In this document: in pieces, positions 1-64,000 of the stretch
Layout of the letters: every line of letters begins with the position of its first letter
Position numbering within the stretch: position 1 is the first letter of the stretch
Origin: Magnolia sinica
Taxonomy: Eukaryota; Streptophyta; Magnoliopsida; Magnoliales; Magnoliaceae
NCBI RefSeq assembly: GCF_029962835.1
Contig: NC_080584.1
Span: forward strand, 81,062,862-81,126,861
Length of the DNA: 64,000 bases
Direction of reading: 5' to 3'
Translations under genes and position numbers: made by a program
The notes under the pieces: model-generated
Told to the model about the DNA's origin: nothing
Databases searched by the model: none
The model's input: the letters and a program-made list of their open reading frames with translations, nothing else

Positions 1-65
1 AACCCTAATTCAAAATTACCCAAAATAGTAAAACTCTTCTAAAGCCTATTTTTCTAATTTGTGTA

Positions 66-672
66 GGGTGTGTTTGGATGGTGGACTACTTTGGTAATGT
101 GATGTAAAACTCACATCATTACTCATTGTCTTTGATTGGATATTGTATAATGTAAAATCATGATAATCCTTATGAATAACAACGTCACATAGATTGGAAG
201 ACATGTATTGACGTGACATATATAGTTTTGTAGGTCCCACCATAATACATGGGTCATATCCACACCATTCATCCCTCTTCAATAATCATTTAATTGAATG
301 AGACAAAAAATGAGGCAAATCCGAAATGGAAATGGACCACACCACAGCTAGCATGGGTATTGAACATTGGCCATTGAAAACTTATTGCGGTCTACAGAAG
401 TGTTGGATCAAGCTCATTTTTTTTGGGGACACACCCTAAAATAATATTGTAAAATGGATTAATGGTTTGGATTTAACACATTGATAGAATTACATCAAAG
501 TATATCCAACCAATTAAAGTACTTCACGTGTTCGAAGTGGGATTGCAAGGGGAGTATTGTATATGGCCACAACTTTATTTTACTTTTGAATACGGTAGTA
601 CTAGTAATTATTTTTTTTAACTATAGATTACAACACATTACTACCATTTTGTGAATCCAAACATGCACTTAG
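66..672. mobile_element. MITE-like inverted-repeat element
   Basis: The left end reads GTGTGTTTGGATGGTGG and the right end ends with ATCCAAACATGCACTT, so about 35 bp at the two ends are imperfect inverted copies, including a shared GGTAATGTG-like block. The interior is AT-rich and has no coding potential. The form (starts GTGTTTGGAT, 0.6 kb, non-coding) fits a non-autonomous DNA transposon. No clear target-site duplication was found, so the superfamily and exact ends are unresolved. Confidence 0.4.
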
Positions 673-1645
673 AAGTTATTTGAACTAGCATAACTCTTTT
701 AAAGTCTAATTTGCTAAAAGTAAAAACGTTTAGATAAATCATATCGGAGCATTCTAAGCATTATTAAGAGCAATTTTTAAATAAGTTAGAAATCCTAAAA
801 CTCTTAAAATAAGGAGATACGGAAAAAATAAAAATACTAAAAATAATAATTTTTTCTAAAATTACAATTTTTAATGGGAAGAGTGTCTTTTTCTACGAAA
901 TGAGGTGCGTAGCCTGCTATGCAGGTCAGTTGACCCTGGAACCATCGTTATGTGAAGATCAATATGTCGTGCATTTAGTGACAATGATTTGATCAAAAGT
1001 AAGACTTTTATAGTCAAAACTTCAAACGATAATTTTTCCATATTCAAAATTAATTTCTTTAAATCATACGTGTTTGAGACCCAATTATCTACCGTACATA
1101 GGACTGGGTCTGGTCTTGACGGATTACTCCCACTTTCATTTGGGCTTCTTTCGATTCAACCGTATTAAGAATACATCTGTGACGCATCCTGTACATCAAA
1201 ATACCACCCGGTTGTTGAATTTTAGGATAGAAAATAATCATAATTCAGTTTGTAAAATCTTCTAGAGAAAAAATGACAAAATGCCCCTCTCAAATCCCCC
1301 AAACACCAACTCTACTCCAGACCTCTCTTCTCTCTCTTCACTTAGCCGTAGCTGGAAGTCTACTCTCTTCCAACTCAAGGGTAAAAGGATCTTTTTGGCA
1401 ATTGACATGGTTCGTCACATTTCGCCAGTGAATTTAAACTACATGGCGTTTTGTTTTTTTTGAAAAAAAAAACTAAACCCAGAAAACTTTAGGGTAATTT
1501 GTGAAAGCGCAGGTGGGAAGGGTGTTAGTCGTTATTGGACAAAAATGGAGGGTGCTATATGTCAAAACTCAAAACCCCTAAAAAAAAAAAAAACCTGAAA
1601 TCCCTTCTCTTGTTAAAAATAAAAATAAATCACATGCATTACAAT
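673..1645. other. Intergenic, no gene recognised
   Basis: AT-rich sequence with a CT-rich patch near 1310-1350 and A-runs near 1465 and 1577. Short open frames here have no recognisable domain and no splice context. This is the 3' flank of the minus-strand gene that ends at 1646. Confidence 0.4.
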
Positions 1646-3796
1646 TCAAAGATGTTCAGGCAATTGGAAATGCTGGGCCCCAAACGCACGGAGGGAGCTA
1701 TTTTGGACGAACACAACGACCCCACATTTGCAAGCCTCGAAGCCCTCCCACAGGGTGAAATTGACGGTTCCCGTTATCGTTTTCTTGGATGAGAGGTCTT
1801 TAACGGTGCAGATCTTCTCCAGCTTGCGGACCACCGCATCGTTGTTGAGGATGCGGTCTTTGTTCTCACCCTTGGTGCAGTCGGTAACCAGACCGTTCTC
1901 GTACAACGCAGCCATGATATCCGCACCCTTGCTGTCCACCCTTGTACGGATGGGCCCCGTCAGTGACAGCTGGAGTGTGTCCGGTGAGGGCCGTTCGAAC
2001 GTCGCCTGCTCGAGAGGATGGATAAGAATGTTAGATCTGAGCCGTTCATTGGATGGGCCCCACTTTACACAATCCATAAAATGAAGATTGGTGCGGATTG
2101 ATTATTTGGCGGGAGATGATCCTATGCAGTCAGATACTACGGTAACTTAACATACCCCAACATGATGTGTGCATGATATCCAATCCGACCATCAGGTGTA
2201 CCTGGCTTTGTTTGGCTGGGACCCACAAAAACAGGATAATCTGTGAATCAAGTGGACCACAAACAGGGAAAAATGGGACGGACGGTGGCCCACCGTACAC
2301 TGGGGGCCTACTGTGTTTCTATATGCCATCTAATCCATTCAATCGATGAATTCCATCGAGATGAAGGACACCCGAAAAAATCAACCTATTCCAACACTCA
2401 GGTGGGCCCCAACACAACTATGGTTGGCTGCCTTCCCTAAGTACTTCCCTGTGTTGTGGTCGACCTGATTTACGGATAGGGATGATTCTTAGGACAATAG
2501 CCTAACAAAACCAGATGCACGTGATGAATGGAGTGGATTCACTGAAAATATTATGGTGGGGCCCAAACTATGGAAAGACACCATAGAGTATTGCATGCCA
2601 ACATTTCCCTTATTTGGTGGGCCTCACAGGTATGTTGAACGGTTGCTTTATTTTCATATAACTATCTGCTTATTTATACATGTGTGGTCCATAACATAAG
2701 ATGGCCCACATCAAAAAAATACTGCAATGGGCACCACTTGCAATGACTTGAAACCCAGGCCCACCATGCAAAGCTGAGGTTGAAGGATCCTATAATTCAT
2801 ATCTGACGAAATAGGAATGTACCAACGGTTCAATTTTCACAGAATGGGCTATCCATAAAGAGATGCACGGTCCAGATTGGCCAATTAGAGAACTGATCAC
2901 TTACACGCAGCTGGCTGTAGGTGATGATTTTCTCGGCCAACCCAGTTAGTAGAGCTCCCCAGTACTACAATTTCGCGTAGTCTCACGTACTAACATTATA
3001 ACGACGATGTTACATGCAAACATGCAATGGAAGAGTTCGTCTTCCCTCCATTGCGATTCAGAAAACACGTCTGTTGCAGCCAACTGGGGCCCACGTAGTG
3101 AGTAATCCTATGATCGGAACCGTCCATATTATGAAGTATACTTTATAATACAAGCCCACATACCGATGAAAAGAAATTTCAAAGGTTCGCATTCAACTCT
3201 GAAAAATCAAAGGCCAGGATCGTTTCTAAAGCATGACTGTGGGCTAGAAAATCTACGGTTCAAATCATCAGATCATTGAAGCATGTGGGTCCCAGAGGGA
3301 AACTGAAAGAAAAAAGGTGAGGCGATGGCATTTTGGTAAATAGAAAACGAACCTGGAAGCTGGGAGCGATGAACCGTTCGGCAGATCGGACGGCTGACAG
3401 CATTGCTTCCTCGTCGTTGCCCATGCAGTGGGCCCGACCCTGCACGACCACCTGCGGCGTGTACAACGTGTCGAGTTTTAGGGATTCCACGTAGGCTTTC
3501 TGACGGACGGTCCAGATGCTCGATCCGAAGGGATCCTTCCATCCGAGATAATCCCAGTAATCCACGTGGTAAGCGAGCACGACGACGGGAATGTCCAGCT
3601 CGAAATCGCCTCTCGCGAGCCGAGAGAGGAGGAGCTCCGCCTGTGGTGACGTGGCACATCCCTGGGATAAGAAGAGCTCGACGAGGACGGGCCCGCTTCT
3701 CCCTTGCTCCTCGGCCGGCTCGTCCGCGGCCCCCTTCAGGCGGTCGATGGAGGACGGCGTGCCCCGGCCGAAGCAGGAAAAGACACGGCGGGCCAT
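1646..3796 (-). CDS. DUF1223 family thioredoxin-like protein, two exons
   Basis: Exon 1 is 3353-3796 (148 codons) and exon 2 is 2005-1646 (119 codons plus stop), giving 267 residues, a usual length for the plant family. The 1347-bp intron is phase 0, with donor CAG|GTTCGT and acceptor CAG|GCGACG, and splicing yields ...PSFQ|ATFERP..., the continuity I remember from plant homologues. Visible hallmarks are SQGCATSP (residues 44-51, thioredoxin-fold active-site region), AYHVDYWDYLGWKDPF (75-90) and YTPQVVVQGRA (112-122). The second exon carries the beta-rich C-terminal part (LSLTGPIRT, ALYENGLVTDC, FVQNSS). The start has G at -3 and G at +4. No signal peptide is evident. The biochemical role of DUF1223 in plants is not settled; a redox or thioredoxin-like role is inferred from the fold. 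Exon 1 is much more GC-rich than its surroundings. The intron contains repeat-derived sequence with GTGGGCCC phrases. Both exons look intact. Confidence 0.9.
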
Positions 3797-3975
3797 CGCC
3801 GGAGGGAGGAGTGTGGGTCAGACACGTCAGATCCCGGCAATGGCTGAGAAAGAGAGAGATTTTGTGGAGAGAGGGAAAGAAGAAAAGAAGGTCTGTTTTG
3901 GAGGTTGGGTGGAGGAGAGAGAAATGTGGGTGAGGGGAACGGTTTAACGGCTCTGAATGGTTGTCTTTTATGGGC
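3797..3975 (-). promoter_or_regulatory. Probable 5' UTR and core promoter of the DUF1223 gene
   Basis: Read on the minus strand, 3840-3930 is a CT-rich leader (long GA runs on the plus strand), typical of plant 5' UTRs. A weak TATA-like CATAAAAG lies at 3972-3965, about 170 bp before the start codon. No other motif was judged convincing. Confidence 0.35.
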
Positions 3976-4089
3976 GTTGGGAGTTGGTTTTTGGGCCGTC
4001 CACGTGGAGGGCTCTGATTGGAGATGTGGATTGACTGGTGGCCATCTTGATATATGTGTTTTGTATACAATGTTCATCTGTTTTGCCAG

Positions 4090-4370
4090 CTCATTTGAGG
4101 GCATGAGATTAAAAATAAAGATGATTTCAAACTCAAGTGGACCACACCTAGGAAATAGTGGGAATGATATCCACCCTTGAAACCATCAAGGGCTCACCGT
4201 ATAATACTTATTTTCCATCCAAGACGTTGATAAGGTCACACAAACTTAGATTAAGGAAAAACGAATATTAGCTTGATATTAAACTTTAGTGGCCCAAAGA
4301 AATTTTTAATGTTGGGCATTCAATCTCGACCATTTCCTAAGGTCCACTTGGCCAAACACCTTATAGATCT
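4090..4370. repeat. Partial fold-back repeat of the GTGGGCCC family
   Basis: Carries family phrases such as AAGTGGACCACACC, a TCCA-TCCAA block and GGTTGATAAGGTCACAC-like text, but lacks a partner arm. It looks like half of an element abutting the complete one that follows. Confidence 0.5.
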
Positions 4371-4816
4371 GTAGGCCCCCCCACCATTTATGTGTTTTAT
4401 CCACACCGTCCTTCAATTTTTCCAACTAAGTTTGGGTGTGGGACCAAAATTAAAACACATCTAAAGCTTAAGTGGACCACATTGCAGAAAAAGTGAGGAT
4501 AATGACAGCCACTAGCTAGCCTTTTTGAACATATAATGATGTTTATCTGTCATCCAAGTTGTTTAGAAGATCACACGGTTGTAAATGAATGGATAAATGA
4601 AAGAAAAATATAAATATAAGCTTGATCCAAAACTACAGCCACCCCCAAAAAGCTTCAATGGCAACAAAAGTTTCAATGCCGGTATTCCCATTGTTTTATA
4701 TGGTGTGGTCCACTTAAACTTTGGATATGCTTTAATTTTGAATTTATGTATACCTTAAAATGAGCTACTAAAATAGATAGGTAATGCGGATAAAACACAT
4801 ATATTATGGTGGGCTC
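4371..4816. repeat. Fold-back (palindromic) repeat element
   Basis: The left end CCACCATTTATGTGTTTTAT pairs with the right end ATAAAACACATATATTATGG, and the inner text (AAGTGGACCACA against TGTGGTCCACTT) also pairs, so almost the whole unit forms one imperfect hairpin. It has no coding capacity. It belongs to the same family as the clusters at 35-38 and 44-48 kb. Confidence 0.6.
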
Positions 4817-6345
4817 CATGGAGTCCTGGGTCACCCCACAATGTGCCTGTTGTGGTAGGGCTGTCAAATGGGTTGGGTCCTATAATATCAATGCTTGATC
4901 CAAGTTTTACCTAACGGTAGCAAGCCCCTTTAGGTGAAAAAGGCCTTAATTTGATGGTCTATAGCTGTTGAGTTTTAGGCAATTCAATGGCATAGGTGTC
5001 AAGAATGGTCGAAAATTTCAAGATCAAACCTATAGTTCAATGGGTCAAAACTGTCTGATAGTTTTTGTTGGTCCGATCGCGCGAGCAGTCCAATAAGATT
5101 TTTGGTAGAGAATAAACTCGGTAATGCATAACCACCGCACAAGATGTCGAAAACCTTTTGGCGACTTGGAGGGAACCAACGAATGAGTTTTTCAGTGGTA
5201 TTTAATTCAACATTTCTCAATCGTTGTTCTAAGATATCATTCAACGACTTTGAACTAATGTTCTGGGTCAAAATATCTAAGCATTTGATGGTTTTGGGCT
5301 GTAAAATTTTGTTTGCATATAGAAAATTAATAGCTGAATTTTGGATCCTTGGGGCTATGGATATATCCGTACACTTGATAAACATATTTTATATTATCTA
5401 AAATAATTATAATTCACCGTATACTTGATAAATACATTTTATACAATCTAAAATATATAAAATTAACTTTTTTTTTTTTTTTTTCATTTTCAAATCAAAT
5501 CAAATATAATATAATTAAAGTACCTTTTATTTACTCCCATTCAAATACATTATCCAATGTATGTCAACTCCTCACGTTTACTTTTATCCAATTAGAATAT
5601 TTTGATTTCCAATGCATGTAATTTATTTCCAAACACAATTAAGAAAGACATTTACTCCCAATTCATTTATCTCTAATTCTACTTCCCATTTACCTCCATT
5701 TACAAGCTTCTAAATAAGCCCTAAAATGCCAGGTAAATGAGCAATTATTACCATTTTAGGTGTTTTTTAATAAGGAATTATTGCTCATAGATCAAGAATC
5801 AAATACACTTGTGAAAGGATCAATAAAGTAAAACGTAATTATTACTTTTTTACCTTACAAAATTACTGGTTTTAGGGTGTTTTTATGGTGAAACAAACAA
5901 TGTAATAGAATCATCATTACAATAAAATGCATGTGATATGACAACCAGATTACAGAAGTAAATAATTTTGACCCATTTACAACCATTTTCGGTTGAAATT
6001 GAAGAATCAAATATGCCCTAAATATAAAATAAATGGTCTAATAATGAGAATGCTCAAGTAATTACAATTTAGTCATTTCCAGAAAATTTAATAATTTTCA
6101 CAAATTAATTAAGGCAATTCAATCCAAACAATGCTCCTAAATACAATTAAAGAGACATGCGATTTCACCAGATGAATGGTAAAAGAATGTTGACATTTTA
6201 CAGTTGGAGCATCAAGATCTCCAAAATACATTTAATTCCAACCAAATATTTTGCAGACAGAAAACTCAATTAAATGAAAATTCATGAACACAATATTTCA
6301 ACATAAATAATAAAAAGATGAAATCATACATACTTCCCCAATTAC
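4817..6345. other. AT-rich intergenic stretch
   Basis: There is a poly-T tract near 5468-5484 and scattered MITE-like phrases (GGGTGTTTTTATGG near 5875, CTAAATAAGCCCTAAA near 5710). A 128-codon minus-strand open frame at 4999-5385 has no domain I recognise and no splice signals, and is not called as a gene. Confidence 0.4.
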
Positions 6346-6500
6346 CTTGAGCAAGAGGTAGCTTGAATCTGAGTCACTGGCTGTTACTAGATCCCGACCG
6401 TCGCCGTTGGCCTCACTGAATTCAATTGCCCCAAGTGATAGATTCGCCAAATGCTCCCCCTGAGTTATTGCGTAGGCCTCACCACAGGACACTGTGTAGG
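6346..6500 (-). other. Possible orphan exon or gene fragment
   Basis: On the minus strand an open stretch reads ...GEHLANLSLGAIEF..., then ASDSDSSYLLLK, and ends at a very good donor, CTCAAG|GTAATT, at 6346/6345. Composition and amino-acid usage look more coding-like than the surroundings. I do not recognise the family, find no convincing partner exons, and cannot place the acceptor exactly. It may be a relic exon. Confidence 0.2.
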
Positions 6501-6522
6501 GCATAGATACCACCAAGATCAA

Positions 6523-7513
6523 GTTGATATATATTTGTGTTTTCCCTTTATCAGGTTAGTTTGACCTTATGAATAAGTGGGATGGGTAACATTATTCTCA
6601 ATACTTTGTAACATTTTATTAAAATGTAAACTAGTATTATAATTAGTTCATGGTGAGGGTTAATTTGAGTATAAATTTTTATTTTGACCGTACTCTCCAT
6701 AATGAACAAGGGAGTTGCCTACATACTTATCATTGTTATAAGATCATGCCAATACAATTCATCTCTTTTCCCCAAACGACAACACAAAACTATGTTCAAG
6801 TATGAATGGTTATATGGTATTGAAATATGTAAGATCGATGAGATCCAGCGTACGAGTTCAAATAATATAGGGGAGTCGATGGTAGAATTTACCCAAACGT
6901 TCCTATAGGATTTTCCCTCGTTGATTTGAAGTCGATTACAAATCCAGTAACTAGCTTCGAATCATTAGTCGAAAACTCAGGAGACACGTCTGAGGAAAAT
7001 CCATCATCAACTCCCCTATACCATTTGAGATTGTACACAGGCTCTCATTGATCTTAAAGTTTTCAAGATCGGAGAACTATTCAAACTTGAAAGTAGTTTT
7101 TTATTTTTTATTTTTATTTTTTTCGTTGTTTGAAAAAAAGTGATGAAGTGCAGTGACCTGATTTTAGTGATAAGATTAGGTCATTGTAGTTCATTTTTCT
7201 CTTTTACTAGACATTCATATAGAATTTTTGGCTACTAATTTGAAGACGAATATAATTGATAGCAATTCAAAGCTAGAATCTCAAAGTCACGTCTTGCAAA
7301 AGAGAAAGTAGAAATCGAAATATACCGAATTAACATTTGTAAAAAATCATTCATGAAAAGTGAACAAATCCATTCAAATTGAAGCATGCAATTCTAATTC
7401 ACATTGTCAAAAAATGATATATATCCAACTATCAACTAACAAGTATAAAAAAAATTAAATACAAGTTAAAAAAATGTCATTTCTCAATAAGTTGAATCAT
7501 ATTCGATGGCCAC
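6523..7513. other. Intergenic, nothing recognised
   Basis: AT-rich, with no open frame or repeat signature I could support. Confidence 0.35.
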
Positions 7514-9702
7514 TTAATAACGGATCATATGAACATCTGCAAACTTCATCTCCTTAGGTAGATCACTGTCTTCTATCTCCATACTGTGGTTGAAGATCTC
7601 CTCGATGTAGATATCATCGTAAATTGGATTAGGGGCCTTGCTATTAACCATGTATCCTATAACAAAAGTCTTAGTCATACGAAAGTTATTCAAGAAGCAC
7701 CTACTGCCGATCTCTAGTGAGGGGAGGGAGACGACATTGGTTCTTTCTCCACTCACCATTTGGGAATACATACTTCGATTCTTAATTGAAAAGAATCCAT
7801 GGTCGACATAGCGGATGACCCCGTGGACAATTGCCTCCTCAATGTCATCTCCCTTGTCATCGTTTGCACTTGTTGAGTTAAATATAAGAACCAACTCTTT
7901 ATCGTCTCCATTTCATTCCGGAGAGGAGCTGTATGACGCAACTCACTCATTGTGTCTCCCCTCCCATACCCCCAACTCGTCATTTAGCATATGTTCCAAA
8001 GATATTGTGTTAAGATGTGGAGCCACATCTGGGGGCCGCTCAACCAGTCGAGTGCCCTACTCAACTCAAAGTCCAACGAACATTAGGTTTTGGGTTCCAA
8101 GGTGCTCGATCGGTCGTGGCCCATACTCGACCGGTCGAGTGTCTGCTCGACCGGTTGAGCAGCCTGCTCGACCAGTCGAGGTTACGCAGATTCGTTTACA
8201 GATTTTATGCGGACTACAAATTTTTGAGTCGATTTTCGGAGAGGTGCGAAAGAGAAGTTGCCTAAACTATAAATAGGTATCCCTAGGGCTTTTCTAGCGT
8301 ATGAGAAATAATTCTAAGGTGTGGGTAAATGATTTTCTCTATACTTCCAAGGGAGATGTTAGTATATTGCCTTATAATTTTCATTTTTCTTCATAGTGGA
8401 AGTTTGCATCGGTGGTTTTTTTACCCTTGTTGGGGTTTTTCCACGTATATCTTGTCTTGTGGTTTGTTTAGAATGCTTTGATTCTTTTTCTAGTTTATAT
8501 TTCTTTTTATTTATCGTTTGTGGGTGAGACCGGAGATTGGATCTCAGTTCATTGCGTTGTTGGCGTGCTGCACAACAAATTGTAACGACATCATGTTCTA
8601 AATCCCGTTGTCCAAAAGTAGGATCAACCACAATGATATTTCTTAATTGTTCTTGGAAAAATCATTAAAAATATAAAAAAATTGGATAATTATACAAGGA
8701 TTTAACTGGAATAATTTTATGACTACTCACAATGGTTGTGTTCTCCTCAAGTGTCAAAGCACAACCGTTGAACCTAGTATGGCTATCGATGTATAGTTCA
8801 ATCCTAGTGGCTGGACTACCATTCATCTTACACTTATTTTTTGTATAATATAAAGTAGACATATAAGCCCTAATTTACAATAAAGTATCTATTAGAAATT
8901 ATTAACTAATATTTGTTAGAAATTTACCAACTCTTCAGCTCTAAACGCCACACCCTTCCTTACCCTGGTGTGTAGGGATTTTATCCTGGTGCGAAAGTCC
9001 TTGAATTTCACACTCATATTTTGGGACTGGCATTGATCTCATGTTGATGAACTTCTCCCAATTATCTTACATCATTCACTTATTTCATTTATTTGCTTTT
9101 CGCTTTGTGTTAGTATTATCGAATTCCTGATAATCCTGATAATCTTTGCTAATTTGAATTTCTAGTATTTTCAGGCTTTACCAATTTTCTTTAACACAAA
9201 TTCCTGGTATTCCTTTAACACATCATAGTGAGACTATGAAGAATATGAGGTACTAAGATAAATTAAACACCTTTCATATTTTTTAATAAAAAATAATTCT
9301 ACAAGTCAAAACAAATGCATTGAAGACCCTAATAGAGTCTTTGAAACGTTAATTATCTAAGTAAGACACCAAATTAAATCAATGGCACGTCCAATTTTCT
9401 TTCCATAATGGATATAATGGAGAGATATCAGCCATTGCGTACTAACCAATTTGCATCACAAACTCTAATGCATTTTCCCTAATTGGCTGCCCAAGAAATT
9501 TAAACTCATGAATATGGCGATGCATCTCATTAGATGAAGTAGTGTAAGAGGGTGGGGGTCCAGAGTGGGAAGAAGCGGCAGCAGGTGTCGACTCTAGAGT
9601 AGATGCCGTAGGTATCGTCGATGATGCCGGAATGTTCTCTAGTCGCGGAGTGGTAGAAGGGAAACTTTGCAAATTATCCTGAGACATGGTATCTATATAC
9701 AT
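7514..9702 (-). mobile_element. Decayed CACTA (En/Spm) relic with Transposase_24/Ptta-type coding fragments
   Basis: Read on the minus strand, a Ser/Pro-rich segment (9702-9442, with NIPASSTIPTAS and AAASSHSGPPPS) is followed at 8862-8681 by KMNGSPATRIELYIDSHTR. The latter resembles the conserved 'm-nG-p-traelYi-tHtrkdG' block of the plant Ptta/En/Spm transposase family (PF03004). Further down, 7983-7753 and 7894-7514 hold possibly related C-terminal pieces, one with a short amphipathic stretch (LRNEMETIKSWFLYLTQQVQ). The parts are in the expected order but in different frames, and a solo LTR splits them at 8008-8577. I could not find CACTA termini. The identification rests mainly on one block; the flanking fragments are placed by position. 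Confidence 0.45.
8008..8577 (+). mobile_element. Solo LTR, Ty1/copia type (fossil)
   Basis: It begins TGTTAAG and ends GCACAACA, with near-identical flanks (TATTG before, AATTG after) as a 5-bp target duplication. Inside are a U3 with four copies of a CTCGACCGGTCGAG-like palindrome (about 8040-8180), a TATA-like CTATAAATAG near 8267, and a T-rich R/U5 with the 'TTGCATCGGTGG...CCCTTGTTGGGG' text common to plant copia LTRs. There is no internal region. It interrupts the CACTA relic. Confidence 0.65.
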
Positions 9703-10069
9703 GTAGATTGTTAGATTCTAATGTCTGAAAATTGACACAAAACTTAAACAACCGGATCCATCATGAACCATAATGTCTTACAACAGAGCGGGATCTGTTA
9801 GATTGTAATATTTATTGGTATATCCATCTAACTAACTAAATTAGTCACTCATCTAAGACTGAATAACATGTAATACTTTTATGTTTTCATTTAAATGTTT
9901 ATGTTGAAATTCTGATAGCATCTCCCCGCGTCTCTTTAGATATCTTGTATGTATTCTCTTGTCAAGTATTCATTTGAAATAAATGTAAGAAACATATATG
10001 TAGAAAAAATGAGTGATGCATGCATCAAAAAATAAGTATGTGCATTTACATCAGGTTAATTACATCCAC
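9703..10069. other. Intergenic, nothing recognised
   Basis: AT-rich DNA between the CACTA relic and the LysM duplication, with no supported feature. Confidence 0.3.
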
Positions 10070-11303
10070 CTGGCTGGATTTGGAGTCCATGATCAGGACA
10101 TGGGCCCAAAAGTAATGTGACCCAAGACTTAAGTGGGCTGGACGACAAGGAAAAAGTGGAGAGCGTACTGTTGAAACCTTCTCGGGTTCCACCTTGATGT
10201 TAATGCGCCATCCAAACTGCTCAGAAGGTCATTGTGAACTGAGATAAACTGAAAACACAAAATTATTAACTGTATACAAAACTTACGAGGCCAATGTTTC
10301 AATAGTAGGCATTCAATCCCTACTATTTCCAGTCATGTGGCCTACCTGAGATTTGATTAGGCTTACTTTTGGTCTCATGTCCTTACATGAGCTGGTAAAA
10401 CTGGATGGATTGTGGAGAGGATTTCTCACAAACTGGGCTCCACCTAGCTTCCCACTTCCTGCAGTCGAGGTCGCAGTCAATCCACATATCTGATGTACAG
10501 GTTGGGTGTCATTAATACATCAGGTGGGCCCATTTTCATCCTGTACCACCGTAGGTTACTGTGGTACTTAGTACCACCGGCGTGTTCCCCTAAAGAAGTA
10601 CGTAACTAGTCCGGATTAGCCGGCCTTATGCTATATATATAAAATCATGAATAAAGTTACAGAGAGAAGATCAGAGCACACTTAAGTTATACAGTGCGCC
10701 TATGCCTTGGTCCCGTTGGACAACCCAATTGATCAATCCGGACTGTCCATTACGTGGGGCACACATGTTAAGGTTACCATGCAAAATTTTAATGAATTGG
10801 ATTATTCTAGTCCTCCGACCAATGGCCTATAAAATGGACGGTCAAGATTGTGTTTCTATAAAATAGGTCCAATCGATAATTTAAACCACCCATTTTTCTG
10901 GGTGTTATGCTGATTGTTCTAAAAGCATTCCTAAGAAAGAAAGAAAGAAAAAATTCTAACAATCCCAACCATGGCTTAGAAAACAAATTTTATAAAAGAT
11001 AAGGTCCAGTTAATATTAGATTGAACCATCAGACCGCTAGGAGTTTTTATTTTTTGGTGGTGACCCATGAAAAAATTCGCATTAAACCTAATGAATGCTC
11101 CAGATTGATCGATTGGACTGTCCAAATGTCCCAGTCAAACTACAAGCAGTATAACTGAAAGTACTGCAAGAGAGCAGTGGAACATTACTCGTGGATAAAA
11201 TGTTTTGGAAAGAAAGATATGTAGAAGCCGGCCTCTTAGTAAAAAAACACTGATAATATCGATTTTATGACTTTTATGTAAGCCTCTTTCGTTCTCTTTC
11301 TAT

Positions 11304-11311
11304 TATAAATA
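11304..11311 (+). promoter_or_regulatory. TATA box of LysM gene copy 1
   Basis: TATAAATA, 84 bp before the start codon, followed by AGAGGGGAGC and a GA-rich leader. The same box is conserved in copy 2. Confidence 0.7.
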
Positions 11312-11394
11312 GAGGGGAGCATAGAGAAGCTACTCCCAAGAAAGAGAGAGAGATCTTCTAATTCTAGTATTAGGGAAAAATAAAAGGGAGAGAC

Positions 11395-12997
11395 ATGGCT
11401 CAGGAAAACAGCAAAAGTGTCATTTTTCTCCATTTGGTTTTGATGCTCTCCTTTCTTCTCATCATTTCCATGGTTCAAGGTACGTTGTATGACAGATAAT
11501 ATTTAATCAGGAAGGGTTGGGTAGGGGTGCAACTCAGATGGGTCAGGTTGTTTTAAGGGCCAACCCTTTTAGTGTAGACACACACACATAACAGATGCTC
11601 CCACACAGCTAGTTAAACATCCAACTACTTGGTGTGTAGGACCCAATTGTGGTGTTTGTATGCTACCTCACCTTTTAATGCCTGAGCATTTTCATATCAG
11701 GATCGAGTGGGGTGGCTTGTGAGATGCAGGGGCACATTCGAGGTGGGTGGCCCATGCAAGGTGGGCCCCACCCTTGTGAAGTGGGGCTTCATGAGGAGAG
11801 TTTGGCCGAGGTCCTAACCTATAGGATGTGGGGCTTGAGATATGAGATAAAGGGATTGATTCACCATGCTCTATCGGCTCAAGCTTTTAAAGTAAGTGGT
11901 TAATTGTCCTACATTATCTTTCCACCATGGTACCCCCAATAATGAAAATGGAATGCCCTGAAAATTAGTTCGATCTAACAATTAGATGGGATCCATATGA
12001 ATGTGAAGGCTTTTGAGCGGTAGTTCATTGTTTCTGATGGCGGGGCCATCTGTTATAGTATGATTGACTTGTTCTTTGAGGCATCCCATTTTCATGGTGG
12101 GATGTTATACAAACACCATACTGGGCCTAATACACAACTAGTTTGACATCACTTGTTGGGCATGAGCACCACTCTCTCCACACACACACGTGTACACAAA
12201 CACACACACACACACACATGCATGCATCTACCTGCACAAACACAGCCTCATGTATGTGTATCTATCTTAAAAATCAGGCCATATTACACACATTAGCTGG
12301 GGCCACATCACACATAACAAAGGGTGCACTTTGTGCAATATTGTGGCACATCTAGGGTGTGAAAGTTCCTGACATTTTGACAGTTGACTTAGAAGAACTA
12401 ATTATCTTACACCCATTTCAACATGGGCACATGTGCTTGTACGCTAGTCGATGGATGGGGCCCCCACTCATCCTTGCTTGTGGATATATAGGAAAACCTT
12501 TGGAAATGGACTCTATTAGTGAGGAGCTGAATTTGTATTTGGATAATGGGAAGAGGTGTAAATCTAATTCTCAGAATTAGTCCTTTTGATATTTTCACCT
12601 TTAATATCAGTTACAAAATTTTAAAAAATATGTTTCCATCCAATAATTATATTTTTTAAAAGGGTAAAAGATGCGTTGCTTCCCAATTATTTCTCTTCCC
12701 AGTATCCAAACACTAACTGAATTCCTAAGAATAACTTTAATAGTAATCAAACACCATATTGTTTAAGTACTAATCAATGTCTTCCTCTAATTTTTCAATG
12801 AATTAGTTGGGTTTGGAGCCACGGATGCCGTCCCAGAATGCGAATCGGTGTTTGGAGTACGAACGGATGATACATGCTTCGGGGTCAGGCAATTGTTGAA
12901 TCTGACCACTGAATTCTTCAGTGATCTCAACCCCAATCTCAACTGCGATGCTCTCTTTGTGGGCCAGTGGCTCTGCGTGGATGGAACAGTGAACTGA
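11395..12997 (+). CDS. Small secreted single-LysM protein, copy 1 (two exons)
   Basis: Exon 1 is 11395-11479 and exon 2 is 12807-12997, joined by a 1327-bp phase-1 intron (CAAG|GTACGT ... ATTAG|TTGGGT); the product is 91 residues. Residues 1-28 form a signal peptide with a hydrophobic core (FLHLVLMLSFLLIISM), so export to the apoplast is expected. Residues 40-86 make one LysM module with the family pattern: CESVFGV, DDTCFGV, NLTTEFF, NPNLNCDALFVGQWLCV. Four cysteines (40, 52, 75, 85) are suitable for two disulphides. LysM domains bind N-acetylglucosamine polymers such as chitin or peptidoglycan. This protein has no kinase, transmembrane or GPI signal, so it resembles the short plant LysM-only proteins of unknown function. 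N60-L-T is a possible glycosylation site. The intron holds a fold-back element and a CA repeat. It looks intact. Confidence 0.9.
11609..12148. repeat. Fold-back element in the LysM intron (copy 1)
   Basis: The left part (AACATCCAACTACTTGG ... GGTGTTTGTATGCTACCTCACC) is mirrored by the right part (GGTGGGATGTTATACAAACACC ... CACAACTAGTTTGACAT). The same element sits in the intron of copy 2, so it inserted before the gene duplication. Confidence 0.55.
12179..12219. repeat. CA microsatellite
   Basis: Interrupted (CA)n inside the intron of LysM copy 1. The copy-2 intron has a shorter, more interrupted version near 20368-20400. Confidence 0.8.
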
Positions 12998-13703
12998 GTT
13001 CGTTTTATTTAATGGAAACTATATATGTATGAATAAATGGAGAGAATTCAATTTCTCTCTAATCAAGATTTCATTGGATGTAATAGCAATGTCACGAACT
13101 CTTTAATGAGCAGTCATGGGCTTATGGAATTCTGCTTTTTTTTAAAATTGTTATCTCTTTCTCTCTACCTCCTCTCCCCAAATCCATATTAAGGTGGATA
13201 TTTCATGAAACCATTTATTTCTAGCCATTCATTTGATAGCAAAAGCTTGAACGGTTCAAATCATTTGATCAGTGGAATTATTGGGCCATGTTTCATCCAC
13301 ATTCGACCTACAGATTTCGTGGAATATATGGATTGACCTAACATATGCTACATGCATACAGGAGGATTAAAATGGTTCTTATAACAAAGACTGCAAGTTC
13401 GTAGTCCTATTTTGGCCCAGATACTCGCATGTCCATTGTACATAGTGATAGTAGCCAGGGTCCACGTTTAATTGCCTATACGGCCTAGCAAAAATCACTT
13501 TGATCAGTTAGTTCAAACAATTCGTTCAATGGCTAAGGAAATAGATAACCATGATGATTATAATAATAGGGTGCTTACATAGTTATGGACCATACGGACC
13601 ATCCTTCTCATTGTGGTTTGATTGGACAATCCTAACCGTTCAAAAATTAGATGGTCCCTATTAATAATACTTGATAAACACGATCATTGTTATGGACCAT
13701 CTA

Positions 13704-16700
13704 TGACGAAGGGGAGGATGTGATGAAGTCAATCACCATCTTCCTCGGTTGGTAAACACCATGAATCCATAAGGTTCTCTTGAATCTACAAGACAAAACG
13801 AGAGAAATAACATAAAATAATTTTTGATAATTTTATTGATTGAATGAATAAAGAATGAGTTTTTAAATCCTTAAATAACCTTAAACAAAGTCTAAAAATA
13901 TAATCAAAGAGTCCTAATCGAATAAGGAAATAAATTCTAAAAAAGTCATAAATTAATTTCCACGTTCGTCGACTTGTTGTTGACCTGTCAAAATGGCTAA
14001 AAAATGTCTAGAGACTAAAACTGAAAATTCTGTGAATTTCGACATGTCAACCCGATCTATTGACCTGTTGTCTAAATTGGTAGAAATTAACCAGTAAGCA
14101 ATTTGAAATTTCTATTAGGATTTTGATTTGTTGACCAAATCTGTTGATCGGTCGAAATATGCCGAATTTTGATAATTTCTCCTTGGGCTTTTTTCGATCC
14201 ATGTGTGTTAGGAATGTGCTTAATCCACGTCCTATATCAGACCCCTTCACTTGAAAAAAAAAAAAACTCGTCATTGAGTTTGGTTCACGATATGTGTTCA
14301 ATTTCCTCAGGTTCTTCAACAGACCTAGTTCACAATACTTATACTGGTTTACTACATTGAAAGTCCTTGAGATCTCCATGCCCTCTAAAAGATTAAGAAC
14401 AAAGGCGTTATTGTTGATTTTCTTAATGATCAGAACATGGCCAATATTCTTATTCATCAACTTGTTATACATCGCAGTTGGAATATTTTTCTCATGCAAG
14501 TGAACTAGTACATTATCATCCACTTGAAACACATTTTGGCGCCAATGTTCGTTAGCCTCTTCCTTACCTTTGACATTAGACTCATGAGTTGGCACAATAC
14601 ATGTAATCATACTCTCATTGACTTGACTTTTATGGGTCAGTTCCTTTGCTTGTGCCTGTAAGATCCTACAATCTTTTTGATAATATGGGCAATTAGGCAA
14701 ACTTGCTCCTGGGACAATATCAATGTGGTTTCGTATAACTCGTATGAGAGGCAATTCCTTAGAAAGTTCATCACGCACAATTGCCTTGAACTCCTGTAAC
14801 AATAATATTAATTAGATTCTTTGGTATGTTCACAAGCTCCACATCTTTGTCCCTTTCAACTAATGTATATACATCTTCTGTCTTCACATATTGTTTGATG
14901 AAATTCTGTTCGGTTATGAGATACTGCCCCTCCACTTTAGAAGTCTTAGGTTGGTTCCTCGTTTCCATAGGAGTCGCACGTACACTACTTATATTCTAGT
15001 GGTCTGTCGCGACTTCGTCTTGACTAGGTCGCCTCTCATCAACAAACAATGTGAATTCTTTGCATAACTCATCACTTATTGTCTACCATGCTGATAATTT
15101 TTGTATTATTGAAACAATACGTGATCGTAACCATTGGGAAGGAATCGTGCACCCAAGAATTGCTTCATTCGTGGCCACGTGGAGATTGACGCCTTCATTT
15201 GTCTCGTCCACTTGAGTTGAAGCTGTTCATACCAAGTTGAAGCTCCACCCTTCAACTTGTAAGCCAAAAGTTTAACTTTCTTATCTACAACGATTACCAT
15301 GTAGTCGAAGATACGTTTAACTTCAAGTAGCCAATCGAGAAAGTCATCAACGTGGAGTTGGTCATTGAAGCTAAGAAGATTGACTTTCTTCCTGAATTCC
15401 CGATCCGCCCAATCTACCTAATCGTTATCTCGTTCGGGATGTTGGAGTATCATGTCACTGATCTTGGATCTCATATCCTCAGGTATGATTATATGATTCA
15501 CCGCTGGCATCATCCTATCATTAGCATGATTGTAAATTTCAGTGCCTATCAGAGGTGGATCATCGCTTTGAACATGAATTTGTCCAATTTCATCAAGTGA
15601 TTAATGGTGGCTTGTAGCCCTTGGATGACTGGCTGATACTCTCGTTGTGCCATGTCAAAAGTTGCCGCTGTTAAATAATAATTTCTTGGAGCACTATTGA
15701 CGCAGGGATGAACGTGATGAGGATAGCTACTCCGAATCCACGGAGCTTCTCTGAACTCCTCACAGAGACTTCTCGAATCCACGAGGAAAGAAAGTAGAAA
15801 ATAGAAATAAATTCTAAGAAATTTAAAATTGATTAATTGATGAATAAAAACGAGTTCACAACCCTTTAAATAGGGGTACCAAGCAATGAGAAAGAAATTA
15901 AAATCAAACTACAACTCAAACTCCTAGAATCCGCGACTTACTATAAATAGTAAACTTACTATTTATAGACGATCGTGATGTCTACTAGTGTGCAAAGTTT
16001 TCGGCCAAAAATAGTAAGTGTCCTATTTGGCTTCACCAAACCGTTCTCCTAATTATTCTAAGCTCTTTTCACGTTGGGCGCAACTCCTAAAGCCCAACGG
16101 ATGAAGAGTTATAATCAAACTAAAACTTACTATTTATAGTAAAAACGAAATTAAAACAGGGAAACGACCGTCGATCCAGGGGTTTTTTGCAATTTCGAGC
16201 TGCACAACCCGGTATAGCAGGGTTGGTTGGCTTCAGTAGCTCATTCTACCTCAAAATCATATATTTTACGTCAGATAACTCATTCCGGATTGCAAGATAC
16301 GCCTGATTTAAGGTTTGATGGTCTGAATCACTTCTGTCGTCGACCGGACATGTAACTATCCGCGACCCGCTCTACATCAACTATCCATCAAATTGTGCCC
16401 GACGCATCATTAGAAGCCTCCGATCTGGGGAAAAACATCTTTCTGATAGCAACTGACACAGGTAAACGATAAACGCCTTGAATTTATAAGGATGCGATGA
16501 GGTCAATCACCGCCTTCCTCTATCAATAAACGCCTTGAATTTATGAGGTCTTCTTAAATCTACAAGGGAGATTTCTCGAATTTACAAGAAAAATAAAATA
16601 ATTTTGAGAATTTTATTAATTGAATGAATAAAAAAAAAGAGTTTTTACATCCTTAAATAATTAACCCTAAACAAATCTTTAAAATGTAATCAAAGAGCCT

Positions 16701-16820
16701 AATCAAATAAGGAAACAACTTCTAAAAAATATGCAAATTTCCTCATCCCTCAACCGGTTGAAATGGCTAAAAATTGTCCCCATATTAAAATTGAAAATTC
16801 TATGAACTTCGACTTGTCCT
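13704..16820 (-). mobile_element. Ty3/gypsy fossil following LysM copy 1
   Basis: The minus-strand element is broken in many places. The 3' LTR is 13704-14239 (TGATATAGG...TTCGTCA in element orientation), preceded by a purine-rich AGTGAAGGGG tract. The interior shows an integrase C-terminal region (about 14.3-14.8 kb; FQVDDNVLVHL, GHVLIIKKINNNAFVLNL) and a gag region (about 15.1-15.65 kb; VKLLAYKLKGGASTWYEQLQ). A diverged initiator-methionine-type primer site lies near 16441, and a partial 5' LTR runs from about 16455 to 16820. A separate solo LTR sits inside at 15698-16379. The clade is not resolved. The same family lies at the equivalent place after LysM copy 2, so the insertion is at least as old as the duplication. 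Confidence 0.65.
15698..16379 (-). mobile_element. Solo LTR nested in the gypsy fossil
   Basis: The 682-bp unit reads TGACGCAGG...CTACATCA on the plus strand (TG...CA in element orientation) and is flanked by perfect 5-bp duplications ACTAT at 15693-15697 and 16380-16384. It contains repeated ACTATTTATAGT-like text near 15945-16140. The matching position of the gypsy copy after LysM copy 2 (near 23278) lacks it, so it arrived after the duplication. It resembles the host LTR in its GAATCCACGAGG phrases, suggesting a related gypsy family. Confidence 0.7.
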
Positions 16821-17687
16821 GTAAATACATTCGCCACGCTTGGGCTATACTATTTTTGCATGACACTTAAAATTGTAGGCCAGGTTAGGACTGAACTTGG
16901 CCCGACTCTAACCCAGCCCGTTGACTCTTCTAATTCGTATGAACTGAAATCCCAGAAATATTAACTTAATCCAAAACCTCTGTGGCCTCATCAATGTTTC
17001 AACGTTTTACGCCCATGTCCTAACATTATTTGGCAAAATAGATGGACGGGGTGGATTTCTCAAGAACATCCGGGTGAGCCCCACCTAGCTTCCCATCACA
17101 GGAAGTTCATGCGAGTGCCTTACACTTCTACGGTCAGAAGTAATTAGGTGGGGCCACAGTGATCTTTGTTAGAAACCCACTCATCCATCCATTTTGCCAG
17201 CTTATGTTAGGATATGTGAAATACAGATTAGCTGTGAAGTGCGACCCTGATTGTGGGGCCCACCTCTATGTATGCGCTGTATATCCAGATGGTCCATCTA
17301 TTTTGCCAGCTTATTTTAAGGCATAGTCCCAAAAACTAAGATACAAGTATCAGGTGGATCACATAGTAGCGACTGAAATCCCACCGTTAAAAGCTGCTTG
17401 GGGTCACAATAGTTTTGGATCTAGCTGATGTTTGTGTTTTCCCTTCATCCTGTTCTATGTGACCTTATCAACAGGTTGGATGGCTACGGCGGACCTTAAC
17501 AAGTTTTTAAAGGTTAGTATTCAATGATCACTGTTTCCTGATGTGTGGTCCACCTGAGATTCATATCTGCTTCATTTTTTGATCAATTGGCTAAAATAAT
17601 CCTGCGAAACAGATAGATAGCATGGATATACAATGAATAATGAATAAATTGAAGCGGGCCCATATGATCCGGGCCATATCTAGCTGG
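16821..17687. repeat. Fold-back repeat fragments
   Basis: Contains several GTGGGCCC-family phrases in both orientations (GATGGACGGGGTGGATTTCTC near 17041, GTGGGGCCCACC near 17253, TGTGTGGTCCACCTGAGATT near 17542). At least two overlapping or nested partial elements are present. No coding sequence was seen. Confidence 0.5.
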
Positions 17688-18182
17688 CTGGATCTGTAGT
17701 GGCAGCTAATCCGGGTTTGGGACATGGGCCTAAAAGTGAGGTGATCCAATATTCAAGTAGGCTGGGGAGGGTACTGTTGAAACCATCTTGGGTTTATTTT
17801 CACTGGTACGAGCTGATCACAACACAAAAATAATAGCCTAATACAAAACTTCTCTCTCCATGAATATTTTAATAGTGGCCATTCAATCCCCACTGTTTTC
17901 TGTCATGTGGCCCACTTATTTTTGAATACACCCTTAATTTTTTGGTCTCATGTCCTAATATGAGCTGGCAAAATAGATGGATGAACGATGGAGTGGATTT
18001 CTCACAAGCATCATGGTGGGCTAGCTCCACCCAGCTTCCGACTTCCTGCAGTCAATGTAGCAGGCAATCTGTGTATCTGATGTACGGGTTGGTTGTCATG
18101 AATACATTAGGTGGGCCCCAATTTCATCATGTACCACCGTAGCTTAATGTGGTACTGGTACCACCAGAGTGTGTCCTTGAAT

Positions 18183-18774
18183 TAGGGGTGCACATGGGTC
18201 GGTTCGGTCCGGTTCTGGGGTGAAACGGAACGAACTGTTCCTAATGATTCTAGGATATTTGGAACCAGAACCGAACCGTTAGCACCTTAGAACCAAACTG
18301 GAACCGGACCGTTAAAACCGGTTCGGTTCCGGATCGGTTCCATAGTTTTGAGCTTTTTATAATCTAGCCCAATTACATGTTTTATTTTATAATCTAGCCC
18401 ATGTCCATTCGTGTTGTGATCCATTTGATGAATGGTTTAGATATTGTATAAGGTGTGCAAAAATACCCTTATGGAAGCAATCAAATAGTGCATTATAAAC
18501 TATAAATCATGAGTCAAATATGAAAACAATCAAAGGGTTCCTGTTTGGTTCCAAGTTCGGTTCTAGGTTCGGTTTCACGGTTCAGTTCCCTGGTTTTGAT
18601 CCATGGTTCGGTTCTATGGATTAGTTCATGGTTCGCTTCGCTTCTACATACCCCCAAACCATCTTTGATATTTGAAACCGGAACCGAATTGGTGCACTCT
18701 AGAACGGACCAAACCGGACCGTTTAGTTGGTTCCGGTCCAGTTCACGGTTCTACTGGTTCGATGTGCACCCCTA
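18183..18774. mobile_element. hAT-type MITE with perfect terminal repeats
   Basis: The 592-bp element starts TAGGGGTGCACAT and ends ATGTGCACCCCTA, 13-bp perfect terminal inverted repeats. It is flanked by identical 8-bp duplications CCTTGAAT (18175-18182 and 18775-18782). The subterminal regions are dense in GGTTC/GAACC (CGGTTCGGTCCGGTTC), giving a further imperfect inverted structure. Eight-bp duplications and short TIRs are the mark of hAT transposons. There is no transposase, so it is non-autonomous. The paralogous site in copy 1 (near 10588) is empty. Confidence 0.9.
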
Positions 18775-19482
18775 CCTTGAATAACTACATGACTAGTCTG
18801 GATTAGCCGGCCTTATACCGTACAAAATCATGCATAAAGTTACAGAGAAGTCATACAGTGTGCCTATGCCTTGGGGCCTTTTGGACAGCTCGATTGATCA
18901 ATCCGGACTGTCCATTAGCACACATGTTCCACTAGGCACACATGTTAAGGCTGCCACACAAAATTTTGATTGATTGAACTATTACAGGCGTCCAACCAAT
19001 GGCCTATAAAATGGACAGTCAAGATTGTGTTCCCATAAAATAGGTCCAATCAATAATTTAAACCACCCATTTTTTTGGGTCTTATGCTGATTGTTCTAAA
19101 AGCATTCCTAAGAAAAAATAAAATAAAATCTAACAATCCTATCCATGGCTTAGAAATCAAATGTTATAAAAGATAAAGTCCAATTAATATAGATTGAACC
19201 ATCAGATCGAAGTGATTTTTTTTTTTTTTTTTTTGTTGGCGACCCATGAAAAACTTTGCATTAAACCTAATGAATGCTCTAGATTGATCGGTTGGACTGT
19301 CCCAATGTCCCAGTGCAGCTACATGCACTATAACTTAAAGTACTGTAAGAAAGCAGTGGAACATTTATCATGGATAAAATGTTATGGAAAGAAAGATATG
19401 TAGTAGCCGGCCTCTTAGTGAAAAAACACTGATATTATCGATTCTATGACTTTTATGTAAGCCTCTTTCGTTCACTTTCTAT

Positions 19483-19490
19483 TATAAATA
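19483..19490 (+). promoter_or_regulatory. TATA box of LysM gene copy 2
   Basis: TATAAATA, 91 bp before the start codon, in the same context as copy 1 (AGAGGGGAGC follows). Confidence 0.7.
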
Positions 19491-19580
19491 GAGGGGAGCT
19501 TAGAGAAGCTACTCCCAAGAAAGAGAGAGAGAGAGATCATCTTCTACTTCTAGTATTAGGGAAAAATAAAAGGGAGAGGC

Positions 19581-21096
19581 ATGGCTCAGGAAAACAGCAG
19601 AAGTGTCATGTTTCTCCATTTGGTTTTGATGCTCTCCTTTCTTCTCATCATTTCCATGGCTCAAGGTAAATTGTATGGCTGTTAATATTTAATCAGGAAG
19701 GGTCGGGTAGGGGTGTAACTCAGATGGGTCATGTTCTGTTAAGGGCCAACCCTTTTGGTGTAGACACACAAAAATATACCAGATGCTCCCACACAACGAG
19801 TTAAATGTCCAACTATTTGGTGCGTGGGACCCAACCGTGGTGTTTGTATGCTACCTCACCTTTTAATGCATGAGCATTTTCATACCAGGCTGAGTGAGGG
19901 TGGCATGTGGGATGCGGGACACACTTGGGGTAGGTGGCCCATGTGAAGTGGGCCCCACTCATGTGAAGTGGGGCTCACGAGGGGAGTTCGGCCGAGGTCC
20001 TAACCCATAGGATGTGGGACTTGAGATATGAGATAAAGGGATTGATTCGCCATACTCTATCAGCTCAAGCTTTTAGAGTAAGTGGTTAATTGTTTTGCAC
20101 TATCTTTCCACTATGGTACCCCTAATAATGAAAATGGGATGCCCCAAAAATTAGATCAATCTAACAATTAGATGGGATCCGTATGAATGTGAAGGCTTTT
20201 AAGTGGTAGTTCATTGTTTCTGATGGTGGGGCCATCTATTATAGTATGGTTGACCTGTTTTTTGAGGCATCCCGTTTTCATGGTGGGAAGTTATACAAAC
20301 ACCATACTGGGCCTAATACACAACTAGTTGGACATACCACTTGTTGGGTTTGAACATCTCTCTCTCCACACACACATATATGTACACAGACACACATACA
20401 TATGTATGCATCTGCGCACACACAGCCTCATGTATGTGTATCTATCTTAAAAATCAGGCCATTACGCACATCAGCCGGGGCCACATCACACATAACTAGG
20501 GTGTGAAAGTTCCTGGCATTTTGACAGTTGACTTAGTAGAACTAATTATCTTACACCCATTTCTACATGGGCACATGTGCTTGCTAGTGGATGGATGGGG
20601 TTCTCAGTCATACTTGCTTGTGGATAGATAGGAAAACCCTTGGAAATGTTTGTATTTGGATTATAGGAAGAGGTGTAAATCTAATTCTCAAAATTCGTCC
20701 TTTCGATATTTAATATCAGTTACAAAAATGAGTTTCCATCCGATAGTTATATTTTTGAAAAGGGTGAAGATGCATTGCTTCCGAATTACTTATCTTCCCT
20801 GTATCCAAATACTAACTGAATTACTAAGAATAACTTTAATAGTAATCAAACACCATATTGTTTAAGCACTAATTAATTTCTTCCTGTATTTTTTCAATGA
20901 ATTAGTTGGGTTTGGAGTGACGGACGCTGTCCCAGAATGCGAATCGGTGTTTGGAGTACGAACAGATGATACATGCTTCGGGGTCAGGCAATTGTTCAAT
21001 CTGACCACTGAATTCTTCAATGACCTCAACCCCAATCTCAACTGCACTGCTCTCTTTGTGGGCCAGTGGCTCTGCGTGGATGGATCAGTGAACTGA
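19581..21096 (+). CDS. Small secreted single-LysM protein, copy 2 (two exons)
   Basis: Exon 1 is 19581-19665 and exon 2 is 20906-21096, with a 1240-bp phase-1 intron (CAAG|GTAAAT ... ATTAG|TTGGGT). The product is 91 residues, the same length as copy 1, with no gap. Eight residues differ from copy 1 (K7R, I10M, V27A, A33V, L59F, S67N, D76T, T89S). The signal peptide, all four cysteines and the LysM core are kept, so both copies are probably functional. D76T creates a second N-glycosylation sequon (N74-C-T76) absent from copy 1. The promoter, 5' leader and 3' flank are also conserved, so expression may be similar; the MITE lies about 0.8 kb upstream. Confidence 0.9.
19795..20334. repeat. Fold-back element in the LysM intron (copy 2)
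   Basis: Counterpart of 11609-12148, with the same inverted ends (GTCCAACTATTTGG ... CAACTAGTTGGACAT) and similar spacing. Confidence 0.55.
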
Positions 21097-21780
21097 GTTC
21101 TATTTATTTAATGGAAACTATATATGTATGAATAAATGGAGAGAATTCAATTTCTCTCTAATCAAGATTTCATTGGATGTATTAGCAATGTCACGAACTC
21201 TTTAATGAGCAGTCGTGGGCTTATGGAAATCTGCTTTTTTAAAAATTTATTCTCTCTTTCTCTCTACCTCCTCTCCCCAAATCCATATTAAGGTGGATAT
21301 TTCGTGAAACCATTTATTTCTAGCCATTCATTTGATAGCAAAAGTTTGAAAAGTTTGAACGGTTCAAATAATTTGATCAGAAGAATTATTGGGCCATGCT
21401 TCATCCACATTGGAGCTACAAATTTCGTGGAATGTATGGATTGACCTAACATGCTACATGCATACAGAAGGATTAAAACGGTTCTTATAACAAAGTCTGC
21501 AAGTTCGTAGTCCTATTTTGGCCCAGATACAAGTCTACTGTATATAGTGATAGTAGCCAGAGTCCACATTTAATTGGCCATACCTAGCAAAAATCACTTT
21601 GATCTGGTAGTTCAAACAATTCGTTATGGCTAAGGAAATAGATAACTAATAATGATTATAAAAAGAGAGTGCTTTCATAGATATGAACCATCCTTCTCAT
21701 GCATATTGTGGTTTCATAGGACAATCCTAATTGTTTAAAAATTGGATGGTCCCTATTAATAATACTAGATAATTCCATGA

Positions 21781-23735
21781 TGCAAGGAAGTACGATCACC
21801 GTCTTCCTTGACCAATTAACGTGTTGAATCCATAAGGTCTTCTTGAATCCACAAGTGAAATTTCTCGAATCCACGGGAGAAATAAAATAACTTCTGGGAA
21901 CATGATTGAATGAATAAAAAAAATGAATTTTTGCATACTTAAATAATCCTTAAAAAACCTTTAAAATGTAACCAAAGAATCCTAATCAAATAAGGAAAAA
22001 AGTTCTGCAAACGCACAAATTCTCGTGTTTATCAAACTATCGAAATGGCTAAAAAATGTTCAAAGACTAAAATTGAAAATTTTGTTAATTTCGACCTTCG
22101 GACCTATCGAATAGTATTTCGACCTATTGATAGATATGTCGACCTGTCTAAATTGTTAGAAATCAGCTAGCAAGCAATCTAAAATTTTTGTCAGGATTTC
22201 AACCTGTCGACCAAATTGTTGACTAGTCGAATTATGCTAAATTTTAATAATTTTCCTTAGGCTTCATCCAATCCACGTGTGTTGGGAATGTGTTTGATCC
22301 ATATTCTACATCAGGTCCCTTCACTTGAAAATAACTCATCTTCGAGTTTGGTTCACGATACGTGTTCAACTTCCTCGAGTTCTTCAGCAGACCTGGTTTA
22401 CAATACTTTGTTGGTCTGCCATCCCCTTTAGAAGATTAAGAACAAAGGTGTTATCATTGACTTTCATAAGGATCAAAATATGGCCAATCTTCTTATTCAT
22501 GAACCTGTTATACATCACAGTCGAAGAATTTTTCTCACGTAAGTGAACTAGCACATTATCATCTGCTTTAAACACCTTTTAGCACTATTTTTTGTTGGCA
22601 TATTCTGCATAACCCATCATCGATCGGCTACCCTGCTGATAACTTTTGTATTGTTAGAACAATACTTAATCATAACTGTTGGGGAAGAATTGTGTGCACA
22701 ACAATTGCTTCATCCACGACTACATATGGATTAACGCCTTCATCTATGTCATCTGCTCGAGTTGAAGCTACTCCCATCAAGTTGAAGCTCCGCCCTTCAA
22801 CTTATAGGCTATATGTTTAGCTTTCTTCTATTCAGCGATGTTCATGTAGTTGAAGAAATGCTTGACTTTAAGTAGCTAATCGAGAAAGTCATCGACGCGA
22901 AGTTGGCCATTGAAGCTAGGAAGATCGACTTTCTTCTTGAATTTTCGATCCACCTGATCTACCCGATCGCTGTCTTGTCCGGGATGTTGGAGGATCATGT
23001 CATCGATCTCGTCGTCCCTGGATCTCACATCCTCAAGTGTGATTTTGATCTCACATTCTCAAGTGTGATTTTGCAATTCCCCATCGGCATCATCTTGCGA
23101 TTATCAAAATTACGAATTCTAGCATCTATTGGAGGTGGATCATTACCTCAAACATGGATTTTTCCTACGACTTTCTTCAAACGATTGATGACAGCCTGCA
23201 GCCATTGCATGACTTATCGATACACTTGCTTCGCCGTACTGAAAGGCGCCACTGTTAAAGGATAATTCCCCGTAACACCGTCCATTGGATTGTGCCTGAC
23301 CCATCGTTAGAAGCCACAAATCCGAGGAAAAAAGCCTATCTCTGATACCAATTAATGTAGGGAAGGACGTGAAGAGGTCAATCGGTGTCTTCCTTGATTG
23401 ATAAACGCCTTAAATTTACAAAGTCCTCTTGAATCCACAAGTGAGATTTCTTGAATCCATGAGAGAAATAAAATAACTTTTGAGAATTTTATTGATTGAA
23501 TAAATAAAAAATAATTTTTTTTTTGGCATTCATAAATAACCCTAAAAGTGTAATAAAAAAGTCCTAATTGAATAAGGAAACAATTTTGAAAAACGCACAA
23601 ATTTCTGCGTCTGTCAACTTGTCGATATGGCTAAAAAATGTCCAGATACTAAAACTAGAAATTCTGTGAATTTCAACTTGTCGAACTAATCCGTCGACCT
23701 GTCAAACAGTATTTCGACCCATTGATAGAATTCAA
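21781..23735 (-). mobile_element. Ty3/gypsy fossil following LysM copy 2
   Basis: Same family and orientation as the fossil after copy 1, shorter and broken in several places. The 3' LTR is 21781-22313. The interior has an integrase-end fragment (about 22.38-22.58 kb) and gag-region remnants (about 22.6-23.2 kb). The primer site CTCTGATACCAATT at 23342-23355 on the plus strand is the complement of the initiator-Met tRNA site TGGTATCAGAG. The 5' LTR (about 23355-23735) is cut short. It is joined to the LysM flank at the same sequence context (TAATAATACT-GATAA) as in copy 1. Confidence 0.65.
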
Positions 23736-24216
23736 GATATGCCGATATGCAGGGCGCAAGATAATTAAAGAGCTGCGTACCTGGATAACCAATCCTTACG
23801 TGATGTTGTCAACTTGTGGCCTCGTAGCTTGGTACTTTCGACTACAAAATACTTTTCTCTTCTTGCTTAATCATGACTAATCAAATTATAGACCTTATAA
23901 ATTCTAAACTAGGGTATTTGATCATAATTTTAGTTCTTACTCATTTCTATAAATTAACGTCCCTTCTTATGTATGAATGCCCTACTAATAATCTAATTGC
24001 ATACTGTATGATTTGATCATTGCATTGTATTGGGCGATTTAGATGCCTAATATGACTATTTAAGATATCTATAAAATTGGGCCACAAATTCCTGTCATAT
24101 AGGGTGGCCTTAAATCCAATACACACCGAAGTATTCATGGTGGGCTTATATGGGTTTTGATTTGGGCTTTGATGAGGAGAACATATAATTATTGAGAGGC
24201 CCAAAATTTATTTACA

Positions 24217-24219
<3 letters not shown>

Positions 24220-24253
<34 letters not shown>
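24220..24253. repeat. TA microsatellite
   Basis: An uninterrupted (TA)n run of about 34 bp. Confidence 0.9.
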
Positions 24254-24255
<2 letters not shown>

Positions 24256-24261
24256 GAAAAG

Positions 24262-25100
24262 GTTCTATGCGGTCCAGCTCATGGGAACTCCTCATGAGGT
24301 CGAGTTGTGTGGGCCCACCATGGTGCGTGTTGAACATCTACCCCATCAGTTAGATGCACCATTTCATGGTGGGCCTAGGGTTTAAAATCAAGTCAATTAG
24401 TGACTTGCGTGGGCAACACCATGCACAACAGTTGAGAGGTTTACCCTCAATTAGAATATTCATAATCATTTGTTGGGCCACCGAGGCGTGGATCACAAAT
24501 CCAGCCATCCATTATGTGTCCCACTTGGTTAAGGGGTCAGGCCAAGTTTCAGATGTATCCAAATTTCAGGTGGGCCCTAGCAAATGCTTTTATATGTTTC
24601 AGCATGTCTTCACATGATTTTAGATGGTGTAAGGGCCACCTAAGTTCCGTGTACGACTGGTTTTTGGGATAACCCAATTTTAAAGGGGACCCATCAAATG
24701 CACGGTGTTGATGCCTAACAAACATCATGGTGGGGTCCCAGCCCTCTTCAAGCAGCAGGACGCTCAGCAGCATCCAACATCTGTTGCTGTTTTTTTTTTT
24801 TTCGATGGTTTTTCATAGGTTGGGCTCACATGAGGATGATCTAATCCATCACTTGGATTCCCGAGCTCGTGACAAGTCCAATTAGTCCAATATTCAATAT
24901 GTTTCGGTGTGTAGAAACATCAAAATGGGCTCTAACAGTTATTCATTACTAAATATCGTTATTACCACTATTTTCAATGGTGTGGCCTACCAGAGATTTT
25001 GATTGACTTCATTTTTCGGATCAAGGCCTAAAATGATCTGAAAAATAGGATGGACGGTGTGGATCACATACATACATCAAGGGGGGGTGGGTGGGTGGGT
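24262..25100. repeat. Dispersed fold-back-type repeats
   Basis: GTGGGCCCACCATGG near 24309 and CATCATGGTGGGGTCCCA near 24724 face each other. A second partial unit follows, ending with GGATGGACGGTGTGGATCAC near 25048. Non-coding. Confidence 0.45.
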
Positions 25101-25149
25101 TGTGGGCCCACAACCCCTCCCTTCTATTTTAAGCAGCTGGAGCATCTCT

Positions 25150-25150
25150 T

Positions 25151-25183
<33 letters not shown>

Positions 25184-25226
25184 ATAATTTTTTTTTTTGT
25201 TTTTGTTGTGTGCAAGAGTGTGCATG

Positions 25227-25263
<37 letters not shown>
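25150..25263. repeat. CT and GT microsatellites
   Basis: (CT)n at about 25150-25169 runs directly into (GT)n to 25184. A longer (GT)n lies at 25229-25263. The open frames here are repeat translations (poly-HT) and are not genes. Confidence 0.9.
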
Positions 25264-25265
<2 letters not shown>

Positions 25266-25532
25266 TTTGGCCAACCCAATGGGCCATTCTTAGATAGTTT
25301 GGATGGCATACAAACATTCTGGTGGGGCCCACTATCAATGGGTCTCACATGAAGTATAGAATAATTTAGTTTTATATAGTTTCTCTTATACAGCCACACC
25401 ATTAATCATATCATTATCATCATTATAATTATCTTTACCATCAATCGTATTATCTTCATCATCCATAAACACAATGAAAACAAAATAAGAATGAGTAGGG
25501 AGGGTGTACTCACCTTGATGGAATAGATGAAT

Positions 25533-25620
25533 GGTTGAGATGGATGGAAGAGATGGGATTGATGGGATGGATTGGTTGAGATGGATGGAAGGGATGGGAT
25601 TGATGGCCCACTTAGATCAC

Positions 25621-25654
<34 letters not shown>
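25533..25654. repeat. Short tandem repeat and CT microsatellite
   Basis: A unit of about 41 bp starting GGTTGAGATGGATGGAAG is present almost twice (25533-25604). A (CT)n run follows at 25625-25654. Confidence 0.7.
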
Positions 25655-25657
<3 letters not shown>

Positions 25658-26193
25658 GGTAGGAAATTGGTGAGAGTGTCGAGGATTGAAGGGGTATTTG
25701 TAGAGAATTTGCTATAATTGTGGTTAGATACAATTAATGTGATCTTAGTTAGCTTAGACTAGGATTATGAAAATTAATTCATGATTAGGAATTAATGGTG
25801 GATTAAATGAGACATGAGGTGGCATGGCATGATGACATCATTCATAAAGTGTTGTGTGGAAGAGGGTTGACTTTGGATACACATGAGAGAGGGGTGGTAT
25901 GGGTGTGTGACATCACACACATGGGTAGAGATTCTCTCACTTATGTGTGACATGGTGCATGTGTGCATAGCATATGTTGTGCACATGTGTGGAATGGAAT
26001 ATATGGCGCCATGCGCACATGATACACCAATGATTCTTCGTGGCATATCTTACTAATGGAGCATCATACAGACGCACAAGTGGTAGCTCCACAATCGCGG
26101 CGATGGGACGGTCGATATGAAATATATTTCGAGGCATTGGGATTCCGGTCAGTCAAGTGTGCACTATACATAGATAGTCCAGGTCTCGCCAAG
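25655..26193. other. Unassigned, possibly interior of an Athila-type fossil
   Basis: The sequence just left of 26194 should be the continuation of the element split by the LTR unit at 26194-28494, because CCAAG flanks that unit on both sides. I recognise no coding domain here, and the left limit of the element was not found. Confidence 0.3.
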
Positions 26194-28494
26194 TGTTCAC
26201 TCCCCAAGTATAGGGTTGTGATGTAGTAATAAACTTGGTGAGATCGAGGTCGAATCCCAAGGGATTGATACCTGTACGTAATGTGAAACTAACTAGAACT
26301 AATTAATTTCAAAAAACATAGCCGTCAATCCCCGGCAACGGCGCCAAAAACTTGTTCACTCCCCAAGTATAGAGTTGTGATGTAGTAATAAACTCGGTGA
26401 GACCGAGGTCGAATCCCAAGGGGCTGATACCTGTACGTAATCTGAAACTAACTAGAACTAGAACTAGACTAAGATGAAATCTAAATTAAATATAATTGAG
26501 GGAATAATGATGAATTATTTATCTAAAACTTAGAGAATTCAAAGGTAGGAAACTAAAGTGCCAAGGATCCACTTGTAACAATTGGGAAGCTATCTTGCAT
26601 TGATTCAAGGACACAACTGGAATCAGAGTCCTATCCTATCCAATTGGTAAGAAGAGATTTGTCAGATCTCTGAACTTCTCGTGGATCTAATCATCAACAA
26701 ATACGATTGGTGCAGATTTGGAAGTGATCCCGTCACCTAACCATGCCTAGGAGACTATGGCAAACAACAACAATTTACCAATCTCACAGCCAATCATGAG
26801 AGAATTGTGAAAGTTAGGAAGGGTTCCATCACTCAACCATATCCATGAGACGATGGTGAACAACAGGGTTCCCAAGTTCACAATCTCATAATGAAAAGAA
26901 TATACTCAAAGCTATTATAGATCTAATGTAATTTGAGTCACAATAAACTATTAAAAAAACTAAAAGTATTCCTTAATAATCAAACTAGAATCCATAAGAG
27001 TTCAATAATCATGAATCAAAGCAAAGCCACCTTCCTAATTACGCTACAAGCTTCACCTCTTAGCCCTAGCTAAGAGGTTTAGCCTAGCAACATGATTAGG
27101 CTAAATCCCTTAAACAAAATAAATAAAAAGAAAAAAGAAAAAGGAAAAATTCAACTCTACTCTCTCTGTCTCTCCGCTCCACGTCCAAGCTGGATCCTCT
27201 CTCCACGTTTCTCTCCCTCCTTTATAGGAAATTCCAGTTGGTGGCTGCGTGTAGAACTGGACAGCTGTTTACCACAACAGTCAGTGGTGAAAGAAATCTC
27301 TTTTGCAACAGCATGCAAACGGCGCTCATCTCGTGTGTTTGGAATAGATTTTCAGGACGATGAACGTCCCGAACTTTATTCTGACACCTAGGTTAGACTC
27401 ATGGCGTCCTGTTGCACCATGTGGGCGGTCCAGATCGTCCACCTGATCATCCCATTGATCACACAACTGTCGCAAAAATTGGACAGTGTCCGAACGCGAA
27501 AACAGAGCCTACGAAAGGGTTCTTGCGCTGTGCTGATGGTGGGGCCCATGATTGATATTTTATGAGAAATCTAGACTGTCAATTGCATTCTCCTCGAAAT
27601 TTTGGATGGGAAGGGAAAGTTTTAGATCAGATTCGATGTGACCCACGGAAGAAATCATGCTGCCACAGGTTTGGATGAAGCAAAACGATCTTTTTGTGAC
27701 CGGCACGTGCGCTTGCATTGATGTACAAGGTAAACATGGGTTCGACTATCCCGAGATCCCCTACAAGATGGACGGCTTGGATCGGACAGATGGTCCATGA
27801 TGGTGGCTCACTAGCTTTCGAAAAACTCCCCTGCGCAACTGTATGAGGAAGAAACAAAACAACAGTTGCCGTTTTTGACTCAGTCACGAGACCAACTCGT
27901 TTTGGAAGGAGATGCAGTTGCCGTGCACATCTGGTGCACTTGTGCACCAGCACACCTTGACTCAGGTGGAGTCCATGGTGATGTTTCTGAGAGATCCACT
28001 CCATCCATACGTTTTATCACCTCATTTAATGGGTTGAACCCAAGTTTGAAGCATATCCAGAAATCAAATGGGCCCAAAATCAGTGGTTTATGGGCTGATC
28101 TATCCATTGGGCCACTTCCAAAGTGATCCACTGGCTGAAATTTGACATGTACGGTTAATTTAGAGTGCTCATGCCTTATATAAAGTTTTGAGCTGATCAG
28201 ATGGTGGGAACCCTATAATCTTGAATTTTGGACATCTTTTAGGCCTGGTTAAGGTGAATGGCTGGAATTTCTCTGATCTTCGGCTTGTAAATCCTCGATC
28301 TTGGTCCCATAGAGTTCGTCCCTTGCCTTGGTGACTTTGGAGCGATAATTCCATGCTTTTAATACCCTTTTCCAGTCCATTCTTGTCAATTCACCTTGCA
28401 TCACAAACACGATTAAATTAAGCAGTTAAACAATACCATGTTCGTAAATCCAGGCAATAACTAGGGTCTAATATGTAATATTCGGCCCTCAACA
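26194..28494 (-). mobile_element. Athila-type (Ty3/gypsy) LTR unit with primer site (fossil)
   Basis: One complete LTR at 26353-28494 (TGTTGAGGGC...GTGAACA in element orientation, 2142 bp) is followed by the primer site TGGCGCCGTTGCCGGGGA, a match to the 3' end of plant tRNA-Asp as used by Athila-like elements. A short second LTR-end piece at 26194-26305 closes the unit. Identical CCAAG flanks (26189-26193 and 28495-28499) mark it as a single insertion with almost no interior. It lies inside the other Athila-type element (28500-32745). Confidence 0.7.
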
Positions 28495-28499
28495 CCAAG

Positions 28500-31400
28500 G
28501 GCATCGATCATCGTACATATAGGCATAGAAAATGGTACAGAATGGATGGGGTGGTCATCATGGTATCGATTTCGGTTATTTACGGTCACATTACGAGGGG
28601 TGTACTGTAAGGGGTTGATTGATTGAAGTGGCAAGGAATGAGTGACCAAGAATTACAGGAATTTGAGTCCTCATGTCCACGTTGGGTTGAGTATCCAAGA
28701 TAATAGAATCTACTGGGTAGTAGAATTTGTTAACCTAGACCAACACATCCTCAATTATCCCTCTCGGTACATGAACTGAGCGATCGACAAGTTGTAATGT
28801 GGTCCAGGTGGGTTTTAATTCACCTCGACCCAGTTGTTCATAGACCGAGTACGGATCAGATTTGCGCTTGCTCCTAAGGTAAGAAGTGCGTGCTCAATCC
28901 GGTAATTTCCAATTACACAAGCGATGGTTGGGCTACTAGGATATTTATATTTTTGTGGCACATCTTACTTTAGGATGACACTCACTTTTTCTGTTAAGAA
29001 GATTTTCTTTTGAATATTTTGCCGTCTTTTGGTCGTACATAAGTCTTTTAGAAATTTGGCATATGAAGGTATTTGTTTAACGGCATCTAGTAGAGGAATA
29101 TTAACCTTCACTTGTTTCAGCACCTTTAGAATATCTTGAGAGTTAGAGAGAGGTTTTGGTGTAATCAACCATTGGGGGAATGGTGCAACTAATTTACCTT
29201 GAAGTTTCGGTTCTAACTTATGTGGAGTAGTGCTAGATCTATCATGGTTGTCCTCTTCCGGGTCATTGGACTTTTCAGCCCTTATTGGAATGGTTTCGTC
29301 AATTATTTTTCCACTCCTGAGAGTGGTAGTAGACTTAGCTTGCTCCATTTGATTTAAAGAGCTCGGGTCGATGACTTCATATTGTTGTTTTGGATTGGGA
29401 AGGGATTGAGTTGAAAGGCTTTATTTTTTCCTAATCGTATTTTGTCTGAAGCCCTTGTATGGCCTTTGTAAGGTCTTAAAAGGCTTGTAGCATACCTTGA
29501 TTAAAAAGCTCCTGATTTTTAAGATGTTTTTGGACCGAATCCTCTTGAAGTTTTCCTTGATTTAGAATTTGATTAGGGTATCCTTGAGGAGTAGTAATTT
29601 GTCTATTCCTTAAATTGAAATTTGGATGATTTCTTCAACTAGGATTGTAAGTATTGGAGGTGGGTCCTTTGAAAGACCTCTGGTAATTGTTTACGGCATT
29701 CGATTGCTCATTCAGAATTTCTTGAAATGCAGGTATTGTTGGATAATTTTCAATTGTATGAATATTGCAAGCACAAATACCGCAAATAGTTTTCTTAACC
29801 TTATCCTTTTTAAGTTCCATGGCCTCAAGTTTCCTTGTGAGATTAGCCACTTTAGCATTTATATCGTCTTCCTCTTTCAAAAGATATATTCCGCCCCTCT
29901 CTTTTGATTGAGTAGGCTTAGAAGTGGTGCTAGGTTTTGGGGAGATGTCCCATGATTGTGCATTCTCAGCAAGTCTATCCAAATAATCCCACACATCGTC
30001 AACATTTTTATTCATAAATTCCCCATTGCACATTATCTCGACCAATTGGCGCATGAAGGATGTCAGTCCATCATAGAAGAAGTTTGTGATGCACCACGTT
30101 TTAAAACCGTGTTGTGGGTATGAACTAACAATATCCTTGAACCGCTCCCAACATTGAAAGAATGTTTCTTCTTCCTTTTAGGCAAAGTTCATGATTGACT
30201 TTCTAAGGGTGTTTGTTTTATAGTATGAAAAGAATTTCTTGATGAACTCCCTTGTCATGTCATTCCATCTACCAATAGATCGTGGATGTAGTGAATGTAA
30301 CCACATCTTAGCTTTTTCTTTCAAAGAAAAGGGAAAGAGTTTCAGCCTGACTGTGTCTTCAGTCACATTAGGAAAGTATAAAGTGGTTAGGATCTCATCA
30401 AACTATTTCAAGTGTAAATATAGATTTTCAGATTCAAGTTCGTGAAATTTTGGGAGTTGGATCACACTTGGCTTGATATACATGTTTCTTGTGTTTTCTG
30501 GAAAAACCATGTATGAAGGTGTGCTCACCGCCGCCGGTTGTAAATAATCTCGTAAAGTACAAGGTGGGGGTGCTTGATGCACCTCGTTTTCATCATGAAT
30601 TTCCTCAACCCTAGGTTGAGGTGGATTTGGAAGTTGGTTAACCGGTTGATTGATAGCTATAACTTCAGTTAACCCTGAGGATATCTGGTGGTGTCTAATC
30701 CCATGATGGATAGATAACCCCTCAACAAATCCTCCTTCACTCAAGAGATGTCAAGTGTTATCACGGACCCACTTGGGCATGAAACACTCTCAGCTCCCAA
30801 GTAACTAAGCTAACCTTAACCTAAGAGAGAGAAAACTAAAGCAATTAAGAAATTTAGAAATAGAAAGAGAGATTTAGAAAGAAGTTAGCAAATTAGAAGT
30901 TTCTTTATTAAGATCATGCAAAACAGAATGGCAAGTTACTTTCCAAAAACAAATTAAGAAAATTCCTAACCTAGAAATAGAAAGATAAGTTACTTTCTAA
31001 AAATAATTCAGAAAAAACCCTAACTTAAAAATAAAAAGTAAATAAACCCTAATCTTAACCTAATTCCAAATCTAATTAAATTTAGAAAAACGTAATCGTT
31101 ACTCCCCGACAACGGTGCCAAAAACTTGTTCAGAACCCCATGTGTAGGGTTGCGATGTAGTAATAATCTTGGTGAGACTGAGGTCGAATCCACAGGGACT
31201 AATCTCGTGTGTATTCTGAAAGTTACTAGAATCAAAACTAAAAGAAGATCTAAATCTAAATTGGGAATAAAATAAAGTAATTGTGAAGTATTTAATTAGA
31301 AACTTAAGAATTTAAAAGTGGGAAGTGAGGTTTTCAGGGATCCACTTGCAGCTATTAGGATATTTCCTCATTTGATTCAAGGAACACAATTGGAATTGAA

Positions 31401-32745
31401 GTCTTATCCTATTCAATTGAAAGATATATCAATAAACTCAGATCTAAACTTTCATTGACCTAATTCTCAACAGATGAGAGTTGTGAGGATTGGAAGTGAT
31501 TTCATCATCAAACCATGCCCTAGAGATAATGACAAATAACAGGATATACCAATCCATAACCACCATAGGAGAATTGTGAAGATTTGAAGAGATTCCATCA
31601 CCCAACCATGTCCAAAGGACGATGGTGAACAACAGGATTTACTATCTTCACAATCTCAATTCAGGAAAAGAAGATACTCAAAGCAATCACAGATCCATTG
31701 TAATTTGAATCACAACAAACCATTAAAAACTTAAAGTATTACTTAAATATCAAATTAGAATCAAAGAAGTTCAACAAGAACAAGAATCAAATAAGAAAAA
31801 TATCTCAATCATGCTACAAGCTTTACCCCTTAGCCCTAGTTAAGGGATTTAGCCGACCATAGACATGATTGGATATAAAATCCTTAAAGAAAGTATTAAA
31901 AACTAGGAAGAAAGGAAGAAGAAACTCTTGAATAACGGCTCCACCCCTTTGCTCTACTCCTCAAAACCCTAAATAGCCCAAAAATACTTAGGAAATCCAT
32001 ATTTATAGGCTAGTTTCCGCAAAATTGCAAAATCGCCTCAAATTTACGTAGTACGCATAACTCTGCATAACGCCTTCGATGTCGTCGAAGGGGTTTGAAT
32101 CCGAAAGTTGCGCATTTTCTCCTTTCGCACTATGTAGATCTTCGTGTCATCAAACCTTCCTTCGATGTCATCAAGAAGTCCTTCGATGCCATCGAAGGGT
32201 CTTTGATTCATTGAAAAAGTGTCCAAAACAATCCATCGAGTTACTTTAATTTCTTCAATAAATTCGATGCCATCGAACAGTCTTCGATGTCATCGAGCAT
32301 CTTTTTCGAGTCATCGATCATGTCTTCAGTTTATCGAGAATTGCATCCAATATGTTTAACAACCAACTTGATTTTCCTGTGAAAATTCGATGCCATCGAG
32401 CTGTATTCGATGTCATCAAATGATGGCTTCGATGTCATCGAACACCGATCAATGACATAGATTGTGAAGTGAATTTTAATACTTTGCTCTTTCAACCTCC
32501 TTCCTTTTCTATTTGGTTTTCTTGGATCTTGGGGTCTTAAAATTTTTCATCTTGGTCTCCAAAGATCCGTTCTTTGCTTTTAGCAATTCTTAAGCCTTAA
32601 ATCCATGCTTTTAGCATTCTTTTCAATCCAAGCTCTTAAGCTCACATTGCAATACAAACATGTATAAAATATACCATTAAGCATTATCATGTTCATAAAA
32701 CCAAGATATAAATAGGGGAAAATATACAATATTTGAGTCTCAACA
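28500..32745 (-). mobile_element. Athila-type Ty3/gypsy element, 5' half (fossil, arm 1)
   Basis: The minus-strand element is broken and incomplete. The 5' LTR is 31127-32745 (TGTTGAGACTC...TCTGAACA, 1619 bp), followed by a tRNA-Asp-type primer site (TGGCACCGTTGTCGGGGA) next to 31126. A gag region lies at about 30.75-28.97 kb with Athila-like phrases (HQAPPPCTLRDYLQPA, SIGRWNDMTREFIKKFF), and an aspartic-protease-like region at about 28.95-28.65 kb. The LTR U3 (about 32.07-32.45 kb) carries about ten copies of a TCGATGNCATCGA palindrome. The 3' portion is interrupted by the LTR unit at 26194-28494, and no matching 3' LTR was found. Confidence 0.8.
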
Positions 32746-32753
32746 ATGAGTCT

Positions 32754-33250
32754 CTACCTAAACAGATAGATCTCTTTGAATCCTTCTGTAGTGGGCCGAG
32801 CGTCTCTCCTTCTGCCAAGCAGGCCTACCTTAACATCTTCAGACCACTTAGCCAAGGATTGGGCCACCGCTCTCTCTGTTAAACCAAAGGTCTCCTTATC
32901 ACCTAATAACAGGGTCAGGGATGGTGGATCTTGGGAAGTCATCAACGGTAGATCCCAGTCATCCGACTCCGAATCTCCATTGAAGGCATTAGGTTCATCC
33001 CATTCATTCGACATATCGTACATTTTCGGTTGGAAGCTCAACAAAAAGTAGAAATAAGGATGAAAAATGAAAGAGAGGGGAATAGAGAAGAACTGAGGAA
33101 GCAGAGGTCGCCGGGGTAGAAGATTTCCGACTTATCGGAAATCGCTAAGTCTGAGAACTTGAGAAGAGGCAATGGGAGCAAATAACTATGATCGTTAGGG
33201 TTCTCCCCTCCTTATAGGTAGCTCGGCGGCATGCATTAATTGTCTACATT
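32754..33250 (-). other. Gene-like segment with promoter, family unknown
   Basis: On the minus strand a TATA-like CCTTATAGG region (CTATAAGGAGGGGAGAACCC on that strand, near 33216) leads through a CT-rich leader to a start near 33023 and a short acidic product of about 89 codons (YDMSNEWDEPNAFNGDSESD, then AVAQSLAKWSEDVKVGLLG). A counterpart lies at 55120-55390 in arm 2 and is less well preserved. The product matches no family I know. It could be a captured gene, or a promoter and small frame of a virus-like element. The 5' LTR of the Athila-type element abuts its 3' end. Confidence 0.3.
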
Positions 33251-34520
33251 TAATGTAGCAACCGAAGAGGCTCTTCGGCATGTGCTCGTGGCCACATGGA
33301 GACTTGCCCTTCGATGGACGACCCGACTCTCCAGGCAACCACTACGTGTCAGCACCCCATAGGTCAGAAACTGAAAAGGTGCCTTGTCAGCGCATGCCGC
33401 CTCGAGCGCGTCGTACCATCATTGCAAATCTATTTCAATCTTCGTGTATATTGCCCTTCTCTGCATTAATGATGAACTGACTCAACCTTCCATACACAGA
33501 TATCATCAATCCGACCTCACTACACCGACTTACTTTCCGAGCTTACGTAGTCAGCTAAGAAGTAGAGGGGTTATTGTTATGGGTAAAAATGAAATGGTGA
33601 GAAAGGTGGGGTTAGCTCAGACATTTGTATTTGTCCCATGGCCGGCCAATATGAATCTTGACCAAGGAGCTCCTCAACGGCCAAACAATGGTGGTGAAAA
33701 GACCTGTTAGAGGATGAAGTATTCTCGTTTCCTTTGACAGAAGACAAGAGCTGACCACTTTTACGGTCCCATCCATTTCCGAGCTCCTGTAACCAGATTT
33801 GTCTATGATTTACTAAGGCCAGTCCGAACTGGTTGTTCGAGCAAAAATCCCATGCACGGGGCTGTGCAGTTTGGAACTTGTAACGAAGTTCCTACATCGT
33901 ATGATAAGATGAAAAGGATGGTCATCCCCGATGTCATCTATACTTCGTCAAGGAGGGAGTTCGGTCTCAGTGCTCGGACATAACCTTCACAGGCAGATCT
34001 ACCATAGGCCATAGCCCGCATGAGAGACTAATTCAAATTGTTCTTCATCAGTACGATTGTGAAGATAAGTTTGGATGCTCGACCTCGGTCTCCCATCATA
34101 TGTGTTTTCCGACCCCAACCACACGGAGATCTCATCAAAGAGATCCATCTGAGATCTCTAACGAAGATTTAAGAAGATAACCATGACACGCTCGAAGATA
34201 GATTCCCTCTATAATACGCACCTACCAAGTAGAGAAATCACCATCTACGTCACCTTCACCGAGCAACTATAAACAAGAACCTATCCTATGGTAAATGGTA
34301 TGCATCAAAAGACAAGGTCTCATTTCCCTTCTTTGTGTGCAGGTGTTTGGAGGTTCAAGGAGGGTTAACCAGATTTCTACATCAACAATTACCTCATTTC
34401 AACCTGACTTGGACTCAAATTCTTAATTGGTCTTACTCAGGCCATTTTTAAATGGGTACGACCTAGATAATATCCAACCTAAATTTGGGAAGAAAAAGTA
34501 GTTAATTAAGCAAGTGTTTT
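33251..34520. other. Unassigned segment in arm 1
   Basis: Sequence of more even composition than its surroundings, present inverted at about 53.64-54.88 kb in arm 2. Short frames differ between the arms and carry no recognisable domain. Features include GTGGCCACATGG near 33289 and GTAGTCAGCT near 33548. It may be part of the same unit as 32754-33250. Confidence 0.35.
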
Positions 34521-34529
34521 TTTTTTTTT

Positions 34530-35360
34530 TTTTTCCCCTTGTGATTTGGATTACAAAGGAGACGTGGGCCCAAAAATGATGTATTTATTACCTTTCATCC
34601 ATTTGGAGAGATCATTTTAGATCTTTCACTCAAAATAAGTCATTGCAAAGGTTAAGTAGACCACACCACAAATAGCATTGGGACAATGATTCTCACTGGT
34701 AATGCATTCATAGGGCCCACCATAATATTTATTTTCCATCTAATCTCTTCATAATGTCACACAGACATGGATGAAGAGGAAAAACAAATATCATATTGAT
34801 CCAAAATTTCCGTGGCACTCAAAAGGGTTTCAATGGTAGGCATTCAATCCCCCACTGCTTTTTACATGGTAGTCCACTTGATTTTTGGATCTGTCTTATT
34901 TTTAGGCTCAAGACTTACTACAAGCTCACCATGTGGACGGACAGTTTCGATATAACTCATACCTCATGATGGCACCCACATAACTTGGTGACGTCAACCC
35001 ACCAGCCAAGTCGGTGGTGGCTGGTACACCAGCCAATCAGCTTCCGTATACAAGTAAAAAGCCTATTTTTCACTATGATTGCTTGGCAGTCCAGGTTGTG
35101 GGTCCAATTGTAATATGTGTCCAGTTTTTTCAGCTTATTTTAGGGCATGACAGATCCAAAGGTGTAGTGGACCGCATAACAATATAGTAGGAAAATGACG
35201 TCTACTGTTGAAACTTTCCCGAGGGCACATGATCCAAAACTTTTGTACCCCAATAAACTTTTAACGGTGAGAATTCAATACCCCCTGTTTTAGTGTGTGG
35301 TCGACTTGAAGTTTGGGCCTGCCTTGCTATAAAATGATATGGAAAAATGAATGGACGGCG
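34530..35360. repeat. Fold-back repeats at the inner end of arm 1
   Basis: A first unit runs from GACGTGGGCCCAAAAATG (34562) to GGCACCCACATAAC near 34972, followed by CACCAGCC-type terminal text. A second unit starts near 35090 and continues past the arm boundary at 35244 to about 35350. In arm 2 only the arm-side half of this second unit is present. Confidence 0.6.
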
Positions 35361-35399
35361 ACCAGTAACGACGTGGGAGGGGACGACAGACATATGCCC

Positions 35400-35650
35400 T
35401 TGACAAATGGAGACGGATTGGCTACTCCCCTTGACACCAGCCCCGTGGCTGGTGGTCGGTGCTCTGTGGGCCATCATAATGTATTTGTTTCATCCGCTCC
35501 GGTCAATTTTTAAGGATCATTTTAGGATTGATACAAAAAATGATAGGGATATAAATCTCAGGTGGACCACCGTTGAAACTTTCTTGGAGCTGACCATGAT
35601 GTTTACATGGCATCCAAACCGTTCATAGGTTTATTACCACTCAGATAAAT
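35400..35650. repeat. Partial fold-back element, CACCAGCC subtype
   Basis: Starts ACGGATTGGCTACTCCCC with CACCAGCCCCGTGGCTGGTG just inside, then the GGTCGGTGCTCTGTGGGCC and TTTCATCC blocks. The right arm is missing. Confidence 0.6.
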
Positions 35651-35671
35651 TGTAGGATCCGCCTGGACTGG

Positions 35672-36104
35672 GCAGGGCTCTGTGGGGCCCACCGTGATTT
35701 AAGTATTTTATCTACGCCGTTAATCATTTTTTGTCGTATCATTTTAATATATGAGCCAAAAAATAGGTAGATACAAGGATTAAGTGGATCACATAGTGGG
35801 GATTGAATATCCACCATTAAAACTTTTTGAGAGCTGGAGAAGTTTTGGATGAAGCTGATATTTGTTTTTTTCACTTCATCCACGTTACATGACCATATGA
35901 ATAGGTTGGATGGTATAAAAACACCACGGTGGCCTTAAAAAGGTTTCAAAGGTGGGTGTATTATCACTGCAGCTTCCTTTGGTGTGGTCCACCGGAGCTG
36001 TAGACCTGCTTAATTTTTAGCATTAGTCCTTAAAATAATCTGATAAAAGCAATGAGTGACGTGGATAAAATACTTACCTCACGGTGGGCCACATAGAGCC
36101 CTGC
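35672..36104. repeat. Fold-back element, complete
   Basis: The left end GCAGGGCTCTGTGGGGCCCA pairs with the right end GGGCCACATAGAGCCCTGC. The next inner blocks (AAGTATTTTAT against ATAAAATACTT) also pair. Non-coding hairpin. Confidence 0.75.
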
Positions 36105-36299
36105 CGGGAAGGATTACTTGGGTAGGAGGCAATCCACGTCCTCATTCCCTACAAAACTTTCCCCGGGGGTTTAATAACAACTCTTTCATGTTATGACTCA
36201 CCTTATTTTTAGATTTCTGACCTACCGCAGTGGAGTGAGTGGATTTGTTTTAGATTCCCGACCTATTGTGGTCTATCACGCAGATAGGGCTGTTCCCCG

Positions 36300-36772
36300 C
36301 AGCCAGCCAATGGCTAGTGGTCGGTGCTCTGTGGGCCCCAACATGATGTATATGTTTCATCCATGCCGTCTGCTCATTCTTCCATATCATTTTATGGTAT
36401 GAACCCAAAAATGAGGTTGATACAAATCTTAAGTTGATCACATAGTGTTGATTGAACTCCCACCATTAAAAACTTCCTGGGGCCACAAAAGTTTTGGATC
36501 AAATTGATATATATTTTTTTCCTTCTGTATAACCTAATTAACAGGTTAGATTTCAAATAAGCATTACAGTGGGCCCTAAGAGTTTTTTAATGGTGGACAT
36601 GCAATCACTACTGTTTTCCCATGGTGTTGTGCACCTGGGATTTAGGTATACCTAATTTTTGAGATAATAACTTAAAATTATTTTTCAAAATAGATGGGCG
36701 ACTTGGATAAAACACATACATCATGGTAGGGTCCACATAGCACCAACCACTAGCCACCTGGCTGGTGGCGTC
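36300..36772. repeat. Fold-back element, CACCAGCC subtype
   Basis: The left end (CAGCCAGCCAATGGCTAGTG, GGTCGGTGCTCTGTGGGCCC) pairs with the right end (GGGTCCACATAGCACCAACC, ACTAGCCACCTGGCTGGTG). Confidence 0.7.
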
Positions 36773-36836
36773 GTCGCTAGCCAAACCGCGCCCGAGATAT
36801 CCCGGGTCACCAGGCAGGCAATCCGGAATCCGAATC

Positions 36837-37352
36837 GGACGCGGATTTCCTGCGAAAGCCTTCCACAGGAAGTTCCTGCGCTGGAAAATTAGGTGGGACC
36901 CATTGTGATGTTTATGAGAAATCCTCCCCGTCCATTGGTTTTGTGAGTTCATTTTAGGCTATGTTATCAAAAATGAACCGTATCTAAAGCTCAAGTGAGC
37001 CGAAAACGTGATAATTAAATTTTCACAGTTGAAATAATTGTGGAGCCACAGAAATTTTGATTCATGTTAATATTTCTGTTTTCAGTTCATCTCAGTAGGA
37101 ATGACATTATCAACGGTATAGATGGCATCTAAACATCGCTGTTGAACTAGGAAGGTTTTAACGGTACGAATTTCCCTAACCACATTTTCCCTTAATACGG
37201 CTCACTCAAGCTTTGGGTGCGGTTCATTTTCGACGACATGTACTAAAATGAACTTACAAAACGTATCTAACAAACATCACAGTGGCCCCACCTAATTTCC
37301 AAGCGCAGGAACTTCTTGCAAAGGCTTGCGCAGGAACTTCCTGCAAATCCGC
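36837..37352. repeat. Fold-back element, GGACGCGGATTTCC subtype
   Basis: The left end is GGACGCGGATTTCCTGCG with AGGAAGTTCCTGCG inside. The right end carries CGCAGGAACTTCCTGCAAAT and CCGC. Inner arms hold GTTTATGAGAAATCC-type text. The same subtype occurs at 46208-46732. Confidence 0.7.
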
Positions 37353-37360
37353 ACTGGAAG

Positions 37361-37708
37361 GACGCCGGAGTGCGTCCCACCCCCGTTTCTGTGGGCCACG
37401 TTGATGTAAGTATTTTATCCACCTCTCGCTTCTATCAGACCGTTTTAAGTTATCATCCTAACAATGAAGTAGGTCAAACCACACCAAAGGAAGCTGCAGT
37501 GATGGTTTGATCCGAAACTTCTCCTGCTCTCATGAACTTTTTAATTGTGGAAGTTCAATCCCACTTTGTGGTCCATTGGAGCTGTGGACCTACCTCATTT
37601 TAGGATGATAATTTAAAACAGTCTGATAGAAGCGATGAACGGCGTGGATAAAATACTTACATCGTGGTGGGCCTCACAGAGGTAGGACGCAATCCGCGTC
37701 CGCATTGG
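37361..37708. repeat. Fold-back element immediately upstream of the F-box gene
   Basis: The left arm (GTGGGCCACGTTGATGTAAG, TATTTTATCCACC, CGCTTCTATCAGAC) is mirrored on the right (GTCTGATAGAAGCG, GGATAAAATA, CTTACATCGTGGTGGGCC), and the right end has the outer text AGGACGCAATCCGCGTCC. Its right end is less than 100 bp from the F-box start codon. Confidence 0.75.
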
Positions 37709-37794
37709 AAACGGTCTGTCTTCTCCCATTAAAAGGCTCGTTGGTTTCCTTTTCTTGCAAGTTTCACTTTCGTTTTTCGTCTTTTCCTTTGATA

Positions 37795-39030
37795 ATGGCG
37801 ATGATGATGGATAATAAAAAAAGAAAGGGATGCACAATCATTACAACAGCAATGGAGATGGTTGCTGACAATGGTGATATAATGACAGAGATCTTCACTC
37901 ACTTGCCCGTTAAATCTCGTTGCAGATTCAAGTGTGTTTCCAAGCATTGGCTTTCTCTCATCTCAGATCCCACCTTCTCTCAAAAACACTACTCCTCTCC
38001 AGATTCCTCCATCTCCTCCTTCTTCTTTCAGCCTCCTAGACCCTTCGACTATTTCCCGCCCCAATTTGCTCCAATTGATAAACCTAACTCCGGAGTCCCC
38101 GACCCATCTCTCTCTTTCATAGAAGAAGGCTTCTCGCTCAAGCATTCCTGCAACGGCCTTCTCTTGTGTCAACGTAAAATGGATAAAGATATTACCTACT
38201 TTGTTTGCAACCCTACCATCATGGAATACAAGCTTCTTCCACAACTTACTAAAAAGAAGTTCATCTACTCCAGCAGCATTGTATTTGATCCGTCCAAGTC
38301 CCCCCACTACAAGGTAGTATGCGTATCAAGTACAGAACACAAACATGTCGGCATAGATATCTATTCTTCTCAGACGGGGTTGTGGAAAGCATCAGTAGAA
38401 GCTTTCTATGAAGATTGGATGCTCAATGAGAAGGGAGTGTTATGGAACGGTGCACTGCATTGGACTACTTTTCGTAAATCATTCGTCTCCTTCCATGTTG
38501 AAAGAGAATCCTTTTGGACAACGAAGATGCCTCCAAAATCATCAGACTACCAGACAACATGCAGATATTTTGGGGAGTCAAACGGGCATTTATACTTTAT
38601 AGAGACTGATTATAGTTTCAAGACCAAATTGCCAACTGAATTCGATATATGGGAGATGGAGCATGATTACTCTCAGTGGTGCGTTAGGTATCATGTTAAC
38701 CTCGATGCAATGGTGAAAGCATATCCTGAGATGTTGGTGCCTAAATCTATCTTCTACCCACACGAAGAGATATACCCAGAGTGGGTGCTGCCTTTTGTTT
38801 CATTTACTGTATTGCATCTTCTTCTTCAAGAAAGAGGGGAAGAGGTGTTGTGGATATACATACCTGGAAAGATCATCAAGTATCGGATTAGCGATGGAAC
38901 CTTTGCGGACTACCATGATTTCCCACATCGAATGTACAATGCCTATCATTTTGCCGGGTATTCGTGGCGTGATGTTTATGCATTCTCGAATACCCTCTCA
39001 TCCATTCAATCATCATATTCTTTGTGTTAG
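37795..39030 (+). CDS. F-box protein with F-box-associated domain
   Basis: A single exon encodes 411 residues. The F-box lies at about residues 25-65 (DNGDIMTEIFTHLPVKSRCR, then FKCVSKHWLSLISDPTF). The C-terminal part has features of plant F-box-associated domains: SCNGLLL, YFVCNPT, LLP, and a kelch-like run of beta blades with conserved tryptophans. F-box proteins are the substrate-recognition subunit of SCF E3 ubiquitin ligases, binding SKP1 through the F-box; the substrate here cannot be inferred. The start at 37795 is chosen over an in-frame ATG at 37705, because the latter lies at the edge of a fold-back repeat and the sequence between is CT-rich like a leader; 37795 has A at -3 and G at +4. 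The C-terminal third and 3' flank were later copied to 40.1-40.75 kb. Confidence 0.85.
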   Translation: MAMMMDNKKRKGCTIITTAMEMVADNGDIMTEIFTHLPVKSRCRFKCVSKHWLSLISDPTFSQKHYSSPDSSISSFFFQPPRPFDYFPPQFAPIDKPNSGVPDPSLSFIEEGFSLKHSCNGLLLCQRKMDKDITYFVCNPTIMEYKLLPQLTKKKFIYSSSIVFDPSKSPHYKVVCVSSTEHKHVGIDIYSSQTGLWKASVEAFYEDWMLNEKGVLWNGALHWTTFRKSFVSFHVERESFWTTKMPPKSSDYQTTCRYFGESNGHLYFIETDYSFKTKLPTEFDIWEMEHDYSQWCVRYHVNLDAMVKAYPEMLVPKSIFYPHEEIYPEWVLPFVSFTVLHLLLQERGEEVLWIYIPGKIIKYRISDGTFADYHDFPHRMYNAYHFAGYSWRDVYAFSNTLSSIQSSYSLC

Positions 39031-39296
39031 TGCTCCTGATGCATTTAGTAGGATGTAATGTATTCAATCCTCAAGATGGAATATGCAATTTTGCAAAATA
39101 TTCCCACAAAGACGAAACATGCTATGTTTATAATGAAGTTATAGAAAAGATCAGTTTTTGAAAATAGTGGTTAAATTGTAATTTTCATGTTACCCAAGCA
39201 CACCTTAATGAAAACATTTTATGATAAATATATACTTTCTACTTTTATGCATTTTCTTCGCATGAATACGAACCAATTCATGAGGAAAGCTCAGCA

Positions 39297-39360
39297 CATA
39301 AATCAGGCCTAAGCCTCGGTATTCAGCCCATAAATCAGGCCTAAGCCTCGGCTTTGGGGC
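39297..39360. repeat. Two tandem 32-bp units
   Basis: CATAAATCAGGCCTAAGCCT with its downstream text occurs twice in direct succession, with small differences at the end of the second unit. Confidence 0.8.
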
Positions 39361-39399
39361 CATGTGGAAAGTATAGGAAATGAATGAAATTTTGAGATC

Positions 39400-39760
39400 C
39401 ATGTATGCCCTTGGATGGTCTTTTTTTTAAAATAGTTTTTTAAGTTGTATTTTATTTTTAGAAATTTGTAGTATGTATTGGGACTCATGGTTGTTCTTAA
39501 ATATAGTTAAGAGAGGTTCGTGTAATTGGTCTATATAAGGACCTATTTGCAATGAGAAGAAAATCTATTTTTCAGTTCTAATAAAATATATATACATCAT
39601 TTCTTACAAATTTTTAGTAGAAGAAAGAGTTGGATGATTCCTCTTTGGTTGTCAGCGAGTCCAACCCATACCGGCCAAGTGATTCCTGGTTCATCGGCAC
39701 CAACTTGGTGATTGCACAAATTTTCAGTTTTGACAGGTCTATTGCTTGCAACATTTCTGG
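39400..39760 (+). mobile_element. Possible solo LTR (fossil), ends not defined
   Basis: A TATA-like CTATATAAGG near 39531, a CAATGAGAAGAAAATC leader, an AATAAAAT poly-A-like signal near 39582 and the following GGTTGTCAGCGAGTCC text resemble the U3-R-U5 order of a plant copia LTR. I could not fix TG...CA ends or a target duplication. It is absent from the paralogous flank at 40.75 kb. Confidence 0.3.
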
Positions 39761-39889
39761 TACTTCTAGTTAATGAATGAATTTTATATTTTTATCTAGT
39801 CATTCATCATCACATTTATTTTCATGCTACAAAATTTCATTCCATCTGAGTTACAAAAAAAAGTATGAACAGTGGGGCCTATACTTAAT

Positions 39890-40098
39890 GAATGGCTTCG
39901 ATCTCACACACATGCATGTTCACACTTCTATGGATGTCTTGGTTTAATTACTAGAGGCGCATCATCAAGCCTTATGGGAGATCACTCTTAATTGAACTAC
40001 TTCTCTAGCCTTACTCAAACCTTTCATCAATCATAGACACTACAAGGACTGATTGGTGCTTATCAAAAGAGCATTGTTTTTGCTAAGAACTTCATTGC
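39890..40098. repeat. Local duplication unit, copy 1
   Basis: Aligns in direct orientation with 41895-42105 (shared blocks GGATGTCTTGGTTTAA, CAAGCCTTATGGGAGATCAC, CTTTCATCAATCATAGA). Non-coding. Confidence 0.7.
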
Positions 40099-40747
40099 AT
40101 GTTTTGCTTCATTTGTTGATTTGCATCTTTCTCTGCAAGAAAGAGGAGAGGAGGTGTTGTGGATATACATACTTGGAAAGATTGTCAAGTATCAGCTTAG
40201 AGATGGAAACTTCAGGAATTACCATGCTTTGCTGCATCGAACTGGTAATGGCCGTCATTTTGCTGGTGGGTTGAGGTTTATGCATGCTAGAAGACCATCT
40301 CTTCCATTCAATGATCATCTTCTTTATGCTAGGGTCCTTACTCTTGCTCGGGTGGTAGACTCTCTCAGGAGTTTCAACTCCCGGTCAAGGGTTCGAGTAC
40401 CCATAGGTGGTGAAATTCCACCAGCGTGAGTGTGTGGGGTGTGTGTGCGTGTGTTAAAATAATAATAATAATAATAATAAAATAAAATAAAATAAAAAAT
40501 CTTCTTTATGCTAGTCCTCATGATGCATGTAGAAGGATTTTATGTATTTAGTGGGATCTGATGTATACAGTCTTTATGATGGAATTTACAATTTTGCAAA
40601 ATATACCCATAAAGGTGAAACATGACGTTTTATAATGAAATTGTTGAAAAGATCAATTTTAGAAATTAGTGGTACCCAAGCACACCTAATGAAAACATTT
40701 CATGATAGATATCTACTTTTTACTCTTTTGCATTTTCTTCCCAAGAA
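40099..40747 (+). pseudogene. F-box gene 3' fragment, split by a SINE
   Basis: 40099-40332 aligns with the last 240 bp or so of the F-box coding region (shared QERGEEVLWIY and the HFAG segment). 40515-40747 aligns with the F-box 3' flank at about 39031-39265 (GCAATTTTGCAAAATAT-like and CCCAAGCACACC blocks). The F-box motif and most of the gene are absent, and small indels shift the frame, so it cannot make a working product. The SINE at 40333-40498 separates the two parts. Confidence 0.8.
40333..40498 (+). mobile_element. tRNA-derived SINE with perfect target duplication
   Basis: The 166-bp insertion is bounded by identical 16-bp duplications ATCTTCTTTATGCTAG (40317-40332 and 40499-40514). 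An A-box-like GCTCGGGTGGTAGAC (about 40346-40360) and a B-box-like GGTTCGAGTAC (40390-40400) form an internal Pol III promoter. The body ends in TGTGTG-rich text and the tail is (AAT)n then (AAAAT)n. The length and the 'CGGGTGGTAGACTC...GGTTCGAGTACCCATAGGTGG' text resemble Au-like plant SINEs; the family assignment is from memory. Confidence 0.9.
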
Positions 40748-41894
40748 CTAAAACCCGACTCTCTCCTAATCCAAACGCAATCTTCGGATGTTCCTGGATG
40801 GAAAACTCGATTGATTTGTGAAAATTCAGCTTAGTAAAGAGGCAATGGCTAGTTTTAATGGCATTTCCTACCATTGTAAATGACCTTTCAAGTAAAAGTT
40901 GAGAGCAATGTAATTCCTCAACTGGAATCCAGATGGCATGATCGGCCAGGGTGCCCTTTCTCCAATCTATTCTTACAATACACAGGATAGCAGTATCAAG
41001 TTGATTATATGTTTGGCATCATCAAATTGCAGGAAAATGGCTGCCAATTTATCTGCTTGGAAGTACAACACCTTAGGATATACTTGGGTCTCTCTAATCC
41101 TTCCCTGGCAAGCTGCAAGTTCTGCCTTATTCTAAAACCTCCAGAATCTGTCATTGCTGCTTTCCAAGAGGTCAAAGTCCATGTCGTTGCAGCCAACCAC
41201 AAGAGGGCTATGGTTAACCTTAATACTTGCCCCCTTGGAATCAATCTCTACTCATCTTGGTCTGAATTCATACCACCTACCCATTTAGGGCTTGTATTTT
41301 CTGCTTCTTGCTCGTTGATTGTCTCTGGGTTAGGCCCATTTTGGTCGGTAATCGTTTGCTGCCTGCCTTCCTATGACATTGAAGGTACAAACGTCATCCC
41401 AGGCATTTAATGGTACCACTTATCTTATTATCTGAGTTTCCTTTGTGAGAAATTATTAGATATGCAACATCTATTGTGGATTTCAGTAATGACAGGTCAC
41501 CGCTCTGCTCAATAGGACAATCTTAACCTTTTAACTTGTGGCCTACAGATAGTTAAGGAGAGAAACACAAAGGTCCACATTAAGCATTTTTATTTTTTCA
41601 AAGATGAAGAAAATCCCCAAAGATCAGCCACTGGGATCCGCTTATGTAAATGCATGCTCAAAAGCTAGGATGCATCCTTGCTTGGGGCCCCAATTCTTCA
41701 GTTAGAGTGCTGAATATTACTGACTAGATGATCCACTGTAACATTCAATCCGATAGTTTTGATGGCCAGATTTGCTTCACCAGGATTAATGGCAATAATC
41801 AATCTTGCAAGAGGTCTATCATATGGAAATAAATGGAAGATTTCTCTTCTAAACCTTATGTGGAATTACACTTGATGAGCATGCTAGCTAGGCA
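40748..41894. other. Intergenic, no supported gene
   Basis: 40786-40890 resembles 43300-43400 (GATTTGTG-AAAATCAG, GGCAATG, CATTTCCTAC), part of a dispersed MITE-like repeat. A 133-codon plus-strand frame at 41009-41410 matches nothing I recognise. Confidence 0.4.
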
Positions 41895-42105
41895 CATGAA
41901 CAGTAGGGCTCATATGTAATGAATTACTTGGATCTCACACGTCCCATGTTCACACTTTTGTGGATGTCTTGGTTTAACTGCTAAAGGCACATTTGCAAGC
42001 CTTATGGGAGATCACCCTCAATTGAACTTCTTTACCCTTGCTCGAGCCTTTCATCAATCATAGATAGTATCAGGGCTGATGGATGAATACTGAAAGAGCA
42101 ACGAT
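41895..42105. repeat. Local duplication unit, copy 2
   Basis: Direct-orientation partner of 39890-40098, about 2 kb further on, with many substitutions. Confidence 0.7.
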
Positions 42106-42890
42106 TTTGCAAAGAACTTAATCCCTCATGTAGGCTACATTCGTCATACATGTTTAGCCACCGAATAGTTTCACCATCCTTTATTTTCAGGCCACAACAT
42201 ATAATCAGAGAGACCCACCTGACAAATGGTCAAAGATCTTGCACACCCATGAGGAGAATAGGATCCTTGCAAGTGTTGATATGAGGTCTCGTAGGTCATC
42301 AGCTATCTTAATCAAAGAATTGAATTCTTCTTAAGATTATCCTAACATTGTATCAATAGATGGATGAAAATGGTCTTCTTCCCAAATCACAAAATTGTTC
42401 TTTTTAATGAAATCAACGTTAAATACCATGCGAATAAGAAAATCAATTTCAAACATACATGAAAAAACTGGTTCCTGGTAAATGCTTTCCAGAAATGACT
42501 GCACTGTGTGACCGGCAAGCGATGGTTTCACTAGTATATATGTAAATAGACTAATGATTCACCTAAAACCCATATCATGCTAAGATAGTAGGAAACCCCA
42601 TCTTTCACACCAGCGTCTTTTATTTGTGGGACACCAACCCCTGAAAAAGTTGGATTCCACATGAAGATCACTTGGCTCAAAAACCAAGTCCATCACTCAT
42701 CAGGCAGGCCACACTGTCAGTATGCAATGCAACCATATGGAAGAAACAAACTCTGTATTTATTTCCTTCATCTTCTTGAGAGTATTATGGAGGGAAGTCT
42801 CCTCTTTTATCTGTTAGATGGATTTAAGTGGATATCTACAAAGATCAAATCCTTTTATGTAGGAATCTTGAGTATCGAATGTATTATTAA
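42106..42890. other. Intergenic, nothing recognised
   Basis: No coding region, RNA gene or clear repeat structure supported. Confidence 0.35.
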
Positions 42891-43293
42891 GGGTGTGTTT
42901 TGGATGCATATGTGAACAATTTGAATGTAATAATGAGACATACAATTCAATCTAGGGAAATGACCAAATTGTAATTACATTTCCCTGTATTTATTGCTAG
43001 CGTGCCTCATATCACAGTATATTCATTAGAATTACAATTTGGAAGGAACATGAGTCCTTCAATATCAGTGCTAGGAACAAATTGGTCATTTTGAAAGACT
43101 AAGTGTTGCAATTGGAATTGCTAAGGTGCTCAAGTGCATGATTTGAACGGGATCCAATGCATTAGAAACAGGGAATTGAAATTACAGTTTTGTCGTCACA
43201 TGAATTACAATGTTGCCATTGTCACTTTGGTCATTTCCTCTATATTGAATTGAATGCATCCAATTCAGTTTGCAAAAGCATCCAAAAGCACTC
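42891..43293. mobile_element. MITE-like element
   Basis: The left end GGGTGTGTTTTGGATGC and right end GCATCCAAAAGCACTC are inverted copies with a few mismatches. Inner blocks (CAATTTGAATGTAAT, AATTACATTTCC) also have inverted partners. Non-coding, 0.4 kb. Confidence 0.6.
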
Positions 43294-43712
43294 TTCAGAT
43301 GCTCCTGGATGCAAAACTAGACTGATTTGTGGAAAATCAGTTGGGTAAAAGGGGCAATGACCAATTTTAATTGCATTTCCTACTGTTGGAAATGACATAG
43401 TTAGCCCTCCAATTGAATTCACATTCCATAGTAGAACAACTTGAGAGTAATGCAATTGCAATTTGTAGGCTGCTTTTATATGACACTTAGAGAGATGTAA
43501 GAAGTATTTGTCTATGCCTGCCCCAATAAACACTAATCTAGGCAGCACCTGGATGCCAAATAAAAGCTCTATGAAGAGTGTCCCAATGAATGGCACAAAT
43601 TAAAATAGGAATTCAAAATGTTCAATGCATGACCACTGGTGTCAGAAATTCTCAGTTATCTATTCAAAGAGAGGGTTAGAAGGGAACAACAGGTCTTCAA
43701 ATAGACTGTTAA

Positions 43713-43927
43713 GGGAATATTTGGATGCACAATTGAATAGGATTGCTATAATTTAATCTATAAACTGAAAATGACTAAATGCTATATAATAACCTCTGTA
43801 GCTGGATAACTTCTATTTTAGGGCTACTTAATTACAGATGCTAAGAATATCACTATCATTTGATCCTTTCATCTTGATTGAACCAAATATGCACAATTCA
43901 CATAAGTTGCTCATCCAAACACATCCA
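43713..43927. mobile_element. MITE-like element
   Basis: Starts GGGAATATTTGGATGC and ends CATCCAAACACATCC. Short, AT-rich and non-coding; related in its termini to the elements at 42891 and 44038. Confidence 0.55.
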
Positions 43928-44037
43928 AAATTCATTGCTTTTAGTTGCAACTAACAAGTGGATAAAGGAATCGGTCAAGTCGCTTGAGTGCAACAAAATA
44001 CATATATAATTTAACAAGGGTTTGCTGCTACTATTTT

Positions 44038-44210
44038 GGGAGTGTTTGGATGTTATCTAGTTGAATTGCAATTGATAGTTGAAAGAAGTGAAAATGATTG
44101 AATTTTCAATGATATTGAGAGACTGGCTCAATACTTGCAAATCTCATTGCAATTTGTTCAGTCCTCATGTTTAAAACTGATTGTTTAGAACTGTGCATCC
44201 AAATGCAGCC
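44038..44210. mobile_element. MITE-like element
   Basis: Starts GGGAGTGTTTGGATG and ends GCATCCAAATGCAGCC. Third member of the local GTGTTTGGATG family. Confidence 0.55.
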
Positions 44211-44649
44211 TAAGTGCTTCACCTATCCCTAAGCATATGAAAGTGAATCATCATTTTTCTAGCCATCCATTTCATATTCAAGTGTGGTGACCCATTGGTG
44301 TTTTACACTACTTACCTGAGGGAGGAATCGACCAACGTTATTATTATTGAGAAAGGGCATGTTCATGGCCTATATGACCTGATCAATGGATAGGATCTGT
44401 CCCACATGTGATGTGAATTGCCTAATTATATTATTTTGGACTGGATAAATCACTTGCTCCTCTATGGATGAGCAATGGTATGAATGACCATTTGATTTTA
44501 GCTGCTTAACTTGGAGAGATTGACTATTTTCTTCAATCGACCCATGTAAAAAGTTGAGCCCCCAATAGAGTATCTAGTATTTATGTATCCTTTAATTCAA
44601 GTTTTACTGGAAAAGAACTTCCTAGCACCTTGATGAAATCATGGAGAAA

Positions 44650-44770
44650 CAGATAGGTGAGAATCCGCGTGGATTTCTCACAAACATCACAATGGGCCCC
44701 ACCTAAGTTCCCAGTGCAGGAACTTCGTGCGAAATGATTTCGCAGAAATCCACGTCCTAGGTAAGCGGAT
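44650..44770. repeat. Partial fold-back element, GGAACTTC subtype
   Basis: GTGGATTTCTCACAAACATC followed by GGGCCCCACC and GCAGGAACTTCGTGCG; the other arm is missing. Confidence 0.5.
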
Positions 44771-44777
44771 TGCTTCC

Positions 44778-45287
44778 GGAAACGGATTGGCTACTCCCCC
44801 TTACACCAGCCCCGTGGCTGGTGGTCGGTGCTCTTTCATCCATTACGTTCATCCATTTTTAAAGATCATTTTAGGGATTTATTCCAAAAATAAGAGGTAT
44901 ATAAATCTCAGTTGGACCACACCACATGAAAACAACAGTGATTGGATATCCATCATTAAAATCCTCCTAAAGCCCACTATATTGTTTATTTGACATCCAA
45001 TCTGTTTATTAGGTCATACAGGCTCAGATGAAGGGAAAAAACAAAAATCATCTCGATCCAAAATTTTTATGGCCCCAAAATATTTTTAACAGTTGACGCT
45101 CATTCAACACTGTTTCCTGTAATGTGGTCCATTCCAGATAGGGATATATCTCATTTTTGGTATCATGAATAAAATGATCTTTAAAAATATATGGACGGAA
45201 TGGATGAGACACATACATTATGGTGGGGCCCACAGAGCACCGACCATCAGCCATTGGCTGGTGTTAGGGGAGTAGCCAATCCGTTCC
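44778..45287. repeat. Fold-back element, CACCAGCC subtype, complete
   Basis: The ends GGAAACGGATTGGCTACTCC and GGAGTAGCCAATCCGTTCC are inverted copies. CACCAGCC/GGCTGGTG and GGTCGGTGCTC/GAGCACCGACC pair next, and the arms continue inward with TTTCATCC/GGATGAGA and further matches. Confidence 0.8.
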
Positions 45288-45297
45288 CATTGCTTCC

Positions 45298-45785
45298 TAC
45301 CCATACCCTCCTCCAGCAGGGAACGGGCAGCAGCTTTGAGTGGCTACCGTGATTTATGGGTCTTATCCACACCGTCCATCCATTTTTTCCTATAGTTTTA
45401 GGATACAAAACCAAACATGAGTGAGATCCAAGGTTCAAGTGGGCCACACCATAGGAAGCAGAGGTGATAATGATTCTCACCGTTGAAAATTTTCTATGGA
45501 CCACCGTGATGTTTATTTGCCATCCAACCTATTCATAAAGTTACATAGACTTGGATGAAGAGAAAAAAAATCAGATCCATCCAAAACTTATGTGGTCTCC
45601 AAGAAGTTTTCAACGGTAAGAGTTTAATCCCCATTGTGTAGTCCAATTGAAAATTGGATCTGCCTCATTTTTATTCTATACATAAAATAATACGAAAAAC
45701 TGGATGGACGGTGTGGATAAGACCCATACATTACAGTGGCCACTCAAAGCTGCTGCACGTTCCCAGCTGGAGACGGGTAGGGGTA
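45298..45785. repeat. Fold-back element, TACCC subtype, complete
   Basis: The ends TACCCATACCC and GGGTAGGGGTA pair. Inner GGGAACGGGCAGCAGCTTTG pairs with CAAAGCTGCTGCACGTTCCC, then GGGTCTTATCCACACCGTCC with GGACGGTGTGGATAAGACCC exactly. Confidence 0.85.
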
Positions 45786-46207
45786 GGACGCAATCCGCGT
45801 CCGTTCTGGTGACTGTCACCAGGGAATCCGCTTCCGGAGAATTTGGGTCCAAGCAGTTTCGGTGCAATACATCCCTACCTATTGCAGTAAGATACGTCAA
45901 TTTGGGTTATCTTACAATGATCGAAACCGTTAATATGCCTAATTTCGAAAATATTATAAATAAAATCTCCAATTGAATTATTTTAACCCTTTGATGAGTT
46001 TGATCTTTTGCTTTGAACGTTAACGGTTACCATAACCTTTGTGTAATCGAAGGCTTAAAATATTCAATCCGAGAGTTATTTTGAAGCATCCAACAAGAAC
46101 CCTATCAAATAAACGGTCTGGATTACTGATATAAAACAAAAATTCAATGGTAGAGTCCCAACATATCAAATTACAATAGGCTGGAAAGTGTTCTAGCAAA
46201 CTAATTT
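45786..46207. other. Short gap between fold-back elements
   Basis: AT-rich text with GGAATCCGCTTCC near 45820 as a possible remnant terminus. No gene. Confidence 0.35.
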
Positions 46208-46732
46208 GGACGCGGATTTCCGGCGAAAGCCTTTCGCAGGAAGTTCCTGCTGAGGAAACTCAGGTGGGGCCACTGTAATGTTTGTGAGAAATCCTCCTTG
46301 TTCATCCGTTTTGTGATTTCATTTTATGGCATGTTGCCAAAAATGAACAATATCCAAAGCTCAAGTAAGGTTTACTAAAAGAAAATGTGGTTAGGAAAAT
46401 TTCTACCATTAAAACCTTCCTGGGATCAACAGTGATGTTTAGATGTCATTCATACCATTAATAATGTCATTCCTATTGGGATGAATTGAAAACAAAAATA
46501 TTAGTATGAATCAAAACTTCTATGGCCCTACAAAATTTTCAACTGTGAACGTTTAATTATCACATTTTCGGCTCACTTTAGCTTTGGATACGTTCATTTT
46601 TTCGCAACATGTCTTAAAATGAACTCAGAAAACAGATGGACGGTGAGGAATTCACAAACATCACATTAGGTCCCACATGAGGTTCCAGCGCAGTCACATC
46701 CTGGGAAAGGCTTTCGCAGGAAATCCGCGTCC
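46208..46732. repeat. Fold-back element, GGACGCGGATTTCC subtype, complete
   Basis: The ends GGACGCGGATTTCC and GGAAATCCGCGTCC are near-perfect inverted copies. GCGAAAGCCTTTCGC on the left is itself nearly palindromic and has a partner near 46708. The arms pair through much of the unit. Confidence 0.8.
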
Positions 46733-46773
46733 AGACAACTTCTATTTTTACAGGGAGTCCGGTTCCTGAGAAC

Positions 46774-47314
46774 GAATCGGATTGGCTACTCGCCCAGCCC
46801 AGCCACCAGCCTGGTGGCTAGTGGTTGGTGTTCTGTGGGCCCCACCATGATGTGTGTTTCATCCATTCCATTCAGCCATTTTTAAAAATCAATTTAGTGC
46901 TTGATTACAAAATGAGAGGGATATAAATCTCAAGTGGACCACACCATAGGAAAACAATAGTGATTGGATATCACCATTAAAATCCTCTTAAAGCCCACTA
47001 TACTGTTTATTTGACATCCAATCCATTGATTAGGTCATGCAGGCCTAGATGAAGGGAAAAAATAAATAAAGATCAGCTTGATCCAAAACTTTTATGGTAC
47101 CCAAAAAGTTTTTAATGGTCTACGTTCATTCAACATTGTTTCATGTAATGTGGTCCATTTGAGATTTAAATATATCTCATTTTTTGTCTCATCTTATAAA
47201 ATGATCTTAAAAAATAGATGGACGGAATGGATGAAACACATACATTATAGTGGGGCCCACAGAGCACCGACCATAAGCCATTGGCAGGTGGCTGGGGAAT
47301 AGCCAATCCGTTTC
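46774..47314. repeat. Fold-back element, CACCAGCC subtype, complete
   Basis: Left CGGATTGGCTACT pairs with right AATAGCCAATCCG. GTTCTGTGGGCCCCACC pairs with GGTGGGGCCCACAGAGC-type text near 47255, and GTGTTTCATCC with GGATGAAACAC. Confidence 0.75.
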
Positions 47315-47394
47315 CGACCGAGAAACACTTTTCACGCGGGGCCCACCTTATTATGTATACGTAATTTAACAATTAAATCCGGGTTTCCACATAC

Positions 47395-47880
47395 GCTGAT
47401 CGTAATCTTTTGTCTCTGTTGGGCTCACCTTGATGTATTTGTTTTATCCACACTGTCCATCCATTTCGAAATCTCATTTTTCTCAGTGAAACCAAAATTG
47501 AAGTATGTCCAAAGATCAAGTGGACCACACCACACGAAACAGTGGGGATAATGACATCTACCGTTGAAACCATCCTATGGCCCACTATAACATTTATTTT
47601 CCATCCAAGCTGTTGATAAAGTCACATAGACTTGGACGAAGTGGATAAACAAATATCATCTTGATACAAAACTTGTGTCCCACAAGAACTTTTTAATGGT
47701 TGGGCATTCATTCACAACTGTTTCATGTGGTGTGGTCCACCTGAGATTCGGATCAGCTTCATTTTCAAATTTGCATTCGTAAAATGATCTAGAAAAACGA
47801 ATAGACGGCGTGGATATACAATACTTACATCAAGTGGGCCTTACAATCAAAAGTTAGTGTTTCCCCGGCTCACAGGATAC
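47395..47880. repeat. Fold-back element, fourth subtype
   Basis: The left CTTTTGTCTC ... CACCTTGATGTATTTGTT arm faces the right TACATCAAGTGGGCC ... AATCAAAAG arm. The middle carries AAGTGGACCACACCACAC and TGTGGTGTGGTCCACCTG in inverted order. Confidence 0.65.
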
Positions 47881-48051
47881 GCTTTCCCTAGTTTCTCTCT
47901 CCGAATCGGTCTCTCCCTGTTGGATTACATGTTCGATAAAACCACCACCAAATTTGTAAATAAGAAAACCTTTGTAGACTCTCAACCATCACCAAAATTC
48001 TAAATAAGAAAACCTTTCTAGACTCTTTATCTTTCTTTTCATCTTCTCATC

Positions 48052-48234
48052 ATGGAAGAAGACAAACAAGAAGCACTGAGAATAGTAGAAGAAATACATG
48101 TCACTGTCAAGGAATTGGAAGAGTCGGAATTCTACGGTAAAGCCCTCAACCTGTTGAATAATGATCAATCCATCAAAACCCAAATATCACGCGTTGTGGG
48201 GCCGAATTCAGAACTAAAGATGGTGATATATGGC
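48052..48234 (+). pseudogene. SRR1-like first exon, interrupted by a copia element
   Basis: 61 codons read MEEDKQEALRIVEEIHVTVK, then KELEESEFYGK and ending SELKMVIYG. This matches the start of the SRR1-like domain of plant SENSITIVITY TO RED LIGHT REDUCED 1 relatives, where the run continues MVIYG-IGSIESY. SRR1 is linked in Arabidopsis to phytochrome-B signalling and the circadian clock. The reading is cut exactly after the glycine codon, where a copia LTR begins. No later SRR1 sequence occurs in the window, and the start lacks the 'WTVVLPRRG' leader that I recall for true SRR1, so this was probably a short paralogue. The frame running on into the LTR is not meaningful. It cannot make the full domain. 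Confidence 0.7.
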
Positions 48235-51200
48235 TGTAGAGGCGCTAGTGGTGCACTTTGCACTTTTCGCGACCTTGAGCGAACCGGAGCGAGACGTGTG
48301 CGAGTCACGGAGCGAACCGAAGCGAGACGTGTGCGAGTCGCGGAACGACTAAGTGGATATGGCGAGTGGCTAGTTAGTAGAGAGACTAAAGGACTAGGAG
48401 AGAAATCTCTCAGTATAAATAGAGGGACTGAAAAGAGTTGTTGCAGCAGAAACTGTAACAGCTGAGTCATTAGTGAAGGGTCCGCACTTTGTACTTCGCA
48501 CAGCTAGCTATTGTCTCACAACAGTCAGCATGTAGCAGCTTAATGGCCCATGCACAACAGTCAGAAAACGGCCATAAAACAGCTAGTTTTCCAACAGCCA
48601 GAAATGGCTTAATGGAATTTAAGTCTCTGGACCATAACCCCATAGCCACCATATCCTATAAAAGGAGGACCTGGATGGGTTTCCAATCCATCTCAACTCA
48701 CTCCAGCAAACCCATACGAACTAAGACAGCCAGCTTCTCTCCACTCCTATATTCTAGTGTTTCCAGCAACGTAGCAAGGCTTAAACCTTAACTTGAAGAA
48801 CAGACCAGCGGTGTGGTCTAGGACAGTTCAACTGAACCAGTGGCTGAAGATTTGAATTGACCTGTGCAGAAGTCGAAACTACTTTTTCTCTTCTTTTCTT
48901 CTTCTCTTGAGATTTTTTCCTTTATACTGTAATACTGCTAGAAAGTGTGTAATTGAGTTCTATTTGGTCGGCCTTCGTGTTTGTTGAACGCAGACCCACT
49001 CCAGGCTCGTCGTATCCTAAAAGCTCTTTGCCTGTAACCTATCAGCATACTCAATTCACTTGAGTAGGGGCAAATAACGCTTTAAGGACAACGTTTCAGA
49101 CGTGCTTCAGCCTGTCCTGATTTCTGATTATTTTGCAATTTTCGGTTTCCACATTATACAGAAATACATTAATTTGTATAATTTCCAACAATCTTAAAGC
49201 GTTATTTACTGATGGAAGCCGACAGTGTTTCATTCATCAAGTTGATGAATCAGGACTTGAAACGTCTTGATCGGTTCGATGGAACCAATTTTACAAGATG
49301 GCAAGACAAGATGAAATTTCTCCTGATGGCGCTGAAGATCTATTACATATTAGATCCAAATTTGCAAGCACTACCTGAAGCATCTGATAAAGACACACCT
49401 GAACAAGTAGCTGCCCGCACCAAAAGAACCGAAGACGAACTCTTGTGTCGATGACACATTCTGAACACTCTTTCCGACTGCCTATACGATCTGTACCAAC
49501 AGACATCATCAGCAAAGGAGATCTGGGCCGCTCTGGAATTCAAATACAAGGCTGAAGAAGAAGGTACCAACAAGTTTCTCATCGCCAGGTATTTTGACTT
49601 CAGCATGGTAGATAATAAACCGTTGTTGCCCCAAATTCAAGAACTGCAGCTAATAATAAACAAAATAAAAGCGATAAAAATCGATCTTCCTGAATCATTC
49701 CAAGTCGGGGCTATAATCGCCAAATTGCCACCGATGTGGAAAGACTATAGAAAGAAGTTGCTGCATAAAATCGAGGACTACACACTAGAACAAATCCAGA
49801 AACATCTCAGGATTAAGGAAGAATCTCGTAACCGCAATAGAAAAAATGATAATAGGAATACCTCGTCCAAGGTACATGCTGTAGAAAACACTAATAACAA
49901 ACATCCCGAGAAGGACGATTCCCTGAAACCTAGTAAAGGAAAATTAAAAAAGAACACCCAAAAGAAGAATGGAAAGTTCAAGGGCCCATGCCATGTCTGT
50001 GGAAAAACCGGGCACTATACTCGAGTACGCCGCTATCGCAAATCTAAAAAAGAGGTAAGTGCCGTAGAAGAAGGCGATATCATGGCTATGATCACTAAGG
50101 TGAATACCATCTAAGACAAAGTTCCAGGTTTGTGGTATAATACTACTGCTACTGTACATATGTGCTACGACAAATTAGCCTTCAAAACCTATGAGGAATT
50201 GACAGATGGTCAAGAAGTCCAAATGGGTAATGAAGTCCGATCGAAGGTCATCGGCAAAGGAACTGTCGAACTGATATTCACCTCTGGAAAGAAAGTGATT
50301 CTAACTAATGTACTGCACGTCCCAGAAATGAGGCGAAACTTAGTTTTTGGGGATCTTCTGGGAAAACCAGGCATATGGGTGGTGTATGAGTCAGGTAAAC
50401 TGATTCTGTCCAAAAATGAGAATTTTGTCGGAAAGGGATATGCTTGTAACGGAATGATTAAGTTTTTTCTGAATGAAAGTAGTACTTCTGCGTATATGGT
50501 TGAATCCGCTGGACTGTGACATAATAGACTAGTACATATAGGATATAGTACCTTGAAGTTCATGGCTAAGAATGGTTTAATCTCATACACAGATAATGAA
50601 ACTGAAAAATGTGAAGTGTGCATAAGATCCAAAATGACAAAGAAACTTTTTCCAAGTGTTAAAAGACCATCTCAAGTATTGGATCTTGTGCACAGTGATA
50701 TTTGTGAGTTAAACGGCATTCTTACTCGCGGAGGTAAGCGGTACTTCGTAACCTTTATAAATGATTACTCTAGGTATGTGTATATATACCTATTAAAGAG
50801 CAAAGATAAAGCATTAAACATGTTTAAAATATAGAAAGTAGAAGTAGAGAATCAACTGAATAAGAAAATGAAAATTCTCCATAGTGATAGAGGAGGAGAA
50901 TACTTCTCCAATGAATTCGATAACTTTTGTGAAGAATATGGACTGATACATCAATGTACAGCGCCATACACACCGCAACAAAAACGGAATAGCTGAAAGG
51001 AAGAATAAAACCTCAGTAGAAATGGTCAACTAAATGCTGATAAGAGCAAAGTTACCACTAAGTCTATGAGGAGAGGCACTACTTGCAGCATGCCATATAA
51101 TAAAAAGAATTTCGTCTAAAAAAATATAAAATATCACCATATGAAACATGGAGAGGTAGAAAACCTAACCTAGGATATCTAAAAGTGTGGGGGAATCTTG

Positions 51201-52889
51201 CATATTGCAGAACCTCTGATCTAAAAAGAATTAAGTTAGGACCAAGAGCTATTAAGTGCGCCTTCGTAGGGTATGCACAAAATAGTAAAGCTCATAGACT
51301 TCTAGACATAGAGTCTAATACAATAATAGAATCAAGTGATGTTGAGTTCTTTGAAAACTCACTATCATTGGAGTCAAAGGATAATGAAATCCAAACTCCT
51401 AATAGAGAACCAGATAGCACAGCTCCACAGATAGTGGAAACTCCTATTAAGCCTCGTAGGAGTCAAAGGACAAGAATAGAGAAGAGTCTAGGAAATGACT
51501 ATATAGACTCACAACGTGTCATTTTCCATCTTGTAGAGGAGAGAGAAAATGTTATAAGAAAAATACCTATAGTAATGATTATAGAAGATGATCCTAAAAC
51601 ATATAAAGAGGCCATATCCTCTAGAGACTCAGCTTTCTAGAAAGAAGCTATAAACGATGAAATGGAATCTATACTATCAAATCAAACATGGGAACTAATT
51701 AACTTACCTCCATGTTCTAGACCAATAGGTTGTAAGTGGGTATTTAGGAAGAAATATCACACTGATGAGACTATCCAAACCTTTAAAGCTCGACTAGTAG
51801 CTAAGGGTTTTAGATAAAAAGAAGCGATAGATTACTTTGACACATACTCTCTTGTAACTAGGATAACATCCATTAAGATATTATTTGCGTTAGCTTCCAT
51901 ACATCATCTTCACATCCACCAAATGGATGTAAAGACCGCATTCCTAAATGGTGACCTCAACGAGGAGGTATATATGGAACAACCTGAAGGATTCGTTTTA
52001 CCAGGAAATGAAAACAAAGTATGTAGATTAGTCAAATCATTATAAGGATTAAAATAAGCACCAAAACAATGGCATGAGAAGTTTGATTCTAAAATATTAT
52101 CTCATGATTTTATACATAATGTAGCTGATAAATGCATATATTCTAAAGTAGATGGTAGTTACATCGTTATTATTTGTTTATATGTTGATGACATGTTAAT
52201 AATAAGTAATAAAATGGAAGGTGTGACTGAAATAAAGAGGTTTCTATCTTCCGTATTTAAAATAAAGGATCCTGGACAAGTTGATACCATTCTTGGTATC
52301 AAAGTTAAAAAACATTGTAGGGGTTATGCTTTGTATCAATCTCATTATATTGAGAAGATACTAAACAAGTTTAACCAGCTAAATATAAAAGAAGCAAAAA
52401 CACTATTTGATCCAAGTATCAAACTAAAAGAAAATATTGGAAGAATAGTTGCACAATTAGAATATGCGAGTGCTATAAGGAGTCTTATATATGCTATGCA
52501 ATGCACTAGACCTGATATCGCATATGCTATAAGTAAACTGAGTAGGTTTACTAGTAACCCCAGTACTAAACACTGGAATGCAATAAGTAGAGTCCTTGGT
52601 TACTTAAAAGCAACCAAAGACTTAGGATTATTTTATTCAGAGTTTCCTGCCATATTGGAAGGATATACCGATGCGAGATGGATATCGAGTGTAGGGGACA
52701 ACAAGTCTACTACAGAGTGGATATTCACCCTAGGAGTTGCAACTGTATCTTAGGGATCCAAGAAACAGACTTGCATAATGCATTCGATTATGGAGTCTGA
52801 ATTTATAGCCCTGGCTGCAACAGGTAAAGAGGCTAAGTAGCTAAGGGATCTTCTATTAGAAATTTCTTTCTGTGTAAAGCCTATATCGG
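48235..52889 (+). mobile_element. Ty1/copia element, 3' end missing (fossil)
   Basis: The 5' LTR is 48235-49190 (TGTAGAGGCG...TTCCAACA, 956 bp) with a TATA-like AGTATAAATAGAGGG near 48410 and two tandem 33-bp units in its U3 (about 48278-48343). Parts in order: gag about 49.2-50.1 kb (DGTNFTRWQDKMKFLL, a CHVCGKTGHYT zinc knuckle near 49.99 kb), protease and integrase about 50.1-51.5 kb, reverse transcriptase about 51.65-52.35 kb ([22 protein letters not shown]), and RNase H to 52.88 kb. It is broken in roughly ten or more places and has no 3' LTR, because inverted-repeat arm 2 begins at 52890 within its RNase H region. The clade is not resolved. Confidence 0.85.
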
Positions 52890-55398
52890 AAAAGTTTTGG
52901 ATCATGTGCCCTCGGGAAAGTTTCAACAGTAGACGTCATTTTCCTACTATATTGTTATGCGGTCCACTAGACCTTTGGATCTGCCACTTTTTAGGCTCAT
53001 GCCTTAAAATAAGCTGAAAAAACTGGACACATATTACAATTGGACCCATAACCTGGACTGCCAAGCAATCATAATGAAAAATATATAGGCTTTTTACTTG
53101 TATACGGAAGCTGATTGGCTGGTGTACCAGCCACCACCGACTTAGCTTGTGGGTTGACTTCACCAAGTTATGTGGGTGCCATCATGAGGTATGAGTTATA
53201 TCCAAACTGTCCGTCCACATGGTGAGCCCGTAGTAAGTCTTGAGCCTAAAAATAAGACAGATCCAAAAATCAAGTGGACTACCATGTAAAAAGCAGTGGG
53301 GGATTGAATGCCTACCATTGAAACCCTTTTGAGTGCCACGGAAATTTTGGATCAATATGATATTTGTTTTTCCTCTTCATCCAGGTCTGTGTGACATTAT
53401 GAACAGATTAGATGGAAAATAAATATTATGGTGGGCCCTATGAATGCATTACCAGTGAGAATCATTGTCCCAATGTTATTTGTGGTGTGGTCTACTTAAC
53501 CTTTGCAATGACTTTTTTTGGGTGAAAGATCTAAAATGATCTCTCCAAATGGATGAAAGGTAATAAATACATCATTTTTGGGCCCACGTCTCCTTTGTAA
53601 TCCAAATCACAAGGGAAAAAAAAAACACTTGCTTAATTAACTACTTTTTCTTCCCAAATGTAGGTCAGATATTATCTAGGTCGTACCCATTTAAAAATGG
53701 CCTGAGTAAGACCCATTAAGAATTTGAGTCCAAGTCAGGTTGAAATGAGGTAATTGTTGATGTAGAAATCTGGTTAACCCTCCTTGAACCTCCAAACACC
53801 TGCACACAAAGAAGGGAAATGAGACCCTGTCTTTTGGTGCATACCATTCACCGTAGGATAGGTTCTTGTTTATAGTCGCTCGGTGAAGGCGACGTAGATG
53901 GTGATTTCCCTACTTGGTAGGTGCGTATTATAGAAAGAATCTATCTTCGAGCATGTCACGGTTATCTTCTTAAATCTTCGTTAGAGATCTCAGATGGATC
54001 TCTTTGATGAGACCTCCGAGTGGTTGGGGTCGGAAAACACATATGATGGGAGACCGAGGTCGAGCATCCAAACTTATCTTCACAATCGTACTGATGAAGA
54101 ACAATTTGAATTAGTCTCTCATGTGGGCTATGGCCTATGGTAGATCTGCCTGTGAAGGTTATGTCCGAGCACTGAGACCGAACTCCCTTCCTTGACGAAG
54201 TATGGATGACATCGAGTATGACCATCTTCTTCATCTTATCATACGGTGTAGGGACTTCGTTACAAGTTCCGAACTGCACAGCCCCGTGCATGAGATTTTT
54301 GCTCGAACAACCAGTTCAGACTGGCCTTAGTAAATCATAGACAAATCTCGTTGCAGGAGCTCGGAAATGAATGGGACCGTAAAAGTGGTCAGCTCTTGTC
54401 TTCTGTCAAAGGAAACGAGAATACTTCATCCTCTAACAGGTCTTTTCACCACCATTGTTTGGCCGTTGAGGATCTCCTCGGTCAAGATTCATATTGGCCG
54501 ACCATGGGACAAATACAAATGTCTGAGCTAACCCCACCTTTCTCACCATTTCATTTTTACCCATAACAATAACCCCTCTACTTCCGAGCTGACTACGTAA
54601 GCTCGGGAAGTAAGTCGGTGTAGTGAGGTCGGATTGATGATATCTGTGTATGGAAGGTTGAGTCAGTTCATCATTAATGCAGAGAAGGGCAATATATGCG
54701 AAGATCGAAATAGATTTGCAATGGTGGTACGATGTGCTCGAGGCGACATGCGTTGACAAGGCACCTTTTCAGTTTCCAACCTATGGGGTGCTGACACGTA
54801 GTGGTTGCCTGGAGAGTCGGGTCGTCCATCGAAGGGGAAGTCTCCATGTGGCCACGAGCACATGGCGAAGAGCCTCTTCGGTTGCTGCATTAAATGTAGA
54901 CAATTAATGCATGCCGTCGAGCTACCTATAAGGAGGGGAGAACCCTAACGATCACAGTTATTTGCTCCCATTGCCTCTTCTCAAGTTCCCAGACTTAGCG
55001 ATTTCCGATAAGTCAGAAATCTTCTACCCCGGTGACCTCTGCTTCCTCAGTTCTTCTCTATTCCCCTCTCTTTCATTTTTCATCCTTATTTCTACTTTTT
55101 GTTGAGCTTCCAACCGAAAATGTACGATATGTCGAATGAATGGGATGAACCTAATGCCTTGAATGGAGATTCGGAGTCGGATGACTGGGATATACAGTTG
55201 ATGACTTCCCAAGATCCACCATCCCCGACCCTGTTATTAGGTGATAAGGAGACCTCTGGTTTAACAGAGTGAGCGGTGGCCCAATCCTTGGCTAAGTGGT
55301 CTGAAGATGTTAAGGTAGGCCTGCCTTGGCAGAAGGAGAGACGCTCGGCCCACTACAGAAGGATTCAAAGAGATCTATCTATTTAGGTAGAGACTCAT

Positions 55399-58300
55399 TG
55401 TTGAGACTCAAATATTGCATATTTTTCCCTATTTATATCTTGGTTTTATGAACATGATAATGCTTAATGGTATATTTTATACATGTTTGTGTTGCAATGT
55501 GAGCTTAAGAGCTTGGATTGAAAAGAATGTTAAAAGCATGGATTTAAGGCTTAAGAATTGCTAAAAGTAAAGAATGGATCTTTGGAGACCAAGATGGAAA
55601 ATTTAAAGACCCCAAGATTCAAGAAAACCAAATAGAAAAGGAAGGAGGTCGGAAGAGCAAAGTATTGAAATTCACTTCACAATCTATGTCATTGATCGGT
55701 GTTCGATGACATCGAAGCCATCATTTGATGACATCGAATACAGCTCGATGGCATCGAATTTTCACAGGAAAATCAAGTTGGTTGTTAAACATATTGGATG
55801 CAATTCTCGATAAACCGAAGACATGATCGATGACTCGAAAAAGATGCTTGATGACATCGAATTTATTGAAGAAATTAAAGAAACTCATTGGATTGTTTTG
55901 GACACTTTTTCAATGGATCAAAGACCCTTGGATGGCATCGAAGGACTTCTTGATGACATCGAAGGAAGGTTTGATGACACAAAGACCTACATAGTGCGAA
56001 AGGAGAAAATGCGCAACTTCCGGATTCAAACCCCTTCAACGACATCGAAGGCGTTACGCAGAGTTATGCGTACTGCGTAAATTTGAGGCGATTTTGCGAT
56101 TTTGTGAAAACTAGCCTATAAATATGGGTTTCCTAAGTATTTTTGGGCTATTTAGGGTTTTAAGGAGTAGAGCAAAGGGGTGGAGCCGTCATTCAAGAGT
56201 TTCTTCTTCCTTTCTTCCTAGTTTTTAATGCTTTCTTTAAGGATTTTATATCCAATCATGTCTATGGTCGGCTAAATCCCTTAGCTAGGGCTAAGGGGTA
56301 AAGCTTGTATTATGATTGAGATATTTTTCTTATTTGATTCTTGTTCTTATTGAACTTCTTTGATTCTAATTTGATATTTAAGGAATACTTTAAGTTTTTA
56401 ATGATTTGTTGTGATTCAAATTACAATGGATCTGTGATTGCTTTGAGTATCTTCTTTTCTTGAATTGAGATTGTGAAGATAGTAAATCCTGTTGTTCACC
56501 ATCGTCCTTTGGACATGGTTAAGTGATGGAATCTCTTCAAATCTTCACAATTCTCCTATGGTGGTTATGGATTGGTATATCTTGTTATTTGCTATTATCT
56601 CTAGGGCATGGTTTGATGATAAAATCACTTCCAATCCTCACAACTCTCATATATTGAGAATTAGGTCAATGAAAGTTTAGATCTGAGTTTATTGATATAT
56701 CTTTTAATTGAATAAGATAAGACTTCAATTCCAATTGTGTTCCTTGAATCAAATGAGGAAATATCCTAATAGCCGCAAGTGGATCCTTGGAAACCTCAGT
56801 TCCCACTTTTAAATTCTTAAGTTTCTAATTAAATACTTCACAATTACTTTATTTTATTCCCAATTTAGATTTAGATCTTCTTCTAGTTTTGATTCTAGTA
56901 ACTTTCAGAATATACACAAGATTAGTACCTGTGGATTCGACCTCTGTCTCACTAAGATTATTACTACATCGCAACCCTACACATGGGGTTCTGAACAAGT
57001 TTTTGGCACCATTGTCGGGGAGTAACGATTGCATTTTTCTAAATTTAATTAGATTTGGAATTAGGTTAAGATTAGGGTTTATTTACTTTTTATTTTTAAG
57101 TTAGGATTTTTTCTGAATTATTTTTAGAAACTAACTTATCTTTCTATTTCTAGGTTAGGAATTTTCTTAATTTGTTTTTGGAAAGTAACTTGCTATTCTG
57201 TTTTGCATGATCTTAATATAGAAACTTCCAATTTGCTAACTTCTTTCTAAATCTCTCTCTTTCTATTTCTAGATTTCTTAATTGCTTTAGTTTTCTCTCT
57301 CTTAGGTTAAGGTTAGCTTAGTTACTTGGGGGCTGAGAGTGTTTCATGCCTAAGTGGGTCCGTGATAATACTTGACATCTCTTGAGTGAAGGAGGATTAG
57401 TTGAGGGGTTATCTATCCATCACGGGATTAGACACCACCAGATATCCTCTGGGTTAACTGAAGTTATAGCTGTCAATCAACCGGTTAACCAACTTCCAAA
57501 TCCACCTCAACCTAGGGTTGAGGAAATTCAGGATGAAAACAAGGTGCATCAAGCACCCCCACCTTGTACTTTACAAGATTATTTACATCCGGCGGGGGTG
57601 AGCACACCTTCATGCATGGTTTTTTCAGAAAATATGGGAAACATGGATATCAAGTCAAGTGTGATCCAACTCCTTCTAAAATTTCATGGACTTGAATTTG
57701 AAAATCTATATTTACACTCGAAAGAGTTTGATGAGATCATAACCACTTTATACTTTCCTAATGTGACTGAGGACACAGTCAGGCTGAAATGCTTTCCCTT
57801 TTCTTTGAAAGAAAAAGCTAAGACGTAGTTACATTCACTACGTCCACGATCTATTGGTAGATGGAATGATATGACGAGGGAGTTCATAAAGAAATTCTTT
57901 TCATACCATAAAACAAACACCCTCAGAAAGTCAATCATGAACTTTGTCCAAAAGGAAGAAGAAACATTCTTTCAATGTTGGGAGCGGTTCAAGGATATTG
58001 TCAATTCATACCCACAACACGATTTTAAAACGTGGTGCATCACAAACTTCTTCTATGATAGACTAACATCCTTCATGCGCCAATTGGTCGAGATAATGTG
58101 CAATGGGGAATTTATGAATAAAAATGTTGACGATGTGTGGGATTATTTAGATAGACTTGCTAAGAACGCACAATCATGGGACATCTCCTCAAAACTTAGC
58201 ACCACTTCTAAGCCTACTTAATCAAAAGAGAGGGGCGGAATATATCTTCTGAAAGAGGAAGACGATATAAATGCTAAAGTGGCTAATCTCACAAGGAAAC

Positions 58301-59647
58301 TTGAGGCCTTGAAACTTAAAAAGGATAAGGTTAAGAAAACTATTTGCGGTATTTGTGCTTGCAATATTCATACAATTGAAAATTATCCAACAATACCTGC
58401 ATTTCAAGAAATTCTGAATGAGCAATCAAATGCCGTAAACAATTACCAGAGGTCTTTCAAAGGACCCACCTCTAATACTTACAATCCTAGTTGGAGAAAT
58501 CATTCAAATTTCAATTTGAGGAATGGACAAACTGCTACTCCTCAAGGATACCCTAATCAAATTCTAAATCAAGGAAAACCTCAAGAGGATTCGGTCCTAA
58601 AACATCTTAAAAATCAGGAGCTTTTTAATCAAGGTATACTACAAGCATTTTAAGACCTTACAAAGGCCATACAAGGGCATTAGACAAAATACGATTGGGA
58701 AAAAATAAAGCCTTTTAACTCAATCCCTTCCCAATCCAAAACAACAATATGAAGTCATCGACCCAAGCTCTTCAAATCAAATGGAGCAAGCTAAGTCTAT
58801 TACCACTCTCAGGAGTGGAAAAACAATTGACGAAACCATTCCAATAAGGGCTGAAAAGTCCAATGACCCGGAAGAGGACAACCATGATAGATCTAGCACT
58901 ACTCCACATAAGTTAGAACCGAAACTTCAAGGCAAACTAGTTGCACCATTCCCCCAACGGTTGATTACACCAAAACCTCTCTCTAACTCTCAGGATACTC
59001 TAAAGGTGCTAAAACAAGTGAAGGTTAATATTCCTCTACTAGATGCCGTTAAACAAATACCTTCATATGCCAAATTTCTAAAAGACTTATATACAACCAA
59101 AAGACGGCAAAATATTCAAAAGAAAATCTTCTTAACAGAAAAAGTGAGTGTCATCCTAAAGCAAGATGTGCCACAAAAATATAAATATCCTAGTAGCCCA
59201 ACCATCGCTTGTGTAATTGGAAATTACCGAATTGAGCACACACTTCTTACCTTAGGAGCAAGCGTAAATCTGATCCATACTCAGTCTATGAACAACTGCG
59301 TCGAGGTGAATTAAAACCCACCTGGACTACATTAACTTGTCGATCGCTCAGTTCATGTACCGAGAGGGATAATTGAGGATGTGTTGGTCTAGGTTGACAA
59401 ATTCAACTACCCAGTATGTAATACCTGATCCAGCCTATAAGTACGACCAATTGGTTAGTAAATGAGACTCACCTTCTGAAATAAAACCCAGTAATGCCTG
59501 CATGTACAATTCAAATATTCAAAAGAACCCCTTATAGTACACCCCTCATAATGCGACTGTAAATAACCGAAATTGATACTATGATGACCACCCCATCCAT
59601 TCTGTACCATTTTCTATGCCTATGTGTACGATGATCGATGCCCTTGG
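55399..59647 (+). mobile_element. Athila-type Ty3/gypsy element, 5' half (fossil, arm 2)
   Basis: Duplicate of 28500-32745 in opposite orientation. The 5' LTR is 55399-56997 (1599 bp), the primer site TGGCACCATTGTCGGGGA is at 57004-57021, the gag region lies at about 57.4-59.15 kb and the protease-like region at about 59.15-59.4 kb. The U3 palindromes are at about 55.68-56.05 kb. Broken in several places. It is followed directly by an LTR unit, as in arm 1. Confidence 0.8.
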
Positions 59648-62600
59648 TGTTGAGGGCCAAATATTGCATATTAGACCCCAGTTATTGCCTGGATTTACGA
59701 ACATGGTATTGTTTAACGGTTTAATTTAATCGTGTTTGTGATGCAAGGTGAATTGACAAGAATAGACTGAAAAAGGGTATTAAAAGTATGAAATTATTAC
59801 TCCAAAGTCACCAAGGCAAGGGACAGACTCTATGGGACCAAGATCAAGGATTTACAAGCTAAAGATCAGAGAAATTCCAGCCATTCACCTTAACCAGGCC
59901 TAAAAGATATCCAAAATTCAAGATTATAGGGTTCCCACCATCTGATCAGCTCAAAACTTTATACAAGGCATGAACACTCTAAATTAACCGTACATGTCAA
60001 ATTTCAGCCAATGGATCCCTTTGGAAGTAGCCCAACGGACAGATCAGCCCATAAACCGCTGATTTTGAGCCCATTTGATTTCTAGATATGCTTCAATCTT
60101 AGGTTCAACCCATTAAATGAGGTGATAAAATGTATGGATGGAGTGGATCTCTCGGAAACATCACCCTGGACTCCACCTGAGTCAGGGTGTGCATGGTGCA
60201 CAAGTGCACCAGATGTGCACGGCAACTGCATCTCCTTCCAAAACAGGTCGGTCCTGTGACGGAGTCAAAAACTGCAACTGTCGTTTTATTTCTTCTGCAT
60301 ACAGTTGCGCAGGGGAGTTTTTCGGAAGCTGGTGGGCCACCATCATGGACCATATGTCCGATCCAAGCCGTCCATCTTGTAGAGGATCTCGGGATAGTCG
60401 AACCCATGTTTACCTCGTACATCAATGCAAGCGCACGTGCCGGTCACAAAAAGACCATTTTGCTTCATCCAAACCTATGGCAGCATGATTTCTTCCGTGG
60501 GTCACACCGAATCTGATCTAAAACTGTCCCTTCCCATCCAAAATTTCGAGGAGAATGGAATTGACGATCTAGATTTCTCATAAAATATCAATCATGGGCC
60601 CCACCATCAGCACAACACAAGAGCCCTTTCGCAGGCTCTGTTTTCGCGTTCAGACAGTCTCCAATTTTTGTGGCAGTTGTGCGATCAATGGGATGATCAG
60701 GTGGACAATCTGGACCGTCCACATGGTGCAACAAGATGCCATGAGTCTAGCCTAGGTGTCAGAATAAAGTTCGGGACGTTCACCGTCCTGAAAATCTATT
60801 CCAAACACACGAGATGAGCGCCGTTTGCATGCTGTTGCAGAAGAGATTTCTTTCACCACTGACTGTTGTGGTAAACAGCTGTCTAGTTCTACACGCAGCC
60901 ACCAACTAGAATTTCCTATAAAGGAGGGAGAGAAACGTGGAGAGAGGATCCAAGCTTGGACGTGGAGCAGAGAGACAGAGAGAATAGAGTTGTATTTTTC
61001 CTTTTTCTTTTTTCTTTTTGTTTGTTTTGTTTAAGGGATTTAGCCTAATCATGTTGCTAGGCTAAACCACTTAGCTAGGGTTAAGAGGTGAAGCTTGTAG
61101 CGTAATTAGGAAGGTGGCTTTGCTTTAATTCATGATTATTGAACTCTTATGGATTCTAGTTTAATTATTAAGGAATACTTTTAGTTTTTTTAATGGTTTA
61201 TTGTGACTCAAATTACATTAGATCTGCAATAGCTTTGAGTATGTTCTTTTCATTATGAGATTGTGAACTTGGGAACCCTATTGTTCACTATCGTCTCATG
61301 GGTATGGTTGGGTGATGGAACCCTTCCTAACTTTCACAATTCTCTCATGATTGGCTGTGAGATTGGTAAATTATTGTTGTTTGCCATAGTCTCCTGGGCA
61401 TGGTTAGGTGACGGGATCACTTCCAAATCTGCACCAATTGTATCTGTTGATGATTAGATCCACGAGAAGTTCAGAGATCTGACAAATCTCTTCTTACCAA
61501 TTGGATAGGATAGGACTCTGATTCCAGTTGTGTCCTTGAATCAATGCAAGGTAGCTTCCCAATTGTTACAAGTGGATCCTTGGCACTCTAGTTTCCTACC
61601 TTTGAATTCTCTACGTTTTAAATAAATAATTCATCATTATTCCCTCAATTATATTTAATTTAGATTTCATCTTAGTGTAATTCTAGTTCTAGTTAGTTTC
61701 AGATTACGTACAGGTATCTGTGTTGAGGGTCAAATATTGCATATCAGACCCATTTATTACATAGATTTACACACATGATACCGCTTAATGGCTTGATTAA
61801 TCGTGTTTATAATGCAGAGTGTATGTACGAGCCTGGACCGAAAAGGGTGCTTAAAGCATGGACTTAACACTCTAATGACACCAAAGCATGGGACGGACTC
61901 CAGAGACCAAAGATCAACAGAATTACACATCATGGACCCAAGAAAATCAAGGAATTGAAGCTCAAGTGGCCCGAAAAGTGTACAGAATGCAAGATCATAG
62001 GGTTCCCACCATCTGATCAGTTCGAAACTTCATACGTGGCCTGAGGACCATAAATAAACCATACATGTAAAATTTCAGCTCCTGGATCACTGTGGAAGTG
62101 GCCCAACGGACAGATCAGCCCCTTTAATCATTATGTGGGCCCCGCCTGATATCTGGATATACTCCAATTTTGGTCTCAACGCCTTAAACTACGTGTCAAA
62201 ATAGATGGATGGAGCAGATTTCTTACAAGCATCACCATGGGACCCACACATGCAGTGCACGTGCAAGGTGCACAAGTGCACCGGACGAGCATAAAAAATA
62301 AGGAAGTCGGTCAGCAGGCGCTGACCGACTCAAACTCGAACTCGTCACTTACGCAAACAGCGTAACGCTGTCCGGCTTGCGGTTGGGTGTAGTGGGCCAC
62401 CATCTTGATTCGGCGGTCCAATCGAGACCGTCCATTGTGTGCGTAGGTGGGGTATTTACCTCACCAAGGCGGCCTTTTGAGACCATGTAAAATATTACAG
62501 AATCCTGACCGTTAAAGGCATGATGAACGGTGGAATGGAAGGTATTGTGGGCCGCATAGAATTTGGTCCAAAAGTAGTGCTTCCCACCTGATTTTTCGAG

Positions 62601-64000
62601 TAGAACGCAGTGGACAGATTGGATTTTCCAAAAAGACAGTGAAGTGGGACCCACCATCGTCACAGCGTCAATGACGCTACCCTGTTTTCGCAACCAGAAG
62701 CTGTCCGGTTTTTGCGGCGGATCCTGTACTCGTGGGAGCGATCGGACGGCTGATCCGAGCCGTTCATCATGTAGGTCTGCCAAAAATCTTCCAAAGGATG
62801 TTGTCCTTTTGGAAGGAAAGCAAAGAAGAAGAAGAGGGGAAGACTCCGAGTTTGGCTGCTGTGCGTGAAGAACGTTTCCGCAACCAACTCGTCTGCGGAC
62901 TCCGGCCTTCCGCACAACCTCCTGCTCTATATGAGGAAAAGAGGGACGACAGTTCTGAAGGAGTTTTTTGGTAGTAGGCAGCCGAGAGTCAGGGAGCAGG
63001 GAACGTGAAGGTGCTGGGCTTGGTTTTGGGCGTTCAATGAAAAGAAGAGAAACAGGGAGGGAAAGGGAGCAGAAGCTTTGCTGCTGGACGTTGGCTGGAT
63101 AAAGTGTTGGACGGTGAATCTGGGAGTTTGGCAGGGAAGCTTGAGGTGGGCGTCAGCAAAGGCAGAGGTTTCTTTTTCTTCTTGTTTTCTTCTTGTTTTC
63201 TTTTCTTCTTATTTGTATTTTAATTTATTTATTTTTTCCAGCCCATCCATGTCCGGCTGAACCTCTTAGCTAGGGCTAAGAGGTGAAGCTTGTAGCCTGA
63301 TGGGAGAGATGATGCTTGTGCCTTTTGATTAGATTGAAGAAATTTTTGATTTAATTTTATGGGAATATTTTTAGTTTTTAATGGCATGTTGTGACTGAAA
63401 TTACAATGGGCTTGCAATGGCTTTGAATATTTCTTTCTCTTATTTTGATTATAATGTCAGGAAGCCCTGATGTTCACCATCGTCTCCTGGGCATGGTTGG
63501 ATGTCGGTACCCTTCCTAACCTTCATAATCATTTGATTGGTTGGTGATTAGTTTAAATTCTATTATTTGCTCTGTCTCCTGGGCATGGTTTGATGATGGA
63601 ATCCATTCTGATTCAAATACCTTTCAGCCCTTTAAAGTTATATCAGAGGAAATTCAATTTAATTCCCAAGATTCCTGATGCAGGCATAAGATCTCCCTAA
63701 TCTCTACAAGTGGATCCTCTGAATCCCTAGTTTCCTTCCTCTGAATTCCTTAAATTTTTAGATAATTATTCCACAATTATTCCTTAAAAATCTCTTTGGT
63801 TAGATCACATCTTAGTCTAGTTCTAGTTCTACCTGGTTTCAGATAACGTACAGGTATCAGTCCCTGTGGATTCGACCTCGGTCTTACCGAGTTTATTACT
63901 ACATCACAACCCTATACTTGGGGAGTGAACAATCAGCCCCTTGGGATTCGACCTCGGTCTCACCGAGTTTATTACTACATCACAACTCTACACTTGGGGA
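59648..64000 (+). mobile_element. Athila-type LTR unit, arm 2, interrupted (fossil)
   Basis: Counterpart of the LTR at 26353-28494. It covers 59648-61720, is split by a solo LTR, and resumes at about 63932 to the window edge. It is preceded by CCTTGG as in arm 1. Its terminal bases and any primer site lie beyond the window. Confidence 0.75.
61721..63931 (+). mobile_element. Solo LTR, Athila type, nested
   Basis: A 2211-bp unit from TGTTGAGGGTC to GAGTGAACA with nearly matching flanks ATCTG (61716-61720) and ATCAG (63932-63936), inserted in a related LTR. Its start and end resemble the host LTR but the middle is clearly diverged, so it is a cousin family and not a tandem copy. Arm 1 lacks it. 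Confidence 0.8.

Follow-up and report, generated by a model that had tools for sequence, protein, structure and literature searches.

The 64,000 bases of Magnolia DNA analysed here, referred to as the window (39% G+C, without N), hold a pair of long inverted arms around a 17.6-kb spacer. We regard these arms as an old inverted segmental duplication, most likely produced by repair of a break at or beside a copia-type retroelement with the left locus as template—a reading to which we assign a probability of about 0.58. The left arm lies at 26360..35244 on the minus strand and spans at least 8,885 bp by self-BLAST and global alignment; the right arm, at 52890..64000 on the plus strand, repeats the left-arm content in inverted orientation, carries a later insertion of 2.2 kb, and extends past the end of the window. 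The arms were previously given as ~9 kb long; a length of 8.9 kb is confirmed as a minimum, with the outer end of the repeat lying outside the window.

Self-BLAST aligns 28711-35244 with 59416-52890 at 95.6% identity over 6,558 columns (E = 0.0), 26426-28616 with 61718-59526 at 94.8% (E = 0.0), and 26360-26428 with 64000-63932 at 98.6%, each in inverted orientation. Global alignment of left 26429-35244 against right 61718-52890, leaving out 113 columns around 28600-28712 that take in a divergent tract, gives 347 mismatches over 8,672 sites and a K2P of 0.041; 16 indel events separate the arms, the divergent tract's own counted. These are two collinear, highly identical copies in opposite orientation, the arrangement that defines an inverted segmental duplication. 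Both kinds of alignment thus bear out the inverted repeat reported at these positions in a preliminary description of this DNA, with adjustments of detail. Its identity of ~97%, drawn from a 190-bp sample, captured the likeness of the arms and becomes ~96% over all sites compared. Its coordinate sum of ~88,140 at each checkpoint holds through the arm (88,124 to 88,151 in the global alignment), with the exception of the pair 26360/64000, which sums to 90,360; this pair falls off the main diagonal because the right arm contains a 2.2-kb solo LTR at 61721-63931.

From the inner edge outwards, the arms consist of a partial fold-back-family repeat (35244-35155 in the left arm, its innermost part), 3.2 kb of non-LTR sequence (31906..35154, minus strand; 96.7% identical between arms), element 1 and element 2. 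No Pfam domain was found in the scanned open frames of the non-LTR stretch. Element 1 comprises the remains of a gag-bearing LTR element. Its left-arm copy, at 28713..31905 on the minus strand, has an LTR end at ~31126, an LTR cut short at ~31905 and a PBS-like site at 31120-31103; the right-arm copy, at approximately 56219..59415 on the plus strand, has a PBS at 57004-57021 (three mismatches to the pattern) and a gag ORF at 57829-58218, and it is in this copy that the gag domain PF03732 was detected (E 1.4e-10). Element 2 is an internally deleted LTR retroelement, located in the left arm at 26194..28494 on the minus strand, whose internal region is nearly all lost: a 5' LTR of 2,142 bp (28494-26353, TGTTGAGG...GTGAACA) is followed by a PBS at 26346-26329 and a leftover 3' LTR end of 108 bp (26301-26194), and the 5-bp target duplication CCAAG sits at 26189-26193 and 28495-28499. 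The TG...CA form of the LTR, the PBS after the 5' LTR and the target duplication identify element 2 as an LTR retrotransposon. In the right arm it occupies 59648..61720 on the plus strand, is split by the solo LTR and resumes at 63932, with the remainder beyond the window.

The sequence CTTGG adjoins element 2 in both arms, marking one target site. The arms therefore represent one duplication, not separate insertions, because they share both the nested stack and the target site of element 2; several unrelated units and the junctions between them recur together, as is expected of descent as one block, and the shared stack was duplicated as a single block. The preliminary description had likewise proposed inverted copying of a segment and judged independent insertions insufficient, and this stands on the common target site and on the truncated older LTR present in both arms; the shared non-LTR DNA and partial fold-back repeat that it noted were also recovered, the former now measured at 3.2 kb. 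The LTRs of the two stacked elements, LTR_a and LTR_b, differ by a K2P of 0.41, roughly tenfold the divergence between the arms; the stacked elements are therefore distinct, not recent copies of each other. We also considered LTR_a and LTR_b as the LTR pair of one element and rejected this on that divergence and on the PBS and target duplication that LTR_a has of its own.

The solo LTR found only in the right arm (61721..63931, plus strand; 2,211 bp, TGTTGAGG...GTGAACA) provides a relative order of events. It is flanked by ATCTG and ATCAG, which differ at one of five bases, and the left arm has a single empty site, ATCAG. Because of this empty site the insertion is placed after the copying, and we read the solo LTR as having arrived once the arms had separated. 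It is related to the arm's own LTR but distinct from it, with 64.5% identity to the left-arm copy and 62.9% to the right-arm copy. A 267-codon open frame without a Pfam match lies within it (62352-63152, minus strand).

The arms have decayed in the manner typical of silenced DNA. Transitions far outnumber transversions among the arm mismatches (283 versus 64), and with the divergent tract included in the counts, mismatches fall on 91 of 490 CpG sites (18.6%) and on 17.2% of 435 CHG sites, versus 2.9% of 7,860 other sites. Transitions rich in CpG and CHG are the pattern expected from methylated, unselected DNA. Together with the retroelement and F-box domains, the excess of CHG mismatches suggests a plant nuclear origin. 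Divergence is somewhat unequal along the arms: K2P is 0.053 in LTR_a, 0.043 in the gag region, 0.037 in LTR_b and 0.034 in the 3.2-kb stretch, and the extremes are the 108 bp adjoining element 2 (0.059) and the 90 bp at the edge (0.011). Counted per 100 bp, mismatches show overdispersion (1.41 versus 0.96, with 1.41 reached in 2 of 2,000 permutations), and clustering of CpG sites may lie behind both this and the unequal blocks. The age is given as a range: with assumed substitution rates per site and year of 1.3e-8, 6.5e-9 and 1.5e-9, a K2P of 0.041 translates into about 1.6, 3.2 or 13.8 million years, respectively.

Gene conversion between the arms, which the preliminary description had suspected from a short tract differing wholesale between them, finds no footing in the alignment. 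The longest identical run measures 154 bp, where permutation gave a mean of 157, and no long near-identical tracts of the kind that mark a palindrome kept by conversion occur in the arm alignment; inter-arm conversion was rejected on these grounds. The tract itself is real: ~90 bp at ~28617-28705 (left) and ~59525-59436 (right) are entirely unlike in arms otherwise 96% identical. It does not favour inter-arm conversion, because conversion between the arms would raise their likeness and the tract is less alike. Searches of the rest of the window with either version turned up no significant relative (best E 0.17); a locus beyond the window could have donated the tract by conversion.

The direction of copying can be read from the inner junctions. 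A fold-back-family repeat crosses the left inner edge (35244/35245) uncut, at 35155..35309 on the minus strand, and the same repeat is cut at the right inner edge, at 52890..52979 on the plus strand. Across the left edge it stays in register with copies at 47744-47662, 36451-36501 and 17374-17421 (75–85% identity; E 2e-6 to 2e-8 against the window and 2e-9 to 3e-12 pairwise), and further into the arm it also matches 47570-47508 after a gap; at 52890, the 15 last bases of the pre-gap stretch are all that remains. At E 1e-3, the first 100 bp of spacer beside the right edge match only themselves in the window, and the 100 bp beside the left edge match three other places, one of which keeps the register of the fold-back copies. 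Among 200 random 100-base pieces used as a control, 67 matched only themselves and 51 had four or more matches; repeat matches are common in the window, and the junction argument therefore rests on register across the edge. Because the repeat is whole at the left inner junction and cut at the right, we take the left for the ancestral junction and the right for the derived one. The inner junction is the one feature that gives the direction of copying, and in any past flip the inner junctions would have moved along with the spacer.

The spacer (35245..52889, 17.6 kb, no strand assigned) contains an F-box ORF and two fold-back clusters at ~35.2-37.7 and ~44.6-47.8 kb. By self-BLAST, a 1-kb stretch of one cluster (35245-37700) matches the other (44600-48000) in inverted orientation at 76%; each has many internal inverted pairs, and more copies of the repeat occur near 4 and 17 kb. 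Of the two genes previously proposed for the spacer, the F-box locus is upheld by an ORF at 37639-39027 on the plus strand (PF00646, E 1e-8). The SRR1-like locus is without Pfam support: ORFs 48022-48462 and 48477-48788 have no Pfam match at E up to 10, and none of 91 short ORFs, a set that took in 48477-48788 and 43 others from the spacer, matched Pfam at 0.01, in a scan that could overlook an intron-split gene of short exons.

At the right end of the spacer lies a copia-type retroelement (49455..52750, plus strand) with gag, Pol_BBD, SH3 and RVT_2 domains. Its last domain, RVT_2, stops near 52390, about 500 bp short of the right arm edge; the frame is open to 52750 and continues beyond it with stops up to the edge. 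The stretch between the last domain and the edge putatively holds RNase H, which the searches below did not confirm, and copia sequence presumably continues to the arm edge at 52890. Neither 52391-52750 nor 52754-52837 matched Pfam at E up to 10, and 52391-52750 gave ten weak matches against PDB (best E 0.13), to cytochrome b-c1 subunits and something else besides, all of which we judged to be chance. The right arm edge likely interrupts the copia element. The 5' LTR of this element could not be placed, because the copia PBS pattern (up to two mismatches) matched five times, none near 49 kb, with 4.0 expected by chance. Two RNase H-tail motifs, used without a positive control to look for the copia remainder, had no match in the window.

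The origin that we favour would begin at the left locus, with nested, dead LTR retroelements and 3.2 kb of additional sequence. A break at the copia-type element, either within it or next to it and 17.6 kb from that locus, would then have been repaired using the left locus as an ectopic template, copying at least 8.9 kb of it in reverse, either by synthesis-dependent strand annealing or by break-induced replication with template switching. The inner end of the copy would thereby have been placed beside the copia-type element; both arms would afterwards have decayed neutrally, and a related LTR element would later have landed in the right arm and been reduced to a solo LTR. The repair route and the position of the copy inside the copia element are both points that we infer, and we judge the copy, at 8.9 kb or more, to be long by the standards of templated filler.

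The same inner picture would follow from an inversion through staggered breaks, in which the spacer flipped together with one arm copy and the long staggered ends, once filled in, became an inverted duplicate on each side. This too yields one ancestral and one new inner junction, as found here, and passages of PMC5080602 report inverted duplications at the breakpoints of inverted arrangements in Drosophila subobscura, while PMC12368964 describes them as the mark of end-joining inversions. However, such an inversion predicts a new junction and the copia remainder to the left of the left arm, where the locus appears ancestral at least to 26189, with the target duplication of element 2 intact; moreover, the duplications expected in PMC12368964 are short and non-repetitive, and the arms here are ~9 kb and repeat-rich. 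We therefore consider the inversion unlikely, though a contender of some weight. An assembly or haplotype error that joined two loci or haplotypes in inverted order is improbable: the arms differ by 4%, their mismatches are enriched at CpG and CHG sites and one of them has a private solo LTR, so that long reads should distinguish them, and the spacer sides of the two inner joins have no shared homology. Retroelement sequence makes up much of the arm, which would suit a composite transposable element inserted twice, independently and in opposite orientations, but the inner arm ends do not look like termini with target duplications of their own. The inner end instead falls inside a fold-back repeat that is continuous on the left and cut on the right, unlike an element terminus, and on this ground two insertions of a composite element were rejected; element 2 occupies the same target site in both arms, and the divergence between LTR_a and LTR_b far exceeds that between the arms. 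We hold this origin to be very improbable. Apart from how the arms arose, they could act today as a live inversion switch, with crossing-over flipping the 17.6-kb spacer and its F-box gene, both orientations segregating in the species and the neighbourhood of the gene altered; we think this very improbable.

Elsewhere in the window, self-BLAST found a direct duplication of ~87% identity (10684-13677 and 18848-21772, 8.1–8.2 kb apart), with weaker matches extending to ~15.5 and 23.0 kb. An ORF at 14050-14811 (minus strand) encodes a Tf2-1-like SH3 domain (PF24626, E 1.2e-8) and is probably a further retroelement remnant. ARAGORN found no tRNA gene.

Inverted repeats comparable to this one are already in print for both plants and insects, as excerpts of PMC7465354 and PMC1952172 document. 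The former describes, in the sections concerned, inverted repeats in the sex-determination region of Populus trichocarpa with arms 90–95% identical, and contrasts them with palindromes of Salix purpurea, whose ~20-kb arms are held above 99.5% by gene conversion. The Magnolia arms resemble those of Populus as plant inverted repeats with imperfectly identical arms; however, according to the same sections of PMC7465354, the Populus arms reach at most 3.8 kb, carry pieces of a single gene family, and undergo transcription with small RNAs as a possible product, whereas the arms here, known from their sequence alone, hold dead retroelements. Among insects, the low-copy repeats of inversion 2Rj of Anopheles gambiae have 5.3-kb inverted arms around a 4-kb spacer and are built of degraded class I and II elements; PMC1952172 judges them not to be a transposon and reads them as segmental duplications. 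Kilobase-long inverted arms made of degraded elements are common to both cases, but the 14.6-kb Anopheles module is present at both inversion breakpoints in that account (PMC1952172), whereas a single sequence here reveals one pair. The staggered-break duplicates of Drosophila subobscura are similar in that inverted copies flank a segment; they accompany an inversion in the portion of PMC5080602 concerned, whereas one sequence here reveals only the duplicates. A further parallel is break repair in cereals, where parts of PMC3445842 and PMC4423477 describe filler DNA taken from ectopic templates and coupled with transposon activity. In both settings a block is copied from elsewhere into a break; unlike the cereal filler in those parts of PMC3445842 and PMC4423477, the source here lies 17.6 kb away, the copy is inverted and its far end is outside the window.

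No pointer to a function of the inverted repeat was found in this analysis, and the locus is best seen as ordinary genome reshuffling. Its class of mechanism is already known, and what it contributes is a further case, not a principle—a readable case of an ageing retroelement stack duplicated as a block. If the spacer occurred in both orientations, the locus would allow the instability of inverted repeats to be tested beside a plant gene.
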